Positions 1-64,000 of a stretch of DNA of 64,000 nt are shown piece by piece. Source of the DNA: Streptomyces kanamyceticus (lineage in GTDB: Bacteria; Actinomycetota; Actinomycetes; Streptomycetales; Streptomycetaceae); the NCBI RefSeq assembly GCF_008704495.1, contig NZ_CP023699.1:9486001-9550000 (forward strand). Direction: 5' to 3'. Position numbers and translations under genes: made by a program. Position 1 is the first letter of the stretch. Every line of letters starts with the position of its first letter. The notes beneath the pieces were generated by a model. The model saw only the letters and a program-made list of their open reading frames with translations. It did no database searches and was not told the DNA's origin.

Positions 1-1
1 C

Positions 2-1279
2 GCGGTGCTCACCCCCGTGCTCGGCCGCGCGGGCGACATGTACGGCAAGCGCCGCGTCCTGCTCATCGCCCTCGGCCTGATGACCGCGGGCTCGGTGCTC
101 TGCGCGCTGACCTCCGACATCCGGCTGCTGATCGCGGCGCGTGCGCTGCAGGGCGCGGCCGCCGCCGTGGTGCCGCTGTCCATCAGCATCCTGCGCGACG
201 AACTCCCGCCGGAGCGCACCGGTTCGGCGGTCGCCCTGATGAGTTCCACGGTCGGGATCGGCGCCGCGCTCGGCCTGCCCCTCGCCGCGCTCGTGGTGCA
301 GTACGCGGACTGGCACGTCATGTTCTGGGCGACCGCGGGCCTCGGCGCCGTCGGGTTCGCGCTCGCCTGGTGGGTCGTCCGGGAATCACCGGTGTGTTCC
401 CCCGGCCGGTTCGACTCGTGGGGTGCGCTGGGACTCGCGGGGGGCCTCGTCTGTCTGCTGCTCGCGGTGTCGCAGGGCGGCCAGTGGGGGTGGGGGAGCG
501 GTGCGGTGATCGGGCTCGGCGTGGGCGCGGTCGTCATCCTCGCCGCGTGGTGGCACCGGCAACTGCGCACCGAGCAGCCGCTGGTGGACCTGCGGCTCGC
601 GGCCGGGCGGAAGGTGGCGCTGCCGCACGTGGCCGCGCTGCTCGCCGGGTTCGCCTTCTACGCCAACTCGCTCGTGACGGCGCAGTTGGTGCAGGCGCCC
701 GCCGCCAGCGGCTACGGCCTGGAGCTGTCCATCGTGGCGACCGGCCTGTGCCTGCTGCCCAACGGTGTGGTCATGCTGGTCCTCTCGCCGGTCTCGGCCC
801 GCATCTCCGCCGCGCGCGGACCCAGGGTGACGCTCGCGATCGGGTCGGCCGTCATCGCCCTCGGCTATGTCGTACGCATCGTGGACAGCCGGGAGTTGTG
901 GGTGATCGTCGTGGGTGCGGCGATCGTGTCGACGGGGACCACCTTCGCGTACTCCGCGCTGCCCACGCTGATCCTGCGGGCGGTGCCGGTCGCCCAGACC
1001 GCGTCGGCGAACGGCGTGAACGTCCTGATGCGGACCATCGGGCAGAGCGTGTGCAGCGCGGCGGTGGCCGCCGTGCTCGTACATCACACCAGCGCCGTCG
1101 GCGCGGCCCACGTCCCCACCCTGCGGGGCTATCAGATGGCCTTCGCCCTGGCGGGAACGGTGGCGCTCGTCGCCTGCGCCGCCGCTCTGGCCATACCCTC
1201 GGACACGGTGCCGAAGGGCGGGCGGCCGCGCGCGGGGCGCGGGGGGTCCACCCAGGAGACGGCTCTGGAAGGAACGTGA
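2..1279 (+). CDS. MFS multidrug exporter, DHA2/EmrB-QacA type (5' end outside window)
   Basis: Membrane efflux pump of the major facilitator superfamily, probably a proton-driven drug antiporter. The visible 425 residues begin mid-protein, just before the loop 2-3 motif (GRAGDMYGKRR), and continue through many hydrophobic segments to a polar, Gly/Arg-rich tail. The first in-frame GTG at position 5 is internal, so the true start lies upstream of the window. The stop sits 2 bases before the TetR-family gene that follows, so the two are very likely co-transcribed and the regulator probably controls the pump. Substrate cannot be read from the sequence. Confidence 0.9.
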   Translation, partial: AVLTPVLGRAGDMYGKRRVLLIALGLMTAGSVLCALTSDIRLLIAARALQGAAAAVVPLSISILRDELPPERTGSAVALMSSTVGIGAALGLPLAALVVQYADWHVMFWATAGLGAVGFALAWWVVRESPVCSPGRFDSWGALGLAGGLVCLLLAVSQGGQWGWGSGAVIGLGVGAVVILAAWWHRQLRTEQPLVDLRLAAGRKVALPHVAALLAGFAFYANSLVTAQLVQAPAASGYGLELSIVATGLCLLPNGVVMLVLSPVSARISAARGPRVTLAIGSAVIALGYVVRIVDSRELWVIVVGAAIVSTGTTFAYSALPTLILRAVPVAQTASANGVNVLMRTIGQSVCSAAVAAVLVHHTSAVGAAHVPTLRGYQMAFALAGTVALVACAAALAIPSDTVPKGGRPRAGRGGSTQETALEGT

Positions 1280-1281
1280 CC

Positions 1282-1938
1282 ATGGCGACCACCGCCTCGT
1301 CCTCGACGACGCCTTCACCCGCGACCGAGGCTCGGGCCGCTGCCGTGACATCGGCCCAGTCGGACCGGTCCGCGCCACCGACTCCCTCCGGCCGCAGGGA
1401 CGCCGAGGCGACCAAGGCCGCCATCATCCGCGCCGCCCGCTACCTCCTCGCGCGGCACGCGCACGGCGACATCACGCTCAAGGCGGTGGCCGAACGCGCC
1501 GGGGTGAGTCCCCCGCTGATCCTGAAGTACTTCGGGAACAAGGACGCGCTGTTCTCGCACGTCATGTCGTTCGAGGTGGACGCGGACGCGTTCTTCGACG
1601 CGCCCGTGGACGGTCTCGGCGCACACATGGTCCGCCATGTCCTGACCGGTCAGGCCGAGCGGGGCGCCGACCCCATCCTGCGGATCGTCTTCGCCCCGCT
1701 CCACGGCGAACAGGGCGACATCCTGCGCGCCAACTTCCGTACGCAGGTGGCCCACCGGCTCAGCGAACGGCTGCCGGGTCCTGACGCGGGCCTGCGCGCC
1801 GAGCTGGCCGTGGGCATGCTCATCGGGCTCGGCGTGATGTACGGCATCGCCCGGGGTCCGTGCCTGCGGGGCACCGGGATCGACGAGGTCACCGGCCGGT
1901 ACGCGCCCGCGGTGCAGGCGCTGCTGACGCCTCAGTGA
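1282..1938 (+). CDS. TetR/AcrR family transcriptional regulator
   Basis: One-component repressor of 218 residues. The N-terminal 40 residues are Ser/Thr/Ala-rich and disordered-looking. A TetR DNA-binding domain follows (about residues 42-92), with the recognition helix region GVSPPLILKYFGNKDALF. The C-terminal ligand domain resembles the TetR_C subfamily found next to exporters. The ATG at 1282 is chosen because a GGAAGGA ribosome site (about 1268-1274) precedes it and it starts 2 bases after the exporter stop; longer in-frame upstream sequence overlaps the exporter and is a shadow. It probably represses the upstream pump. Its 3' end overlaps the convergent EamA gene by 50 bases. Confidence 0.9.
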   Translation: MATTASSSTTPSPATEARAAAVTSAQSDRSAPPTPSGRRDAEATKAAIIRAARYLLARHAHGDITLKAVAERAGVSPPLILKYFGNKDALFSHVMSFEVDADAFFDAPVDGLGAHMVRHVLTGQAERGADPILRIVFAPLHGEQGDILRANFRTQVAHRLSERLPGPDAGLRAELAVGMLIGLGVMYGIARGPCLRGTGIDEVTGRYAPAVQALLTPQ

Positions 1939-2836
1939 CCGGTTCCGTCACGGCGGCCGCGGCATCCCCGCGGTCACGGCCGCGCCGCACGACCAGCACG
2001 GCGGAGAGTGCGACCGCGAGGCCGAGGGCCGTCTGGCCGCCGAAGGGCTCGCCGAACATCAGGGCGCCCCACAGGGCCGTCACCGGCGCCATGAGGAACA
2101 TCAGCGTATTGACCTGGGTGACTCCGGAGCGGCGCAGGATCAGCCAGTACAGGCCGTACCCGCCGAACGTGGAGAGCGTCACGAGCCAGCCGATCGCCAC
2201 CCAGAACGACGCCTCGGCGGGCGGCGCGGCCCCGCCTGTGGCCGCCGCGAGCGCCGTGAAGATCACGGCGCTGGTCACGCAGTGGACGGTCATCGCCGCC
2301 GCGGGACGCACCGGACGGCGCGTCCGCCGGTCCAGGAACGTCGCCGCCACCAGCGACAGCATGCCGAGGAACGGCACGAGGTAGGCCCACCACGGGGCGT
2401 CGCCGCCCCCGGCGAAGTCGGCCGCGGTGACCACGGCGACGCCGGTGACGCCGAGTCCGAGGCCCAGCCACTGGGTGCGTGAGACGAACTGACCGAGCAG
2501 CGGCCCGGCGAGCGCGCCCGCGACCAGCGGCTGGGTGCCGTCGATCAGAGCGGTCGTGCCGCTGGAGACGCCGAGTTGGATCGCGTAGTACACGGTGAGC
2601 AGGTAGCCGCTCTGGGACAGTGCCCCGACGACCGACTGCCTGGCGACGTCGCGCGGGGTCACACCGCGCCAGGACGCCCTGGCCAGGGTGAGGGCGACCA
2701 CCGCGAGGACGACGGCGAGGGGCAGGAAGCGCCACATCAGGACCGTCACCGCGGACGCGCTCCCCGCGCCCAGCTTGGCGCCGATGAATCCGGAGCTCCA
2801 GGTCAGCACGAAGGCGATCGACAGCACGACGTTCAC
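1889..2836 (-). CDS. EamA-family (DMT superfamily) transporter
   Basis: Integral membrane permease of 315 residues with about ten hydrophobic helices arranged as two EamA repeats (about residues 1-130 and 145-290). It is a probable exporter of small metabolites or amino acids; no substrate can be named. The GTG start has a good ribosome site (GGGAGGA, 5 bases away). It is divergent from the TetR gene at 2914, and the 77-base gap holds two near-identical operator-like repeats, so that TetR protein very likely represses this transporter. The charged C-terminal tail (last about 30 residues) is encoded antisense to the end of the preceding TetR gene. Confidence 0.88.
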   Translation of the reverse strand: MNVVLSIAFVLTWSSGFIGAKLGAGSASAVTVLMWRFLPLAVVLAVVALTLARASWRGVTPRDVARQSVVGALSQSGYLLTVYYAIQLGVSSGTTALIDGTQPLVAGALAGPLLGQFVSRTQWLGLGLGVTGVAVVTAADFAGGGDAPWWAYLVPFLGMLSLVAATFLDRRTRRPVRPAAAMTVHCVTSAVIFTALAAATGGAAPPAEASFWVAIGWLVTLSTFGGYGLYWLILRRSGVTQVNTLMFLMAPVTALWGALMFGEPFGGQTALGLAVALSAVLVVRRGRDRGDAAAAVTEPVTEASAAPAPRARTGR

Positions 2837-2858
2837 GGTGGTCCTCCCGCCGGGTTAG

Positions 2859-2876
2859 GTATACAGATCGGTCTAC
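2859..2876. promoter_or_regulatory. TetR-type operator, copy 1
   Basis: Imperfect palindrome GTATACAGATCGGTCTAC centred on GATC (14 of 18 positions symmetric). A nearly identical copy lies 28 bp away. It sits between the divergent EamA and TetR genes, so it is the likely autoregulatory operator. Confidence 0.65.
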
Positions 2877-2886
2877 TCCGGGGAGA

Positions 2887-2904
2887 CTATACAGATCGGT
2901 TTAC
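2887..2904. promoter_or_regulatory. TetR-type operator, copy 2
   Basis: CTATACAGATCGGTTTAC, sharing the core TATACAGATCGGTnTACT with the first copy. It ends 9 bases before the ATG of the TetR gene at 2914, so binding would block transcription start or very early elongation of that gene. Confidence 0.65.
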
Positions 2905-2913
2905 TATGGAGGC

Positions 2914-3567
2914 ATGAGCGAGCGTGAGGCTGAGTGCGGGAACGAGTCCGAGAAGGGCGGCGCGACGGTCGAAGGGCCGCGTCGCATCGCCATGACGCCG
3001 GGTGCGCGGCGTGCCCTCGACGCCGCGGGGCGGCTCTTCTACGAGCGCGGCATCCATGCCGTCGGAGTCGACCTGATCGCGGCCGAGGCCGGGGTGACGA
3101 AGAAGACCCTCTACGACCGGTTCGGCTCGAAGGAGCAGATCGTCGTCGAGTACCTCGCGGACCGCGACGAGCGCTGGCGGGCCTTCCTCGCCCCGTACGT
3201 GGCGGGCGCGGGCACGGCGCGCGCCCGGATCCTCGCCGTCTTCGACGCCTCGCGGGACTGGGCGGGGGCGCACCTGGCGAAGGGGTGCGGCATGGTCAAC
3301 GCGCATGCGGAGATCAGCGACCCCGTCCACCCGGCGTACCAGGTGATCACCGGTCAGAAGGCGTGGATGCTCGCGCTGTTCACCGATCTCGCGCGGGAGA
3401 TCGCTCCGCGCGGGGCCCAACGCCTGGGCCGGACCCTGATGTTGCTGCACGAGGGCGCTCTCGTCGCGCACGGCCTGCACGTCTTCCCCGGAGCCGTGGA
3501 CCAGGCCCGCGCGGACGCCGACGCACTGCTGCGGACCGCCGTGGCGCGAGGGTCCGCGGATCGTTGA
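2914..3567 (+). CDS. TetR/AcrR family transcriptional regulator
   Basis: Repressor of 217 residues. The HTH lies at about residues 40-75 (GVDLIAAEAGVTKKTLYDRF, a typical TetR recognition helix ending KKTLYDRFGSKE). The ligand-binding half follows. The ATG at 2914 has GGAGG only one base upstream and the second operator just before it, so the message may be leaderless or nearly so; an ATG at 2992 would also preserve the HTH. Divergent from the EamA transporter with tandem operators between, so autorepression plus control of that transporter is the natural reading. Confidence 0.9.
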   Translation: MSEREAECGNESEKGGATVEGPRRIAMTPGARRALDAAGRLFYERGIHAVGVDLIAAEAGVTKKTLYDRFGSKEQIVVEYLADRDERWRAFLAPYVAGAGTARARILAVFDASRDWAGAHLAKGCGMVNAHAEISDPVHPAYQVITGQKAWMLALFTDLAREIAPRGAQRLGRTLMLLHEGALVAHGLHVFPGAVDQARADADALLRTAVARGSADR

Positions 3568-3767
3568 CAAGTCTTTGCGCGTGGCCGGAATGATTCGTTC
3601 CGTGATGCGCCGGGTGTCCGCCGGGGTGTGGTGACGGGACCGGGGCCGGTGGGTGAGGGTGTCTGGCCTTGGCAAAAGGCGGCCGAAATGGTGGGGGTGC
3701 GGGCCGCCGCCGGGTTTCGCGGACGTTGACCGTACGCCATCGCGGGCGCACGCTCCTTAAGTAGGTG

Positions 3768-3781
3768 CTAGATACATCTAG
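3768..3781. promoter_or_regulatory. Palindrome upstream of asparagine synthase gene
   Basis: CTAGATACATCTAG: 6-bp arms CTAGAT/ATCTAG around AC. It lies 22 bases before the ATG and just ahead of the AGGAGGA ribosome site. Position and symmetry suggest a dimeric repressor site (MarR- or PadR-like), but no dedicated regulator is adjacent except the TetR gene ending at 3567, whose operators look different. Confidence 0.4.
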
Positions 3782-3803
3782 TTCGCCAAACAGGAGGAAG
3801 CGC

Positions 3804-5644
3804 ATGTGTGGCATCACCGGCTGGGTCTCCTTCGACCGTGATCTCAGGGCCGCGTCAGGGACGCTGGAGGCCATGACGGAGACGATGTCCTGCCGGGGCC
3901 CGGACGACCGCGGTACCTGGTACGACGGGCCCGTCGGGCTCGGGCACCGCCGACTCGCGATCATCGACCTGCCCGGCGGACGCCAGCCCATGACCGTCGA
4001 GACGCCGACCGGCACGGTCGCCCTCGTCTACTCCGGGGAGACGTACAACTTCACCGAGCTCCGCCGTGAACTGGCCGCCCGCGGCCACCGGTTCACCACC
4101 GAGTCCGACACCGAGGTCGTCCTGCGCGGCTACGTCGAATGGGGCGAGGCGCTCGCCGAGCGGCTCAACGGCATGTACGCCTTCGCGATCTGGGACGGGC
4201 GGCACGACAAGCTCGTCATGATCCGCGACCGCATGGGCATCAAGCCCTTCTACTACTACGAGACGTCCGACGGCGTCCTCTTCGGCTCCGAGCCCAAGGC
4301 GATCCTCGCCAACCCGCTGGCCCGCGCCCGCGTCGGTGTCGACGGACTGCGGGAGCTGTTCACCGTCGTCAAGACGCCCGGGCACGCCGTGTGGGAGGGC
4401 ATGCGCGAGGTCGAACCCGGCACGGTCGTGACCGTCGACCGCTCGGGCCTTCGGCGGCACGTCTACTGGACCCTCGAGACCCGGCCGCACACCGACGACC
4501 GGGACACGAGCATCGCGAAGGTGCGGGAGCTCCTCGACGACATCGTGCGCCGCCAGCTCGTCTCGGACGTCCCGCGCTGCACCCTGCTCTCCGGCGGCCT
4601 CGACTCCTCGGCGATGACGGCGCTCGCCGCGCGCCAGCTGGCCGAGGCGGGCGAGACGGTGCGCAGCTTCGCCGTCGACTTCGTCGGGCAGACCGACAAC
4701 TTCGTCGCCGACGAGCTGCGCGGCACCCCCGACACCCCTTCGTGCACGACGTCGCCAAGCTCGCGGGCACCGAACACCGCGACATCGTCCTGGACTCGGA
4801 CGCCCTCGCCGACCCCGAGGTCCGCGCGAAGATGATCCGCGCACGGGACATCCCGATGGGCTTCGGCGACATGGACGCCTCCCTCTACCTCCTCTTCCGG
4901 TCCATCCGCGAGCACTCCACGGTCGCGCTCTCGGGCGAGTCGGCGGACGAGGTCTTCGGCGGCTACCTGCAGTTCTTCGACGAGCGGGCCCGCACTGCCG
5001 ACACCTTCCCCTGGCTGGTGAAGTTCGCCGACCACTTCGGTGACGACGCCTCGGTGCTGCGCCCTGACCTGAGCGGCACCCTCGACCTCGACGCGTACGT
5101 CAAGGAGGGCTACGCGACGGCCGTGGCGGGCATCCAACGCCTGGACGGCGAGAGCGACTTCGAGTACCGCATGCGCAAGATCAGCCACCTGCACCTGACC
5201 CGCTTCGTACGCGTCCTGCTCGACCGCAAGGACCGCGCGAGCATGGCCGTCGGTCTTGAGGTGCGCGTTCCGTTCTGCGACCACCGGCTCGTCGAGTACG
5301 TGTACAACGCGCCGTGGGCGCTGAAGTCGTTCGACGGCAGGGAGAAGAGTCTGCTGCGCGAGGCGACCGCGGACGTCCTGCCGCGGTCCGTGTACGACAG
5401 GGTGAAGAGCCCCTACCCCTCCACCCAGGACCCCAAGTACGCCGTCGCGCTCCAGGGCCACGTCAAGGACCTGCTCGCGACGCCCGGGCATCCGGTCTTC
5501 GACCTGGTGGACCGCGAGGGGGCGGAGCGGGCCGCGGGGCGGGACGCGCCGCAGATCACCCAGGCCTCCCGGCGTGGCCTGGAACGCACCCTCGACCTCG
5601 CGATCTGGCTCGACCTCTACAAGCCGGACCTCGCGCTGTCCTGA
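3804..5644 (+). pseudogene. asnB: Glutamine-dependent asparagine synthase, interrupted by a frameshift
   Basis: The enzyme would convert aspartate, glutamine and ATP to asparagine. The N-terminal glutaminase domain starts MCGITGW (catalytic Cys2 after Met removal) and runs to about residue 200. The synthetase domain carries the ATP-binding SGGLDSSAM motif before the break and SGESADEVFGGY after it. Reading passes from the first frame to the +1-shifted frame at the C-run 4735-4738: the phrase DTP-FVHDVA is restored if the run has five Cs. Corrected length is about 613 residues, normal for actinobacterial AsnB. The AGGAGGA site 5 bases upstream fixes the ATG. Both halves are otherwise intact, so this is either a recent mutation or a sequencing error in a homopolymer. 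Confidence 0.85.
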
Positions 5645-5931
5645 CCGGCCGCGGTCACGCCGTCAGCCGGATCCGCCGAGGCCGCGAGGGTGTCGAGGAA
5701 CCTCTGGAGCGCGGGCGTCCCGTCCGCTCCAAGGTCCCGCTTGACCGGCGGCACCGCGGCCCCGCGCCGGGTCTCGGCGCGGCGGCCGGGGTCCGGATAC
5801 TCCTCGGGGCGCAGGGTGACGGCGCGGCGGATGAACTCGGCTACCGGCACTCCGAGCTGCTCCGCGAGTCCCAGGACCGCGTCGTACTCCTCGGGCGTGA
5901 ACAAGACCTGCACAGGCTTGGCACCGTCCAT
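5617..5931 (-). CDS. Small protein with ribbon-helix-helix-like N-terminus
   Basis: A 104-residue protein of unknown function. Residues 6-40 (VQVLFTPEEYDAVLGLAEQL then GVPVAEFIRRAV) look like the strand-helix-helix of CopG/Arc DNA-binding proteins. The rest is charged and Ala/Pro-rich. The ATG at 5931 is chosen because the RHH-like core begins right after it; the in-frame extension to 6018 lacks support. It converges on the asparagine synthase gene, overlapping its end by 28 bases. No toxin or partner gene is adjacent. Confidence 0.6.
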   Translation of the reverse strand: MDGAKPVQVLFTPEEYDAVLGLAEQLGVPVAEFIRRAVTLRPEEYPDPGRRAETRRGAAVPPVKRDLGADGTPALQRFLDTLAASADPADGVTAAGQDSARSGL

Positions 5932-6240
5932 GGACGCATGATGCCGCTCGGGCGGGTGTGACGCGGTGCGGTTGGCATATTCGCCCTCGAAGGCGTGAAA
6001 TCCGCTCGGAATACCCACGGACAGTGAGGGCGGAGTGCTGAGGCAGGGGTGTGGCCCCGGCCGGACGGGGGAATCGCGGTCGGGGCCACATCATGTTCAA
6101 CGGTGAACCACTCTGTGGTGTTCCCAGGTGAGCGGCCTGTCGGTGTGACCTGCGTTACGTGGCGCCGGGCCGCGGGCGCGGGGCCCGTGGTCCCGTGTCC
6201 CGGTCGGCGCGCCGGTGCCATCGTGGCGTTCGGTGACCGG
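5932..6240. other. Intergenic region, no gene seen
   Basis: 309 bases between the starts/ends of two minus-strand genes. It must hold the promoter of the small RHH-like gene and the 3' end of the permease transcript. An imperfect inverted repeat, GAACCAC/GTGGTGTTC, lies near 6105-6125 and a G/C-rich 5-bp stem near 6165-6185. Neither is convincing as a named element. Confidence 0.4.
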
Positions 6241-6996
6241 CTAGCGCAGCAGCATCAGCACGGACGCCGTCACTCCGACGACGACGATGAAGCCGCGCAT
6301 CACGGTCGGCGGCAGCCTGCGGCCGTAGCGGGCGCCGACCAGGCCGCCCACCGTGGAACCCGCCGCGATCAGACCGGCCGCCGTCCAGTCGATGTCCGCG
6401 ACCACGATGAAGAGGACCGCGGCGACGCCGTTGACGATCGAGGCGAGGACGTTCTTCACGGCGTTCAGGCGCTGCAGGTCGTCCAGGAGCGTGGCGCCGA
6501 ACAGGCCCATGAGCAGGACCCCTTGGGCCGCGCCGAAGTAGCCGCCGTAGACGCCGGTGGCGAGCACCCCGCACCACAGGAGGATGCCGCCGTCCTTCTT
6601 CCCCGGCTCCTCGCGGTTCCGCAGGCGCCGGTTGAGCCGGGGCTGCAGCAGCACCAGGACGCAGGCGGTCAGGATCAGTACCGGCACCACCGCCTGGAAG
6701 GCGTCGGCGGGCAGTTCGAGCAGGAGCAGCGCGCCGATCAGGCCGCCGACGAGCGAGGCGGTGCCGAATCGCACCAGGCGCCCGAACTGCCCCTTCATCT
6801 CCCGGCGGTAGCCGTACGCGGCGCTCAGCGTGCCCGGCACCAGGCCGAGGTTGTTCGACACGTTGGCGAGCACCGGTGGAAACCCGAAGGCCAGCAGGGT
6901 GGGGAAGGTGATGAGGGTGCCGGACCCGACCACCGCGTTGAGCCCGCCGGCCGCGACACCGGCGGCGCCGACGGCCACCATCTCAAGCGCTTCCAC
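6241..6996 (-). CDS. TSUP/TauE-SafE family membrane permease
   Basis: Membrane protein of 251 residues with about seven or eight hydrophobic segments, in the sulfite exporter TauE/SafE family (PF01925), whose members move sulfite, sulfonates or other organic anions. The paired family signatures are visible: GGLNAVVGSGTLITFPTLL near the N-terminus and YGGYFGAAQGVLLM near the middle. The GTG at 6996 is chosen over longer readings because GGAAAGG lies 6 bases upstream. It is divergent from a LysR regulator at 7161, the usual arrangement for LysR control. Substrate not determinable. Confidence 0.85.
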   Translation of the reverse strand: MEALEMVAVGAAGVAAGGLNAVVGSGTLITFPTLLAFGFPPVLANVSNNLGLVPGTLSAAYGYRREMKGQFGRLVRFGTASLVGGLIGALLLLELPADAFQAVVPVLILTACVLVLLQPRLNRRLRNREEPGKKDGGILLWCGVLATGVYGGYFGAAQGVLLMGLFGATLLDDLQRLNAVKNVLASIVNGVAAVLFIVVADIDWTAAGLIAAGSTVGGLVGARYGRRLPPTVMRGFIVVVGVTASVLMLLR

Positions 6997-7088
6997 AGCA
7001 CACCTTTCCGGAGCGGTCTCGGCCCGCGCGCCGGTGCGGCGGGGGTCATGACCCGCGCACCGGATCCCCGTCCGGGCCGGACTCGATC

Positions 7089-7103
7089 TTGGTGTACGGC
7101 CAA
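7089..7103. promoter_or_regulatory. LysR-type T-N11-A box
   Basis: TTGG-N7-CCAA (TTGGTGTACGGCCAA), which contains T-N11-A with dyad symmetry as expected for LysR-type regulators. It sits in the 164-base gap between the divergent TSUP permease and LysR gene. Confidence 0.5.
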
Positions 7104-7160
7104 AACCCAAGTCAATACTCGGCTTTCCTTGCCCGCCCCCAAGCGATACCTTCGCCCCTC

Positions 7161-8093
7161 GTGACCCTCGACGACCTCCGCGTGTTCACGGCCGTCTGCC
7201 GCGCGGGCAGCCTCAGTGCCGTGGCCCGCGACCTCTCCTGTACGCAGTCCGCCGTGAGCCAGCACGTCAAACGCCTCGAACGGGAGCTCGGCGTGAGCCT
7301 CCTGGAGCGACATGCGCGAGGCGTCGTACCCACCTCCGCCGGGCGCGTCCTGTGGGCCGCGGCGGCCGACGGCATCGGCGGCATCGACCTCGCCGTGCGC
7401 CGCTTGCGCGACTTGGCGCGCGGCGACGGCGGCGCGGTGCGGGTCACCACCGGAGCCACCTCCGTACGGCACTTCATGGCGGAGGCCGTCGTCGACTTCA
7501 GGGAGCGCTGTCCGCGGGTCACCCTGGAGTTCCAGACCATGAGCTCCAGCAGCGCCTGCTTCGACGCGCTCGCGGCCGACGACCTCGACCTCGCCTGGAT
7601 CACGATCGGGACGCCGGTGCGCGGCATCGAGCTGCGGCCCGTCGTCGAACTGCCGTGGGTGCTCGCGGTCCGCGCCGACGACCCGCTCGCGGGACGCGAG
7701 CGCGCCGAACTCGCCGACCTGGCCGCCGGGCGGCTCATCACGCCGCCGGGGAACTCGACCTCGCGCGGCCAACTCGACGTGCACCTCGGTGAGTCGGGGG
7801 CAGAACTGCCGACGGGCACCAGTGTCGCCGACTGGGACACGGCGGTCCTCCTCGCCGAACTCGGGCTCGGCCACGCCGTGGTGCCCGCGCTGCCCGGCTG
7901 GCGCGACCAAGGGCCCGCGGGGCTGCGACTCGTCCCGGTCCCGGATCTGCCGCCGCTACAGGTCGGGTGGGCGGTGCGCAGGTGGGACGCGCTGAGCCCG
8001 TCGGCGCGCGCCTTCGCCGACACCGTCGCCGAGCACTGCGCGCCGCTCGGCCCGCGGCCGGCTCAGGACGGCAGTCTGGCCGCGCGCGTCTGA
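7161..8093 (+). CDS. LysR family transcriptional regulator
   Basis: Regulator of 310 residues. An N-terminal winged HTH (residues 1-60: LDDLRVFTAVCRAGSLSAVA, then CTQSAVSQHVKRLERELG) is followed by a periplasmic-binding-protein-like effector domain (about 88-295). The GTG at 7161 is the start that places the HTH at the usual position; upstream in-frame codons run through the promoter. Divergent from the TSUP permease, which it probably activates. Its 3' end overlaps the convergent sigma-factor gene by 31 bases. Confidence 0.9.
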   Translation: MTLDDLRVFTAVCRAGSLSAVARDLSCTQSAVSQHVKRLERELGVSLLERHARGVVPTSAGRVLWAAAADGIGGIDLAVRRLRDLARGDGGAVRVTTGATSVRHFMAEAVVDFRERCPRVTLEFQTMSSSSACFDALAADDLDLAWITIGTPVRGIELRPVVELPWVLAVRADDPLAGRERAELADLAAGRLITPPGNSTSRGQLDVHLGESGAELPTGTSVADWDTAVLLAELGLGHAVVPALPGWRDQGPAGLRLVPVPDLPPLQVGWAVRRWDALSPSARAFADTVAEHCAPLGPRPAQDGSLAARV

Positions 8094-9298
8094 AGGTAGT
8101 GGGCCTCGGGGCGGCTGAGCGTGCCCCGCGCCGCCAACCGGTAGGCGGCGCGGGCCCCTTCGATGTCGCCCGCCTTCTCCAGGAGGTGGGCGCGCACGGC
8201 GTGGAGGCGGTAGTGGCCCTTCAACCGGTCCTCCAGCGCGGTGAGTTCACCGAGTCCGGCCAGCGGTCCGTGCACCATCGCGAAGGCCACGGCCCGGCCC
8301 AGCTCGGCCATCGGCTCCGGCGCGCGCCGCACGAGCAGGTCGTACAGCGCGAGGATCTGCGGCCAGTCCGTGCTGCCCCCGTCCGCCGCCTCGTCGTGCA
8401 GCGCCGCGATCGCCGCCTGCAACTGGTACGCGCCCGCGGGGCCTTGGGACAGCGCCTCCTCGACAAGGGCCGTGCCCTCGGCGATCGCCGCCCGGTCCCA
8501 GCGGGTGCGGTCCTGTTCGTCGAGCGGGATCAGCTCGCCGTGCGGCCCGGTGCGGGCGGCGCTGCGCGCCTCGGTGAGCAGCATCAGCGCGAGCAGGCCC
8601 GTCACCGCGCCATCGGCGGGCAGCAGCCGCCGCACCGCACGTGTGAGCCGGATCGCCTCGCGGGCGAGGTCCGCTCGGTGCAGGGCCTCGCCGGACGTCG
8701 CCGTATAGCCCTCGTTGAAGATCAGGTAGAGCACTTGCAGGACGACGGCGAGCCGCCCGTCCCGGTTCTCGGGGCGGGGCGGCAGGAACGAGACGCCCTT
8801 GATCTTCGCCTTGGCCCTGCTGATCCGCTGCGCCATGGTCGCCTCGGGCACCAGATGGGCGCGGGCGATCTCCGCGGTGGTCAGGCCGCCGACGGCCCGC
8901 AGCGTGAGGGCGACCTGCGCGGGCGGGCCGAGCAGCGGGTGGCAGCACAGGAACAGCAGCGTCAGCGTGTCGTCGTCCGAAGGGGCGCGGCCCTCGCCCG
9001 GCGGAGGAGCGGTGAACGCGTCGCGCGGGGTGAGCAGCGCCGCCTCCTCCTCGCGCCGCCGCCGTGCGTCGTCCGCGCGCAGCTGGTCCACGAGACGGCG
9101 CGACGCCACCTTGATCAGCCAGCCGCGCGGATTATCGGGCACCCCCTGGTCAGGCCACTGCCGCGCCGCCGCAAGCAGCGCCTCCTGCACGGCGTCCTCG
9201 GCGGCGCCGAAGTGTCCGTACCGGCGTACGAGCGCGCCGAGGACCTGCGGCGCGTGACGGCGCAGCAGGTCCTCGACCTCGGTCGTACGTTTCAGCAC
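8063..9298 (-). CDS. ECF sigma factor with C-terminal extension (ECF42 type)
   Basis: RNA polymerase sigma factor of 411 residues. Region 2 is at about 10-75 (GAAEDAVQEALLAAARQWP, NPRGWLIKVASRRLVDQLR). Region 4 is at about 115-165 (GLTTAEIARAHLVPEATMAQ, then RISRAKAKIK). A long helical TPR-like C-terminal domain (about 190-400) is the hallmark of ECF42. No anti-sigma gene is present, as is usual in this group. The GTG start overlaps the stop of the upstream DGPF gene in GTGCTGA, so the two are translationally coupled. ECF42 factors are known to be linked to DGPF genes; their signal is unresolved. Confidence 0.9.
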   Translation of the reverse strand: MLKRTTEVEDLLRRHAPQVLGALVRRYGHFGAAEDAVQEALLAAARQWPDQGVPDNPRGWLIKVASRRLVDQLRADDARRRREEEAALLTPRDAFTAPPPGEGRAPSDDDTLTLLFLCCHPLLGPPAQVALTLRAVGGLTTAEIARAHLVPEATMAQRISRAKAKIKGVSFLPPRPENRDGRLAVVLQVLYLIFNEGYTATSGEALHRADLAREAIRLTRAVRRLLPADGAVTGLLALMLLTEARSAARTGPHGELIPLDEQDRTRWDRAAIAEGTALVEEALSQGPAGAYQLQAAIAALHDEAADGGSTDWPQILALYDLLVRRAPEPMAELGRAVAFAMVHGPLAGLGELTALEDRLKGHYRLHAVRAHLLEKAGDIEGARAAYRLAARGTLSRPEAHYLQTRAARLPS

Positions 9299-9705
9299 TC
9301 GCCTCCGGCTTCCCCTACGGGTCGGATCACGACGGGCGGCTCGACCAGGCCCTCGGGGCCCGGGCACTCCGTGATGCGCTGCGCGATCTCGGTGACCCGC
9401 TCCAGGCTCTCGCATTCGAGGAGCCAGTACCCCGCGAGCACTTCCTTCGTCTCGCCGTAGGGGCCGTCCGTGATCACCGGGCGACCGTCCTTGTCCCTGC
9501 TGACGAAGCGCGTCTGCGCGGGCTCCGTGAGGCCCTGCGCGTCGATGAGTTCACCGGTCTCCGCGAGGTCGTTGTTGATCCCGCCCATGAAGGCGTACAT
9601 CGCCTGCAGTTCCTTCTCGCTCCAGGCCGGAGCGGATCCGGAGGGCTTGCCCGACATCGCCTCGTAGTCGGCCTGAGAACCCTGGACCATCACCAGATAC
9701 TTCAT
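9292..9705 (-). CDS. DGPF/YCII-family protein, partner of the ECF42 sigma factor
   Basis: Cytosolic protein of 137 residues in the YCII-related (PF03795) family. It begins MKYLVMVQG and carries the signature TDGPYGETKEVLAGYWLLE, the DGP(F/Y) motif. ATG at 9705 has GAGGAG 7 bases upstream. It precedes and overlaps the ECF42 sigma gene by 7 bases. In other actinobacteria DGPF genes are direct targets of their ECF42 neighbour, so it may be both co-transcribed with and regulated by it. Biochemical role unknown. Confidence 0.88.
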   Translation of the reverse strand: MKYLVMVQGSQADYEAMSGKPSGSAPAWSEKELQAMYAFMGGINNDLAETGELIDAQGLTEPAQTRFVSRDKDGRPVITDGPYGETKEVLAGYWLLECESLERVTEIAQRITECPGPEGLVEPPVVIRPVGEAGGEC

Positions 9706-9872
9706 GACTTCGCTCCTCGGCTGCGCCGTCACCCCTCGTGGGCGACGCTCACAGGGAACGTCGGAGCGGGCGGCACGTTCTCGACACCTCGCGGAAAAGA
9801 GTTCCGAGGAAATCCTATCGACGGACGGCGACGGGTTCCTGGTGAAGCGCCGGGCCCCTCGCTACCGGGGCT

Positions 9873-11411
9873 TCAGCCCAGGTGGACGGGGGCCGCGCCC
9901 TCGTCCGTACGCTGCTTGCCCGCGGTGACGGCGAGGCCGGTGACGACCAGGCCCGCCAGGAACATGGCGCCCGCCCCGACGAAGGCCATGGTGTAGCCGT
10001 GCGTCATCGCGTCGGCCGCCCGGGCGAGCAGGCCGTGGTCCTGGGTGGCCGCCGCACGGTAGAAGGAGGCGGCCGCGTCGGGCAGCCGGTCGTTCGCCGT
10101 CGAGGTGGAGATCGTCGCGAGGACGGCGAGGCCGAGGGCGCCGCCGATCTGCTGGGCGGTGTTCAGGAGCGCGGACGCGATGCCCGTCTCCTGGTGGCCG
10201 ACGCCGCTGACCGCGCCGAGCGTCATGGGCACGAAGCTCATCCCGAGGCCGAGCGCGGTCACGAACATCGCGGGCATCAGATGCCCGGCGTACGACGAAT
10301 CGGGCGTGAGCGTGGCGAACCAGAACATGCCGACGGCGGCGATGAGCAGGCCGGGCCCTGCGATCAGGCGGGGAGCCAGGCGTGTGACGAGCTTGGCGCT
10401 GACGGTGGCCGCGACGCCCATGCCGAGGCTGAACGGCAGATTGGCGAAGCCGGTCTTCACCGCGCTGTAGCCGAGGATCAGCTGGAGGTAGAGGGTCAGG
10501 AAGTAGAACGTGGCCATCATGCCCGCGCCGATGAACAGCATGGTCGCGTAGGAGCCGGAGCGGTTGCGGTCCTTGAAGAGGCGCAGCGGCATCATCGGGT
10601 GCGCGGTGCGGCTCTGGACGAGCAGGAACACCACGAGCAGGACGGCCGCGACGGCGAAGCAGGTCAGGGTCAGGGAGTCCGTCCAGCCGTGCTCGCCGCC
10701 GCGGGTGATGCCGTAGACCAGGGCGATCAGGCCGCCGGTGCCGGTCACGGTGCCGGGGAGGTCGAGGCGCCCGCGGTGGCGTTCGGCCTCGACGAGCGTC
10801 CTGGTACCGGCGAGGACCGCGAGGCCGATCGGGATGTTCACGAAGAACACCCACCGCCAGTCGAGGGCGTCGGTCAGGATGCCGCCGAGCAGCAGGCCGA
10901 CGGTGGCGCCGATGCCCGCCATGGCGGCGTAGACGCCCATCGCCTTGTTGCGGGGCTTGCCCTCGGGGAACGTCGTGGCGATCAGGGAGAGCGCGCTGGG
11001 CGCGGCAATGGCCGCGCCGACGCCCTGGAGGACGCGCGCGCCGATCAGCAGCCCTTCGTTCGGGGCGAGACCGCCGAGGAGGGAGGCCAGGGTGAACAGT
11101 GCGATGCCCACCTGGAACATCCGGCGCCGCCCGAACAGGTCTCCGGCCCGGCCGCCGAGCAGCAGCAGACCGCCGAAGGCGAGCGCGTAGGAGTTGACGA
11201 TCCACGCGAGGTTGGCGTCGGAGACGTCCAGGGCGGTCTGGATGCTGGGCAGGGCGATGTTGGTGATCGTGCCGTCGAGGACCACCATCAGCTGGGCCGC
11301 GGCGATCACGAACAGGGCGAGGCCGAGGTGGTGGCCTCGGGGTGAGGCGTCGGGGGCGCCGGCGGTGTCCGCCGGTGCGGGGGCGGTGACAGCCGTGCTG
11401 TCAGCAGACAT
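9873..11411 (-). CDS. MFS exporter, DHA2/EmrB-QacA type
   Basis: Fourteen-helix drug efflux protein of 512 residues. It shows the DHA2 helix-1 motif (VVLDGTITNIALPSIQTALD), loop 2-3 motif A (GGRAGDLFGRRRMF) and the TM5 antiporter motif (GATVGLLLGGIL). The N-terminal 30 residues are polar. ATG at 11411 is supported by GGAG 8 bases upstream; the longer reading to 11507 is not. It is followed by 167 bases of untranslated DNA before the DGPF gene, so it is a separate transcript. Substrate unknown. Confidence 0.92.
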   Translation of the reverse strand: MSADSTAVTAPAPADTAGAPDASPRGHHLGLALFVIAAAQLMVVLDGTITNIALPSIQTALDVSDANLAWIVNSYALAFGGLLLLGGRAGDLFGRRRMFQVGIALFTLASLLGGLAPNEGLLIGARVLQGVGAAIAAPSALSLIATTFPEGKPRNKAMGVYAAMAGIGATVGLLLGGILTDALDWRWVFFVNIPIGLAVLAGTRTLVEAERHRGRLDLPGTVTGTGGLIALVYGITRGGEHGWTDSLTLTCFAVAAVLLVVFLLVQSRTAHPMMPLRLFKDRNRSGSYATMLFIGAGMMATFYFLTLYLQLILGYSAVKTGFANLPFSLGMGVAATVSAKLVTRLAPRLIAGPGLLIAAVGMFWFATLTPDSSYAGHLMPAMFVTALGLGMSFVPMTLGAVSGVGHQETGIASALLNTAQQIGGALGLAVLATISTSTANDRLPDAAASFYRAAATQDHGLLARAADAMTHGYTMAFVGAGAMFLAGLVVTGLAVTAGKQRTDEGAAPVHLG

Positions 11412-11889
11412 GAAAGAGCTCCAGGGCAAGACATCAGACGTGGACACAATTCGCCGGAACGGGATGCGGGCGTGGAAGGTCGGCTTCCATTTCGGCGGTA
11501 AAGGCATGGTGACCTGCTTCGGAGAGCTGGATCACCGTAATGCAATCCGAGCGCTGCGCCGACGGAATGCGGCCTGGGCTCGGGACGAGTGAAGACTTTA
11601 GCACCCGATAGCGCCTGGTGGCGGCCCTGTGGAAGGGGTTCTGGGTCATGATTCATTCGGCTTGACATTCGTCTTTGGGGCGTAGACAGGCGACCTGATG
11701 AGGGTTTATCAATTCCGCTTGATTTCCCGCCGGAAGTGTGAGCAACGGGCGATTGTCTGGACCCTTGTGGGTCCACACTTTCGCCGGAAAAGCAAATCGC
11801 GCGGCGCGGTCGATGGTCGGAGAATCTTCCGCGAACGGACCATGAACGGTTGCCGCTGGACTAGCGTGACCACAGGGGCGGACGGGGGA
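11412..11889. promoter_or_regulatory. Divergent promoter region between two MFS genes
   Basis: 478 bases without a convincing gene, and notably less G/C-rich than its surroundings. It must drive the minus-strand exporter (start 11411) and the plus-strand exporter (start near 11890). A TTGACA hexamer at 11662-11667 with TAGACA at 11683-11688 is a possible plus-strand promoter, though the 15-base spacer is short. No clear palindromic operator seen. Confidence 0.4.
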
Positions 11890-13161
11890 GTGGGGGCGGA
11901 AGTGACCGAGCAGGATCATGTCTCGGGGGCGGCGTCGCCCTCCCTGTGGGCCAATGCCAACTACCGCGCCTTCCTGGTCATCCAGACCCTCTCCGCCCTC
12001 GGCGACTCATTCTCCTTCGTGGCGATCCCGTTGCTCGTCCTGCACAGCACGGGCTCGGTCGTTCAGATGGGGCTCGTCACCGGACTGACCGGCGTCTCCT
12101 CGATCGTCACCGGGCTCTTCGCCGGGGTGATCGCCGACCGTTTCGACCGACGGCGGCTGCTGATGCTCAGCGATGTGGCGCGCTGTCTCCTGTACGCGCT
12201 GATCCCGCTGGTCTGGCTCTACGCCACGCCCATGTGGCTGATCTACGCGGTGGTGCCGCTCGCCGGTGTCTTCTCGATGCTCTTCCAGGTGACGTACGTG
12301 ACCGTGGTCCCCGCCCTCGTCGAGCCCGACCAGATCACCCGGGCCAACGCCCACCTCTTCGGGGCGTTCGCCGTCGCGACGGTCGGCGGACCGACCCTCG
12401 CGGGCTTCGTCGCCGCGGCGTTCGGGCCCGTCGCCGCCATCGGGATCGACGCGGGGACCTTCGCCGCGTCGGCGGCCGGGCTGCTGCTCGTCAAGCTGCG
12501 GCCCGCACCGCCGCCCACGGTCGAGGAGGCCGGGCGTGCCCGACGCGGCGGAGTGCGCGGGGAGTTCCTCGCCGGGGTCCGCTTCCTGTGGGCGCATCCC
12601 GTGCTGCGGCCGCTGACCGTGCTGCTCTCCGTCTTCATCTTCCTCACGCACGGCCTGACCGACGTCATCATCTACCGCGTCAAGGAGGACCTCGGGCACG
12701 CGGACAGCACCGTCGGCTATGTGCTGAGCGCGGGGACCATCGGCACGCTGCTCGGGGCCTTCGTGGTCACACGGCTGCGCAAGAGGCTGGGGTTCGGGCG
12801 CAGTTGGACGGGCGCCATCGCCGTGGCAGGTGTCGCCGTCGCCTGCCTCGGGCTCACCGAGAGCGTGCCGCTGACCGGGCTCGCGTCGGCGGTGATGCTC
12901 CTCGCCACCGGCGTGTCCGGCATCTGCTCGATGTCCCTGCGCCAGGAAGTGACGCCGAGTCACCTCCTGGGACGGGTCACCGCGGCGTTCTGGACCACGC
13001 ACTACTCGCTGGGTCCGCTCGGCGCCGCCGCCGTCACCGCCGCGGCGGCCGGGTTCGGCGTTCCCGCGGTCTGTCTCGCCGTGGGCGCGGGCGTGGTGTG
13101 CGTGGCCGTGGTCGGGACGTTCACGGGCATCGTGCGCGGCCCAACGGGCTCTGCGACGTGA
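11890..13161 (+). CDS. MFS transporter, MFS_3/DHA3-like
   Basis: Twelve-helix exporter of about 423 residues, resembling the EntS/macrolide-efflux branch (MFS_3): NYRAFLVIQTLSALGDSFSF at the first helix and GVIADRFDRRRLLMLSD as loop 2-3 motif. The start is uncertain: GTG at 11890 and GTG at 11902 are both in frame with purine-rich sequence just upstream, and ATG at 11842 is possible. I chose 11890. It converges on the MMPL gene with a 20-base gap. Substrate unknown. Confidence 0.85.
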   Translation: MGAEVTEQDHVSGAASPSLWANANYRAFLVIQTLSALGDSFSFVAIPLLVLHSTGSVVQMGLVTGLTGVSSIVTGLFAGVIADRFDRRRLLMLSDVARCLLYALIPLVWLYATPMWLIYAVVPLAGVFSMLFQVTYVTVVPALVEPDQITRANAHLFGAFAVATVGGPTLAGFVAAAFGPVAAIGIDAGTFAASAAGLLLVKLRPAPPPTVEEAGRARRGGVRGEFLAGVRFLWAHPVLRPLTVLLSVFIFLTHGLTDVIIYRVKEDLGHADSTVGYVLSAGTIGTLLGAFVVTRLRKRLGFGRSWTGAIAVAGVAVACLGLTESVPLTGLASAVMLLATGVSGICSMSLRQEVTPSHLLGRVTAAFWTTHYSLGPLGAAAVTAAAAGFGVPAVCLAVGAGVVCVAVVGTFTGIVRGPTGSAT

Positions 13162-13181
13162 GAAGTTGAACCTGATCGCCC

Positions 13182-15338
13182 TTACGGAACCCGCTCGTCC
13201 GAGCCGTCCGGCGGCGGTGTCGCCGCCCCGTCGCCCCTGTTCCGCTTCTCGTCCCCGTGCCCGGGCCACCACGCCGCGTGCCCGATCAGCGCCGTCAGCG
13301 CGGGCGTGAAGATCATCGCCATCACGAACGCGGCGATCGCGATGCCGAACGAGAGGGAGAAACCCATCTGCGAGAGCGTCGAGTTGCCCGCGAGCATCAG
13401 CGTCGCGAACGTACCGGCGAGGATCACGCCCGCCGAGCCGATGGTGGGCCCCGAGTGGCGTACCGCCGTGCCCGCCGCGTCGTGCGGGTCGCGGCCCTCG
13501 CGGGCCTCCTCGCGCAGCCGGGACACCATGAGGATGTTGTAGTCCGTGCCGAGCGCGACCACGAACAAATACATGATCACGGGGAGCATGAACATCAGCC
13601 CGGGCTGGCTCCCGATCTGTTGGAAGAGCAGCGACGTCGCGCCGAGCGTCGCGCCGAAGCCGAGTGCGACGGACAGCATGAGGAACCAGGGCGCCACCAG
13701 GCTGCGCAGGAGCAGGCCGAGGATCACCATGATGGCGAGCGCGGCGGCCGGGAAGACCACCGAATAGTCGCGGTCCACCGCCTTGTTGATGTCGACGTAG
13801 ACCGCCGTGGTGCCGCCGACGAGCGCCTGCGTGCCGGGCGGCGCGTCCTCGTGGGCGGCAGGCCGCAGCCGGTCCTTGACCGTGGCGAGCGCCTTGTCGG
13901 AGGCGGGGGGATCGGCCAGGACCACGGAGTACGAGGCCGTCGTGCGGTCGGGACTGAGCCGGGCGGGAGCCACCTCGCCCACGCCGGGGACATCGGCGAG
14001 CTGCCCCCGGAACGCCTTCGCCTCGGCCTCGGTGACGCGCTTGTCGGTGGTGGACGTGAGGTAGACGGAGGTGGGGTCGGTGGAGCCCGCGGGGAAGCCC
14101 TTCTGGAGGTTGTCCAGGGCGACCATCGACTCCTTGTCCTTGGGCAGCGAGGACCCCGCGAGGTCGAAGTTCGCCTTGTAGCCGAGCGCGCCGAGTGCCA
14201 GCGCGCCCATGAACAGGGCGGAGACCACGGCCCACACCGCGGGCTTGCGGGCGATGGCGCCGCCGAGCTTGGCGAACCCGGTGCCCTGCGGCTCGCGCTG
14301 CCAGGACTTCGACGGCCAGAACACCTTCGTACCGAGCAGCGAGACCACGGCGGGGACCAGGGTGAGCCCGGCGAGCAGCGTCACGAACACGGCGATCGCG
14401 AGCGCCGGGCCCATCGACCGGAGCATGCCGAGCGAGGAGAGGGTGAGCGCGGCGAAGGCGACGATGACGGCGCCCGCCGCCGATGTGATGGCCTCGCCGA
14501 CCCGCTCGACGGCGTGCGTCATGGCGCCCTTGGGATCCTCGCCCGCGCGCAGCGCCTCCCGGTAGCGGAAGAGCAGGAAGAGGATGTAGTCGGTGCCGAC
14601 GCCGAACAGGACGACGGTGAGCAGCTCCTGGATGGAGGAGTCAGCCTTCATGTCGAACGCCTTGTTGGCGGCGGCGATCAGGCCCGTCGCCATGGGCGAG
14701 ATCAGGCCGATGAGGACCACGGGCAGCAGCGCGATGATGGGGCTGCGGAAGATCACGAGCAGCAGCACGATGATGATCACGATCGTGCCGACGCCGACGA
14801 GGATGCCCGCCTTCTTGGACGCGTCGCTCTCGTCGAGCGCCTGCGCCGCGGAACCGGTGATCCCGGCCGTCAGGTCGGTGCCCTTCAGCTCGGGCTTGAG
14901 ATCGGTCCGCAGCTGCTTGACCGCGTCCTGCTGGGCGGTGTCCTCGGGGTTGGTGATCTTCGGCATCGCCACGACGGACGTCTGTACGAGCTTGTTGGGC
15001 GACACCTCGCCAGGTACGACCGCCCGCACCTCGTCGATCTTCCGTGCCTGGAGGTCCTTGGAGATCCGTACGACGTTTGCGGAGTCGGCGACGGTCAGCT
15101 TCCCGCCGTCGGAGCGCTGGAAGACGATGATCGCGCCGATGTTCTGCTGCTTGGGGAACTCCTTCTCCTGCACGTCGGCCGCGCGAATGGACTCGTAGTG
15201 ATCGGGAAGGAAGCTCGCCTCGTCGCTGCTCGACGTGAGTTTCGGGGCCAGTGAGATCACGGCGCCCGCCGCCACCACCCACGCGAGAATGATCCACCAG
15301 GCGCGGCGGACCACGAATCGGCCCAGGCCAGAGAACAT
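13182..15338 (-). CDS. MMPL family RND transporter
   Basis: Large inner-membrane transporter of 718 residues in the MMPL family of RND pumps, which export lipids, siderophores or polyketides. It has the usual internal duplication: TM1, a soluble loop (about 35-170), helices 2-6, then TM7, a second loop and helices 8-12. The two copies of the proton-relay motif are visible as LFGVGTDYILFLLFRYRE and VALGTDYNILMVSRLREE. The last 35 residues are polar. ATG at 15338 has GGAGAGG about 9 bases upstream. No biosynthetic partner lies beside it. Confidence 0.93.
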   Translation of the reverse strand: MFSGLGRFVVRRAWWIILAWVVAAGAVISLAPKLTSSSDEASFLPDHYESIRAADVQEKEFPKQQNIGAIIVFQRSDGGKLTVADSANVVRISKDLQARKIDEVRAVVPGEVSPNKLVQTSVVAMPKITNPEDTAQQDAVKQLRTDLKPELKGTDLTAGITGSAAQALDESDASKKAGILVGVGTIVIIIVLLLVIFRSPIIALLPVVLIGLISPMATGLIAAANKAFDMKADSSIQELLTVVLFGVGTDYILFLLFRYREALRAGEDPKGAMTHAVERVGEAITSAAGAVIVAFAALTLSSLGMLRSMGPALAIAVFVTLLAGLTLVPAVVSLLGTKVFWPSKSWQREPQGTGFAKLGGAIARKPAVWAVVSALFMGALALGALGYKANFDLAGSSLPKDKESMVALDNLQKGFPAGSTDPTSVYLTSTTDKRVTEAEAKAFRGQLADVPGVGEVAPARLSPDRTTASYSVVLADPPASDKALATVKDRLRPAAHEDAPPGTQALVGGTTAVYVDINKAVDRDYSVVFPAAALAIMVILGLLLRSLVAPWFLMLSVALGFGATLGATSLLFQQIGSQPGLMFMLPVIMYLFVVALGTDYNILMVSRLREEAREGRDPHDAAGTAVRHSGPTIGSAGVILAGTFATLMLAGNSTLSQMGFSLSFGIAIAAFVMAMIFTPALTALIGHAAWWPGHGDEKRNRGDGAATPPPDGSDERVP

Positions 15339-15466
15339 CTGCTACTGCCTCTCCTCGCCCCCGAGGCACAACAGTCCTGTTCGCAAGGATCGGCCGGACC
15401 GGACGGCCCCGCCACTCGAGGCGAGCGGTGTCGCTCGCCCGTCCGCGGCGGGGCGCCCGGGGCGCG

Positions 15467-16870
15467 TCAGAAGTTGATCATGTGCCCGGCCAGGCCGTGC
15501 ACGGCCTCCTTGACGGCCTCGCCGAGCGTCGGGTGCGCGTGGACGTTGCGCGCGACCTCGTGGACGGTGAGGTCCCACTGCTGGGCCAGGGTGAGCTCGG
15601 GGAGCAGCTCGGTGACGTCCGGGCCGATCAGGTGGGCGCCGATGATCTCGCCGTACCGGGCGTCACTGATGATCTTCACGAAGCCGACGGTGTCGCCCAG
15701 GCCGTGCGCCTTGCCGTTGGCCTGGAAGGGGAACTTCGCGACCTTGACGTCGAAGCCCTTCTCCTTGGCCTGCGCCTCGGTCCAGCCGAAGCTGGCGATC
15801 TGCGGCTGCGAGTAGGTGGCGCGCGGGATCATCGGGTAGTCGAGTTCCATCGTCTCGGCGTCCGCGAGGGTCTCGGCGGCGACCACGCCCATGGCCTCGG
15901 CGGTGTGCGCGAGCATCAGCTTCGCGGTGACGTCGCCGATGGCGAAGATGTGCGGGACGTTCGTACGGCAGCGGCCGTCGACATCGATCGCGCCGCGCTC
16001 GGTGAGGGCCACACCGGTCGCCTCCAGGCCGTAGCCGGAGACGTTCGGGGCGAAGCCGATGGCCTGGAGGACCTTGTCGGTCTCCAGGACCTCCTGCTTG
16101 CCGTCCTTGCCGGTCACCGTGACCTTGACCTGCGGCCCGGAGTCGTCGATCGACTCCACCCGGGTCGAGGTGCGCACGTCGATGCCGAGCTTGCGGTACT
16201 GCTTGGCGAGCTCCGCCGAGACGTCCGCGTCCTCAAGCGGCGCCACACGGTCCAGGAACTCGACGATGGTGACCTTCACGCCGTAGTTGTGCAGGACGTA
16301 CGCGAACTCGATGCCGATGGCGCCCGCGCCCGCGATCACGATGGACTGCGGCACTTCGGCGGCGAGGATCTGCTCCTCGTACGACACCACGCGCTCGCTC
16401 AGGCTCGTGCCGGGCAGCAGGCGGGGCGTGGCGCCGGTGGCGATGATGCAGTTCTCGAAGGAGATCGTGCTCGTCGTGCCGTCCGAGCCCTCGACCCGCA
16501 GCGTGTTCGCGTCGACGAACGTGCCCCGGCCGTCGAACTCGGTGATCTTGTTCTTCTTCATCAGGAAGTGGACGCCCTTGACCCGTCCCTCCGCGACCCG
16601 GCGGCTGCGGCTGAACGCCTCGCCGTAGTCGAAGGAGACCTGCCCGTCGACCTTGATGCCGTACGTCTTCTGCTCGTGCGTGAAGAGGTGGGCCAGCTCG
16701 GCGTTGCGCAGCAGCGCCTTCGTCGGGATGCAGCCGACGTTGAGGCAGACACCGCCCCAGTACTTCTCCTCGACGACCGCTACGCGCTTGCCCAGCTGGG
16801 CGGCGCGAATGGCGGCCACATAGCCGCCGGGTCCTGCTCCGAGCACGACGACGTCGAAGCGGTCTTCCAT
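15467..16870 (-). CDS. lpdA: Dihydrolipoyl dehydrogenase (E3)
   Basis: FAD-dependent E3 of 2-oxoacid dehydrogenase and glycine-cleavage complexes: reoxidises dihydrolipoamide using NAD+. Length 467 is typical. The FAD-binding GAGPGG is at residues 11-16. The redox disulfide is Cys42/Cys47 in [16 protein letters not shown]. The NAD-binding fold carries [12 protein letters not shown], and the catalytic His-Glu pair sits in [13 protein letters not shown] near the C-terminus. The gene stands alone in its transcription unit; an E1 alpha/beta pair lies 17 kb away, and no E2 is in the window. Confidence 0.95.
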
Positions 16871-17179
16871 GGGGAGGTCCTCTCTGGGTGGAACGGATCC
16901 AGTGGTGCGGATGGCTCTGTGTCACGATCATGCGCCATGCGGGGGCCCGGACGGCGGGTGGGTGTGGCACGCCACAGTCCATGGTGGGCGACAGGGCCGC
17001 GGCCGACGGAGGCGGGAGGGTGAGCGCGGGGTCCCGGGCGCCACCAACCACCCTCTCCTGTCCGGGTGTTGGAGATGGCGCATGCGGTTCACCCGAACGT
17101 GGATCACCGGATAGTGTCACCGCAACGGAACACGTTCGGTGAGCCCTGTGGGACCCCTGGGAGAGGCGGAGAGCGCGCG
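16871..17179. promoter_or_regulatory. Divergent promoter region lpdA / methyltransferase
   Basis: 309 bases holding the promoters of lpdA (minus) and the methyltransferase (plus). A TAGTGT hexamer at 17112-17117, with TTCACC 18 bases before it, is a plausible promoter for the plus-strand gene. Nothing else stands out. Confidence 0.4.
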
Positions 17180-18034
17180 GTGGACAGTGACGACCGGCCC
17201 GGGACGACGGCCATTCCCTTCGACATCCCGACCTCGGCCCGCGCCTACGGCTGGATGCTGGGCGGCAAGGACAACTACGAGGTGGACCGGAGCTTCCTGC
17301 TCTCCACCCTGCCCTCGTTCCCCGAGTGCGTCGACATCGCCCGCCAGAACCGCGAGTTCCTCTACCGCGTGGTGCGCCACCTGACCCACGAGGCGGGCAT
17401 CCGCCAGTTCATCGACATGGGCTGCGGACTGCCCACCGACAACAACGTCCACCAGGTCGCCAGGCGCTTCGCCCCGGACGCCCGCGTCGTCTACGTGGAC
17501 ATCGACCCGATCGTCCTCGCGCACGGCCAGGCCCTGCTCGCCGACGACTCCTCCACCACGGTGATCACCGGCGACATGCGCGACCAGAAGGCGATCCTCG
17601 ACCACCCCGACGTGGTCCGCCTCATCGACTTCGACGAACCGGTCGCCGTGCTCTTCCTCTCCGTCGGCCACCACCTCACCGACGCCGAAGGACCCTCGCG
17701 CGTCCTGCGCGCCATCATCGACCGCGCGGCGCCCGGCAGCCTCCTCGGCTTCTCGCAGGTCGTCGCCGACGACCCCGAGCGGGGCGCGGCGATGACCGCG
17801 CACATCTCCGGCGGCGGAGTCCCGTGGCAGACCCGCACCCCCGCCGAGGTCGACGCGCTCCTCGACGGCCTCGAGCCCCTGGCGCCCGGCCTGGTCAACC
17901 TCGTCGACTGGCGCCCGGACACGGACCAGCCCCCGCTCGCACCGGTCCACGACGACCTGCTCCCGTACCTGGGCGCCACCGACCTCAACAAGGGGATCTA
18001 CGAGTACGGGGGAGTGCTGCGCAAGCCGCGGTAG
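17180..18034 (+). CDS. SAV2177-type SAM-dependent methyltransferase
   Basis: Predicted methyltransferase of 284 residues in the actinomycete family PF04672 (S-adenosyl methyltransferase, SAV2177-like), abundant in Streptomyces with unknown substrates. Family signatures are RAYGWMLGGKDNYEVDR near residue 25, the SAM motif FIDMGCGLPT, VVYVDIDPIVLAHGQALL and GVPWQTRTPAEV. GTG at 17180 is preceded by GGAGAG 6 bases away; longer in-frame reading to 17066 runs through promoter sequence. Confidence 0.9.
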   Translation: MDSDDRPGTTAIPFDIPTSARAYGWMLGGKDNYEVDRSFLLSTLPSFPECVDIARQNREFLYRVVRHLTHEAGIRQFIDMGCGLPTDNNVHQVARRFAPDARVVYVDIDPIVLAHGQALLADDSSTTVITGDMRDQKAILDHPDVVRLIDFDEPVAVLFLSVGHHLTDAEGPSRVLRAIIDRAAPGSLLGFSQVVADDPERGAAMTAHISGGGVPWQTRTPAEVDALLDGLEPLAPGLVNLVDWRPDTDQPPLAPVHDDLLPYLGATDLNKGIYEYGGVLRKPR

Positions 18035-18082
18035 CCGCAGTCGCCCCGCGGGCGGTTGACCAGGAGCGATCGGCGTTCCACA

Positions 18083-18169
18083 ATGGCGACCATGATCCAG
18101 CACCTGACCGCCGCCGTACGGACGTTCAACGTCCCGTGGCGGTGCGGGTGCGAGCGATCGGGCCGCTAG
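18083..18169 (+). CDS. Possible leader peptide with Cys-Gly-Cys near its end
   Basis: A 28-codon ORF (25 codons from the second ATG at 18092) ending TGC GGG TGC GAG CGA TCG GGC CGC TAG, i.e. a peptide with Cys-x-Cys seven residues before its stop. It lies 63 bases upstream of a TauD-like gene, and a small hairpin (CGGAG-TTAT-CTCCG, 18175-18188) follows its stop. Cysteine-codon leader ORFs that regulate sulfur genes by attenuation are known in actinobacteria, so this may be one, but the ribosome site (CAGGAG, 16 bases before the first ATG) is poorly spaced. Tentative. Confidence 0.35.
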   Translation: MATMIQHLTAAVRTFNVPWRCGCERSGR

Positions 18170-18232
18170 CTGTCCGGAGTTATCTCCGCACGGCCACCCG
18201 CCCGCTTCCGCACCCCTGAGGATCAGATCCCC

Positions 18233-19204
18233 ATGACGGTCACCGAACCGACCCCTACGCCGACTCCTTCCCCGACTCCGACGCCGACCCCGCCCGCGCT
18301 CCGTGCGGCCCGCGTTCCCGCCGACGGCATGTACGAAGGCCGCCGCGTGCTGCGCCGACTGCCCGACGGCTGGGAGGAGCGGCCCTACGAGCTGCTCGAC
18401 ATCGTCCCGCGAGGCCGCCTCATCGGCGCCGAGATCCGCGGCGTCGACCTCGCCAGGCCCCTGACGCCCGCGCTGCGCGAGGAGTTGAACCGCGCCCTGC
18501 TCGAATGGAAGGTGCTGTTCTTCCGCGGCGCGCACATCACCGCCGAGCAGCAGCGCGCCTTCGCCCTGAACTGGGGCGAGTTGGAGACCAATCCGCTGCT
18601 CGCGCGCGGCTCCGCCGACGACGTCGTCCGCTTCGACAAGGGCGGCAGCGCCACACCGACGTACGAGAACGTCTGGCACGCGGACGTCACCTTCCGCGAA
18701 CGACCGGCCCTGGGCGCCGTGTTGCAGCTGCGCGAGGTGCCCCCGTACGGCGGCGACACGATGTGGGCGGACATGGCGGCCGCGTACGACAACCTGCCCG
18801 ACGACGTCAAGGAACGCGTCGAAGGGGCGCGAGCGGTACACGACTTCATCCCCGGCTTCGCCCGCTTCTACGGCTCCGAGCAACTCGCCCCGCATCAGGA
18901 CCGGTTCCCGCCCGTCACCCACCCCGTGGTGCGCACGCATCCGGAGACCGGGCGCCGGATGCTCTTCGTCAACACCTCCTTCACCACGCACATCGTCGGC
19001 ATGGACCGGGCGGAGAGCGACCGGCTGCTGAGCTTCCTGGTGCGCCAGGCCCATGTGCCGGAGTACCAGGTGCGCTTCACGTGGCAGGCGGGCGACGTCG
19101 CCTTCTGGGACAACCGCGCCACACAGCACTACGCCGTCGACGACTACGCCCCGCACCGGCGCGTCGCGGAGCGGGTGGCGATCGCGGGCGACCGGCCGTA
19201 CTGA
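18233..19204 (+). CDS. TauD/TfdA family Fe(II)/2-oxoglutarate dioxygenase
   Basis: Non-haem iron oxygenase of 323 residues in the taurine dioxygenase family; members release sulfite from sulfonates or hydroxylate other substrates. Iron ligands are His149 and Asp151 (WHADVTF) and His299 (NRATQHYAV); the 2-oxoglutarate-binding Arg is in HRRVAERV near the C-terminus. The N-terminus has a low-complexity Thr-Pro stretch (residues 5-20). ATG at 18233 follows GAGGATC. A possible leader ORF precedes it and a terminator follows. Sulfonate use is suggested but not shown. Confidence 0.88.
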   Translation: MTVTEPTPTPTPSPTPTPTPPALRAARVPADGMYEGRRVLRRLPDGWEERPYELLDIVPRGRLIGAEIRGVDLARPLTPALREELNRALLEWKVLFFRGAHITAEQQRAFALNWGELETNPLLARGSADDVVRFDKGGSATPTYENVWHADVTFRERPALGAVLQLREVPPYGGDTMWADMAAAYDNLPDDVKERVEGARAVHDFIPGFARFYGSEQLAPHQDRFPPVTHPVVRTHPETGRRMLFVNTSFTTHIVGMDRAESDRLLSFLVRQAHVPEYQVRFTWQAGDVAFWDNRATQHYAVDDYAPHRRVAERVAIAGDRPY

Positions 19205-19230
19205 TCGGGCGGGGCAGGGGGGTAAGCGGA

Positions 19231-19259
19231 ACCTTGGGGCGCCGAGAGCGCCCCAAGGT
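19231..19259. terminator. Bidirectional rho-independent-type terminator
   Basis: Perfect 12-bp stem ACCTTGGGGCGC / GCGCCCCAAGGT with a 5-base loop CGAGA, between the convergent dioxygenase and small secreted protein genes. Confidence 0.8.
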
Positions 19260-19280
19260 GGTGATCCGCTGCCGCGCTCG

Positions 19281-19616
19281 CTAGCCGTTGGTGAAGATGA
19301 CCGCGTGCGGAACCGTGGCTCCGCCGTAGGCGCCGCTCCCGCCGGGCGCCAGCGAGTCCTGCGGGACCAGGCACTCCGTGTCACGGAAGAGCACGGCCCG
19401 GGTGTCGGTGCCGTTGTCGGCGATGCCCGCCCCGCCGTCCAGCGGGACACACGTGTCGTCCGGCGGATCGGCGATCGGTACCCGGAAGCCCGTGTCGGCC
19501 CGGTTGTAGAAGAAGGTGCCCGATGCCGCCTGGGCGCTGGTCGACACCGCCGCCACCAGGACGAACGCCGAGCCTGCGACGACGGTCATCCTGGCGAGCC
19601 GTTTCCACATGTGCAT
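19281..19616 (-). CDS. Small secreted protein, function unknown
   Basis: Exported protein of 111 residues. It has a Sec signal peptide (charged N-terminus, hydrophobic core about 11-24, likely cleavage after SAQA at about residue 30). The mature part of about 80 residues has two cysteines (in DDTCVPLDGG and TECLVPQ) that could form one disulfide. It is likely a small beta-rich actinomycete secreted protein, but I do not recognise the family. ATG at 19616 follows AAAGGGG. Monocistronic. Confidence 0.75.
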   Translation of the reverse strand: MHMWKRLARMTVVAGSAFVLVAAVSTSAQAASGTFFYNRADTGFRVPIADPPDDTCVPLDGGAGIADNGTDTRAVLFRDTECLVPQDSLAPGGSGAYGGATVPHAVIFTNG

Positions 19617-19782
19617 AGAGGACCCCTTTCCCGAAACCGGGTGATTTCCACTGTGCCTCTTATGAGGGCTATATCCAGCACAGCAGGGATGACAGCGGCA
19701 TGCCGCCGCTATGCGTACGAATCACCTGTGCGGTGCGGCGAAGCGGAAGCTCGGACGACGGGCAGTGCGCGGGCGGCGCCCC

Positions 19783-20346
19783 CTACCCCTCGACTCGGCC
19801 CTCGACCGTCAACTCCCAGCGGATCTCGCCGTCCTGGACCACGTCGGTCGCGGTGAGCCGCACCGCCCTCGCGACGGCCGCGGACGCCCCGTGGCCGGGA
19901 TGGACATGCGCGACGAGCGTGCGGACGGCCCGCTGCGCCGTCAGCCAGTCCACCAGGCCGCGGGCCGCCTCCGACGCGAAGCCGCGGCCCTGCCAGGGTG
20001 TTCCGATCACCCAGGCGATCTCCGCGGCGGGGCCGCCGCCGGGACCGCCCGGGGTGACCGTTGCCTGCACCGTCCCCACCAGGCACGGGAGCTGCCCCGT
20101 CCGGAGCCGGACCACCCAGTTGAGCCAGGAGACTTCCGGTTCCGGCGACCCCGCGAGCATCCGCCGGTAGCGGGCGCGCAGCGCCGCCACGTCGTCGGGG
20201 GCGCCCCCGATGAAGGCGTGCAGGGCGGGGTCGCCGAGCACGGCGGCCATCTCTTCGGCGTGCTCGACGCGCAGCGGCACGAGGTCGAGGCGGGCGGTGC
20301 GGATCCGGTCGGGCGCGAGCGCGGGGCCGGGGGAGGAGGGGGACAT
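19783..20346 (-). CDS. GNAT family N-acetyltransferase (RimJ/RimL-like)
   Basis: Acetyl-CoA-dependent acetyltransferase of 187 residues, RimJ/RimL type (Acetyltransf_3): begins TARLDLVPLRVEH, with the acetyl-CoA-binding stretch IAWVIGTPWQGRGFASEAAR (Q/RxxGxG/A). Acts on an unknown amine, perhaps a protein N-terminus or a drug. Monocistronic and minus strand, with the IclR gene upstream ending 60 bases away. Confidence 0.82.
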   Translation of the reverse strand: MSPSSPGPALAPDRIRTARLDLVPLRVEHAEEMAAVLGDPALHAFIGGAPDDVAALRARYRRMLAGSPEPEVSWLNWVVRLRTGQLPCLVGTVQATVTPGGPGGGPAAEIAWVIGTPWQGRGFASEAARGLVDWLTAQRAVRTLVAHVHPGHGASAAVARAVRLTATDVVQDGEIRWELTVEGRVEG

Positions 20347-20406
20347 GAGCGCATTGTGCCTGCCTGTGGCTGGGACGGCGCGAGGATTTTCCGGCGCAGG
20401 GCCCCC

Positions 20407-21150
20407 TCAGCCCAGCTCCCTCCCGTCTAGCCGTGCCGCGACCGAGTCCACTGCCTCGACCAGCGCGTCCGCGATGTCGAGGAGCCGCTCCGCGGTGCGT
20501 GGCGTGGGGCCCGCCACCGCGATCACGGCACGGACCTCGCCGCCCACCAGGACCGGGCGGGCGGCGGCGGTCACGTCGGGGAGTGTCTCGCCGCGGTTGA
20601 ACGCCACCCCTGTGGCGCGGACCTGGGTCAGCTCGTCGCGCGCTGCCTCGAAGTCCGCCGGGTCATGGACCAGCGTACGGAGGTAGGCGTCGCTCCAGGT
20701 CCGGGGGCGGTGGGCGAGCAGCACCTTGCCCGCGCTCGGCGGATAGAGAGGACGGCGGGTGCGCAGCGGCGCCGAATAGCGGATCAGCTGCTGTGACTCG
20801 GCGGCGCTCGCGTAGACAAGGGAATCGCCGACAGCCGTGCCGAGCATGGCCGTCTCCCCGAAGTGGTCTCGCAGTGCTTCGAGTGTGGGCAGCGCGGCAC
20901 CCGCGAGGTCCTGCGCGGCCCTCGGCAGGAGACTGCCGAGGGCGGGGCCAAGCCGATGGACGCCGCGTTCCTCGACCAGATAGCCGGTCGAGACAAGACC
21001 CTTCACCAGGCCGAACACCGACGACTTGGGGGCGCCCAGGGCATCGGCGAGCTCCTGCACGCGGGCGCCGCCGTGCCGCGAGACGTACTCCAGGATGCCC
21101 GTCACACGGCTGACGGTCCTGTGCTCCTTGGGCATGGCCCCATCACTCAC
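20407..21150 (-). CDS. IclR family transcriptional regulator
   Basis: Regulator of 247 residues. The N-terminal winged HTH (about 10-65) reads VQELADALGAPKSSVFGLVK, typical IclR. The C-terminal effector domain (about 75-240) carries PLYPPSAGKVLLAHRP and the family-typical GVAFNRGE. Start is GTG at 21150 behind AGGGGGA; ATG at 21135 would also serve. It is divergent from an acyl-CoA dehydrogenase/CoA-transferase operon with a palindromic site between, so it most likely controls that operon in response to an acid or CoA ester. Confidence 0.9.
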   Translation of the reverse strand: MSDGAMPKEHRTVSRVTGILEYVSRHGGARVQELADALGAPKSSVFGLVKGLVSTGYLVEERGVHRLGPALGSLLPRAAQDLAGAALPTLEALRDHFGETAMLGTAVGDSLVYASAAESQQLIRYSAPLRTRRPLYPPSAGKVLLAHRPRTWSDAYLRTLVHDPADFEAARDELTQVRATGVAFNRGETLPDVTAAARPVLVGGEVRAVIAVAGPTPRTAERLLDIADALVEAVDSVAARLDGRELG

Positions 21151-21209
21151 GCCGTCCCCCTGATCTCCCCGGTGACTCTTGACCCACCGATCACGCGACT
21201 CATAGCCTC

Positions 21210-21241
21210 ACGTATATCCGACTCGGCGATCGTATATACGA
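21210..21241. promoter_or_regulatory. Probable IclR operator
   Basis: Perfect 12-bp palindrome TCGTATATACGA at 21230-21241, with a second half-like copy ACGTATATCCG at 21210-21220. It lies in the divergent IclR / acyl-CoA dehydrogenase gap, 16 bases before the dehydrogenase ATG. Confidence 0.6.
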
Positions 21242-21257
21242 ACTGGGGCTGGAAGCC

Positions 21258-22421
21258 ATGGACTTCGCGCTGTCCGACGAGCAGGAGGACATCCGCCGCG
21301 CCGTCGCCGCGCTCGCCGCCCGGTTCCCCGACCCGTACTGGGCGGACCACGACGAAAGGGCGGCGTTTCCCCGGGAGTTCTACGACGCCTTCGCCGATGC
21401 GGGCTGGCTCGGCATGGCGATACCCGAGGAGTACGGAGGCGGCGGACTAGGCATCCTGGAGGCGTCCCTGCTGCTCCAGGAGATCGCCGCGTCAGGGGCG
21501 GGCATGAACGGCTGCAGCACCCTGCACCTGACCATCTTCGGGCTCAACACCATCGTGAAACACGGCAGTCCGGAGCTGCGCCAGGAGATCCTGCCGCGCG
21601 CCGCCGACGGTTCGCTGCACGTCTGTTTCGGCGTCACCGAACCCGACGCGGGCACGGACACCACCCGCATCTCCACCGTCGCCCGGCGCGACGGCGACGA
21701 CTACGTGATCGACGGCCGCAAGGTGTGGATCACCAAGGCGGGCGAGTCCCAGAAGATGGTGCTCATCGCGAGGACCGCGCGGCGCCGCGCGGAGCGGCCC
21801 ACGGACGGCATGTCGCTGTTCCTCGTCGACCTCGCGTCCGACGCCGTACGGCTGCGGGCCATTCCCAAGATGGGCCGCAACGCCGTCGCCTCGTACGAAG
21901 TCCTCATCGACGGACTGCGGGTGCCCGCGTCCTGCCGGGTGGGAGAGGAGGGGCAGGGCTTCCGGTACCTCCTCGACGGGCTGAACCCGGAGCGGATCCT
22001 GCTCGCCCACGAGGCGCTCGGGATCGGCAGGGCCGCACTGCGCGGAGCCGTCGACTACGCACGCGCGCGTGTCGTCTTCGACCGGCCCATCGGGCAGAAC
22101 CAGGGCATCGCCTTCCCGCTCGCCGAGGCGGCGACCCGGCTCGACGCCGCCGAACTCATGGCGCGCGAAGCCGCCTGGCGCTACGACCAGGGGCTGCCCT
22201 GCGGCAAGGAGGCCAACATGGCCAAGTGGCTGTGCGCCGACGCCGGATTCCAGGCCGCCGACCGCGCCGTGCAGACGCTCGGCGGGATGGGGTACGCCAG
22301 GGAGTTCCACGTCGAGCGGTACTTCAGGGAGGCGCGACTGCTGCGGCTGGCACCGATCAGCCAGGAGATGGTCCTGAACTACGTGTCCAGCCATGTGCTT
22401 GGCCTGCCGAAGTCGTACTGA
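21258..22421 (+). CDS. Acyl-CoA dehydrogenase
   Basis: FAD enzyme of 387 residues that introduces an alpha,beta double bond into an acyl-CoA. It has the full three-domain layout: N-terminal helical domain (from MDFALSDEQEDIRRAVAAL), beta domain with CFGVTEPDAGTDT near 120, and C-terminal helical domain with ILLAHEALGIGRAAL and QTLGGMGYAREFHVER. The next gene, a CoA-transferase, starts 17 bases downstream, so they form an operon, probably for catabolism of a carboxylic acid activated by CoA transfer. Likely regulated by the divergent IclR protein. Confidence 0.93.
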   Translation: MDFALSDEQEDIRRAVAALAARFPDPYWADHDERAAFPREFYDAFADAGWLGMAIPEEYGGGGLGILEASLLLQEIAASGAGMNGCSTLHLTIFGLNTIVKHGSPELRQEILPRAADGSLHVCFGVTEPDAGTDTTRISTVARRDGDDYVIDGRKVWITKAGESQKMVLIARTARRRAERPTDGMSLFLVDLASDAVRLRAIPKMGRNAVASYEVLIDGLRVPASCRVGEEGQGFRYLLDGLNPERILLAHEALGIGRAALRGAVDYARARVVFDRPIGQNQGIAFPLAEAATRLDAAELMAREAAWRYDQGLPCGKEANMAKWLCADAGFQAADRAVQTLGGMGYAREFHVERYFREARLLRLAPISQEMVLNYVSSHVLGLPKSY

Positions 22422-22438
22422 TTGCCGAGGTCATCCTG

Positions 22439-23659
22439 ATGACGAACACGCCGATCCGTGCCCTCGACGGGCTCAAGGTGCTCGACCTGTCGCGGGTCCT
22501 CGCAGGGCCCTACTGCGCGCAGTTGCTCGCCGACCACGGAGCCGATGTCATCAAGGTCGAGCCACCTGCCGGTGACGAGACGCGGGGATGGGGCCCGCCG
22601 TTCGTCGAGCCCGGTACCTCCGCGTATTACCGGAACCTCAACCGCGACAAGAAGAACGCCGTCATCGACCTGTCCGTGCCCGAAGGACGGGACATCCTCG
22701 ATGCCCTGCTGCGTGACACCGACGTGCTCGTCGAGAACTTCAAGGCGGGCACCCTCGCGAAGTGGGGCTACTCCGACGACGAGCTGCGCGCCCGGTTCCC
22801 CTCGCTCATCCACTGCCGCATCACCGGCTTCGGCACGGACGGGCCGCTCGGCGGACAGCCGGGCTACGACGCCGTGCTCCAGGCGTACGGCGGCCTGATG
22901 AGCGTCAACGGAGCGGCCGGGGGACCGGCGTTGCGCGTCGGTGTGCCGGTCGTCGACCAGGTCACCGGAATCCTCGCGTTCTCCGGAATCCTGCTCGCGC
23001 TGAACGAACGCCACCGCTCCGGGCTCGGCCAACTCGTCGACTGCACCCTCCTGGACACCGCCGTCAGCCTGCTCCACCCGCACTCGGCGACCTGGCTCGC
23101 GAACGGCACGGTGCCGCGGCGCACCGGCTCGGCGCACCCCACCATCGCCCCCTACGACGCGTTCACCGCTGCCGACGGGCCCCTCTTCGTCGCGGTGGGC
23201 AACGACCGCCAGTTCGCCGCGCTCACCGAGGTCCTGGGGGTCCCGGACCTCGCGGACGACCCGCGCTTTCGTACGAACCCGGACCGCGTACGCCACCAAC
23301 AGGAGCTCCGCGCGGCCCTGGAGAAGCCCATCGCCGCCCACTCCCGCACCGGACTGACCGCACTCCTCACGGCCCGCGGCATCCCCGCATCGCCCGTGCA
23401 CGACGTCGCCGAGGCCCTCACCGCGCCCCAAGTCCGCCACCGGGGCCTGGTGATCGAGCACGACGACTACCGGGGGCTCGCCTCGCCCGTCTCCCTCTCC
23501 CGCACACCGGCGCGGGAGCGCCCCGTGGTGCGGGGCGCCGGTGCGGACACCCGGGAGGTGCTCGGTGCGGTGGGCTACGACGACGCGGCCGTCGAGGAGG
23601 CGTTGGCGAGCGGCGTCGTGCGGGGCCCCGATCCCGGGGTGACCTGCGACGACGCGTGA
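22439..23659 (+). CDS. CaiB/BaiF family (class III) CoA-transferase
   Basis: Family III CoA-transferase of 406 residues that moves CoA between carboxylic acids such as formyl, succinyl or carnitine-type esters. Family features are LDLSRVLAGPYCAQLLADHG at the N-terminus, AYYRNLNRDKKN, and the GYDAVLQAYGGLMS region holding the likely catalytic Asp. ATG at 22439 has GAGG 8 bases upstream. It follows the acyl-CoA dehydrogenase by 17 bases; together they suggest activation then oxidation of one substrate. Confidence 0.93.
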   Translation: MTNTPIRALDGLKVLDLSRVLAGPYCAQLLADHGADVIKVEPPAGDETRGWGPPFVEPGTSAYYRNLNRDKKNAVIDLSVPEGRDILDALLRDTDVLVENFKAGTLAKWGYSDDELRARFPSLIHCRITGFGTDGPLGGQPGYDAVLQAYGGLMSVNGAAGGPALRVGVPVVDQVTGILAFSGILLALNERHRSGLGQLVDCTLLDTAVSLLHPHSATWLANGTVPRRTGSAHPTIAPYDAFTAADGPLFVAVGNDRQFAALTEVLGVPDLADDPRFRTNPDRVRHQQELRAALEKPIAAHSRTGLTALLTARGIPASPVHDVAEALTAPQVRHRGLVIEHDDYRGLASPVSLSRTPARERPVVRGAGADTREVLGAVGYDDAAVEEALASGVVRGPDPGVTCDDA

Positions 23660-23689
23660 TTGTCAGTGGCGGGTGCGAAGGTGATCGGC

Positions 23690-24115
23690 ATGACACCTCT
23701 GCTTCTCACCGACATCGAGTCCGCCGTGCGCGACAGTTGGGGCGCCGACACGTGCCCGCCCGACTCCAAGGACCCCTGGCCCCCGGAGAACCCGGCCAGG
23801 GACCAGTGCGGTGTCACGGCGCTCGTCCTGCACGACCTGCTCGGCGGTGACCTCGTGCGCGGCGAGGTGCATGTCGACGGGGTCCGCACGGACTACCACT
23901 GGTGGAACCGCCTGGGCGCGGGCGTGGACATCGACCTGACCCGCGAGCAGTTCGCACCGACGGAGATCGTGACGGAAGGCGAGGTCATCGCCAGGCCGCC
24001 GGAGATACGCCGCTGCCGCGCGGAGTACGAACTGCTGCGCTCCCGGGTCCTGACGAGACTCGGCGCCCTGGCCGCCGAGCGGACCGCGCGGTCGGCGGCT
24101 CAGGCCACGTCATAG
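23690..24115 (+). CDS. YunG-like small protein
   Basis: Cytosolic protein of 141 residues resembling the YunG family: QCGVTALVLHDLLGGDLVRG followed by DYHWWNRLGAGVDIDLTREQF is characteristic, with a conserved Cys and His suggesting a papain-like fold, though no activity is established. Start is ATG at 23690; TTG at 23660 is also in frame. Its end overlaps the convergent cupin gene by 16 bases. Not obviously part of the upstream operon. Confidence 0.7.
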   Translation: MTPLLLTDIESAVRDSWGADTCPPDSKDPWPPENPARDQCGVTALVLHDLLGGDLVRGEVHVDGVRTDYHWWNRLGAGVDIDLTREQFAPTEIVTEGEVIARPPEIRRCRAEYELLRSRVLTRLGALAAERTARSAAQATS

Positions 24116-24846
24116 ACGTCGAGCCGACCGCACATGCCGAACCTGCCGTGTGCCGCGGGCTGTTCGGCGCGCACCGAGGCCCGGGACAGATAACCGGCGT
24201 CGCCCTGCTCCAGGTGGTCCAGCTGCGCGCCGGTCGCCCCGGCGGCGGCGGCCGCGCCGTCGCGCCAGCGTGCGCGCCAGCCCGCCGCGAGCGGGCGGGC
24301 GAGCGCGACGGCCGCCCGGTGGAAGGCGGCGAGCGGCTCGGGGTCACCGGACTCGGTCGCCTCGCGGAGCACGGTGAAACCCTCGATGGCCAGGTCGCGG
24401 CGGCGCCGGGCGGCAGCAGCCTGCTCAGCTTCGGTGGCTTCGGCGGGCAGCGTGACCGCCGCGCGATACGTCTCGGGGTCCTTCAGCAGGGGAGGGGGCA
24501 GGGTGAGCACCGCGTCACCGGCCTCGGGGAGGCCGCAGTTCTGCATGAGGACGGTGATCTCCAACTCGCCCTCGTTGACCAGGCGATGGATGGTGCCGGG
24601 GGTGAACCACACCAGTGCGCCGGGGGCGAGCGGTGTCCGCCGGAAGCCGGACGCGGTCAGGGTCTGCACGGCGCCGCGGCCTCCGGTCACCGCGTACCCC
24701 TCCGAACAGGTCAGGTGCAGATGGGGAGTTCCACCGCGAAGCCCGTCCGTCGTGGGCCAGTCGTACACGCGCAGGCGCGACACTCCGATGCCGCCGGGAA
24801 GCCCCGCGTACGTCTCGCGCGACTCGTGTGCGTCGGGCTGGTTCAC
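24100..24846 (-). CDS. Cupin-domain protein
   Basis: Protein of 248 residues. Its first about 120 residues form a single cupin barrel: HLHLTCSEGYAVTGGRGAVQ for the first motif (His pair and Glu as possible metal ligands) and PGTIHRLVNEG for the second. The remaining about 120 residues are helical and Ala-rich. Role unknown; cupins of this shape can be sugar isomerases, dioxygenases or sensors. GTG at 24846 has GAGGAG 6 bases upstream; the longer in-frame reading to 25155 runs through a terminator and the SSI gene and is rejected. Confidence 0.75.
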   Translation of the reverse strand: MNQPDAHESRETYAGLPGGIGVSRLRVYDWPTTDGLRGGTPHLHLTCSEGYAVTGGRGAVQTLTASGFRRTPLAPGALVWFTPGTIHRLVNEGELEITVLMQNCGLPEAGDAVLTLPPPLLKDPETYRAAVTLPAEATEAEQAAAARRRRDLAIEGFTVLREATESGDPEPLAAFHRAAVALARPLAAGWRARWRDGAAAAAGATGAQLDHLEQGDAGYLSRASVRAEQPAAHGRFGMCGRLDVYDVA

Positions 24847-24911
24847 CGGGGACTCCTCGCTTCGTGGCGCGCGGACGGGAGAACAGCGGACGGGAGAACA
24901 CGAGAACACTA

Positions 24912-24943
24912 CGGCCCCCGGTGTCCAAGGACACCGGGGGCCG
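24912..24943 (-). terminator. Terminator downstream of the SSI gene
   Basis: Perfect 15-bp stem (CGGCCCCCGGTGTCC and its complement) with only AA between the arms, so the loop opens a few pairs. It lies just beyond the 3' end of the minus-strand SSI gene and separates it from the cupin gene. Confidence 0.8.
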
Positions 24944-25016
24944 CCCCGCGTCCCGACCGCCTTCCCCCACGAAAGGTGCCGGGACTCCCCTGAGTGTGGT
25001 TCGGGGGCAGGTCTCG

Positions 25017-25457
25017 TCAGAAGGTGAGTGCGACACCCTCCCCGAGACCGGCCTTCATCATGCAGGCGTTGGAGAACGTGGCCGACCACTGCACGTGTCT
25101 GCCGCCCCAGACGCCATCGGCTGTCACGACGACCGGCCGCCATTCCTTGGTACACGCCACACTCGACTCGGTGCCGACCAGCTCGGCGAACCGCCCGTCC
25201 ACCGTCGCCAGTTCGGCACAGGCGGCCGCCGCGGCCGGGTGGCTGCCCGCCGGGCGCGGCGCACAGGTCAGCGTCACCGCGCGCTCCACGGTGGCCGTGG
25301 CGGTGTCCTCGCCGTGGCCGACCGTGAAGACGAGGGCGGACGGCGCGTAGAGGCTCGTCGGCTTCGGAGCCTCGGCCTGCGCGGTGCCTGCCGTCGTGGT
25401 GAGGACGCAGACCGCCGCGGCGGCGGCCGCGGCCATCGCCTTGAGGGTGCGACGCAT
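25017..25457 (-). CDS. Subtilisin inhibitor-like (SSI) serine protease inhibitor
   Basis: Secreted proteinase inhibitor of family I16, 146-residue precursor. The Sec signal ends at about AQA (residue 28), leaving a mature part of about 118 residues beginning EAPKPTSLYAPSALV, the SSI hallmark. Cys65/Cys80 and Cys102/Cys132 would form the two conserved disulfides. Aligned by eye with classical SSI, the reactive bond falls at Lys104-Glu105 (CTKEWRP in place of CPMVYDP), so P1 is Lys, predicting trypsin-like targets rather than only subtilisin. Monocistronic with its own terminator. Confidence 0.95.
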   Translation of the reverse strand: MRRTLKAMAAAAAAAVCVLTTTAGTAQAEAPKPTSLYAPSALVFTVGHGEDTATATVERAVTLTCAPRPAGSHPAAAAACAELATVDGRFAELVGTESSVACTKEWRPVVVTADGVWGGRHVQWSATFSNACMMKAGLGEGVALTF

Positions 25458-25729
25458 GGTGGACTCTCCTTCAGTGGATGCGGTTGGTGACTGCGGTGAG
25501 GAGTCTTACCTGTGCGGAGAGTGAGCGCCATACGGATGGTCGATTTCCGGATGTGCCCGTCCGGTGTTCGGTGACCGTACGCTCGTTCGGGCAGCTCAGG
25601 GGTGGTGGCGTGGTCACGCGCGAGCTGTCCAGCATGTGGACGCACGGCATTGGTGTAAGCGCTGACTAACTCCTGACCTGCGTAAATCCAGAATTGGTTC
25701 TTTCTTCGACGATCTGCATCGACCGGAAA

Positions 25730-26896
25730 TCACCGCTGCACGGGCTCTTTGGCGCTCTCCTCCCGCAGATGCGGGTTGGCGGCCGCGCCCTCGGTGCTGA
25801 GCAGGACGACGGTCGCCGAGGGGGAGATGCCGAGCGCGGCGCGGCGCTCGGCGGCGCCCGGGCCGGTCAGCGCGGCCCGGACACCCGCCAGGGGAGCCGC
25901 GCCGCACGGCCCCGAGGAGACGCCGAGGTCCGCCAGGTCGCGCACGGCCGCGGCGCTCGCCGCGTCGGTGACGGCGACCGCCGCGTCGAGGCCGTCGCGC
26001 AGCGCGGGCCAGCCGAGCGAGGACGGCGTGCCGCAGTTCAGCCCCGCCATGGCCGTGACCCCGGTCGGCACGCTGGTGAGGCGCCCCGCGCGCAGACTGG
26101 CCAGCGCGCAGGCCGCCGCCTCGGGTTCCACGGCGAGCAGCGCGGGAGCCGCGCCGCCCGCCGGTCGCCCCCGGTAGTGCGTGACGGCGGCCTGCGCGAG
26201 CGCTCCGACGCCGACCGGGACGGCGACCAGAGAAGGTGACTCCACGCCGTTTTCGGCCAGTTGGGCGTCGATCTCGGTGAAGAGCGTCGAGTACCCCTCG
26301 ACGATCAGCGAGGGGATCTCCTCGTAGCCGTCCCACGCGGTGTCCTGGATGAGCACCGCGTCCGGCGCGGCGGCCGCGTCCGCCGCCCTGCGCACCGCGA
26401 CGTCGTACGATCCGGCCACCTCCGTGACCTCGGCACCCTCGCCCCGGATGGCGTCGACGGCCACCGCGTGCACGCCGTCGGGGACGAAGACGTGGGCGCG
26501 CTGGCCCAGGTGCCGCGCCATCCTGGCGACGGCGCGACCGTGATTGCCGTCGGTCGCGGCGATCAGGTTCAGGGGGTGCGCTGCGGCGTCCGTCGACCCT
26601 CCGTTCGGGCGCCGTGCGAGGACCTGGTGGATCGCCCAGGACGCGCCGAGTGCCTTGAAGGCGGGCAGGCCGAGCCGCTCCGACTCGTCCTTGACGAAGA
26701 CCCGGCCGACCCTCAGGCCCCCGGCGAGGGCGGGCAGTTCGTGCAGCGGAGTCCGGGCGTAACCGGGCAGGGACGCGTGGAAGTCGCGGGCGTCGGACGG
26801 GGCGGGGGCGCAGGTCCAGGAGCGCGCCGCGGGACGCGCGTACCAGGGCAGGGGAGGGGCGGAACCGGCCTGGGAGTCAGTCTCTTGATCCATCAC
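25730..26896 (-). CDS. PLP-dependent diaminopropionate ammonia-lyase-like enzyme
   Basis: Fold-type II PLP enzyme of 388 residues, closest in pattern to 2,3-diaminopropionate ammonia-lyase (removes ammonia to give pyruvate). The PLP lysine is in LGLPAFKALGASWA (about residue 81), the Asn loop in AATDGNHGRAVA, and a Gly-rich phosphate loop in PVGVGALAQA. Also visible are QDTAWDGYEEIP and GLNCGTPSS, both familiar from that family. Start is GTG at 26896 or ATG at 26893. Threonine-dehydratase-type activity on another amino acid is the main alternative. Confidence 0.8.
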   Translation of the reverse strand: MMDQETDSQAGSAPPLPWYARPAARSWTCAPAPSDARDFHASLPGYARTPLHELPALAGGLRVGRVFVKDESERLGLPAFKALGASWAIHQVLARRPNGGSTDAAAHPLNLIAATDGNHGRAVARMARHLGQRAHVFVPDGVHAVAVDAIRGEGAEVTEVAGSYDVAVRRAADAAAAPDAVLIQDTAWDGYEEIPSLIVEGYSTLFTEIDAQLAENGVESPSLVAVPVGVGALAQAAVTHYRGRPAGGAAPALLAVEPEAAACALASLRAGRLTSVPTGVTAMAGLNCGTPSSLGWPALRDGLDAAVAVTDAASAAAVRDLADLGVSSGPCGAAPLAGVRAALTGPGAAERRAALGISPSATVVLLSTEGAAANPHLREESAKEPVQR

Positions 26897-26962
26897 GGGA
26901 TCAGCCTGCGGCGGACCACTGCCTTTGGTCCAGCGCGTGTCCCCGACCGGCGACGAGCACGG

Positions 26963-27406
26963 TCAGCCCCGCGTGAACGCCAGGACCGTGGCCAGGTTCA
27001 TGGGGCGGCGCGTCGAGAGGTAGACGTAGGGCGCGCCGCCGTACGCGTTCCGCAATTCGATGCGCAGCGCGGTGGGGACGTAGGAGCGCAGGAGCAGCAG
27101 CGCGTACGGATTCGCCCTGACGGTGCGCCACTCGAAGGCCTCGCGCTCGTCCAGGATCTCCGTCGCGCCGAGCGCCTCGATCGGGATCTTCCGGCCGCCG
27201 ACGACGAGGGAGCCCGGCGTCACGAGGATGCGGACGCTGCCATGCGCGTGGACGATCGCGGCGGACACCGCGATGCCGGCCGTGGCCGCCGTCACCGCGG
27301 CGAACACCCCGAAGGGGAACGCCCCGAGCCCGAGACCGACTCCGCCGAGCACGACCAGAGCCCACCAGGAGCGGGGCACGCTGAGCCGCTCTTCGTAGAT
27401 GTGCAT
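26963..27406 (-). CDS. DUF3093 family membrane protein
   Basis: Actinobacterial protein of 147 residues starting MHIYEERLSVPRSWWAL. Two adjacent hydrophobic helices (about 13-55) are followed by a cytosolic beta-rich domain resembling a PH-like fold (VRILVTPGSLVVGGRKIPIE; ending YVYLSTRRPMNLA). Function unknown. ATG at 27406 has AGGA 7 bases upstream; in-frame extension to 27853 overlaps the divergent hydrolase gene. It lies 66 bases upstream of the lyase-like gene on the same strand and may share its transcript. Confidence 0.8.
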   Translation of the reverse strand: MHIYEERLSVPRSWWALVVLGGVGLGLGAFPFGVFAAVTAATAGIAVSAAIVHAHGSVRILVTPGSLVVGGRKIPIEALGATEILDEREAFEWRTVRANPYALLLLRSYVPTALRIELRNAYGGAPYVYLSTRRPMNLATVLAFTRG

Positions 27407-27632
27407 GTCCGCATCCTGGCAGGACGGCCCGCCGGTTCCGGCAGGGGGTTCCCGAGGGAACGCGCCCATCTCGCCGCTCCCGCCGCTCTTTTGCGGCCTT
27501 CTTTTCGCCCTTTCACCGTTCGGTTCCGCCGGGAGGCAACTCAAGGTCGTCGATTTCCGTCCTCGAAGGGGCAAGTGGGGCACGTGAGTTCGGTTTCGTG
27601 TCCCGTGGAAAGTGATGACGAGGAGGACCACT

Positions 27633-30425
27633 TTGAGACGTGTCTCACGAGTGGTGACCACGGCGCTCGCGGCGTTCACGCTGGCCGCGGTGTCACCCGG
27701 GGCGGCGCACGCGCTGCCGTCCGCCGACGCGCCGCCACCCGCACCGGCCACGGTGACCGGCGATGCGGACGACGGCCTTCCGGAAGGCTGGCGGCTGGCC
27801 GGTGACGGCGGCGGCAAGGAACTCGTGTGGGACTCGCCCGAGGCGGTCCCCATGGGGGACGCCAGGGTCGAGTTCTACTCCGGTGACAAGCTTCTCGGCC
27901 GACCGGTGGCCGCGCAGGACCGGCGGTCGTTCCGGCTGCCGCTGCACGGCGCACGCGTCGGCGAGGCGAAGGAACTGCGGGTGCTGGCCGGTGGGCGCCG
28001 CCTGGACGAGGCGGGCAACGGGCAGCGGCAGGACACCCGGCGCCCCGCCGCACCCACGAGCCCCGGCAAGCCGCTTCCCGAGGCCCAGGTCGACCCCGGA
28101 AAGCCCGGCAGCTACCGCACCGTCAGCGGCGAGTACACGCTGAAGTCGGTACGGCTGCCCGGCTTCCCCGAGCTGGTGGAGATGCGGGCCAAGGTGGTCG
28201 GCCCCGTCGACGCGCCGGGCAATCGGCCGCTCGCGCTCTTCCTGCACGGCCGCCACTACACCTGCTACGGCGGGAGCGACGACGAGGGCGGCGGGTGGCC
28301 CTGCGCGGCGGGGACGAAGCCGGTGCCGAGCCAGGACGGCTACCTCCGCACCCAGAAGCTCCTCGCCTCCCAGGGCTACGTCACGGTGTCCGTGGCCGCC
28401 AACGGCATCAACGGACAGGACCACCTCGCCGAGGACGGCGGCGCGCAGGCCCGTTCGTCGCTGGTGCGGCTGCACCTCGCCCAGTGGGCGGACTGGGCCA
28501 AGAACCGCTCCACGGCCCCGGCCGCGGTGCGCGCCGTCGCGCCCGCCGACCTCTCGCGCGTCCTCCTCGTCGGTCACTCCCGCGGCGGCGAGGGCGTCAA
28601 CAGGGCCGCGCTCGACAGCCTTTCCCCGCCGCCCGCCGAACAGGACGGCTACCGGGGCCCGGTGCGCTGGAAGATCCGCGGCAACGTCCTGATCGGTCCC
28701 ACGATCTTCGGGCAGAACCCGGTGCCCGACGTGCCCTCCGCGACGATCCTGCCCGGCTGCGACGGAGACGTCTCCGACCTGCAGGGCGAGATATTCGTCG
28801 ACGGGACGCGCGGCGTCAGCCGCGGCAAGGCCCTGCACAGCGCGGTGTACATGGTCGGCGCCAACCACAACTTCTTCAACAGCGAGTGGACTCCGGGGCA
28901 GGCGAAGGCGCCCGCCACGGACGACTTCGGGTCCGACGGGCCGGACCCGGTGTGCACGCCGGGCACCAAGACCCGTCTCACCGCGCCGCAGCAGCAGCAG
29001 GCCGGAGCCACCTACATAGCCGCGGCGGCCCGGCTGTTCGTCGCGGGCGACGACCGGGTGCGCCCCCTCCTGGACGGCTCCGGCCGGCGCGCGCCCTCGG
29101 CGGGCCGCGCACAGGTGCTCACCCACGCCGTCGGCGCGGGCCGCACCGCCGCCTTCCTGCCGGATCCCTCGACCAAGGTCAAGGGCGGCCGGGTCTGCGC
29201 GCAGGTCGACACCGACACGTCCCGCACCTGTCTGTCACCCCGGGACAACGGCGCCTCACCGCACTTCGCGGGCTGGGAGACCTCGCCCGAACCGGGCCGT
29301 GACGCCGTCGCCATGAAGTGGTCCCGGTCCGGGGCCCCGGTGCGGGTGACCCCCGCACGGCCCGTCTCCCTGGCGGGCGCCAAGGAGCTCGCGCTGCGGG
29401 TGATCGTGCCGCCCAACACCAAGGGCACCGCGCTCGATGTGAGCGTCGTCGACAAGGCGGGACACCGGGCGAAGCTCGGCAAGGTCGGCGTCGACGGGCT
29501 GCCGGGCAGTGAGATGACCACGTCCTACTGGGCGCGCGAACTCCGCGTGCCGATGTCGGCCGCGGTCCGCGCGGGGCTCGACCTGAAGAACGTACGGAGC
29601 CTGGAACTCACCCCGCGCACCCGCTCGGGCAAGGCCTGGCTGATGGACGCCTGGGGCTGGCGCCCCGGGACCCCCGAGGTGAAGCCCGCCGAGCTGCCCC
29701 GCGTGGACATCGGCCGCCTCAAGGTGAAGGAGGGCGACTCCGGGACGAAGACCTACCACGTGCCGGTGAGCGTCTCGGGCAAGGGCAGCGGCCAGGTCAG
29801 GCTCTTCCAGCCCAAGCCCGGCAGCACGGGCGAGTTCGTCTCCCGGCTGGTGACGGTACGGCCCGGCGGGCCGGGCATCGACGTACCCGTAGAGGTGCGC
29901 GGTAACACCCGCTACGGCTACGACGTCGCGCACGACGCGTTCGTCAAGGCGGTGCGCGGCGCCGTCGTCGGCTCCCACCACGGCGGAGTGACGGCGCAGA
30001 ACGACGACCCGATGCCCAAGGTCACCATGGAGCCGGTCGCCGACCGGGTCACCGAGGGCAAGCCGCTGAAGTGGCGGCTGACGCTGTCGGAAGCCGTCGA
30101 CGTGGACATCCAGGGCGAGATCGCCTTCCTGCCGGTCACCGGTGGCGCGGAACTCTCCACCCTGGACGTGGACCCGCGCTGGCTCAAGGACGAGTTCGAC
30201 GCGAAGCCCCGTCCGGGCCGTGCGCTGTCCAAGATGGCGGAGGGCTCGGCCCTGTACGTCTCGGTGCCCGCGGGCAAGAAGAGCGTCGAGGTCCGCGTGC
30301 CGACGGTGAAGGACGACGTACGGGAGCCGGACGAGTCCCTGAAGGCTCAGCTGTCCGTCTACGACGAGAACTGGGAGCCGCAGAAGGGCCCCGTGTTCAC
30401 GGGAACGGTACGGAACGCTTCGTAG
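27633..30425 (+). CDS. Secreted alpha/beta-hydrolase with C-terminal Calx-beta-like repeats
   Basis: Exported protein of 930 residues. A Sec signal (MRRVSRVVTTALAAF then LAAVSPGAAHA) is followed by a domain of about 130 residues, then an alpha/beta-hydrolase domain (about 165-480) with LFLHGRHYTC, the nucleophile elbow GHSRGGEG (Ser316), LPGCDGDVSDLQG (likely Asp) and GANHNFFN (likely His). A jelly-roll-like region (about 530-690) and two Calx-beta-like repeats (about 695-790 and 795-930) follow. TTG at 27633 is preferred to GTG at 27612 because GAGGAGG lies 6 bases upstream and it gives a normal signal peptide. Substrate unknown; esterase or peptidase likely. Confidence 0.85.
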   Translation: MRRVSRVVTTALAAFTLAAVSPGAAHALPSADAPPPAPATVTGDADDGLPEGWRLAGDGGGKELVWDSPEAVPMGDARVEFYSGDKLLGRPVAAQDRRSFRLPLHGARVGEAKELRVLAGGRRLDEAGNGQRQDTRRPAAPTSPGKPLPEAQVDPGKPGSYRTVSGEYTLKSVRLPGFPELVEMRAKVVGPVDAPGNRPLALFLHGRHYTCYGGSDDEGGGWPCAAGTKPVPSQDGYLRTQKLLASQGYVTVSVAANGINGQDHLAEDGGAQARSSLVRLHLAQWADWAKNRSTAPAAVRAVAPADLSRVLLVGHSRGGEGVNRAALDSLSPPPAEQDGYRGPVRWKIRGNVLIGPTIFGQNPVPDVPSATILPGCDGDVSDLQGEIFVDGTRGVSRGKALHSAVYMVGANHNFFNSEWTPGQAKAPATDDFGSDGPDPVCTPGTKTRLTAPQQQQAGATYIAAAARLFVAGDDRVRPLLDGSGRRAPSAGRAQVLTHAVGAGRTAAFLPDPSTKVKGGRVCAQVDTDTSRTCLSPRDNGASPHFAGWETSPEPGRDAVAMKWSRSGAPVRVTPARPVSLAGAKELALRVIVPPNTKGTALDVSVVDKAGHRAKLGKVGVDGLPGSEMTTSYWARELRVPMSAAVRAGLDLKNVRSLELTPRTRSGKAWLMDAWGWRPGTPEVKPAELPRVDIGRLKVKEGDSGTKTYHVPVSVSGKGSGQVRLFQPKPGSTGEFVSRLVTVRPGGPGIDVPVEVRGNTRYGYDVAHDAFVKAVRGAVVGSHHGGVTAQNDDPMPKVTMEPVADRVTEGKPLKWRLTLSEAVDVDIQGEIAFLPVTGGAELSTLDVDPRWLKDEFDAKPRPGRALSKMAEGSALYVSVPAGKKSVEVRVPTVKDDVREPDESLKAQLSVYDENWEPQKGPVFTGTVRNAS

Positions 30426-30445
30426 CGCCGCACGAACCGTGAGAG

Positions 30446-30486
30446 GAGCGGTCAACTCTGCCTGTGGGAGGTGGAGTTGGCCGCTC
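30446..30486 (+). terminator. Terminator after the secreted hydrolase gene
   Basis: 13-bp stem GAGCGGTCAACTC / GAGTTGGCCGCTC, all paired allowing one G-U, with a 15-base loop, 20 bases after the hydrolase stop. Confidence 0.7.
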
Positions 30487-30558
30487 CGTGCGTGTGGCCG
30501 CCGCCAGGACCGGTACCCGTCGTGGGGCGCCGAGTGCGCGCCTACGTAATGTTCCCCC

Positions 30559-31056
30559 ATGACCGCTCCCTCGACAGCCCCCGAACTGCAGCTCCTGCGC
30601 CCCGATCACGCCCCCGCCCTGCTCGCCTTCGAGGAGGCGAACCGGGCGTACTTCGCGGCGACGGTGCCCGACCGCGGTGACGCCTACTTCCGTGACTTCG
30701 ACGCGCGGCACCGTGCCCTCCTCGCCGAACAGGCCGACGGCGTCTGCTTCTTCCACGTGCTGGTGGGCGGGACGGGGGAGATCCTCGGGCGGGTCAACCT
30801 GGTCGACGTGGCGGCGGGCAGCGCCGATCTCGGCTACCGGATCGCCGAGCGGGCGACCGGGCAGGGCCTGGCCACCCGTGCCGTGCGGCAGGTCCGCGAC
30901 CTGGCGGTGTCCGCGTACGGCCTGAAGGAACTCCGTGCCGCCACGACGCTCGACAACCCCGGCTCACGGGCCGTGCTCACCCGCACCGGCTTCGTGCCCA
31001 CCGGCGACATCACGCTGGACGGGCGGCCGGGGACCGCTTTCGTGCTGTCCCTCTGA
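30559..31056 (+). CDS. GNAT family N-acetyltransferase
   Basis: RimJ/RimL-like acetyltransferase of 165 residues: LQLLRPDHAPALLAFEEANR at the N-terminus, GRVNLVDVAAGSADLGYRIA and the acetyl-CoA loop RATGQGLATRAVRQ, then the closing ATTLDNPGSRAVLTRTGFVP. Unknown amine substrate. Its last 93 bases overlap the convergent band-7 gene, an unusually long antisense overlap. Confidence 0.85.
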   Translation: MTAPSTAPELQLLRPDHAPALLAFEEANRAYFAATVPDRGDAYFRDFDARHRALLAEQADGVCFFHVLVGGTGEILGRVNLVDVAAGSADLGYRIAERATGQGLATRAVRQVRDLAVSAYGLKELRAATTLDNPGSRAVLTRTGFVPTGDITLDGRPGTAFVLSL

Positions 31057-31839
31057 GTCCTGCTGCGGTGTCGGCAGGGCCTGCTGCGCCCGTTCCAGGA
31101 AGCGGAGCAGTTCGACGGGGAAGGGCAGGACGAGCGTGGAGTTCTTCTCGGCGGCGACCGCCACCACGGTCTGCAGCAGCCGCAGTTGCAGGGCCGCGGG
31201 CTCCTCCGCCATCTCGTGCGCCGCCTGGGCGAGCTTCTTGGACGCCTGGAGTTCGGCGTCGGCGTTGATGACGCGGGCGCGCCGCTCCCGGTCGGCCTCG
31301 GCCTGGCGGGCCATGGAGCGCTTCATCGTCTCGGGCAGGGACACGTCCTTGATCTCGACGCGGTCGATCTGCACGCCCCAGCCGATCGCCGGGGAGTCGA
31401 TCATTAACTCAAGGCCCTGGTTGAGCTTTTCGCGGTTGGAGAGCAGGTCGTCCAGGTCGCTCTTGCCGATGATGGAGCGCAGCGAGGTCTGCGCCATCTG
31501 CGAGACCGCGAAGCGGTAGTCCTCGACCTGGATGACGGCATTGGGGGCGTCGACGACCTTGAAGTAGATGACGGCGTCCACGCGCACGGTGACGTTGTCG
31601 CGGGTGATGCCGTCCTGTGCGGGCACCGGCATCGTCACGATCTGCATGTTGACCTTGCGGAGCCGGTCCACGCCGGGGACCACCAGGGTGAGGCCGGGGG
31701 TGCGCACGTCGCCCGAGAGCCGGCCGAGGCGGAAGACGACACCACGCTCGTACTGCTTGATCACGCGAGCCGCGGCCATCAGATAGACGAGGCAGCCCGA
31801 GGCGACCGCTGCGCCTGCTGTCAGCAGTTCCTGAACCAT
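30964..31839 (-). CDS. SPFH/band 7 (stomatin-slipin) membrane protein
   Basis: Membrane scaffold protein of 291 residues. One N-terminal hydrophobic segment (about 5-23) is followed by the band 7 domain (VIKQYERGVVFRLGRL, GLTLVVPGVDRLRKVNMQ, ITRDNVTVRVDAVIYFKV) and a coiled-coil region rich in charged residues (KRSMARQAEADRERRARVIN). Slipins organise membrane microdomains and often control proteases, but no NfeD partner is adjacent. ATG at 31839 follows AGGGGG. Codon 145 is TTA, rare in this genome. The last about 30 residues are polar and antisense to the GNAT gene. Confidence 0.9.
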   Translation of the reverse strand: MVQELLTAGAAVASGCLVYLMAAARVIKQYERGVVFRLGRLSGDVRTPGLTLVVPGVDRLRKVNMQIVTMPVPAQDGITRDNVTVRVDAVIYFKVVDAPNAVIQVEDYRFAVSQMAQTSLRSIIGKSDLDDLLSNREKLNQGLELMIDSPAIGWGVQIDRVEIKDVSLPETMKRSMARQAEADRERRARVINADAELQASKKLAQAAHEMAEEPAALQLRLLQTVVAVAAEKNSTLVLPFPVELLRFLERAQQALPTPQQDSEGQHESGPRPPVQRDVAGGHEAGAGEHGP

Positions 31840-31966
31840 GGCGACCCCCTGACGTCCGAGTCGGCCACCTATTTCACGATATGCCCGCAGATGCCCATCG
31901 GTCGAGCCCCTGGCCGCCCCGATCACACGGGTTCACACGGCCCAAGCGGCCCGCACGGTCGCGTGC

Positions 31967-32800
31967 TCAGTCCGAGCGCGGCCGGGATTCGTGCAGCCGC
32001 GTGTGGTACCGGCCCTCCGACTCGAACCCGGTCGGATCCTCCCCGGCCAGGATCACCTGGCGTACGGCGTCACGCCGCTCGTCGGAGCTGGTGAAGAGGC
32101 GCTGCGGATACGTGCGCGAGGCATCCGTGACCGTGGTGAGGCCGTGCGTGGCGAGCGTGGTGGAGATCCGCTGGTAGGGGACGGTCCTGAGCACGAACGC
32201 GCTCACCCAGACCGGGAGCCGCGCGCAGTCGAGCAGGGCGTCGAACGTGCGGTGGGAGATGTATCCGATGCCGCCGGTGACCGTGATCAGACCGGTGCGG
32301 GCGACCGCGCGCCGCAGCGCGGAGCTGGGCGGGTGCCGCTCCAGGTTCTCGGCATACGCCTCGTCCAGGAGCCCCACGTCCAGCGCGTAGCGGGTGGCGT
32401 TCTCCGCGGTGTCGAGCCCGATGACCGGGGTGGCGTCGGCGCGTCGGCGCGAGGCGTAGAACTCCTTGTCGTGCTCGATGAGTTCGGGCTGGGAGAGCCC
32501 CGCGGTCTCCTCGCAGGTGTAGTGCGCGTACAGGTCGGCGAGCGTCAGGTCGTGGTTGAGCAGCGCCGCGTTGATCCCGTACGAGCAGCACAGATCGAGG
32601 ACCGTCACGGGCCCCACGCCGCCGAGCGACTGCGAGCGCAGCTCGCGCGTGCGGCGGAAGACCGCCTGCGCGTGGTGTGGAATCTCGTACTCGAAGGGCG
32701 CGAGTGTCCGGAAGTAGGAGCGCGGGTCCGGCTGGTCGTAGATGTCGTCGAAGCGCGTCTTGCCCGATGCGGTCCGTGTCCTGTGCCGCTCTGTGGCCAT
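31967..32800 (-). CDS. Class I SAM-dependent methyltransferase-like protein
   Basis: Protein of 277 residues with a possible SAM-binding motif I (VTVLDLCCSYGINAALL). Later parts (GLITVTGGIGYISHRTFDAL, LPVWVSAFVLRTVPYQ) fit a Rossmann-like methyltransferase core, but the usual post-II/III motifs are weak, so the substrate and even activity are uncertain. ATG at 32800 follows GGAGG. Divergent from another methyltransferase at 32949, with 148 bases between. Confidence 0.7.
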   Translation of the reverse strand: MATERHRTRTASGKTRFDDIYDQPDPRSYFRTLAPFEYEIPHHAQAVFRRTRELRSQSLGGVGPVTVLDLCCSYGINAALLNHDLTLADLYAHYTCEETAGLSQPELIEHDKEFYASRRRADATPVIGLDTAENATRYALDVGLLDEAYAENLERHPPSSALRRAVARTGLITVTGGIGYISHRTFDALLDCARLPVWVSAFVLRTVPYQRISTTLATHGLTTVTDASRTYPQRLFTSSDERRDAVRQVILAGEDPTGFESEGRYHTRLHESRPRSD

Positions 32801-32948
32801 GGGGTACCTCCGGGAAGGAAGTCGGGTAAGGGGTGATGTGCAGCTCTACCCGACCGCTGGCGCCCCCGGTAGACCTCATGGCGGTTACCGGCCACCGCGG
32901 CGCCCCGTCGGGGCGCTTCCCCGCCGCTCCCTGACTACCCTGGAGCCG

Positions 32949-33692
32949 ATGTTCACCTCCCAGGGTCCCACGCTGCGTGAGCTGGCCGTTCAGGCCCTCT
33001 CCTCCATCGAGCACGGGTACGACCTGCTCGCCCCCAAGTTCGACCACACCCCCTTCCAGACGCCCGGCCGGTTCCTGACGGTGACGACCGACGCTCTTCG
33101 GCCGTTCGGCCCCTTCGCCGCGGGGCTCGACGTCTGCTGCGGAACGGGCGCGGGCGTCGAGACGCTGCTGCCCCTGTGTGCGGAGCGGGTCACCGGTGTG
33201 GACTTCAGCGCGGGGATGCTGGCCGCCGCGGCGCAGGCCGTGCCGGAGCGCGGCGGACCCGCGGTCGACTGGGTCAGGGCGGACGCCCGTGCGCTGCCGT
33301 TCCGCGAGGCCTTCGACGTGGCCGTCAGCTTCGGGGCGTTCGGTCACTTCCTGCCCGCCGAGCGGCCCGCGCTCTTCGCCGGGGTGTACCGGGCGCTGCG
33401 CCCCGGTGGCCTGTTCGCGTTCCCGGTCGGCGCGCCGCAGCCGTTCGGCTCCCGCTGGTACTGGGCGATGCTCGGCTTCGACGGGGCGATGCGCGTCAGG
33501 AACCTGCTGTGGCGCCCGAGCTTCGTCATGTACTACCGCACCTTCCCGCTGGGCGGCGTGCGCGCGGACCTGGCCGCGGCGGGCTTCGACGTACGGACGC
33601 GGCCCCTGGAGGAGTTCGGGCGGCGCCCCGACGGCAGCCCGCACTGGCGCCTGGTCGTGGCGAGGAAGCCGGAACAGGACCGGGCGGGGTAG
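32949..33692 (+). CDS. Class I SAM-dependent methyltransferase
   Basis: Methyltransferase of 247 residues (Methyltransf_11/25 type). SAM motif I is AAGLDVCCGTGAGVETLLPL, with the acidic residue after strand 2 in RVTGVDFSAGMLAAA and motif III-like YRALRPGGLFAFPVG. Small-molecule substrate likely but unknown. ATG at 32949 is followed directly by the domain; the in-frame upstream part overlaps the divergent gene. It ends 38 bases from the convergent E1 beta gene, so it may lie at the edge of the biosynthetic region. Confidence 0.82.
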   Translation: MFTSQGPTLRELAVQALSSIEHGYDLLAPKFDHTPFQTPGRFLTVTTDALRPFGPFAAGLDVCCGTGAGVETLLPLCAERVTGVDFSAGMLAAAAQAVPERGGPAVDWVRADARALPFREAFDVAVSFGAFGHFLPAERPALFAGVYRALRPGGLFAFPVGAPQPFGSRWYWAMLGFDGAMRVRNLLWRPSFVMYYRTFPLGGVRADLAAAGFDVRTRPLEEFGRRPDGSPHWRLVVARKPEQDRAG

Positions 33693-33730
33693 GGGCAGGG
33701 GCTCCGGGGACGCGGATCCGCCCGACTCGG

Positions 33731-34714
33731 TCAGCGGTCCTTCCTCGCGACCCCGCACACTCCCCTCACCGCGTCCATGAGCTGGTCCCTGTGCGGCTGG
33801 GCCGCGCGGTCGAGTTCCAGGGCGAACGGCAGCACCGTGCCGTCGGGCCGGGTGACGCGCCGGGGCGGCGCGGTCAGCGTGAGCTCCTCGGCGGCGGTGC
33901 TGACGATCTCGGCCGCGAAGCCGCAGAAGCGGTTGGTGTCGTCGATGACGACGAGACGCCCTGTACGGCCCACCGAGGCGGCGAGCCCCGCCCAGTCGAA
34001 CGGGTAGACCGTGCGCGGGTCGAAGACCTCGACGGAGATCTCGGGGGCGAGCTCGTCGGCCACCGCGACGGCTTCCTGCACGAGATGGCCGACCGCCACC
34101 ACCGTGATGTCCGAGCCCGGGCGCACCACGCGGCCCACGCCGAGCGGGATCGGACCGAGCTCGGCGGGATCCACGTCCTCGCGGTCCGTCGACGAGGCGG
34201 CCGGGGTCAGGACCACCACCGGGTCGTCGTCCCGGATCGCCGAGACGAGCAGCCCGTAGGCATCGGAAGGGGTGCTGGGGACGACGGTCTTGAGTCCGAC
34301 ATGGGCGAACAGTCCGTACGGCTGGTCGGAATGCTGACCCGCCCAGCCCACGCGGGAGCCGGACCCGGGCACCAAGTAGGTGACGGGCACCTTCGCCTGA
34401 CCACCCGTCATGAGCGAGAACTTGTGCGCCTGGTTGGCGATCTGCTCGAAGACCAGGAACAGCAGGGACGGGATCTGGAACTCGATCACCGGACGCTGTC
34501 CGACGAGAGCCGCACCGGTCGCGAAACTGGTGAACGCCTGCTCGGACAGCGGCATGTCGACGATCCGCTGCGGACCGAACCGGTCCACGAGACCCTTGGT
34601 GATGTTGGCGACGCCCACCCGTACGTCTTCGCCGAAGACGCAGACGCCGGGGTCGCGCGCCAGTTCGTCGTTCAGGGCCCGGGAGAGCGCGCCGAGGTAG
34701 GAGAGCTTAGGCAC
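33731..34714 (-). CDS. 2-oxoacid/acetoin dehydrogenase E1 component, beta subunit
   Basis: Beta subunit of a thiamine-diphosphate E1 enzyme, 327 residues. It has the pyrimidine-binding domain (LSYLGALSRALNDELARDP, FGEDVRVG) and transketolase C-terminal domain (VVAVGHLVQEAVAVADEL, EVFDPRTVYPFDW). With the alpha subunit it would decarboxylate a 2-oxoacid or cleave acetoin and pass the acyl group to lipoamide. GTG start overlaps the alpha-subunit stop in GTGCCTAA (8 bases), ensuring coupled translation. No E2 gene is adjacent. Confidence 0.88.
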   Translation of the reverse strand: MPKLSYLGALSRALNDELARDPGVCVFGEDVRVGVANITKGLVDRFGPQRIVDMPLSEQAFTSFATGAALVGQRPVIEFQIPSLLFLVFEQIANQAHKFSLMTGGQAKVPVTYLVPGSGSRVGWAGQHSDQPYGLFAHVGLKTVVPSTPSDAYGLLVSAIRDDDPVVVLTPAASSTDREDVDPAELGPIPLGVGRVVRPGSDITVVAVGHLVQEAVAVADELAPEISVEVFDPRTVYPFDWAGLAASVGRTGRLVVIDDTNRFCGFAAEIVSTAAEELTLTAPPRRVTRPDGTVLPFALELDRAAQPHRDQLMDAVRGVCGVARKDR

Positions 34715-35705
34715 GGGCCGCCACCCCCGCCCGCGGACGCAGCCCTGTCGCGTACAGATAATCGAGGGCGTCGGCGGGGTCGGGTTTGGGGCTTTCGAGG
34801 GCGAACTGCCGCGCGGACTCCAGCACTTCCTCCACCTCACGGTCGATGCGCTCCCGGGCCTCGGGCGCGATGAGCTCCGCCTGGACGAGCAGCGGGTCAC
34901 GGGAGCGCCCTTCGGCGACTTCCTCCCGCGTCCGGTAGCGGACGAACGACTTGTGCTCCCAGGTGTGATGGGCGTCGAAGCGGTACGCGGCGCACTCAAG
35001 GAGCGCGGGGCCGCCGCCCGACCGGGCCCGCTCCGCGTACTCCCGCGTGGCGGCCATGACGGCCTCGGCGTCCGTACCGTCGATCCGCGCGGCGGGAATC
35101 CCGAACGCGGCGGCCCGGCCGACGATCGTGCCCGCCACCGCGTCGTCCACGGTGAGGGTGGAGGCGTATCCGTTGTTCTCACAGACGAAGAGGACCGGAA
35201 GCCGCCAGAGCGCCGCCAGGTTGAACGATTCGAGGACCACGCCCTGGCTGACCGCGCCGTCGCCGAAGAAGCTGACCGCGATCCGGTCCTCGCCCGCGCG
35301 CGTCGCCGCCCAGGCGGCACCGGTCGCGATCGGGGCACCGGCCCCGACGATGCCGTTGGCGCCGAGGATGCCGAGGCTGACGTCCGCCGCGTGCATGGAG
35401 CCGCCACGGCCCTTGTTGAGACCGGTGACCCGGCCGGTCAACTCGGCCATCATGCCCGCCGGATCGGCACCCTTGGCCAGTACGTGGCCGTGGCCCCGGT
35501 GCGTGCTGGTGATGTAGTCGTCGGGGCGCAGTGCCGCGCACACCCCGGCCGCGATGGCCTCCTGGCCGATGTAGGGATGGATGCCGCCCGCGATTTCCCC
35601 GGAACGCACCAACTTGACGCAGTACTCCTCGAAGCGGCGGATCAGCCGCATGGTTCGGTACAGCCGTTCCCTCGTCGAGTACTGCTCACTCGTGGCGTCA
35701 CTCAT
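34707..35705 (-). CDS. 2-oxoacid/acetoin dehydrogenase E1 component, alpha subunit
   Basis: Alpha subunit, 332 residues, carrying the TPP motif GDG...NN (FFGDGAVSQG to VCENNGY). Also visible are GGIHPYIGQEAIAAG, THRGHGHVLAKGADPAGMMA and GRGGSMHAAD, a pattern closest to acetoin dehydrogenase or pyruvate dehydrogenase E1 alpha. The active-site phosphorylation-loop region YRTREEV is present near 265. ATG at 35705 follows GAGGGG. It is divergent from NRPS 1 and may supply an acyl precursor to the cluster, although no E2 is nearby. Confidence 0.9.
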   Translation of the reverse strand: MSDATSEQYSTRERLYRTMRLIRRFEEYCVKLVRSGEIAGGIHPYIGQEAIAAGVCAALRPDDYITSTHRGHGHVLAKGADPAGMMAELTGRVTGLNKGRGGSMHAADVSLGILGANGIVGAGAPIATGAAWAATRAGEDRIAVSFFGDGAVSQGVVLESFNLAALWRLPVLFVCENNGYASTLTVDDAVAGTIVGRAAAFGIPAARIDGTDAEAVMAATREYAERARSGGGPALLECAAYRFDAHHTWEHKSFVRYRTREEVAEGRSRDPLLVQAELIAPEARERIDREVEEVLESARQFALESPKPDPADALDYLYATGLRPRAGVAARA

Positions 35706-36169
35706 GGCGTGCCCCTCGTGGTCGAAACCGACGCCCGAAGACATCGAGGCGGAAAGGACGGGAGCTACCGCGGGCCATGAGATTCCACATCCGCTGATTT
35801 CGCGGAAACGGTCCGCGTCGCGGTGCTGAAACCGCCTCATCCGGCCGACGATATTCCGGTCCGAAGACGCTTCGTGCAGACATAGTGCGGACAGATATGT
35901 CAGAGCCGTGGAACGCCGGGATCCTAACCTGCCCTCCAGAACAGCAGCAACCATCCGGCGACCGTGGCACACGGCTTCGTAGCGGCTGCCAAACGCTGGT
36001 GACTGCCCCTATTGGCCGACATGCCAGGCAGGTTGGCGTTTGTAGCGATCTCGCCCCCTTCCCAGGCGGCGACCGTGCTTGCTAGAGTCCGATTTCGTTC
36101 GCCTTCGGGTTCCCAGGAAACGTGCCACATGTTTCTCATGACCGCATCACGACGAATGCGAGGGACTTC
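35706..36169. promoter_or_regulatory. Divergent promoter region E1 alpha / NRPS 1
   Basis: 464 bases, visibly richer in A/T than the flanking genes, with no convincing ORF. A TAGAGT hexamer at 36083-36088 is a possible -10 element for NRPS 1, though no good -35 is seen. The size suggests regulated transcription of the cluster in both directions. Confidence 0.45.
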
Positions 36170-39100
36170 ATGCCGGGGCCGCACGACAAAGTAACTCCGG
36201 ATCACCCAAGCGAGTTTTTGCCCTTGTTGGCCGCCCAACGGGGAATTTGGTTCGCGCAGGCTCTGGCACCCACCGTCACGCACCACAGCATCTCCGACTG
36301 CCTCGACATCGAAGGACCCGTGGACCCGGCGCTCCTCCAGGAGGCCCACCGGCGGGTGACCACGGAAATGGAGGCGCTGCGCCTGCGCTTCGTGGAGGGC
36401 CCCGAGGGCCCCGTGCAGTACGTCGACGATTCCGCGCGGCCGCCCGCCCACTACTTCGACGTCAGTTCCGACGCCGACCCGCGGGCCGCGGCAGAGGCCT
36501 GGATGCGCGCCGACATGGCCAAGGAGGTGAAACTGTCGGAGCCCCCGCCGTTCACCACGGCGCTGTTCAAGCTGGCGGCCGACCGGTTCACGCTCTTCCG
36601 CCGCGTCCACCACCTGCTCCTCGACGGCGGCTCTCTGGGCATGCTGCACCGCCGCACCGCCCAGGTGTACACGGCGCTCGCCGAAGGCCGGACCGTCGGC
36701 GACAACCCCTTCCGGCCCTTCCGCATGCTGGTGGAGAGCGAGACGGCCTACCTCGCCTCCACGCGCCGCGAGCGGGACCGCAAGTACTGGCTCGAGCGGC
36801 TCGCCGACCGGCCCGAACCGGTGCGCCTGACCACCCGGCGCACGGCGGGCGGCGCGGACGTGCTGGTGCGCAAGACCGCCGTGGAACCGGCGCGCCTCGC
36901 ACGGCTGCGCGCGGCAGCCGAGCGATTCGCCGTCAGCTGGGTCGAGTTGACGACCGGCATCACCGCCGCCTACACCGCGCGGATGACCAACGCGCCCGAG
37001 GTCACGATCGGCATGCCGGTCGCGGCACGGCTGACCAAGGTCGAGCGGGACACCCCCGGCATGCTGACCAACCCCGTGCCGCTGCGCATCGCCACCGACG
37101 CGGGGACCTCGCTCGCGGACTTCCTCAAGGACACCCGGGCCGAGGCGCGCGCCGCGTTCCAGCGCAGCCGGTTCCCCTCGGAGGAACTCAGCAGGGAACT
37201 GGGACTGCTCGGCACGGACCGGCGCCTGTGGGGCCCCGCGTTGAACGTCATGGGCTTCTCCTACGACCTCGACTTCGCCGGGGCGACGGCGCGCGTGCGG
37301 ACGCTCTCCCACGGTCACGTCGCCGACCTGATGTTCACCTTCTTCCAGACGTCCGCCGACGGCTCCGTGGACCTCATCGCCGCCGCCAACACCGACCTCC
37401 ATCAGCCGGGCGAACTCGACGCGCACCTCGACCGGTTCCTGCACTTCGCGGACGGCGTCGCCGCCGCGGATCCGGGGACACCGATCGGCGCCCTGCCCCT
37501 CCTGCGCGCCGAGGAACGCGAGCAACTGCTCGTCTGGGGCGCCGGGCCCGTCAAGGACATCCCCGAGGTCGGGATGCACACCCTGGTCGAGCAGTGGGCG
37601 CAACGGACCCCGGACGCGGCGGCGGTCGAACTGCACGGCGGCGCCACGCACAGCTTCCGCGAGCTCAACGAGCGGTCCTCCAGGCTCGCGCGGTACCTGG
37701 TCTCCCGCGGCGTCGGCCCCGGCAGCGTGGTGGGCCTGTCCCTGCCCAGGTCCCCGGACCTGGTGGCGGCCGTCATCGGCGTACTGAAGACCGGCGCCGC
37801 CTTCCTGCCCCTCGACTCGGCCTATCCGGTGGACCGGCTCGCCTTCATGGTGGCCGACGCGGCGCCCGCGCTGCTGTTGCTGCACTCCTCGACGGCCCAC
37901 CTCGCGGAGGTCCTCGACACCGAGAGCCTCCTGCTGGACGACCCGGGCCTGCGGCGGACGCTCGCCGGACTGCCCGGGCACGACCTCACCGACGACGAGC
38001 GCACCGGTCCTTTCGACGCGGGGCTCCCGGCGTATCTGATCTACACCTCGGGATCCACCGGGCGCCCCAAGGGAGTCGTGGTGCCGCACCGCGGCGTCGT
38101 CAACATCACCGGAGCCATGCTGGACCGGCTCGGTTCCGGGCCCGGCGGTCGTACGCTGCAGTTCGCCTCCGCGAGCTTCGACGCGTCCGTGGGGGAGATG
38201 ACCCAGTCGGTGCTGGTCGGCGGGACGCTGGTGATCGCCCCGAGTGACCGTCTCGCGCCGGGCCCCGACCTCGCCAGGGTCCTGGACGAGGCGGGCATCA
38301 ACGACCTGGTCCTCGCCCCCTCGGTGCTCGAAGTGATGTCACCGGACGACCTGCCCCCCGGCGTCACCATCACCATCGTGGGCGAGGCGTCGTCACCGGA
38401 CGTCGTCAGGCGCTGGTCGCCGGTCTGCCGCCTGATCAACGGCTACGGACCCACCGAGGCCACCATCTCCACCGCGATGAGCCTGCCGCTCTCACCGGCC
38501 GACGCCGAGGCGCCGCCGATCGGCAAGCCCCTGCGCAACGTCCGCGTCCGCGCCCTCGACGAGCACCTCGAACTGGTTCCCGTCGGGGCGGTGGGGGAGC
38601 TGTATGTGGCCGGGGCTGGTGTGACTCGGGGCTACCGCGGCCGGGACGAACTGACCGCGGAGCGCTTCGTCCGCGACCCCTACGGACCCGAGGGTTCCCG
38701 GATGTACCGCACGGGCGACCTGGTCCGCTGGACCACCGAGGGCGACCTGGTCTTCGTCGGCCGCAACGACGACCAGGTCTCGCTGCGGGGCTACCGCATC
38801 GAGCTGGGCGAGGTCGAGGCGGCGATCCGGGAGGTGCCGGGTGTCGCGCGGGCCGCGGCGACGGTGATCGAGGACGCGACCGGCGACCGACGCCTGATCG
38901 GCTACGCCGTGCCCGAGCCCGGCAGGCGCCTCGACCCGGCCGCCGTACGCTCCGAGGTCGGCGACCGGCTGCCCGGCTATCTGACCCCGAGCCAGCTGGT
39001 GTGCCTGGACGAACTGCCGCTGACCGCCAGCGGCAAACTGGACCGCAACGCGCTGCCCGAGCCCACGGCGGCCGCCGCGGACCGCAACCAGGTGCCGCGC

Positions 39101-40126
39101 ACCGCTGTCGAGGAGATCCTGGCCGGACTCTTCGCCCGCATCCTCAAGGTTCCCCAGGTCAACATCGACGACAACTTCTTCGACCTGGGCGGACATTCGC
39201 TCTCCGCCACCCGCCTCCTGGGCCGGATCCGGTCCACGCTGGGCAGGGAACTGTCGGTCGGTGAACTGTTCGCGAGCCCCACGGTGGCCGGTCTCGCACG
39301 GCAGCTCGGGGACGGCGCCGTACGCAACCGCGACGACGTCCTCGTTCCCCTGCGCGGGACGGGCAAGAAGCCGCCCCTGTTCTGTGTCCACCCCGCCGAC
39401 GGGCAGAGCTGGGTGTACGTGCGGCTCGCGGGCCACCTTCCGGCCGACATACCCCTGTACGGACTCCAGGCGCACAGCCTGACCGCGCAGGACGGTCTGC
39501 CGGGCACCCTGGACGAGCTGGCGGCCCAGTACCTGGACGCCGTGCGCACCGTTCAACCCGCCGGCCCCTACCGCCTGTTGGGGCTGTCCTTCGGCGCGGC
39601 CGCGGCCCATGCGATGGCCGTGCGGCTGCGGGAGCAGGGGGAGGAGGTGGAGTTGCTGGCCATGCTGGACGGCTACCCGGCGCCGACGGACCACGATCCG
39701 GCGGGCCAGGGCATGTCGGAGCCGGACGCGCTCCGAGCGCTCCTCGCCCGCTTCGACTGCCCCGCGCCGGACACCGCCGGTGAGCCCCTGACGATCGCGC
39801 GGGCCACCGGGGCCCTGCGTGCGGTCTCCGAAGAACCGGCCGACCTGGCGGAGCTCGACGAGAGCAGGGTCGCGGCGCTCGTCCGGACGTACCGGCACAC
39901 CAGCGCCCTGCTGGGGGCCCACCGCCCCGAACCCTTCGACGGGGACGCGGTGTTCTTCACGGCCACGCGGGGCGGGGCCGCGCCGACTCCGCACGCCGAG
40001 TCCTGGGATCCTTTCGTACGCGGCCGCCTGACGCGGCACGACATCGACTGCGCCCACGACGAGTTGACCCACGCCTCGGCGCTGGCCGTGGTGGCACAGG
40101 TCATCACCGCGGGGCCGGACGCCTGA
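36170..40126 (+). CDS. Single-module NRPS 1 (C-A-T-TE)
   Basis: Nonribosomal peptide synthetase of 1318 residues. The condensation domain (about 12-430) has the active motif HHLLLDG (His147, His148, Asp152). The adenylation domain (about 455-950) has [33 protein letters not shown] and the closing TASGKLDRN lysine. The carrier domain has FFDLGGHSL (Ser1010). The thioesterase (about 1065-1310) has GLSFGA (Ser1140). By-eye specificity residues are D-A-G-V-T-V-G-I-S-K, which I cannot match to an amino acid. ATG at 36170 follows GAGGGA; GTG at 36122 is also in frame. A C-domain at the start implies an acyl or aminoacyl donor supplied in trans. Confidence 0.95.
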
Positions 40127-40134
40127 CCGTACGC

Positions 40135-40182
40135 GCGAAGCGGCCCGGGCCACCGCCGAGAGGCGGTGGCCCGGGCCGCTTC
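40135..40182. terminator. Strong bidirectional terminator
   Basis: Perfect 22-bp stem (arms 40135-40156 and 40161-40182) with a GAGA tetraloop, and outer CCGTAC/GTACGG arms at 40126-40131 and 40183-40188 that extend it. It separates the convergent NRPS 1 and aminotransferase genes. Confidence 0.9.
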
Positions 40183-40204
40183 GGTACGGCTGGGGCGGGG
40201 CCGG

Positions 40205-41506
40205 TCAGTACCGGATCTCCGCTAGCGCCTTGTCCAGCGTGGTCACGATCTCCTCGACGTCGGAGGGGGCGACGACCAACGGCGGGATGATCATGATGGC
40301 GGGGGCCATGGCGAGCGAGGAGACGAGCACGCCCCGCTCCTCCAGGGCGAGCCGCAGATGATCGGCCGTCGCGCCGCCCGCCAGCGCCCCGTCCCCGGCG
40401 GACGCCATCTCGACGGCCTGCATCAGACCGGCGCCGCGCACTGCCGCCACGTGCGGATGCCGCGCCGCCACCTCGTCCAGGCCGCTGCGCAGCAGCGCGC
40501 CCATGGCATCGACGTTCTCCAGTACGTCGCCGTCGGCGAGCGTGTCGATGACGGCCATCGACGCGGCGAGCCCGAGGGGGTGCCCGTCGTTGGTCGAGCC
40601 GATCAGGAACTTCTGCTCGAAGTCGAGGTCGAAGAGGCGGGCGGAGACCTCGTCGGACAGCACCACGGCCGACAACGGCGCGTACCCGGCGCTCAGCCCC
40701 TTGCCCAGGGTGAGGATGTCGGGGCGGATGCCGACCTGTTCGGTGCGGGTGAACGCGCCGGTGCGGCCCATGCCGGTGCTGACCTCGTCGACGATCAGAT
40801 GGATGCCGTGGCCGCGGCAGAACCGTTCGAGCGAGTGCAGATAGTCGTCGGAAAGGACGTGCCCGCCCTCGCCCACGACGAGTTCGACGACCACCGCCGC
40901 CACCCGCTCGGGGCCGTACGCGGTGATGGTCTGTTCGAGCCCCGCGCCGGGGGCGGCCGCGCCCTCGAAGGGACCGGAGACGTGATGGACCTCCGGCAGC
41001 AGCGGCCCCGACTGGTCGTGCACGTACGACATGCCGGTCACGGCCCCCGCACCCGAGCCGAGGCCGTGGTAGCCGTGCCACATGCCGAAGACCGCGAGCC
41101 GATCCCGGTCCCCGCCGCTGTGGTGCAGGAAGCGCGAGAGCAGTACCGCCGTCTCCACCGCCTGCGAGCCGTTGCTGCAGTACCGGATCTTGTTCATGTG
41201 TACGGGAAGGTGGGGGAGGAGCGCCTCTGCGGCCTCCACGGCGATCGCCCCCGGCCTTCCGTAGCCGACCAGGTTGGCGAACGGCAGGGTGCGCAGCTGC
41301 CGTTCGATGGCCTCCGTGACCTTCGGGTGGTCATATCCGAGGGTGACGTTCCACAGACCGGAGCGGGCGTCGAGGAACCAACGCCCCGCGGCATCGCGCA
41401 CCCGTACGCCGCGCCCCTCGACCAGCATGTTCTCGTGGGACAAGGTGGTGAGGTAGGCGCCCATGCTCGGGCTGTTCCACAGCGGATAGGTGTCTCGATC
41501 GATCAC
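40205..41506 (-). CDS. Class III PLP aminotransferase
   Basis: Fold-type I, class III aminotransferase of 433 residues, of the omega-aminotransferase/DAPA-aminotransferase type. It has FLDARSGLWNVTLGYDHPKV, SNGSQAVETA (cofactor phosphate loop), WHGYHG, the PLP-pyridine Asp240 (IVDEVSTGMGRTG) and Schiff-base Lys269 (TLGKGLSAGYAPLS). It probably makes or consumes an amine or beta/omega-amino acid for the cluster. GTG at 41506 has AAGGAG 7 bases upstream. Co-directional with the O-methyltransferase gene 52 bases upstream, so likely one transcript. Confidence 0.92.
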   Translation of the reverse strand: MIDRDTYPLWNSPSMGAYLTTLSHENMLVEGRGVRVRDAAGRWFLDARSGLWNVTLGYDHPKVTEAIERQLRTLPFANLVGYGRPGAIAVEAAEALLPHLPVHMNKIRYCSNGSQAVETAVLLSRFLHHSGGDRDRLAVFGMWHGYHGLGSGAGAVTGMSYVHDQSGPLLPEVHHVSGPFEGAAAPGAGLEQTITAYGPERVAAVVVELVVGEGGHVLSDDYLHSLERFCRGHGIHLIVDEVSTGMGRTGAFTRTEQVGIRPDILTLGKGLSAGYAPLSAVVLSDEVSARLFDLDFEQKFLIGSTNDGHPLGLAASMAVIDTLADGDVLENVDAMGALLRSGLDEVAARHPHVAAVRGAGLMQAVEMASAGDGALAGGATADHLRLALEERGVLVSSLAMAPAIMIIPPLVVAPSDVEEIVTTLDKALAEIRY

Positions 41507-41558
41507 GGCCTGGCTCCTTGTCTGCGGTCCGCCGACGGTGGTTCCCCGGTCACCACGC

Positions 41559-42581
41559 TCAGGGGGTGGCGAGCGGACGTGCTTCGATGACGCACATCCC
41601 GGGCGGCCCCTGCACCACCCGCTCCAGTCGCCAGCCACCGCGTTCCAGGAGTCGCCGGTACTCCGGCAGCGTCCGTTCCTTCGCACGGTGGTAGAGGGCG
41701 AGCATGGCGACGTCGGCCCAGGCCTGGATGGCCGACGGAACGGCGTCGTCCGGCAGGACGTCCTCGAAGATCCGCAGCACGGCCGTGTCGTCGCCGCCGC
41801 GCCGCACGGCGGCGAGGATCGCTGCCACGCTGTCGTCGTCCCAGTCGTGCAGGACGCGGGAGAGCACATAGACGTCCGCGCGCGGCGGCGGGACGAACAG
41901 ATCGCCGGTCCGCACCGTGCAGCGGTCGTCGACGCCCTGCTCCGACAGATAGGTACGGGCGCGCCCGAGCACCTCCGGCTGGTCGACGAGAATGCCCCGC
42001 GCGTCCGGTACTTCGTCCAGGATGTCGGCGAGCAGTACCCCGATGCCGCCCGCGATGTCGGCCACGGTGCCCTCGGCGGGCCAGTCCAGGAGCGGCACGC
42101 ACGGCAGCGTCAGCAACCGCGCCTGCTCCGCCATCGCCTGGCCGAAGACGAGCTGTTGGTCGGGGTGCTTCGCCAGGTGCTCCCAGAAGTCGACGCCCAG
42201 GGCGTGCCGGGTGGCGGGCCCGCCGTCCTTGAGGGTCTCGGTGAGCGCGTTGCCGACGTCCGGGATGCCGAATGTGGCGAACGTCGCCCACAGTGACATC
42301 GGGTGACGGCGGCACAGCACCTTGCCCCGTTCGGTGAGTTCGGCGCTGACGCGGCCCGGGTCGACGTCGACGATCCCGCTGCCCGCGAGGAGCACGAGCA
42401 TCCGCCGCAGGGCGTCCTCGTCCGTGCCCGTCTCCTCGGCGAGAGCGGCGATGTCGCGTCTGCCGTCCGCCATCCGGTCGGGGATGGACAGCCGGGTCAC
42501 GGCGCAGAGGCTGTGAAAGACGAGCCCTTGCTGATAGGCGTCCAACAACGCCGCGACGTCGCGTAATGGTTCAGCAGCCAA
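41559..42581 (-). CDS. SAM-dependent O-methyltransferase (Methyltransf_2 type)
   Basis: O-methyltransferase of 340 residues with an N-terminal winged-helix dimerisation domain (about 10-95), as in antibiotic and plant O-methyltransferases. The SAM domain has DIAGGIGVLLADIL and the catalytic-His segment SRVLHDWDDDS, followed by RIFEDVLPDDAVPS. Likely methylates a hydroxyl of the cluster product. TTG at 42581 is chosen because GGAGGA lies 5 bases upstream; the longer in-frame reading covers an intergenic region. Codon 6 is then TTA, suggesting bldA control. Confidence 0.88.
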   Translation of the reverse strand: MAAEPLRDVAALLDAYQQGLVFHSLCAVTRLSIPDRMADGRRDIAALAEETGTDEDALRRMLVLLAGSGIVDVDPGRVSAELTERGKVLCRRHPMSLWATFATFGIPDVGNALTETLKDGGPATRHALGVDFWEHLAKHPDQQLVFGQAMAEQARLLTLPCVPLLDWPAEGTVADIAGGIGVLLADILDEVPDARGILVDQPEVLGRARTYLSEQGVDDRCTVRTGDLFVPPPRADVYVLSRVLHDWDDDSVAAILAAVRRGGDDTAVLRIFEDVLPDDAVPSAIQAWADVAMLALYHRAKERTLPEYRRLLERGGWRLERVVQGPPGMCVIEARPLATP

Positions 42582-42727
42582 GAATCCTCCAGCAAGCCGT
42601 TGACGTCCGCCTTCCGCTTTCCTGCGGCGGGGGGCGTCGTTGATGCGGGACGGGGTGTCCGCGGATGCGCTTTGCGTGGGGAGAGACGGAACCGTACGGC
42701 GACCCCTCGGGGGGTGTTCCGATTCCG

Positions 42728-42741
42728 CTCGGTATACCGAG
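42728..42741. promoter_or_regulatory. Perfect 14-bp palindrome
   Basis: CTCGGTATACCGAG, fully symmetric, about 147 bases upstream of the O-methyltransferase start and 446 upstream of the desaturase start. Likely operator for a dimeric regulator; no such regulator is encoded nearby. Confidence 0.5.
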
Positions 42742-43002
42742 AGTGACGAATCCGGCTCGGGCAATCGTAGACTATACATGCCGGAGTGATGATTTCCGGT
42801 GGGCGTCGGAACCTGCCCGAGACACCGGATCGGCCCCATTTTGCACCGACTTCGGGACCTGCTCCCGTGCCGAACCGCCGGAATGTCGGAGTTCGGAAAG
42901 GGGGCCTTGACTGGGGGTGCCGCCCGCAATGAAGATGGCATGCGGGTGCGCCGCTGGCGCACCGGAGATACAGCTGTCCTGGCCGTAGAGATTCCCGACG
43001 CA

Positions 43003-43042
43003 ACACGGTTCGAGCGTATGGCGCGACACGGTTCGAGCGTAT
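43003..43042 (+). repeat. Two 17-bp direct repeats before the desaturase operon
   Basis: ACACGGTTCGAGCGTAT at 43003-43019 and again at 43026-43042, period 23 bp (close to two helical turns), 145 bases upstream of the desaturase ATG. Spacing suits an activator binding as tandem dimers, as SARP-type activators do, but the sequence is not one I recognise. Confidence 0.6.
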
Positions 43043-43186
43043 TCGGAACGCCGGAGAGATGAAGCAGATCTCCGTCACAGGACCCTGCCTTGAGGCAGTG
43101 GCGATTTCCATGCAGACGGCTGCAGTCGTCCACCGCAGCCCCGCACTTCATTGCTCCCGGCAGCGGTCGGTCGATAAGGGGGATTA

Positions 43187-44146
43187 ATGGGACGCCCAGC
43201 GGACGGAGCGGCGGGATGCGATGCCCGGACGTCGATGGATGCAGTAGCCATCCGTGAAGTCCGAAACGCAATTCGGGGCGAGATTCGCGGCCGATTATTC
43301 ACGTTTAAAGTGCTGGTCTGCGCCTTGATCACGGCTGCGGGATGCTGGCTGGCACTCCAGCCGCAGCTGTCCCTGCGACTGTGCGGAGTCCTGCTGATCG
43401 GGCTCATGTTCGCGCACGCCGCGGAACTCCAGCACGAGACCCTGCACGGTCTCGCCTACCGCAGCCGGCGGGCCAACCGCGTGGTGGGCGTGCTGCTCGG
43501 TCTGCCGATGCTGATCTCGTACACCGCCTACCGCGTGGCCCACATGCGCCACCACCGTGACCTCGGCACCCCGGGGAACCGCGAGTTCTTCGACTACGGG
43601 GACCAGTACGGCAAGGGGGAGGGCGGGAGCCGGATCGGCACCGCGCTGACCTGGTTCGCCCGCTTCACCATGGCGTACCACTACTGGCAGTTCGGAGTCG
43701 GCGTCGGGAAGGCGCTGCGGGGCAGCCGCTTCGACGGCGAGAGCGCCGTCAACACCCGCCGCATCCGCGCCGAGCACCTGCTCGCCGTGTCCGCCCTCGT
43801 CGTCGGGGCCGTGCTCTCGGTGGTGTTCGCCAGCCCCGCGGCCCTCTGGCTCTGGCTCCTTCCGATGGTCGTGGTGGCGGCGCCCATGCACGCGCTGATC
43901 GAGCTGCCGGAACACTTCCGCTGCGAAACGCTCGACCGCTCGCCGTTCGCCAACACCCGGACGATCAAGTCCAATTGGCTGCTCACCTGGTACACCAACG
44001 GCAACAACTTCCACGTCGAGCACCATCTGATGCCCAACCTTCCCATCGAGCGGCTGCCGGACCTCCATGTCGAGGTGCGCGAAAGCCTGCGCCACTACCA
44101 CCCCGGCTACTTCGCCTACTTCAGGAGCTTCCTGGGCGGCAAGTAG
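43187..44146 (+). CDS. Membrane fatty acid desaturase-like di-iron enzyme
   Basis: Integral-membrane di-iron oxygenase of 319 residues with four or more hydrophobic segments. The three histidine boxes are HETLH (83-87), HMRHH (119-123) and HVEHH (about 275). It would desaturate or hydroxylate a lipid or carrier-bound acyl chain at the membrane. ATG at 43187 has AAGGGGG 4 bases upstream. Codon 37 (43295-43297) is TTA, so translation likely needs bldA tRNA. First gene of an operon running to 50273. Confidence 0.88.
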   Translation: MGRPADGAAGCDARTSMDAVAIREVRNAIRGEIRGRLFTFKVLVCALITAAGCWLALQPQLSLRLCGVLLIGLMFAHAAELQHETLHGLAYRSRRANRVVGVLLGLPMLISYTAYRVAHMRHHRDLGTPGNREFFDYGDQYGKGEGGSRIGTALTWFARFTMAYHYWQFGVGVGKALRGSRFDGESAVNTRRIRAEHLLAVSALVVGAVLSVVFASPAALWLWLLPMVVVAAPMHALIELPEHFRCETLDRSPFANTRTIKSNWLLTWYTNGNNFHVEHHLMPNLPIERLPDLHVEVRESLRHYHPGYFAYFRSFLGGK

Positions 44147-44151
44147 CCCTC

Positions 44152-44196
44152 GCACGTGGACGGACGGAAGAACACGGAAGCACGTGGACGGACGGA
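44152..44196 (+). repeat. 17-bp direct repeat between desaturase and GNAT genes
   Basis: GCACGTGGACGGACGGA at 44152-44168 and 44180-44196, period 28, in the short gap before the GNAT gene. Probably a small local duplication. Confidence 0.6.
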
Positions 44197-44207
44197 GGGA
44201 AGGGACC

Positions 44208-44882
44208 ATGGTCGACGACATCACCTTCCGCAGGGCACGCACACCTGCCGAGGACGCGGATGTGCTGCGGCTGCGGGAAGCGGTGTACGTGCAGGACCAG
44301 GAGCGGCTCACCGACACCGCGCAGACCGCCGACACCTTCGACAAGTTCGACGCCCAGGCCTACTACCTCCTCGCGTACGCCGGGACCGAGGCGGTCGGCA
44401 CGATAAAGATCGTCCCCGACTCACCGGCCGGAATTCCCTGCGAGGACGTCGCCGACATCGGTGAGCTGCGTGCCGCCGGGCACCGGCTCGTGGAGTTCGG
44501 CCACCTGATGACGCTGCCGGGCGTGCGCAATCAGAAGATCGGCATGCGGCTGATGCGCGAGGCGCTGGTGCACAGCGCCCAGGTGCACCAAGTGACGTGC
44601 ATCCTCGGCGACTTCTTCATCGACGACCGGGACGGCAAGCTGCGCGACTTCTACACCGACATCGGCTTCGTACCGGTCCACGGCCCCTACCTGGACCCCC
44701 GCTTCACCGGCGCGCCGCTGAGCATGGTGGCCGCCCTCGACGTACCGGAGTCGGTGCGCCTCTGCAAGGAACTGGGGGCCGACGCCAACGGGTTGCTCAG
44801 GTACTTCTTCCAGGACTTCGAAGCCTACGCGAGGGGATCCTCCGAGTATGCGGACGTACCGGCAGGTACTGGCCGAGGCTAA
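44208..44882 (+). CDS. GNAT-fold acyltransferase, FeeM/N-acyl amino acid synthase-like
   Basis: Protein of 224 residues with the GNAT layout shared by LuxI and FeeM-type enzymes: FRRARTPAEDADVLRLREAV, YLLAYAGTEAVGTIKIVP, then VEFGHLMTLPGVRNQKIGMR as the cofactor-binding strand and helix. Such enzymes join acyl groups from acyl-ACP or acyl-CoA to an amine, which fits the nearby carrier protein. ATG at 44208 follows GAGGGA. Its last 35 bases overlap the aminotransferase gene downstream. A simple acetyltransferase is the alternative. Confidence 0.78.
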   Translation: MVDDITFRRARTPAEDADVLRLREAVYVQDQERLTDTAQTADTFDKFDAQAYYLLAYAGTEAVGTIKIVPDSPAGIPCEDVADIGELRAAGHRLVEFGHLMTLPGVRNQKIGMRLMREALVHSAQVHQVTCILGDFFIDDRDGKLRDFYTDIGFVPVHGPYLDPRFTGAPLSMVAALDVPESVRLCKELGADANGLLRYFFQDFEAYARGSSEYADVPAGTGRG

Positions 44883-46530
44883 GGCCGCCCACAACCACCC
44901 CACCTACGCGAAGATGGCCTTCGTCATGGGATGCGGTGTCCAGGGCGAGGGGAGCGGATCCGCCGTCCTGGACGACGCGGGGCAGTCCTTCCTGGCCATG
45001 TTCGATCAGTACGGCAACCAGTCACTCGGCTACTCCCACCCCCGGATCATCGCCGCGCTCCGCGACCAGCTCGACTCCGGGGTCCTCAACAGCAGCAAGA
45101 TCATGTTCGAGGAGGTGCAGATCCGCCTCACCGAACGCCTCGCCGAAGTCACCGACCAGGAGCTGCCGTTCGCCTATCTCGCCAACGGCGGCGGCGAGAC
45201 CATCGACAACGCCCTGAAGCTGGCCAGGGCGGCCACCGGCAGGCCGCGGTTCATCAGCGCGCTCGGCTGCTTCCACGGGAAGACCTTCGCCACGCTCGGC
45301 GCGGCCGCCAGGCCCGAACACCAGGCGAGCCTCGGCCCCCTCATGGCCGAGTTCGAGCAGGTGCCCTTCGGTGATCTCGACGCGCTTGCCGCGGCCCTGG
45401 ACGACTCGGTGGCCGCGGTGCTGCTCGAACCCGTCCAGGCGGAGGCCGGTGTCGTCCCGCCGCCGCCCGACTATCTGCGCGAGGTCCGGCGGCTGTGCAC
45501 CGAGGCAGGCGCGCTGCTCGTACTCGACGAGATGCAGACCGCGTTCGGCCGCTGCGGCACCTTCTTCGCCTACCAGCGGTACGGCATCACCCCGGACCTG
45601 CTCTGCGTCGGCAAGGCGTTCGGCGGCGGCATGCTCGCGCTCTCCGCCGTGCTGGGCACCGAGGCGGTCTGGGAGGTCCTGCGCGAGCTGCCCTCCACCT
45701 TCGGCTCCAGCCTCGGCGGCAATCCGCTCGCCTGCCGGGCGGGCCTGGAGACGATCGCCATCGCGTCGGACGAGGAGTTCCTGGCGGACGTGCGCACCAA
45801 GGGGGAGCGGATCGCCGCCCGGCTGTCCGCCGCCGCCGAGCGGTACCCGGAGGTGATCGCGGAGCACCGCGGCGTCGGCATGATGCACGGCCTCGAACTG
45901 CGGGACGAAGCCCTGACCGGGCTCGTCCTGGGACGGCTCATCGAGGAGGGCGTGACCTCCACGTACTCGCTCTACAACCCCCGGGTGCTGCGCGTCCAGC
46001 CGCCCCTGGTCATCTCCGACGCCGACCTCGAACGGGGGCTGAGCGTCCTCGAAGGCGTCCTGGCCGAGGCCGACGCGGCCCGTGGGCGCGTACGCCCGAC
46101 GGCGGCGGTGTCCCCGCTCACCCGCACCGTCCCCCTGGCCGGGTCCGCCGATGCCGTACTCCGGCTGCTGCGCGAACGGCCGCGGCTCCTCGACCCGTTC
46201 GCCCTGGACAACCAGGCCGACCGGCAGGAATCGGCGGCGGACTTCAGCGGCCGGATCGGACAGGACGAAGTGGTCTGGTCCGACCGGATCGAACGGCGCG
46301 ACGACGGCGTCGCGTTGCGGGCCGACCCGTGCTGGCTGTGGCAGGACCTTGCCCGCACCGCCGTGGTGCGCCCGGCGCCGGGCGGCGGCTGCACCGTCGA
46401 GGTCGAGATCGCCTGGGACACCGGCAGCGGCGGCTACGAGGAGATGCTCGGCGGCCGGATCGCCCTGTTCGCCGAGGAGCGCCTCACCCATCTGCTGACC
46501 CGTCTGGAGAAGGAGTTGGAGAACGAGTGA
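44848..46530 (+). CDS. Class III aminotransferase with an extra C-terminal domain
   Basis: PLP enzyme of 560 residues. Residues 1-415 form a class III aminotransferase: NGGGETIDNALKLARAATG, CFHGKTFATLGAA, Asp227 (LLVLDEMQTAFGRCG) and Lys256 (LLCVGKAFGGGML). Residues about 425-560 are an added domain rich in Trp, Arg and acidic residues (WSDRIERRDDGVALRADPCW) that I do not recognise; it could be an SRPBCC-like binding domain. The ATG lies inside the end of the GNAT gene, and its TGA overlaps the next start in GTGA. Likely aminates a carrier-bound or free aldehyde or ketone. Confidence 0.85.
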   Translation: MRTYRQVLAEAKAAHNHPTYAKMAFVMGCGVQGEGSGSAVLDDAGQSFLAMFDQYGNQSLGYSHPRIIAALRDQLDSGVLNSSKIMFEEVQIRLTERLAEVTDQELPFAYLANGGGETIDNALKLARAATGRPRFISALGCFHGKTFATLGAAARPEHQASLGPLMAEFEQVPFGDLDALAAALDDSVAAVLLEPVQAEAGVVPPPPDYLREVRRLCTEAGALLVLDEMQTAFGRCGTFFAYQRYGITPDLLCVGKAFGGGMLALSAVLGTEAVWEVLRELPSTFGSSLGGNPLACRAGLETIAIASDEEFLADVRTKGERIAARLSAAAERYPEVIAEHRGVGMMHGLELRDEALTGLVLGRLIEEGVTSTYSLYNPRVLRVQPPLVISDADLERGLSVLEGVLAEADAARGRVRPTAAVSPLTRTVPLAGSADAVLRLLRERPRLLDPFALDNQADRQESAADFSGRIGQDEVVWSDRIERRDDGVALRADPCWLWQDLARTAVVRPAPGGGCTVEVEIAWDTGSGGYEEMLGGRIALFAEERLTHLLTRLEKELENE

Positions 46531-48038
46531 GCATGACCATCGCGGAGCTCGGCGAGCGCTACCGCGAGCACACCGACGCACGGCTGACCGAGATCGACCT
46601 CTCCGGTAAGCGCCGTGTCGTCACGTACAGCAGGCTGCACGAGCTCGCCACGGAACGTGCGGAGCGACTGGCGGCGGCCGGGGTGGAGCCGGGGCACCTG
46701 GTCGGCATCCGCGCGCCCAGCACCATCGACTGGGCGATCTGGGACCTCGCGACGCTGATGCGCGGTGCGGTCGTCAAGGCGTTCCCCGAGGACACCGAGA
46801 TAGCGGACCCGGCCGGGTTCGTCGCCCGGCACGAGCTCGCCCTGCTGATCGCCGACGGGCTCACGGCCGACTGCCCCGCGGCGATCGCCCCTGACGGACT
46901 GCCAGGACCCGACGTCGTGCCGGACACGGCGGGACGCGTGGACCCCGGCCGGGTCCACAGCCTCGTCTACTCCTCGGGCACCTCGGGAAAGCTCAAGGGC
47001 CTCAACATCACCGCCAAGGGCACCGAGTACGTGGTCAACCAGTTCATGGAGACCTACCACGTCACCGCGAGCGACCGCCATCTGATCTTCCTGCCGCTCT
47101 CCAACTACCAGCAGCGGCTCTCCCTCTACTGCTGCCTGTGGCTCGGCGCCGACCTGACGCTCGCCCCCTACCAGCGCGTCTTCCACGCGATCCGCAGCGA
47201 ACGGCCCACCTTCCTGATCGGCCCCCCGGTCTTCTACGACACGGCGCTGCAGCTGTACCGCAAGACCGGCGGCACTGCCACGCTCGGTGAATTCCTGGGC
47301 GGTGCCATCCGTTTCCTGATCACGGGCATGGCTCCCATCAGGCGGGAGACGCTGGACGCGTTCTGGGAAGGGGACGTGAAGCTCCTGGAGGTCTACGGCC
47401 TGAACGAGACCGGCATGGTGGCCTGGAACACCGAGGAGGCGCACCGGCTCGGCACCGTCGGCAGGCTCCTCGATCCCAGCCACGTCCGGTTCCTCGACGA
47501 CGGTGAGGTGATCCTGAAGCGCCCCGCTCCCCAGAGCAGCGGCTACTTCGAGGTTCCCGACGACGGGGCGGACGAGACGTACCGCCCCGACGGGAGCATC
47601 GCCACGGGCGACTTCGGCGTGCTCGACGACGACGGCTTCCTCACCCTCGTCGGCCGCAAGAAGGACGTGATCGTCCTGGGCAACGGGCGCAAGGTGCACC
47701 CCGCCCAGATCGAGGAGGCATTCGTCGGGATCGAAGGACTCGCGGAGATCATCGTGGTGCCCACCCCCGAGAGCGGCAGGCTCGGCGCCTTGGTCACCAC
47801 CACCGACCCCGCCGACTCCGCGCTGCCCGCCAAGGTGCGGGCCCGCATGGACGAGGTCAACCGGCGGCTCGACACCCACCAGCGGGTCGTATCCGTGATC
47901 TTCTCTCCGCAGCAACTGCGCTCCGACGCACGCTTCATGACAGGGAACATGAAGCTGAGCAGGGCCACCGTGGCGCGGCACTTCGCCGACACGGTGCGCG
48001 GCGCGGGCACGGCCGCAGAGGAGGCGGAGGCCCGATGA
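46527..48038 (+). CDS. Acyl-AMP ligase (AMP-dependent synthetase family)
   Basis: Adenylate-forming enzyme of 503 residues that would activate a carboxylic acid and load it onto the adjacent carrier protein. It has the P-loop YSSGTSGKLKG, LEVYGLNETGM, ATGDFGVLDDDG, GRKKDVIVLGNGRKVHP and a C-terminal catalytic lysine in TGNMKLSR. It is shorter than typical acyl-CoA synthetases and lacks a fused carrier. GTG at 46527 shares GTGA with the previous stop (ATG at 46533 possible), and its TGA overlaps the next ATG in ATGA. Confidence 0.9.
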   Translation: MSMTIAELGERYREHTDARLTEIDLSGKRRVVTYSRLHELATERAERLAAAGVEPGHLVGIRAPSTIDWAIWDLATLMRGAVVKAFPEDTEIADPAGFVARHELALLIADGLTADCPAAIAPDGLPGPDVVPDTAGRVDPGRVHSLVYSSGTSGKLKGLNITAKGTEYVVNQFMETYHVTASDRHLIFLPLSNYQQRLSLYCCLWLGADLTLAPYQRVFHAIRSERPTFLIGPPVFYDTALQLYRKTGGTATLGEFLGGAIRFLITGMAPIRRETLDAFWEGDVKLLEVYGLNETGMVAWNTEEAHRLGTVGRLLDPSHVRFLDDGEVILKRPAPQSSGYFEVPDDGADETYRPDGSIATGDFGVLDDDGFLTLVGRKKDVIVLGNGRKVHPAQIEEAFVGIEGLAEIIVVPTPESGRLGALVTTTDPADSALPAKVRARMDEVNRRLDTHQRVVSVIFSPQQLRSDARFMTGNMKLSRATVARHFADTVRGAGTAAEEAEAR

Positions 48039-49039
48039 ACCCGAACCCGGCCCCGCGGACGGCACCCGCCGCGCCCCCGATCGTCGACGCACAGGTCAAC
48101 CTGGCCAGCCTGCTCGCCATCCCGCGCTCCTTCGTCGAGCACCAGGCCGCCAACGTCCACCACCGGCTCGACGCCTACGGACTCGGCGGCCGACCCGACC
48201 GCGTACGCAACCAGGTCTTCTCCCTGTACGCGGACGACGACGCGGACCAGCTGGTCGCCGAGATGGACGAGGCGGGGGTGGACCAGGCGTTCCTCGTGGC
48301 GCCCGACTACTCGCACGCGGCCGACTGCGCGCTGTCCCAGCCCGAACTCGCCGCGCTGCACGACCGGGTGAACCGCCGTCACCCGGGCCGGTTCCACGTC
48401 TTCTGGGGCGTGGACCCCCGCGGCGGGCAGGACGGCATCGACCTCTTCGAGCGGTGCGTGACGGAGTACGGATTCGCCGGGATGAAGCTCTACCCGCCCT
48501 GCGGATACGAGCCCAGCGACCCGCGCCTGTACCCGTACTTCGAGCGCTGCGCCCACTACGGCATCCCGGTGCTCACCCACACGGGCCCCGGCTGGGGGCC
48601 GCTGGACTTCAGCTTCGGCAGCCCGCTGCTCGTGGACCGGGCGGCCAGGGACTTCCCCGGCGTCGACTTCATCCTGGGGCACGGCGGGGTCACGCACGTC
48701 GACGAGGCCGCGTACCTCTGCGCCCACCGGCCCAACGTCCACCTGGACATCAGCCAGTTCCACTCGGTGCTCAGCGCCGACGGCTGGCAGACCCACGTCA
48801 ACCGGCTCTTCAAGGCCGGGATTTCCCACAAGATCCTCTTCGGTACCTGCTGGCCGTCCTTCCGTCTTTCGGAGTCGCTCGGGGGCCTGCTCAAGGAGTT
48901 CTCCCGCGGGGCCCCGGCCGTGGCCGGGCTGCGGGAGGCCGAACGCAAAATGATCATGAGCGGCAACAGCCTCCGCCTGCTGGGGCGGAAATCCACGGAA
49001 CAGCGGAAATCCACGGAACAAAGGGGTGGTCGGCCGTGA
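48035..49039 (+). CDS. Amidohydrolase-family protein lacking metal ligands (AH1)
   Basis: TIM-barrel protein of 334 residues in the amidohydrolase_2 (PF04909) family, clearly paralogous to the gene at 49284 (both have KLYPPCGY..PSD, TGP and DFPGVDF). Here the metal-binding HxH on strand 1 is Gln20-Val-Asn22, and the strand-8 Asp is Cys272 (FGTCWP); His182 and His216 remain. It is probably not a normal hydrolase; a structural partner of the active paralogue or a repurposed enzyme is possible. The tail contains a perfect duplication (RKSTEQ twice). ATG overlaps the ligase stop; its TGA overlaps the carrier start. Confidence 0.85.
   Translation: MNPNPAPRTAPAAPPIVDAQVNLASLLAIPRSFVEHQAANVHHRLDAYGLGGRPDRVRNQVFSLYADDDADQLVAEMDEAGVDQAFLVAPDYSHAADCALSQPELAALHDRVNRRHPGRFHVFWGVDPRGGQDGIDLFERCVTEYGFAGMKLYPPCGYEPSDPRLYPYFERCAHYGIPVLTHTGPGWGPLDFSFGSPLLVDRAARDFPGVDFILGHGGVTHVDEAAYLCAHRPNVHLDISQFHSVLSADGWQTHVNRLFKAGISHKILFGTCWPSFRLSESLGGLLKEFSRGAPAVAGLREAERKMIMSGNSLRLLGRKSTEQRKSTEQRGGRP
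48985..49020 (+). repeat. Tandem 18-bp in-frame duplication
   Basis: GCGGAAATCCACGGAACA occurs twice head to tail (48985-49002, 49003-49020), duplicating six residues at the C-terminus of AH1. Recent slippage is likely. Confidence 0.85.
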
Positions 49040-49287
49040 ACGAGGACGTCTCGGCGGTGGAGAAGGATCTCGTCGCGTGGGTGGAGAACTGGAACGAGGG
49101 GGAGGCGGAGGCCACCGACGTCAAGGCCGAGACGGAGCTGACCCACTCCGGGCTGCTCGACTCGATGGCGCTGGTCGGCCTCATCTCCTACCTGGAGGAG
49201 CGCAGCGACCGGGAATTCGACTACTCGACCTTCGAACCGGGTGACGGCGTCAGCATCCGGGGCCTGGTGGAGCACTGCTTGCGGTGA
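49036..49287 (+). CDS. Stand-alone acyl/peptidyl carrier protein
   Basis: Carrier protein of 83 residues. The phosphopantetheine attachment site is Ser43 in GLLDSMALVGLISYLEE, followed by the usual acidic helix. The ligase two genes upstream is its likely loader, and the NRPS condensation domains or GNAT enzyme likely acceptors. GTG at 49036 overlaps the AH1 stop in GTGA, and its own TGA overlaps the next GTG, so it is translated as one chain with both amidohydrolases. Confidence 0.92.
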   Translation: MNEDVSAVEKDLVAWVENWNEGEAEATDVKAETELTHSGLLDSMALVGLISYLEERSDREFDYSTFEPGDGVSIRGLVEHCLR

Positions 49288-50273
49288 TCGTCTACGACGG
49301 CCACTGCCACGTGGCATCCACCGACTTCGTCCCGCTGGCCTTCGTGGAAGGCGTGGCGGTCAACGTCCACAGCAGGCTCTCCGCACGAGGCCCCGCACCG
49401 GACCCCGGCCGGATCGCGGACGGCTACCAGGCGCAGCACCAGGACCATCTGGCCGACGGCCTGGTCGCCGAGATGGACCGGGCGGGGGTCGACCGCTCGG
49501 TGCTCCTGGTGCCCGACTTCAGCCACCGGATGGCCTGCCCGCTGACCCCCGAGGAGATGGCCGAGCGGCACCACCGGATCCGGCTGCGGCATCCCGGACG
49601 GTTCTGGGTCTACATCGGGATCGATCCCCGCCACGGCCCAGGCAACCTCCGGTTCTTCGAGAAGACCCTGGACGACTACGGCTTCGACGGCATCAAGCTC
49701 TACCCGCCGTGCGGCTACTCGCCCTCGGACCGGAGCCTGTATCCCTACTACGAGATCTGCGCGGCCCGGTCGCTGCCGGTCTTCGTGCACACGGGCCCCA
49801 GCGTGCCGAGCCTCGACACGGAACTGGCCCATCCGCTCCACATCGACCAGGCGGCCCGCGACTTCCCCGGTGTCGACTTCGTCCTGGGGCACGCCGGGGT
49901 GACCAACCTGGAGACGGGGGCCTATCTCGCGGCGCACCGGCCCAACGTGTACCTGGACATCGGCGGGTTCGCCAGCTCGGCCACCCTGCGGAGCTGGCCG
50001 CACCACCTCAACCGGCTGTTCCGGATGGGCATCAACCACAAGGTGATCTTCGGTACGGACTGGCCGCTCGGGCGGATGTCCGGAGGGCTGCAGCGCACGA
50101 TGCGCGAGGTGGTCGAGGGGCCGACCGTCTTCGACGGCGTGCCCCGGCGCGATCGCGCGCTGCTGCTCCACGAGAACCTGCTCCGGGTGCTCGCTCCCGC
50201 GAGCCGCCCGGCAGGCGTCCTGCCGAAGGGCCCCGACGGCGTACCGAAGGTCCCCGGCCGGAGCCGGTCGTGA
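49284..50273 (+). CDS. Amidohydrolase-family enzyme, metal ligands intact (AH2)
   Basis: TIM-barrel enzyme of 329 residues, amidohydrolase_2 family (hydrolases and non-oxidative decarboxylases such as ACMSD). All expected metal ligands are present: His7 and His9 (YDGHCHV), His169 (VFVHTGP), His203 (LGHAGVT) and Asp259 (FGTDWP). It is paralogous to AH1, from which it is separated only by the carrier gene, suggesting a heteromeric complex acting on a carrier-bound substrate. Last gene of the operon, 26 bases from the convergent aromatic hydroxylase gene. Confidence 0.9.
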   Translation: MIVYDGHCHVASTDFVPLAFVEGVAVNVHSRLSARGPAPDPGRIADGYQAQHQDHLADGLVAEMDRAGVDRSVLLVPDFSHRMACPLTPEEMAERHHRIRLRHPGRFWVYIGIDPRHGPGNLRFFEKTLDDYGFDGIKLYPPCGYSPSDRSLYPYYEICAARSLPVFVHTGPSVPSLDTELAHPLHIDQAARDFPGVDFVLGHAGVTNLETGAYLAAHRPNVYLDIGGFASSATLRSWPHHLNRLFRMGINHKVIFGTDWPLGRMSGGLQRTMREVVEGPTVFDGVPRRDRALLLHENLLRVLAPASRPAGVLPKGPDGVPKVPGRSRS

Positions 50274-50299
50274 ACCGGCCGGGCCGGGACCCGGTCCCG

Positions 50300-51175
50300 C
50301 TAGGCCGCGACGAGCTCGCTGTCGTCGTCGATACTGGTCAGGAATTCGCTGAGGAAGTCCTCGAAATGGTTGAAGGACTCGGCCCTGAAAAGGACCGGTT
50401 GGTATTTCTCCACCAGGTAGCCCTGGCGCCCCATGGCCGCCGCGTCGAACGGGAAGATGTCCGCGCCGAGGAAGTATTCCATTTCTCCGCACGAAGACAG
50501 CAGGCTCGCTCCGCAGACCTTGGTCCTGCCGTCCTCCCTCACCAGTCCGTATTCGATGGTGAACCAGAAGACCCGGGACACGAGGCTGACCGCCTCGTCG
50601 GACTCAAGACGGCGGACCGTCTTCCCGAGGAGTTCGTACAGCGTCGCCCATCGATTACTTGAAAGGTGTGTGCCGTGCCCCACCACCTCATGGATCATGT
50701 CCGGTTCCGGCGAAAAGCGCGGGAACGAGGGATGGCGTATGTACTGGGTCGCCTGGAACCTTCGATCGGCCAGCGAGCCGTAGAAATCGCGCTGCGCCAC
50801 CAGTCCCGCGGCCGGGCCGAAGGTGAATCCGGTGAGCGGGTGTACGCGCGCTGAGACGTCGCTGAGCTGCGGAAGCCGGTCGTGCCGCAGGTCGAGCAGC
50901 TCGCTCGCCTCGACGAATTCACGACAGGCGTGCACACGGTGCTTGGCGGACAATTCCGTGCTCACCGTGTGCCACGTCTCGTGCTCGGCCTCCGTATAAG
51001 GAATGTCGGGTGCCGGTTCGCCCACCCTGTGTTGTAAAGCGAGATCGGCGATGCGGGCCCGGTGCTCCTGATACGGCCGGTCCTGGTATCCGGGGTGGTC
51101 CTTCGCGAAGATCACGGACACACGCCCGTGTTCATTATTGATGACCGGAGAGTAAAGGGTGGCTTCCTTGAACAT
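50300..51175 (-). CDS. Pterin-dependent aromatic amino acid hydroxylase
   Basis: Non-haem iron, tetrahydropterin-dependent hydroxylase of 291 residues (phenylalanine/tryptophan hydroxylase family). Iron ligands are His162 and His167 (MIHEVVGHGTH) and Glu208 (FTIEYGL). Also visible are LTGFTFGPAAGLVAQRDFYG and QYIRHPSFPRFSPEPD. In a gene cluster such enzymes can make meta-tyrosine, para-tyrosine or hydroxytryptophan; sequence does not tell which. ATG at 51175 has AGGCGG 5 bases upstream. Codon 47 is TTA (51035-51037). Divergent from the P450-FHA gene, with 145 bases between. Confidence 0.92.
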   Translation of the reverse strand: MFKEATLYSPVINNEHGRVSVIFAKDHPGYQDRPYQEHRARIADLALQHRVGEPAPDIPYTEAEHETWHTVSTELSAKHRVHACREFVEASELLDLRHDRLPQLSDVSARVHPLTGFTFGPAAGLVAQRDFYGSLADRRFQATQYIRHPSFPRFSPEPDMIHEVVGHGTHLSSNRWATLYELLGKTVRRLESDEAVSLVSRVFWFTIEYGLVREDGRTKVCGASLLSSCGEMEYFLGADIFPFDAAAMGRQGYLVEKYQPVLFRAESFNHFEDFLSEFLTSIDDDSELVAA

Positions 51176-51320
51176 CAGAACCGCCTGGTGGATGACGATG
51201 GTTGAAGCGCTCAACGTAGGCTAACGGGTCGCTGAGTGAGTGTCACCCCTGGAGGGTTATAGGTAGCCGATACTCATGGCGAATAGCCGGAGGCTACGTA
51301 TGGATTCCAGAAAGGAAACC

Positions 51321-53438
51321 ATGAAAATTCGGACTCCTCGATGGACGGCCGGCCGAGTTGATGCGGACCTGGCCGATCCCTACTTGTACACCGATGAGGC
51401 CCATCGGGAAATGTGGCGGCAGGCGCGCGGCGAGCATCCGGTGGCGTGGACGGAGTCGGAGCTGGCCGGTGGCTTCTGGTCGGTCGTGACCCACGCCGAG
51501 GGCTCGGAGGTGATCAGACGCCCCACGAGCTTCGTCTCCGACCAGGGCATGCGGCTCCAGGCCAACCCCGCGGGCGTGCGGGCCGCGGCGGGACGCATGC
51601 TCGTCGTCTCCGACGGCGCCGAGCACCGGCGGCTGCGCGGCGTGCACCAGGCATGGTTCAACGCGCGCTCCGTCGCCGCTCTCGTGCCCACCCTCGGCGC
51701 CCGCGTCGAAGCGCGCCTGGACGCCCTGCTGGCCCGCGGCACCGCCTTCGACGCGATCGCCGAACTCACCTCGGAGGTGCCGCGGTGGGCGCTCTTCGAC
51801 CTCCTCGGCGTTCCCGACGAGGACCAGGACGAGCTGGCCCGCACGATGGAGGCCGCCTTCGACGACTCCGACCCGGGCCCCGCGGGTGAGGCCGCCCGCA
51901 CCGCCGCGCACACGCGGATCTTCGGCCACTTCGGTGACCTGCTCGACCTGCGCAGGGAGGAGCCCGGCGACGACATCGTCTCCGCGCTCGCCGAAGCCGC
52001 CCCGGACGGCGTCCCGTTGACCGACGACGAGATCCTGCTCAACTGCGACGGCCTGATGAACGGCGGCCTGGAGACCACGTCGCACGCGCTGGCCGGGGCC
52101 CTGCTGGTCTTCGCGCGCCAGCCCGACGTGTGGCGCAGGCTCAGGGAAGATCCGGGGCTGATCGACACGGCGGTGGAGGAGATCCTGCGGTGGACCTCAC
52201 CGGCCCTGCACGCCCTGCGCACCGCCGCCGAGGACACCGTGCTGGGCGACGTCAGGATCGCGGCGGGCGACCGCGTCGCGATCTGGTACCCCTCCTGCAA
52301 CCGTGACGAGAAGGTCTTCGCCGACCCCGACACCTTCCGGATCGACCGCCGCCCCAATCCGCACATCGCCTTCGGCGGCGGCCCCCACTACTGCGTCGGC
52401 GCCACCCTGACCCGCCTCGAGGTGAAGTGCGTGCTGGCGGCCGCGGTCGAGCGGGTCGCGGAGATCGAGGTCGAGGGCGAAGCGGTACGGCGCCCTTCCA
52501 ACTTCCTCCAGGGACTGTCCCACCTCCGGATCGGCCTGACGCCGGACCGAAGGACCGGCCCGCGCTCAGGATGCGGCCCGCGCTCGGACCCGGAGCCGCG
52601 CTCGGACTCGGAGGTAGGACCGGGCCCGGAGATAGGACCGGGCCCGGTCAACGGAGCGTCATCGAGCGGCACTTCGTCCGACCTGCGCATCGCCCTGCCC
52701 GGCGCGGACAGCGGCACCGGCACCGGCACCGTCGAGGTGCGCAGCAACCAGGAGGTCACCTTCGGCCGGGGCCTGATTGGTGCCCCGGCCGACATCTCCG
52801 TCGACGACCCCACCGGCGAGCCCATCGCGGGACGGATCAGGGCCGCCGAGGACGGCCTGTGGTTCATCACCAACCTCAGCCGGGCCCGCACCTACGTGGT
52901 GGAGAACGAGGAGGGCGGCGGCGAATACGTCTGCGTGCCGCCGGGCCGGCTCGACATGCCCGTCCCGTTCGCGCACGCCAGGATCAGCCTGCCGTCGTCC
53001 TCCGGTTCGACGTACATGTCCGTGCGCGCGCCGACCCCGGCCAACGCGTACGCGGCCACCTCGTACGCGGCCGACGCGGACCCCGCCGCGCAGTCCGACC
53101 CGGCGTTCGCCCTCGATCCCCGGTCCAAGTACTTCTTGGTCCTCGTCGCGCTGTGCGAGCCCCAGCTGCGCACTCCCGCCACGATGGCCATCCCCAGCAC
53201 CGCCGAGATCGTCCGCAGGCTGAGCCCCCTCGCCTCCTGTCGCAGGATCAGCCCGGCGGCGGTCAACTTCCACATCGAGTACATCGCCCGGAACAAGCTG
53301 GGCGTACGCAACCAGCAGCCGCCGTCGGGGCGTTCGGGCGGCAACTGGCTGCGCCAGGCGGTCGTCTCCACCGCGCTGCGGTTCCGGCTGGTGTGGACCG
53401 AACACCTGGCACTGCTTCCCGTCGCTGAGGCGCGGTGA
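51321..53438 (+). CDS. Cytochrome P450 fused to FHA domain and winged helix
   Basis: Single ORF of 705 residues. Residues 1-405 are a bacterial class I P450: helix-C HRRLR, I-helix MNGGLETTSH, ExxR in EEILRW and heme ligand Cys358 in FGGGPHYCVG. Residues about 407-453 are a Gly/Pro/Ser/Asp linker with imperfect repeats. Residues about 455-560 form an FHA-like domain (VTFGRGLIGAPADISVDD; ITNLSRARTYVVENEEGGGE). Residues about 600-701 are a winged-helix region (KYFLVLVALCEPQLRTPATM; AAVNFHIEYIARNKLGVR) as in streptomycete FHA-HTH proteins. ATG at 51321 follows AAAGGA. It may tether oxidation to phosphoproteins or DNA; function untested. Confidence 0.92.
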   Translation: MKIRTPRWTAGRVDADLADPYLYTDEAHREMWRQARGEHPVAWTESELAGGFWSVVTHAEGSEVIRRPTSFVSDQGMRLQANPAGVRAAAGRMLVVSDGAEHRRLRGVHQAWFNARSVAALVPTLGARVEARLDALLARGTAFDAIAELTSEVPRWALFDLLGVPDEDQDELARTMEAAFDDSDPGPAGEAARTAAHTRIFGHFGDLLDLRREEPGDDIVSALAEAAPDGVPLTDDEILLNCDGLMNGGLETTSHALAGALLVFARQPDVWRRLREDPGLIDTAVEEILRWTSPALHALRTAAEDTVLGDVRIAAGDRVAIWYPSCNRDEKVFADPDTFRIDRRPNPHIAFGGGPHYCVGATLTRLEVKCVLAAAVERVAEIEVEGEAVRRPSNFLQGLSHLRIGLTPDRRTGPRSGCGPRSDPEPRSDSEVGPGPEIGPGPVNGASSSGTSSDLRIALPGADSGTGTGTVEVRSNQEVTFGRGLIGAPADISVDDPTGEPIAGRIRAAEDGLWFITNLSRARTYVVENEEGGGEYVCVPPGRLDMPVPFAHARISLPSSSGSTYMSVRAPTPANAYAATSYAADADPAAQSDPAFALDPRSKYFLVLVALCEPQLRTPATMAIPSTAEIVRRLSPLASCRRISPAAVNFHIEYIARNKLGVRNQQPPSGRSGGNWLRQAVVSTALRFRLVWTEHLALLPVAEAR

Positions 53439-53441
53439 TCG

Positions 53442-56400
53442 TCAGGAGGTAGCGCGCAGTCGCCGGGAGACCAGCTCGGCGACCGCCCGCGCGGCCTCGC
53501 CCGACAGCAACTGGTGGTGGGTGCAGTCGAGCCGCACGTCCTCGATGGGGCCCTCCACGTACGGTCCCCAGGCCTCGGCGGCGGACGGCAGCCCGTCGCC
53601 CCGGTCGAGGGCCGCGGTCACGAACAGCACCGGGCCGCGGAACGGCTTGGGGTCGAAGCCCCTGGCGAGCTCGCGGTTGTTCTCGAACACCCTGACCATG
53701 GCGGCCAGTTGGGGTTCGGTCAGTCCGAGGGCCGCGCCCCGCTCCCCGGAGTCCTGCGCCGCGCCGTCCACTCCCAGGGCCTCGGAGACCGCGGCGAGCG
53801 CCTCCTCCGTTCCGGCCGCCTGATCCGCACCGCCCTCCGGCGCCAGCAGCTCCACGTCACCGGGGTAGCCGTCCAGGATCAGCAGCAGCGGCACTTCTTC
53901 CCCCTGCTCCTGGAGGAGGACCGCCATCGCGTGGGCGACGAGGCCGCCGAACGACCAGCCCAGGAGGTGATAGGGGCCGACCGGCTGGACCTCGCGCAGC
54001 CGCTCGACGTACTCCGCCGCCATCTCCCCGATGCTCGCGGGGAGTTCACCCGCCGGGGAGATGCCGCGCGCCTGTACGCCATGGACCGGCTGTTCGGGCG
54101 CGAGGTGGGCGAGCAACGCGGAGTAGCACCAGGCCAGTCCGCCGCCGGGATGCGCACAGAACAGCGCGGGCCCCTGCCCCGACGCGCGCAGCGGCAGCAC
54201 GGTACGGAAGGCGTCGTGCTCCTGGGATTCCTGGTCCCCGCCCGGTTCCGTCAGCCGCAGCGCGAGCTCCGCCACGGTGGGCGCCTCGAACAGCGCCCTG
54301 ATCCCCAGCTGGCGACCGGTGGCCGAGCGGATCCTGCCGACCAGGCGCGCCGCGAGCAGGGAGTGGCCGCCGAGCTGGAAGAAGTTCTCGTCGGCCCCCA
54401 CGGCGTCCACCCCGAGCTCCGCCGCGAAGAGAGCGGACACCAGCTCCTCCGTGGCTCCGCGCGGCGCGCGGGCGGCTGACGACGCGGACGAGGGGGTGAA
54501 CTCCGGGCGCGGCAGCGCCCCGCGGTCGACTTTGCCGTTCGTGGTGAGCGGCACCTCGTCGATCACGATCAGCGCCGCGGGCACCATGTGGCCCGGCAGG
54601 GTGCGCTCCACGAACCGGCGCAGCTCCGTCGGGTCGAGGCGGGCGTCCTCGGTGGGCACGGCGTAGCCGACCAGGCGTACGTCCCCGGAGGCCGCGGCGT
54701 GCGTGGTGACGACCGCGCGGGCCACGCCGGGATGCCCGGTCAACGCGGCTTCGACGTCGCCGAGTTCGATGCGGAACCCGCGCACCTTGACTTGGTCGTC
54801 GGTACGGCCGAGGAACTCGATGTCGCCGTCCGCCCGCCACCGGACCACGTCCCCGGTGCGGTACATGCGGGATCCCGCGGGGCCCCACGGATCGGCCACG
54901 AACCGCTGTGCGCTCAGGCCGGGGCGACGCAGATAGCCGCGTGCCACACCGGTGCCGCCCACGTACAACTCGCCCTTCACCCCGACCGGGACGGGACGCA
55001 GCCGGTCGTCGAGGACGTAGAGGCGGTTGCCGGGCTGCCGCGCGCCGATCGGCACCTGGCCGGACGCCGGTCGCCGCCCCGGATCGATCCGGTACTCGGT
55101 ACAGGCCACCGTGATCTCGGTGGGGCCGTAGAGGTTGTGGGCCCTGGCCTCCGGGCGCCTGCGCCGTGACGACTCCAGCGCCTCGCCGGTGAGCGGCTCA
55201 CCGGCGAGCATCAGGTCCTCGGTGGGCAGGAACACCGGGGGCAGGGCGTCGAGCAGCGCCAGATGGCTCGGGGTCGCGATGAGCAGGGTGCAGGGGTGTT
55301 CCGCGAGCCACGCCTCCAACCGCGGGTCGTGCTCCAGCGGTGCGACCAGGACGCAGCCGCCCAGGATCAGCGGGGTGAACAGGGCGGTGATGGCGATGTC
55401 GAAGGAGACGGAGCCGTGCTGGAGGGCGACGCCGCGCGCGCCGGGGTACTCCTGGGCCGTCCAGGCGAGGTAGTCGATCATCGCCCGATGGGTGACGACG
55501 ACGCCCTTGGGCCTGCCGGTGGATCCCGAGGTGTAGATGACGTACGCCGGGTGGAGGTCCCGCAGCGGGGCGCGGCGGTCGGCGTCGGTGAGGTCGGCGT
55601 CGGCGCCCGGCACCGCGGGAGCCGCCAGGTCGAGGTGCCAGACGGGCACGTCGGCATCGGGCAGACCGGCGCGTACGGAAGTGGTGGTGAGCAGCAGCGC
55701 CGCACGGGCGTCCGCCAGCATGAAGGAGAGGCGGTCGGCCGGGTAGTCCGCGTCGAGCGGCAGGTAGGCGCCACCGGCCTTGCCCACGGCGAGCAGGGCG
55801 ACGAGCAGCTCGGCGGACCCGTCCACGGCGACGGCCACCACGTCCTCGGGCCCGATGCCGAAGTCCACCAGACGGCGGGCGAGCCGGTTCGCCCGCGCGT
55901 TGAGCTCCGCGTAGTCGAGCACGTCCGCGCCGCACCGGACGGCGGGCAGGGCGGGGGTGCGTGCGGCCTGGTGCGCCACGAGTTCGGCCACGGAGGACGC
56001 CGCGGCGGCGCCGCCGGGACGGACGTCGTCTCCTACGCCGCCCCAGTCGGTCAGCAGCCTGCGGCGTTCGGCGGTGTCCAGCAGGTCGATGCTGTGGACG
56101 GCGACGTCCGGATCGGCCACCACCGTGTTGACGAGCCGGACGAGACGGGAGGCCATGGACTCGATCGTGTCCCGGTCGAACAGCTCGGTGTCGTAGTCGA
56201 TCACGCAGCGGATGCCCTGCGGCGCGCCCGCCACTCCGTACTCCTCCTCCACCTGGAACAGCAGGTCGAACTTGGTGGCACTGGTCACCGTCTCCACCGG
56301 CGCCGCCTCCACCGCGCCCAGGCGCCAGGGCGCGGTGGAGCGGACCTCGAAGGTCAGCATCGTCTGGAAGAGCGGGTGCCTGCCCAGCGAGCGGTCGGGG

Positions 56401-57410
56401 TTGACCGCCTCCACCAGCCGCTCGAACGGCAGGTCCTGGTGCTCGTAGGCCGCCAGATCGGTCGCGCGCACCCGGTCGATCACCTCCCGGAAGGTCGGGT
56501 CCCCGGACAGGTCGGCGCGCAGGACGACGGTGTTCACGAAGAAGCCGACGAGTTCGTCGAACTCCTCCTCCGAGCGGCCCGCGACGGCCGAGCCCAGCGG
56601 AATGTCAGTGCCCGCGCCGAGCCGGGTGAACAGCGTCGCGACCGCGGCCTGCAGCACCATGAAGAGGGTCGCCCGGCTCTCCTTGGCCAGCGCGACCAGG
56701 CGGGCCTGCACGGCGGTGCCGAGCCGGAGCTGGACGCTGCCCGCGCGGTGGGCTGAGACGGGCGGGCGCGGCCGGTCGTAGGGCAGCTCCAACTCGGGCG
56801 GCAGTCCGGCGAGGGCGTCGGTCCAGTACCGCAACTGGCGTGCCTGCACGCTGTCCTGGGCGTCCGGATCGCCGAGGAAGTCGCGCTGCCAGGCCACGTA
56901 GTCCGCGTACTGCGCGGGCAGCGGTTCGTCCCACTCCGGTTCTTCGCCGTCACATCGCGCTTCGTACGCCGTGGCGAGATCGGTGGTCAACGGGCCGATC
57001 GACCAGCCGTCGGCCGCGATGTGATGGTGCAGCACGAGCAGCACGTGCTCGTGCTCGCCGAGCACGAACAGCCAGCAGCGGACGGGGAGTTCGGCGGCGA
57101 GGTCGAAGACATGGCGGGCCGCGTCGTCGATGTCGGCGGCAAGCCGCTCCGGAGCGCTCTCCCGCACCAGGAAGACGGGCCGGGCGAGATCGCCCTCGCG
57201 CACCTGCTGGTAGGGCTCGCCGTCGACCTCCAGATAGCCGGTGCGCAGCACCTCGTGCCGCTCGACGACGTCGGTGAAGGCGCGTATCAGCGCATCGCGG
57301 TCGAGGCTTCCGGTCAGCCGGAGGGCCAGCGGCACGTTGTAGGCCGCGCCGTGCTCCTCGAGCCGGGACAGAAACCACAGTCGGCGCTGGGCGTAGGAAA
57401 GCGGGATCAT
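53442..57410 (-). CDS. Single-module NRPS 2 (C-A-T-TE)
   Basis: Nonribosomal peptide synthetase of 1322 residues. The condensation domain (about 1-430) has [10 protein letters not shown]. The adenylation domain (about 460-945) has [33 protein letters not shown] and TTNGKVDRG. The carrier has [12 protein letters not shown] (Ser about 1016). The thioesterase has LLGWSFGG (Ser about 1150). By-eye specificity residues are D-I-T-I-M-A-L-V-A-K, which I cannot assign. The start is taken at 57410 (GGGGGA 4 bases upstream; [14 protein letters not shown] is the normal C-domain opening); ATG at 57422 is in frame. Its end lies 3 bases from the convergent P450 gene. Downstream of an MFS gene, probably one transcript. 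Confidence 0.95.
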
Positions 57411-57464
57411 TGGTTCCCCCATCCGATGGCGATATGACGCCTGGTCCTCTTGGCGCGTTCTTTC

Positions 57465-58766
57465 CTACGGCTTTTCGGCCACGGCCTCGGTTTCGGCCGT
57501 GGGCCTCGGCTCGGGCTCGTTGAGAGGAATGTCGCGCATGCCCCGCAAAGGCGAGAAGAACAGCCAAAGACCCGCGCAGCAACCGCCGATGACGGCGATC
57601 CACAACGTGGTCTGGACGCCGAAGACCGTGGCGAGTCCGCCGCCGACGAGGCCGCCGACCGGCAGGGTGCCCCAGGTGATCCAGCGCGCGGCGGCGCTGA
57701 CCCGGCCGAGCAGCTCCGGCGGGCAGGCGGCCTGGCGGTAGCTGGTCAGCGAGATGCCCGCGACGGTGGAGGAGAAGGTCCACGAGATCCAGCCGAAGCC
57801 GAAGAGCAGCACCCACCAGCCGGATCCGGCCATCGGGATCAGCAGTCCGGGCAGCGAGAGGACGGTCATCGCGATCCAGCTGATCCGCGCGGAGCCGAAG
57901 CGCCGGGCGAGGTGCCGTGCCGCCACGCCGCCCGCCACACCGCCGACGGCGCCCAGCGCGAGGAGCAGCCCGACCAGGCCGGGTCGCAGGTGGAGCGTGC
58001 GGATCAGGAAGACCGGGCCCAGGGTCTCCACGATGATCACGAAGAAGTTGGCGGTGCCGTTGAAGGCCACCGAGTTCCGCAGGATGCGGTCGCGCAGGAC
58101 GTAGTCGAGCCCCTCACGGATCTGCGACCGCATCGTCGGCCGCGGCCCCGGATCGGCCTTGCGGCGCGGCTCCGGGGTGCGGATCGCCGACAGCGCGCTG
58201 GCCGACAGGGCGAAGGAGACCGCGTCGGCCGCCATCGCCCCCGCGGCGCCGATCAGCGTCACCAGACCCGCACCGGAACTGGGGCCCGCGACCTGCGCGA
58301 CCGACCGGGAAGCGGCGATCTTGCCGTTGCCGTCGAGGAGTTGACTGTGTTCGAGGACCGCGGGCAGATAGGCCTGGTAGGCGACCGCGAAGAAGACCGA
58401 GAGCACGCTGGAGACCAGCGCGACGACATAGAGGTGGACGAGTGTCAGGGAGTCGAGGACGTGGGCCAGGGGCACCGAGCCGATCACCAGGAACAGTCCG
58501 ACGTCGCACCAGATCATCAGCCGTCGCTTGGCGACCCGGTCCACGATGGCTCCGGCCGGCAGTGCGACCAGGAGGTACGCGCTCGTCTCCGCGGCCGCCA
58601 ACAGGCCGACCTGGAACGGGGTGGCATCCAGCAGCACGACCGCGACCAACGGCAGGGCGAGAACGGTGATCTGCGTCCCCATCTCGCTGACCGTCTGCCC
58701 GCTCCATAAGAGCAGGAATTCGCGATTGCGCCAGATCGAGGAATGCTTTCTACTGTCGTCGACCAT
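57465..58766 (-). CDS. MFS exporter (MFS_3 type), cluster-linked
   Basis: Twelve-helix transporter of 433 residues: NREFLLLWSGQTVSEMGTQI at helix 1, GAIVDRVAKRRLMIWCD in loop 2-3, and RQAACPPELLGRVSAAARW typical of the MFS_3 group. It lies 54 bases upstream of NRPS 2 on the same strand, so it is the best candidate exporter for the cluster product. ATG at 58766 has only a weak ribosome site. Divergent from the EamA gene. Confidence 0.9.
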   Translation of the reverse strand: MVDDSRKHSSIWRNREFLLLWSGQTVSEMGTQITVLALPLVAVVLLDATPFQVGLLAAAETSAYLLVALPAGAIVDRVAKRRLMIWCDVGLFLVIGSVPLAHVLDSLTLVHLYVVALVSSVLSVFFAVAYQAYLPAVLEHSQLLDGNGKIAASRSVAQVAGPSSGAGLVTLIGAAGAMAADAVSFALSASALSAIRTPEPRRKADPGPRPTMRSQIREGLDYVLRDRILRNSVAFNGTANFFVIIVETLGPVFLIRTLHLRPGLVGLLLALGAVGGVAGGVAARHLARRFGSARISWIAMTVLSLPGLLIPMAGSGWWVLLFGFGWISWTFSSTVAGISLTSYRQAACPPELLGRVSAAARWITWGTLPVGGLVGGGLATVFGVQTTLWIAVIGGCCAGLWLFFSPLRGMRDIPLNEPEPRPTAETEAVAEKP

Positions 58767-58925
58767 CCGTCAGATAGTGTCATCAGCCCCAACACATGTC
58801 CATGCCATCATCAGCCGCAGACGTCACCGAATTCCCCTTTGCCGAGGCCTCGACTCGCAGGTTCGGAACAACGAGACGGACGTCACTATGTGTTCACTCG
58901 GGCGTGTCTTTGTGGTCGGTCGGGC

Positions 58926-59816
58926 GTGACGGTGGACGCCACCGAATTGGGCGAGCGCGCCACGCCCGTCCGGGGCAGGGCGAGCGCCCTGGCCCTGCTG
59001 CTCGGCGCCGACGTGGCGGTGCAGTTCGGGTCGGCGGCGGCCGCGCTGCTGATACCCGAAGTGGGCGTCTGGGGCGTACTCGTCCTGCGCCTCACGGTCT
59101 CCGCGGTGCTGCTGCTCGCGATCTGCCGTCCGACGCTCCGGGGCCACACCTCCAAGGACTGGGCGGTGGCGGGCCTGCTCGGTCTGACGCTGTGCGCCTG
59201 GAACAGCTGCTTCTACCTCGCGATCCTGCGCATGCCGCTGGGGCCGACCGTGACGCTGGAGCTGCTCGGCCCGCTGGCGCTCACGCTGCTCGGCTCCCGG
59301 CGCGCCGCCGACCCGCTGTGGGCGCTGCTGGCTCTCGCTGGCGTGTTCCTGCTCGGCAAGGACGGTTTCAGCGGCCTGGAGCCCGCCGGGGTGGCCTTCG
59401 CGCTCTGCGCCGCCGTCCTGTGGGCCTGCTACATCCAGCTCAGCGCGCGGACCGGCGCGCGCTTCGAGCGGCTCGACGGGCTCGCGGTCGCGATGACGGT
59501 CGCCGCCACCGCGAGCGTTCCCGTGGGCCTGCTGTTCGGGCGGGTGACCCTGCCGGAGCCGGGGGACGTCTGGCTCGTCCTCGCCGTGGCCGTACTGTCC
59601 TCGGTCGTGCCCACCGCGTCGGAACTCATCGCCCTGCGCACGATCGGGCCGGTCGTCTTCTCCGTCCTGATGAGCCTCGCGCCTCCCGCCGCGGCGCTGG
59701 CCGGACTGCTCGTCCTCGACCAGTCGTTGACCCTCCTGCAGTGGCTGGCCATGGTGCTCGTGGTCATCGCGTGCGGCGGGGCGCTGCTCACTCCCGGACC
59801 GGGGCGACGCCGGTGA
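58926..59816 (+). CDS. EamA-family transporter (RhtA-like)
   Basis: DMT-superfamily permease of 296 residues with ten hydrophobic helices, in the pattern of RhtA-type threonine/homoserine exporters (AWNSCFYLAILRMPLGPTVT, LELLGPLALTLLGSRR, VFSVLMSLAPPAAALAGLLV). GTG at 58926 is chosen; GTG at 58932 is equal. Earlier in-frame codons run through the divergent promoter. Two GACGTCAC copies (58820-58827, 58879-58886) lie upstream. Its end overlaps the convergent BASS-type gene by 29 bases. Confidence 0.85.
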   Translation: MTVDATELGERATPVRGRASALALLLGADVAVQFGSAAAALLIPEVGVWGVLVLRLTVSAVLLLAICRPTLRGHTSKDWAVAGLLGLTLCAWNSCFYLAILRMPLGPTVTLELLGPLALTLLGSRRAADPLWALLALAGVFLLGKDGFSGLEPAGVAFALCAAVLWACYIQLSARTGARFERLDGLAVAMTVAATASVPVGLLFGRVTLPEPGDVWLVLAVAVLSSVVPTASELIALRTIGPVVFSVLMSLAPPAAALAGLLVLDQSLTLLQWLAMVLVVIACGGALLTPGPGRRR

Positions 59817-60855
59817 CGCCGGGCGGGAGCCGGGGCGGCCGTCCCGCCGTGCCCGCCACCACCTTCTGGAGCAGGCTGTAGGAGAGGATCGGCAGCAGCA
59901 CCGAGGCGCGGTGGGCGAACGACCCGGCGGCCAGCACCGCCGCCGCGCTGCTGTTGTTCATGCCGGTGGCGAAGGTGAGGGAGATCCCGTCGGGCCGGTC
60001 GCACCGCGTCCAGCGGGACAGCCAACGGCCGCAGAAGAAGGTCAGAGCGCACACCGCGCCGGACAGCGCGACCGCCGCGGCGAGCAGGTCGGGGTCGGGG
60101 TGGGCGAGTGCCTGCCCCAGCGCGCCCGCGGCGTTGATGTAGCAGAGTGACAGGATGTTGACCAGGTTGACGGCCTTGACCGTGGGCAGGGTCCGGCTGG
60201 CCCGGTCCTCGCTGAGCACGGTCCGTACGGCGATGCCGATGAGGCAGGGCAGCACCACGGCCACCAGCGCGAAAAGCCCCGCCCCTGTCTCGGCGATGGT
60301 GTCGACGGTGGTCGTGTCGTCCAGGGCGCCCGCGCCGTAGGGGCCGACCAGTTGACCGGCCATGCGCATGCCGAGGGGCACGGTGAGCGGGCTGAGCAGG
60401 GTGGAGCCGATCACCATCGCGACGACCAGCGGGACGTTGCCCCCGGCGTTCTGGCCCCAGGAGACGGCGCCGCCCGCGATCGGCATCGCCAGGACGAGCA
60501 TGAGCCCGATCACCAGGCCCTCGGTCTCCGCCGGATCGGGCCAGCCCCGCAGGATCAGGGCGATGCAGGGGAGCAGGAACAGGGGCAGGAGGGCGTTGGC
60601 GGCGACACCCAGGGCCAGCCGCCAGGGCCGGGACAGCACGACGCGCAGATCGGCGATGCGCACGCCGAGCCCGGCGTTGAACAGCATGACCGCCAACAGG
60701 GCCATGGGCAGCGTCAGTTCGGCCGTACTCCCCGGGATCCGCAGAGTCAGTGCGCGAAGTGCCTCGCCGGGGGCGGGGCAGACGCCCGCCAGTACGTAGC
60801 AGCCGATCATCAGCCCCAGCAGCTGGCGCTGTACGACCATGATTAATTTCGTCAC
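59788..60855 (-). CDS. BASS-type (bile acid:Na+ symporter-like) transporter
   Basis: Membrane protein of 355 residues with about nine or ten hydrophobic helices, in the BASS/arsenite-permease-like group: PMALLAVMLFNAGLGVRIAD, AMPIAGGAVSWGQNAGGN and the helix-breaking GMNNSSAAAVLAAGSFAH. GTG at 60855 is chosen since the start lies 17 bases after the upstream MFS stop (60873) and the promoter-side sequence contains AGG; this reading makes codon 4 TTA. ATG at 60840 would avoid the TTA but lacks a ribosome site. Substrate unknown. Confidence 0.75.
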   Translation of the reverse strand: MTKLIMVVQRQLLGLMIGCYVLAGVCPAPGEALRALTLRIPGSTAELTLPMALLAVMLFNAGLGVRIADLRVVLSRPWRLALGVAANALLPLFLLPCIALILRGWPDPAETEGLVIGLMLVLAMPIAGGAVSWGQNAGGNVPLVVAMVIGSTLLSPLTVPLGMRMAGQLVGPYGAGALDDTTTVDTIAETGAGLFALVAVVLPCLIGIAVRTVLSEDRASRTLPTVKAVNLVNILSLCYINAAGALGQALAHPDPDLLAAAVALSGAVCALTFFCGRWLSRWTRCDRPDGISLTFATGMNNSSAAAVLAAGSFAHRASVLLPILSYSLLQKVVAGTAGRPPRLPPGVTGVAPVRE

Positions 60856-60872
60856 ACAGCGGAGCCTATCGA

Positions 60873-62123
60873 TCACCCTTCGCTGTGTCGCACTCCCCGG
60901 GCCCCTCCGGCTCCTCGGGCGCGGACGCCCTCCGCCCACCGCACCGCGGGCCCCATGGCCAGCGAGGCCGCCAGGAAGACCGCGCCGAGCAGCAGCCAGC
61001 CCGGTATGCCCCACACCACCAGGAGCCAGGTCAGGAGCAGCGGGCCGAGCGTGCGGGCGAGGGGCACGCCCGTGCCGAAGAAGCCCTGGTACTGGCCGAC
61101 TTGATGGGTGGGGGCCAGCGCGAAGCCGATCTGCCACGAGCCCGCGGACTGCTGCATCTCGGCGACGGCCTGCAGCACCGCACCCGCGACCAGGACCGCC
61201 GCGGCCGCCCATGGCGAGAGCCCGGCCGCCGACAGCGCGAAGACAGCGCAGGAGGCGAACATGACGAGACCGGAGCGGCGCACGGCGCGGGTGGCCGTGC
61301 GCAGCCCGGTGACGCCGCGGGCCAGCCGGACCTGACAGGCCATCACGGCAAGGGTGTTGAGGACGAACAGCGCGGACACCAGCCAGCCCGGCGCCCCGGT
61401 GCGCTCCACGATCCACAGCGGAATCGCCAGGCTGAGCAGCGGCATGCGCAGCAGGAGCACCGCGTTGAGCAGAGTGATCACCGTGTACGGGCGGTCTCGG
61501 AGCACCGCGAGCCGGGGCTCGCCGCCGTCGCGCGCGGCCGGGACCTTCGCCACCGCGGGCAGCCGCAGCAGCGACGCGGCGCAGAGCAGGAAGCCCGCCG
61601 CGTCCAGCGCGAACACCGCGCGGTACGCCCCGGCGGTGTCGAAGCGCAGCGCCAGGCCGCCGAGGGCCGCGCCGACCGCGAGGCCCGCGTTGAGCGTCGA
61701 CTGGAGGTGGGCGAGCACGCCCGTACGGTCCGCGGGGGCCACGAGCCCCGCGAGCAGGGCCTGGCGGGCCGCGGCGAGACCGCACTGGGCCACGGCGTAT
61801 CCGACCGCCGCGACGAGGAACAGCGGGAAGGTGCGGATGAAGAGGAACGAGGTGACCGCGAAGCCGGTGGCCAGCGCGAGCAGCACGGAGGTGCCGCGCG
61901 GCCCGTGCCGGTCCGCGAGCGCGCCGAGCGGCACCCCCGCCACCGAGCCGACCGCCCAGGCCACGGTGAGGCCGAGGCCGATCTGGGTGGGCGAGAGGCC
62001 GACGACGCGGGTGAAGTACAGCGCCGACGCCACGTAGTACGCGCCGTCGCCGACGGAGTTGCTCAGCTGCGCGGCGGCGAGCACGCGCGGTGCCCCGCGC
62101 GGCAGAAGGATACGAATCGACAC
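60873..62123 (-). CDS. MFS transporter
   Basis: Twelve-helix major facilitator of 416 residues: VLAAAQLSNSVGDGAYYVAS at helix 1, LGALADRHGPRGTSVLLAL in loop 2-3 and HQVGQYQGFFGTGVPLARTL near helix 11. GTG at 62123 follows GGGGAG; the longer reading to 62210 lacks a ribosome site. Co-transcribed with the BASS-type gene 17 bases downstream. Whether this pair belongs to the biosynthetic cluster is unclear. Confidence 0.85.
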   Translation of the reverse strand: MSIRILLPRGAPRVLAAAQLSNSVGDGAYYVASALYFTRVVGLSPTQIGLGLTVAWAVGSVAGVPLGALADRHGPRGTSVLLALATGFAVTSFLFIRTFPLFLVAAVGYAVAQCGLAAARQALLAGLVAPADRTGVLAHLQSTLNAGLAVGAALGGLALRFDTAGAYRAVFALDAAGFLLCAASLLRLPAVAKVPAARDGGEPRLAVLRDRPYTVITLLNAVLLLRMPLLSLAIPLWIVERTGAPGWLVSALFVLNTLAVMACQVRLARGVTGLRTATRAVRRSGLVMFASCAVFALSAAGLSPWAAAAVLVAGAVLQAVAEMQQSAGSWQIGFALAPTHQVGQYQGFFGTGVPLARTLGPLLLTWLLVVWGIPGWLLLGAVFLAASLAMGPAVRWAEGVRARGAGGARGVRHSEG

Positions 62124-62268
62124 GACGCTCCCCGGTGTCGGCGGCCACGCGGCCGCCCCTGGTCCGACGCGTCGACGGTAGGCAGGCGGTACCGGCCGTG
62201 GCTGGGCCAATCACCAGCCGCGGCCGTGTGCCAATTCGGCCCCCCTGTTGCTGCGGGCAGGTGCCTGG

Positions 62269-62745
62269 CTACGCCGTGCCGTCGGCGGCGGCCCTGAGCG
62301 CGGCCACGTCGAGCTTCTTCATGCCGAACATCGCCTGCATGGCGCGCTGCGCACGCCCCGGGTCCGGGTCCGCGAGGAGCTCGACCAGCGCCGTGGGCAC
62401 GACCTGCCAGGACAGCCCGAACTTGTCCTTGAGCCACCCGCAGGGGCCCTCCTCGCCGTCTTCGGAGAGCTTGTCCCAGTAGTAGTCGACCTCGTCCTGG
62501 TCGGCGCAGGAGATCGAGAAGGAGACGGCCTCGTCGAAGGTGAACTCGGGGCCGCCGTTGAGCGCCAGGTACGGGTTGCCGTCGAGCTCGTACTCCACCG
62601 TGAGGACGGAGCCCGCCGGGCGCGGACTGCCCTCTCCGTAGTACGACGTGTTCTTGATCTCCGAGTTCGGGAAGACCGAGACGTAGAACTTGGCGGCGTC
62701 CTCCGCCTGCGTGTCGAACCAGAGGTTGGGCGTGATCCGGGGCAT
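62269..62745 (-). CDS. VOC-superfamily PhnB-like protein
   Basis: Protein of 158 residues of the PhnB/3-dmu-9_3-mt group within the vicinal-oxygen-chelate superfamily: MPRITPNLWFDTQAEDAAKF, YLALNGGPEFTFDEAVSFSI and DYYWDKLSEDGEEGPCGWLK. These are small dimeric proteins of unclear activity, not methyltransferases despite the family name. ATG at 62745 has AGGAG 7 bases upstream. Monocistronic, 145 bases from the MFS gene. Confidence 0.9.
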   Translation of the reverse strand: MPRITPNLWFDTQAEDAAKFYVSVFPNSEIKNTSYYGEGSPRPAGSVLTVEYELDGNPYLALNGGPEFTFDEAVSFSISCADQDEVDYYWDKLSEDGEEGPCGWLKDKFGLSWQVVPTALVELLADPDPGRAQRAMQAMFGMKKLDVAALRAAADGTA

Positions 62746-62826
62746 GACTGACTCCTGTCGTCGGTGCGGCGGTCCTGTCCGCTCTTCAGTAGGACCGTCG
62801 CACCGCCCGGAACTCATCGCCACATC

Positions 62827-63609
62827 TCATCCGGTCCCGCCGACGGTCGGCTCGCGGTCGAGCCGGATGCCGAAGTGCCGGTCGTAGGCCGCGAGCACCT
62901 CCGCCGCCGAGACCAGCTCGGTGACCTGCCGCTCGCCGTCCGCGGTGGTGGTGAGCGTGCGCCCGCTGAGGGTGACGCGGCCGTTCCCGGTGAGCAGCGA
63001 GCAGACCAGGGACCGGGTGAAGTGGGAGGCGGGCGAGGTGCGGTGGTACCAGGCGCCGACCCGGAAGTCGGCCAGCTCGCGCGGGCGGGTCTCCAGGAGG
63101 TACTGCGGTTTGTTGTCCTTGACGACCCGCAGATCGCCCTCCGGGGTGTCGTGGAGCCGGAAGACGCCGCCGGGGTCGCTCTGCTCGCCCCGGTCGCCGA
63201 AGGCGAGCGGCAGCTGGCTGTGCGTCCCGAAGCCGACGTCCGCCAGCCAGTCGCCGCCGTCATCGGTGCGCACGCGCAGCGCCATGTGGTCGTAGGGGAT
63301 GCCGGGCTGTCCCGTGTCGCCGTACACCCGGGCCTGGACGAGCGCGACGTCGAAGCCCAGCGCGCCGAGCAGGGCGCCGAAGGCGCCGTTGAGCTCGTAG
63401 CAGAAGCCGCCCCTGCGGGCGTCGACGACCTTCGTCACCAGGGCCTTCTCGGTGAGTTCGATCTCCTCGCCGAGGTGGATGGAGAGGTTCTCGAAGGGGA
63501 CGGCGCGCAGATGCGCTAGGTGCAGGTCGCGCAGGGCCCCCGCGGTGGGTGCGGCGGGGCGGTCGGCCTCGATGCGCCGCAGATAGGCGTCGAGCTGTTC
63601 GGAGTGCAT
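62827..63609 (-). CDS. Arylamine N-acetyltransferase
   Basis: Cytosolic enzyme of 260 residues that transfers acetyl from acetyl-CoA to arylamines or hydrazines. The catalytic triad is complete: Cys70 (RRGGFCYELN), His108 (PYDHMALRV) and Asp124 (LADVGFG). Length matches the bacterial NAT family. ATG at 63609 has only a weak ribosome site. In actinomycetes NAT-like enzymes can also close amide macrocycles (as in ansamycins), but the neighbours here give no such hint. Confidence 0.93.
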   Translation of the reverse strand: MHSEQLDAYLRRIEADRPAAPTAGALRDLHLAHLRAVPFENLSIHLGEEIELTEKALVTKVVDARRGGFCYELNGAFGALLGALGFDVALVQARVYGDTGQPGIPYDHMALRVRTDDGGDWLADVGFGTHSQLPLAFGDRGEQSDPGGVFRLHDTPEGDLRVVKDNKPQYLLETRPRELADFRVGAWYHRTSPASHFTRSLVCSLLTGNGRVTLSGRTLTTTADGERQVTELVSAAEVLAAYDRHFGIRLDREPTVGGTG

Positions 63610-63796
63610 GCGACCAGTCTGGTGGGGCGGTGGGGCCACGGCGACGGGGCCGCCCACTCCCGCGCTCACCCGCCGGAGTCGACATCACGGGTGACACCCG
63701 GATGCCCGCGTGGATATAGTCGCCGACGACGCGCCGCACGGCCCGTCGTGCGGCCAATGTCGCACGGTACGAGGGATTTTCGAGGAGGTGAGCCCG

Positions 63797-63847
63797 ATGC
63801 GTGAGCAGTACCCCTTCCGGGCCCTCCTGACCGCGGCCCACGGCTGA
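63797..63847 (+). CDS. 16-residue ORF, possible leader peptide
   Basis: ATG with an ideal ribosome site (GAGGAGG, 8 bases upstream) encoding MREQYPFRALLTAAHG then TGA. No family recognised. It precedes a hairpin and the epoxide hydrolase gene, the layout of a translational attenuator, though the peptide has no obvious run of one amino acid. Confidence 0.4.
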   Translation: MREQYPFRALLTAAHG

Positions 63848-63864
63848 ATCGACGCCGCCGCCGC

Positions 63865-63901
63865 TCAGGAGTGCCCGACCAGCAGAGCCGAGCACTCCTG
63901 A
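63865..63901 (+). promoter_or_regulatory. 10-bp inverted repeat between small ORF and epoxide hydrolase
   Basis: TCAGGAGTGC (63865-63874) and GCACTCCTGA (63892-63901) pair perfectly around a 17-base loop. It ends 20 bases before the hydrolase GTG. No T-run follows, so it is an attenuator- or operator-like element rather than a classical terminator. Confidence 0.5.
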
Positions 63902-63921
63902 ACAGAGGATCCGAACCACCC

Positions 63922-64000
63922 GTGAACACCACACCCTTCAAGGTCTCCGTCTCCGACGACGTCCTGGACGACCTGCGCGCGCGGCTCCGGCGCACCCTCT
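63922..64000 (+). CDS. Epoxide hydrolase, N-terminal fragment (continues past window)
   Basis: Only 26 residues are visible: TTPFKVSVSDDVLDDLRARL then RRTL, which matches the N-terminal epoxide hydrolase domain (EHN) found before an alpha/beta-hydrolase core. GTG at 63922 is behind GAGGATC at 63905. The rest lies beyond the window, so activity cannot be judged. Confidence 0.65.
   Translation, partial: MNTTPFKVSVSDDVLDDLRARLRRTL

What the first reader, a model, noticed from the sequence alone, without database searches (positions are those of the whole stretch)
36170..58766. Unassigned biosynthetic gene cluster built around two one-module C-A-T-TE NRPSs
Seen: two complete but separate NRPS modules at opposite ends of a region, each with its own thioesterase. 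Between them lie an acyl-AMP ligase, free carrier protein, two amidohydrolases, desaturase, FeeM-like GNAT, two class III aminotransferases, O-methyltransferase, aromatic amino acid hydroxylase and P450. Known: single modules ending in TE release dipeptide-like, oligomeric or amide products. Inference: a carrier-bound, desaturated and aminated acyl unit is joined to one or two amino acids. I recognise no described cluster with this gene set.
Basis: partly seen in the sequence, partly recalled or inferred. Interest (0 to 1): 0.85.

Follow-up and report, generated by a model that had tools for sequence, protein, structure and literature searches.

The report
Conserved peptide cluster with unusual starter cassette
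This Streptomyces-type gene cluster appears to make a small modified peptide that starts from an unusual building block, made by a seven-gene set that recurs in the same order in related soil bacteria and that I could not match to a described product.

Summary
In detail: the genes named are all at the stated place. Seven of them (desaturase-like diiron enzyme, FeeM-like N-acyltransferase, aminotransferase, acyl-AMP ligase, amidohydrolase 1, carrier protein, amidohydrolase 2) keep one order and strand in 11 single-contig loci including the window; two further copies are split or partial. New here: the aminotransferase carries a C-terminal START/aromatase-cyclase fold; the amidohydrolases are a duplicated pair in which copy 1 has no intact HxH metal site (0 of 13) yet is strongly constrained; the biopterin hydroxylase goes with one NRPS1 pocket code (5 of 5 loci) and is absent from 7 of 11 relative genomes; and the two "separate" C-A-T-TE proteins look like successive modules of one line, since NRPS1's thioesterase is absent or lacks its serine in 4 of 6 loci while module 2 keeps one in 6 of 6. 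Likely product: an acyl unit followed by two amino acids, the first aromatic. The acyl unit's structure and the cassette's chemistry are inferred, not shown. MIBiG could not be searched; paper searches found no matching cluster.

The parts
33731..34714 (-). E1 beta of a 2-oxoacid dehydrogenase (optional accessory)
   Evidence: Pfam PF02779/PF02780; 46% to nearest own-genome paralogue but 73-94% to copies beside the cassette in four relatives
34707..35972 (-). E1 alpha of a 2-oxoacid dehydrogenase (optional accessory; start uncertain, perhaps 35744)
   Evidence: Pfam PF00676; 69-83% in S. flavofungini, S. lasiicapitis, Actinospica, S. silaceus
36122..40126 (+). NRPS1: C-A-T-TE, proposed first module; pocket code DAGVTVGISK (read by motif anchors)
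40205..41464 (-). AT1, class III aminotransferase (start 41464-41560); among the cassette loci read, found beside the cassette only in window and S. silaceus
41559..42548 (-). O-methyltransferase (Methyltransf_2; Dimerisation match just under its cut-off)
   Evidence: also in S. silaceus, Actinoplanes and Micromonospora loci
43187..44146 (+). DES: membrane diiron oxidase of the FA_desaturase family, nearest named family GntB
   Evidence: PF00487, NCBIfam GntB 67 bits vs cut-off 380; three His boxes in 12 of 12 homologues by loose patterns (alignment)
44208..44882 (+). FeeM-like N-acyltransferase
44848..46530 (+). AT2: class III aminotransferase (about residues 34-404) fused to a START/SRPBCC domain (about residues 421-560)
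   Evidence: fold; every genome hit of the extra domain lay in this cassette
46533..48038 (+). AAL: acyl-AMP ligase proposed to load the carrier protein
   Evidence: PF00501; PDB relatives FadD13/malonyl-CoA synthetase
48035..49039 (+). AMH1: Amidohydro_2 copy without an intact HxH metal site, proposed non-catalytic partner of AMH2
   Evidence: HxH in 0 of 13; one clade 100/100; dN/dS 0.135
49036..49287 (+). ACP: free carrier protein, 83 aa, GLLDSMAL site
49284..50273 (+). AMH2: Amidohydro_2 copy with HxH, His169, His203, Asp259 kept
   Evidence: invariant columns in A5; tree
50300..51214 (-). AAAH: biopterin-dependent aromatic amino acid hydroxylase, only copy in the genome
   Evidence: absent from 7 of 11 relative genomes searched
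51276..53438 (+). P450 in one frame with a C-terminal region of about 290 aa (FHA-like and HTH-like by eye); a separate protein in S. mashuensis
   Evidence: no Pfam match for the C-terminal region
53442..57422 (-). NRPS2: C-A-T-TE, proposed second and releasing module; pocket code DITIMALVAK (read by motif anchors)
57465..58766 (-). MFS exporter
   Evidence: 94% in S. silaceus in the same place

Best explanation
This is one biosynthetic gene cluster for an acylated dipeptide-type natural product. A seven-gene cassette makes the acyl unit on the free carrier protein: AAL loads an acid (inferred), the diiron enzyme DES oxidises the chain (inferred), AT2 installs an amine and its START domain shapes or closes a ring (inferred), the FeeM-like enzyme makes an amide (inferred from fold), and the AMH1/AMH2 pair, AMH2 catalytic and AMH1 structural, carries out a metal-dependent step on the carrier-bound unit, either ring closure or removal of a protecting acyl group (inferred). 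NRPS1's C domain joins the unit to an aromatic amino acid supplied by the biopterin hydroxylase; the O-methyltransferase and P450 modify it; NRPS2 adds a second residue and its thioesterase releases the product (all inferred). Shown by sequence: gene content, conserved order, the START fusion, loss of AMH1's metal site under constraint, hydroxylase/pocket-code linkage, decay of the NRPS1 thioesterase in relatives. Not shown: any substrate, intermediate or product.
Against: In the window and in S. silaceus the NRPS1 thioesterase looks intact (GxSxG), so early release cannot be excluded. The nearest own-genome relative of NRPS1's C domain (37%, 258 bits) is about as close as the free C domain of the other branch (42%, 276 bits; the two calls score differently), so orthology of that C domain is not proved. 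E1 beta has no match at E<=1e-80 in 6 of 11 relatives, and in M. rubida it lies about 85 kb off or on another contig, so it is not needed. Nothing fixes AAL's substrate. Named PF04909-type relatives in the PDB are hydratases and decarboxylases, so AMH2 may do neither proposed reaction.
Confidence: 0.6

Rival explanations
1. Two products: NRPS1 and NRPS2 each release on their own (acyl-amino acid from NRPS1, a dipeptide or amide from NRPS2).
For: Both thioesterases carry GxSxG in the window and S. silaceus; the two NRPS genes lie at opposite ends and on opposite strands.
Against: NRPS1 thioesterase absent in S. mashuensis and G239 and without serine in L016 and L025; a thioesterase stays with module 2 in all six. 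NRPS2's C domain looks like an ordinary peptide-bond C domain that needs an upstream donor (by eye).
Confidence: 0.15
2. The cassette is a protect-modify-deprotect system: the GNAT-type enzyme N-acylates a carrier-bound amino acid, the iron enzyme oxidises it, and AMH2 removes the acyl group.
For: Distant AAL+AMH loci also carry a GNAT and an iron oxygenase of another family: GNAT in 32 of 40 (29 if three matches of 24-27 bits are dropped), DES, HDO or PhyH in 33 of 40, both in 31 of 40 (28 without the weak three) loci with AMH >=340 bits, AAL >=500 bits and >=12 kb; in Lysobacter L020 GNAT and HDO are fused.
Against: Named PF04909-type relatives with solved structures are hydratases and decarboxylases; FeeM-type enzymes as known add long acyl chains rather than protecting groups (recalled). 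The profiles were seeded from these same loci and near-identical loci are counted apart.
Confidence: 0.3
3. Lipopeptide: AAL loads a fatty acid, DES desaturates it, and FeeM/NRPS1 attach it to amino acids; AMH and AT2 tailor the head group.
For: Ligase relatives are FadD-type; DES is a PF00487 fatty acid desaturase family member at 142.7 bits; FeeM fold.
Against: Among NCBIfam models DES scores best to an amino acid hydroxylase (67 bits) and only weakly to named fatty acid desaturases (26.6 and 21.6 bits); an aminotransferase-START fusion and two amidohydrolases have no obvious role in a plain lipopeptide.
Confidence: 0.25
4. The amidohydrolases close a heterocycle in the way of the benzoxazole enzyme NatAM or the imidazoline enzyme MxcM, giving an oxazoline- or cyclic-amidine-type starter.
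For: AMP ligase, carrier protein and amidohydrolase lie side by side also in the caboxamycin cluster (PMC5481532, passages); NatAM closes benzoxazoles and MxcM is reported to take part in imidazoline formation (PMC7204872, passages); START domain on AT2 resembles aromatase/cyclases.
Against: NatAM is a two-domain protein of about 494 residues, AMH2 a 329-residue protein with only the PF04909 domain: a different branch, so the parallel is by analogy only.
Confidence: 0.25

Closest known systems
FeeM long-chain N-acyl amino acid synthase (PDB 2g0b)
   Different: 17-20% identity; embedded in a cassette with aminotransferase-START fusion and amidohydrolase pair; activity untested
Caboxamycin/nataxazole benzoxazole pathways (CbxB-E, NatL2/NatAM)
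   Same: AMP ligase, carrier protein and amidohydrolase adjacent (PMC5481532)
   Different: NatAM, the homologue of CbxE, is a larger two-domain amidohydrolase (about 494 residues, PMC7204872); the cbx genes in the passage read hold no NRPS, FeeM, desaturase or aminotransferase (a class III aminotransferase, a carrier protein and an AMP ligase are listed as flanking orfs outside that cluster)
GntB, guanitoxin arginine gamma-hydroxylase
   Same: Best NCBIfam match of DES; histidine boxes of the FA_desaturase family in DES
   Different: 67 bits against an equivalog cut-off of 380
PigE aminotransferase of prodigiosin MAP synthesis
   Same: Class III aminotransferase among the best NCBIfam matches of AT2
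   Different: 268.5 bits against cut-off 850; AT2 has a C-terminal START fold, whereas the PigE model aligns from its position 403, so its extra part lies N-terminally
Polyketide aromatase/cyclases TcmN, ZhuI, BexL
   Same: Fold of the AT2 C-terminal domain
   Different: Sequence identity 9-15%; fused to an aminotransferase; no ketosynthase among the genes assigned at 33.7-58.8 kb

Membership tests
Nonribosomal peptide synthetase cluster | C, A, T and TE domains with catalytic motifs | tested here: met
FeeM N-acyl amino acid synthase | FeeM Pfam domain above curated cut-off | tested here: met
   PF21926 58.3 bits vs 27
FeeM N-acyl amino acid synthase | FeeM fold | tested here: met
FeeM N-acyl amino acid synthase | transfer of acyl from carrier protein to an amino acid | not testable with these tools
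   needs an assay
GntB arginine hydroxylase | NCBIfam equivalog cut-off | tested here: not met
   67.2 vs 380 bits
Membrane diiron FA_desaturase family | PF00487 and three histidine boxes | tested here: met
   (12 of 12, loose patterns)
Benzoxazole-forming amidohydrolases (NatAM/CbxE) | two-domain protein of about 494 residues | tested here: not met
   AMH2 329 aa, PF04909 only; NatAM size from PMC7204872
Benzoxazole-forming amidohydrolases (NatAM/CbxE) | sequence match to a solved NatAM chain | tested here: inconclusive
   profile A1 did not list it at E<=1; absence not proof
Amidohydrolase superfamily, catalytic member (AMH2) | HxH, two further His, Asp | tested here: met
   invariant H7, H9, H169, H203, D259 in 12 rows; HxH in 13 of 13 cassette copies
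Amidohydrolase superfamily, catalytic member (AMH1) | HxH metal ligands | tested here: not met
   intact in 0 of 13; first His alone kept in 4 of 13
START/SRPBCC fold (AT2 C-terminal domain) | helix-grip fold | tested here: met
PigE (prodigiosin) | NCBIfam equivalog cut-off | tested here: not met
   268.5 vs 850 bits
Phenylalanine 4-monooxygenase | NCBIfam NF008877 cut-off | tested here: met
   259.9 vs 247 bits; regiochemistry (para or meta) not tested
Any cluster in MIBiG | same gene set and order | not testable with these tools
   MIBiG/antiSMASH not available

The most novel reading that the evidence does not exclude
The cassette is a new carrier-protein pathway to a nitrogen heterocycle: an aminotransferase-START fusion aminates and cyclises a carrier-bound acyl chain, and a two-subunit amidohydrolase with one dead subunit completes ring closure, giving an undescribed peptide starter unit shared by different NRPS formats; ligase, carrier protein, amidohydrolase, N-acyltransferase and iron oxygenase would be a general module that bacteria of at least two phyla reuse with interchangeable oxygenases.
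Probability: 0.3. Interest if true: 0.75.

Novelty: new variant of a known kind. Interest (0 to 1): 0.55.

Why it matters
The seven-gene cassette sits in at least three settings (window type, flavofungini type, Actinospica) and contains three enzyme features that can be tested one by one: an aminotransferase fused to a cyclase-like fold, a conserved amidohydrolase pair with one subunit stripped of its metal site, and a FeeM-fold acyltransferase next to a dedicated carrier protein. If the chemistry is ring formation it would add an enzyme route to heterocyclic peptide starters; if it is protection and deprotection it would still explain a recurring set (GNAT, iron oxygenase, ligase, amidohydrolase) seen in 31 of 40 loci, from Actinomycetota and Pseudomonadota. 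It also gives a sequence handle for finding more such clusters.

Tried and rejected
Protein homology search against the large database was not possible (switched off). PDB by sequence: the AT2 C-terminal profile gave only chance matches, DES none at E<=1. The benzoxazole lead was first taken as possible homology; sizes and Pfam family speak against it, so it is kept as analogy. L029 is from Pyxidicoccus fallax DSM 14698, the strain of the closoxazole paper, but its amidohydrolase is of the window's small family; I did not match it to the published pfx genes. The mangotoxin paper (PMC13185094, passages only) has no occurrence of amidohydrolase, acyl carrier or GNAT. A phenylalanine-3-hydroxylase literature search (listing only) gave no residue test that I could apply, so para versus meta is open. 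Pocket codes were read by motif anchors recalled from the GrsA numbering, not by a predictor; Lys517 is assumed. The 'P450ext' query was one base out of frame; redid it in frame (55% over 251 aa to L009, 87% over 254 aa to L008), and only that is used. In the co-occurrence count, of the 81 loci L006-L086, 40 were kept; 10 of the first 50 were dropped for length or weak scores (L006, L013, L022, L028, L032, L035, L047-L050); the 31 remote loci L056-L086 gave 0 of 31 with these GNAT and 0 of 31 with these DES, HDO or PhyH profiles, which shows only that the subfamilies are specific, since the profiles were built from the first set. dN/dS rests on one pair of species, using NG86. G239 has a P450 39% identical to the window's, on the other strand some kilobases beyond NRPS2, which I do not count as the cassette's P450. 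G021 is taken to be Actinospica durhamensis because its contig C943 has the length and matches of record NZ_JAGSOG010000099.1.
Full report
WHAT IS THERE. The window is bases 9486001-9550000 of a 10.13 Mb single-contig genome that has 69 condensation-domain matches. The carrier protein reaches only 13 bits with the Pfam model but is clear from its GLLDSMAL site, its position and its homologues. Codon-position composition agrees with the gene calls.

A CONSERVED CASSETTE. With the window that is 11 loci on single contigs. Actinospica durhamensis (G021) has it split over two contig ends, with AT2 and the ligase in one open frame, and a Pseudonocardiales MAG has a partial copy. The cassette is rare: the AT2 extra domain is in 3 of 391 genomes of the order and 1 of 396 of the phylum, own genome counted in both.

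TWO NRPS FORMATS. In format I (window, S. silaceus, S. mashuensis, Actinoplanes, Micromonospora, G239) NRPS1 precedes the cassette and NRPS2 follows or faces it; in five of these six (not G239) the biopterin hydroxylase and a P450 next to it are present. In format II (S. sp. McG3, aureocirculatus, flavofungini, lasiicapitis, typhae) a free C domain stands before the cassette and an NRPS after it; in S. flavofungini that NRPS reads A-MT-T-C-A-T and in McG3 the contig ends inside it. I infer that both formats give the skeleton acyl unit, residue 1, residue 2. The E1 pair lies with the cassette in the window, S. silaceus, S. flavofungini, S. lasiicapitis and Actinospica, but E1 beta has no match at E<=1e-80 in 6 of 11 relatives searched, and in M. 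rubida lies about 85 kb from the hydroxylase or on another contig: optional.

ONE LINE, NOT TWO. NRPS1's thioesterase has GxSxG in the window and S. silaceus, is absent in S. mashuensis and G239, and reads GVGLGG and GVGDGA (serine lost) in Micromonospora and Actinoplanes. Module 2 ends in a thioesterase (window, S. silaceus, S. mashuensis) or is followed by a separate thioesterase gene (Actinoplanes, Micromonospora, G239) in 6 of 6 (confirmed by Pfam only for the window, and for Micromonospora, by motif and similarity for the rest). I infer that NRPS1 hands its product to NRPS2. Against this, both thioesterases look intact in the window itself.

RESIDUE 1 IS PROBABLY AROMATIC. The hydroxylase is the only one of its family in the genome. 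It is present in 4 of 11 relative genomes and absent from 7. All five format I loci with it share the pocket code DAGV(T/S)VG(I/V)SK, while G239, which has none, has DMAMVAAVYK. NRPS2 codes vary between loci. So NRPS1 most likely activates the hydroxylase's product or a derivative; n is small and the code reading rests on recalled anchor rules.

A PAIR OF AMIDOHYDROLASES, ONE WITHOUT AN INTACT METAL SITE. AMH1 and AMH2 are sister clades of 13 sequences each (supports 100/100 and 96/85; joined at 98/97), next to Lysobacter and Rhodanobacter copies (the partial Pseudonocardiales rows are long branches). AMH2 keeps its ligands, whereas AMH1 has HxH in 0 of 13 (first His alone in 4) and the FGTD aspartate in 1 of 13. 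AMH1 is nevertheless the most constrained cassette protein between window and S. silaceus (dN/dS 0.135; AMH2 0.168; others 0.247-0.310). I infer a hetero-oligomer with AMH2 as catalyst.

A WIDER PATTERN. In 40 loci that hold a strong AAL and a strong AMH in at least 12 kb, a GNAT of one of three subfamilies is present in 32 (29 without three weak matches), an iron oxygenase (DES, HDO or PhyH) in 33, both in 31 (28 without the weak three). Lysobacter L020 has GNAT and HDO in one protein. Near-identical loci count separately and the profiles were seeded from these loci. Eight of the 40 lack a GNAT match and seven an oxygenase match.

MECHANISM. Shown: gene content, order, conservation, predicted folds, residue losses. 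Inferred: AAL loads ACP; DES oxidises; AT2 aminates; START and AMH act on the carrier-bound unit; C1 condenses. Two versions of the AMH step, ring closure and deacylation, stay open, and the chemistry of named PF04909-type relatives in the PDB (hydration, decarboxylation) is a third.

KNOWN OR NOT. Benzoxazole pathways also set an AMP ligase, a carrier protein and an amidohydrolase together (PMC5481532, passages), but NatAM is a larger two-domain enzyme (PMC7204872, passages; closoxazole paper PMC12118335, abstract and section 2.1). None of the searches listed a paper that I recognised as describing this gene set; most were seen as listings only, and many papers are not held. I rate it a new variant of a known kind (NRPS cluster with a new starter cassette), interest 0.55.

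Noticed in passing
window 51276-53438 (+): P450 and a ~290-residue region that by eye looks like FHA plus HTH lie in one reading frame, as in S. silaceus; in S. mashuensis (L009 12034-13368 and 13307-14074) they are two overlapping genes in different frames.
   Followed up: partly
window 3765-4835 (+): Asparagine-synthase-like gene with full glutaminase domain but only about 53 of 354 positions of the synthase domain: apparently truncated.
   Followed up: no
L092 2159-4846: In Actinospica durhamensis (G021) the aminotransferase-START protein and the acyl-AMP ligase share one open frame, a possible natural fusion of consecutive steps.
   Followed up: partly
L017-L019, L021, L023, L024, L053: Burkholderia, Mitsuaria, Cupriavidus and Variovorax loci share most of an uncharacterised set; in L023 it reads FAAL-carrier protein, AMP ligase, haem-oxygenase-like enzyme, carrier protein, PLP synthase, GNAT, amidohydrolase, MauG-type peroxidase.
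   Followed up: no
L030, L031, L034, L036-L038, L041, L045, L055, L007: Actinobacterial loci with AMP ligase, amidohydrolase, PhyH, KASIII-like enzyme and GNAT; asparagine synthase, TauD, GMC oxidoreductase (read in L030) or ATP-grasp (read in L037) families recur in some: another unassigned family of clusters.
   Followed up: no
own genome C1:2468869-2470510 (-): Nearest own-genome relative of NRPS1's C domain lies at the start of a 7434-codon NRPS frame, directly after a free carrier protein match.
   Followed up: no
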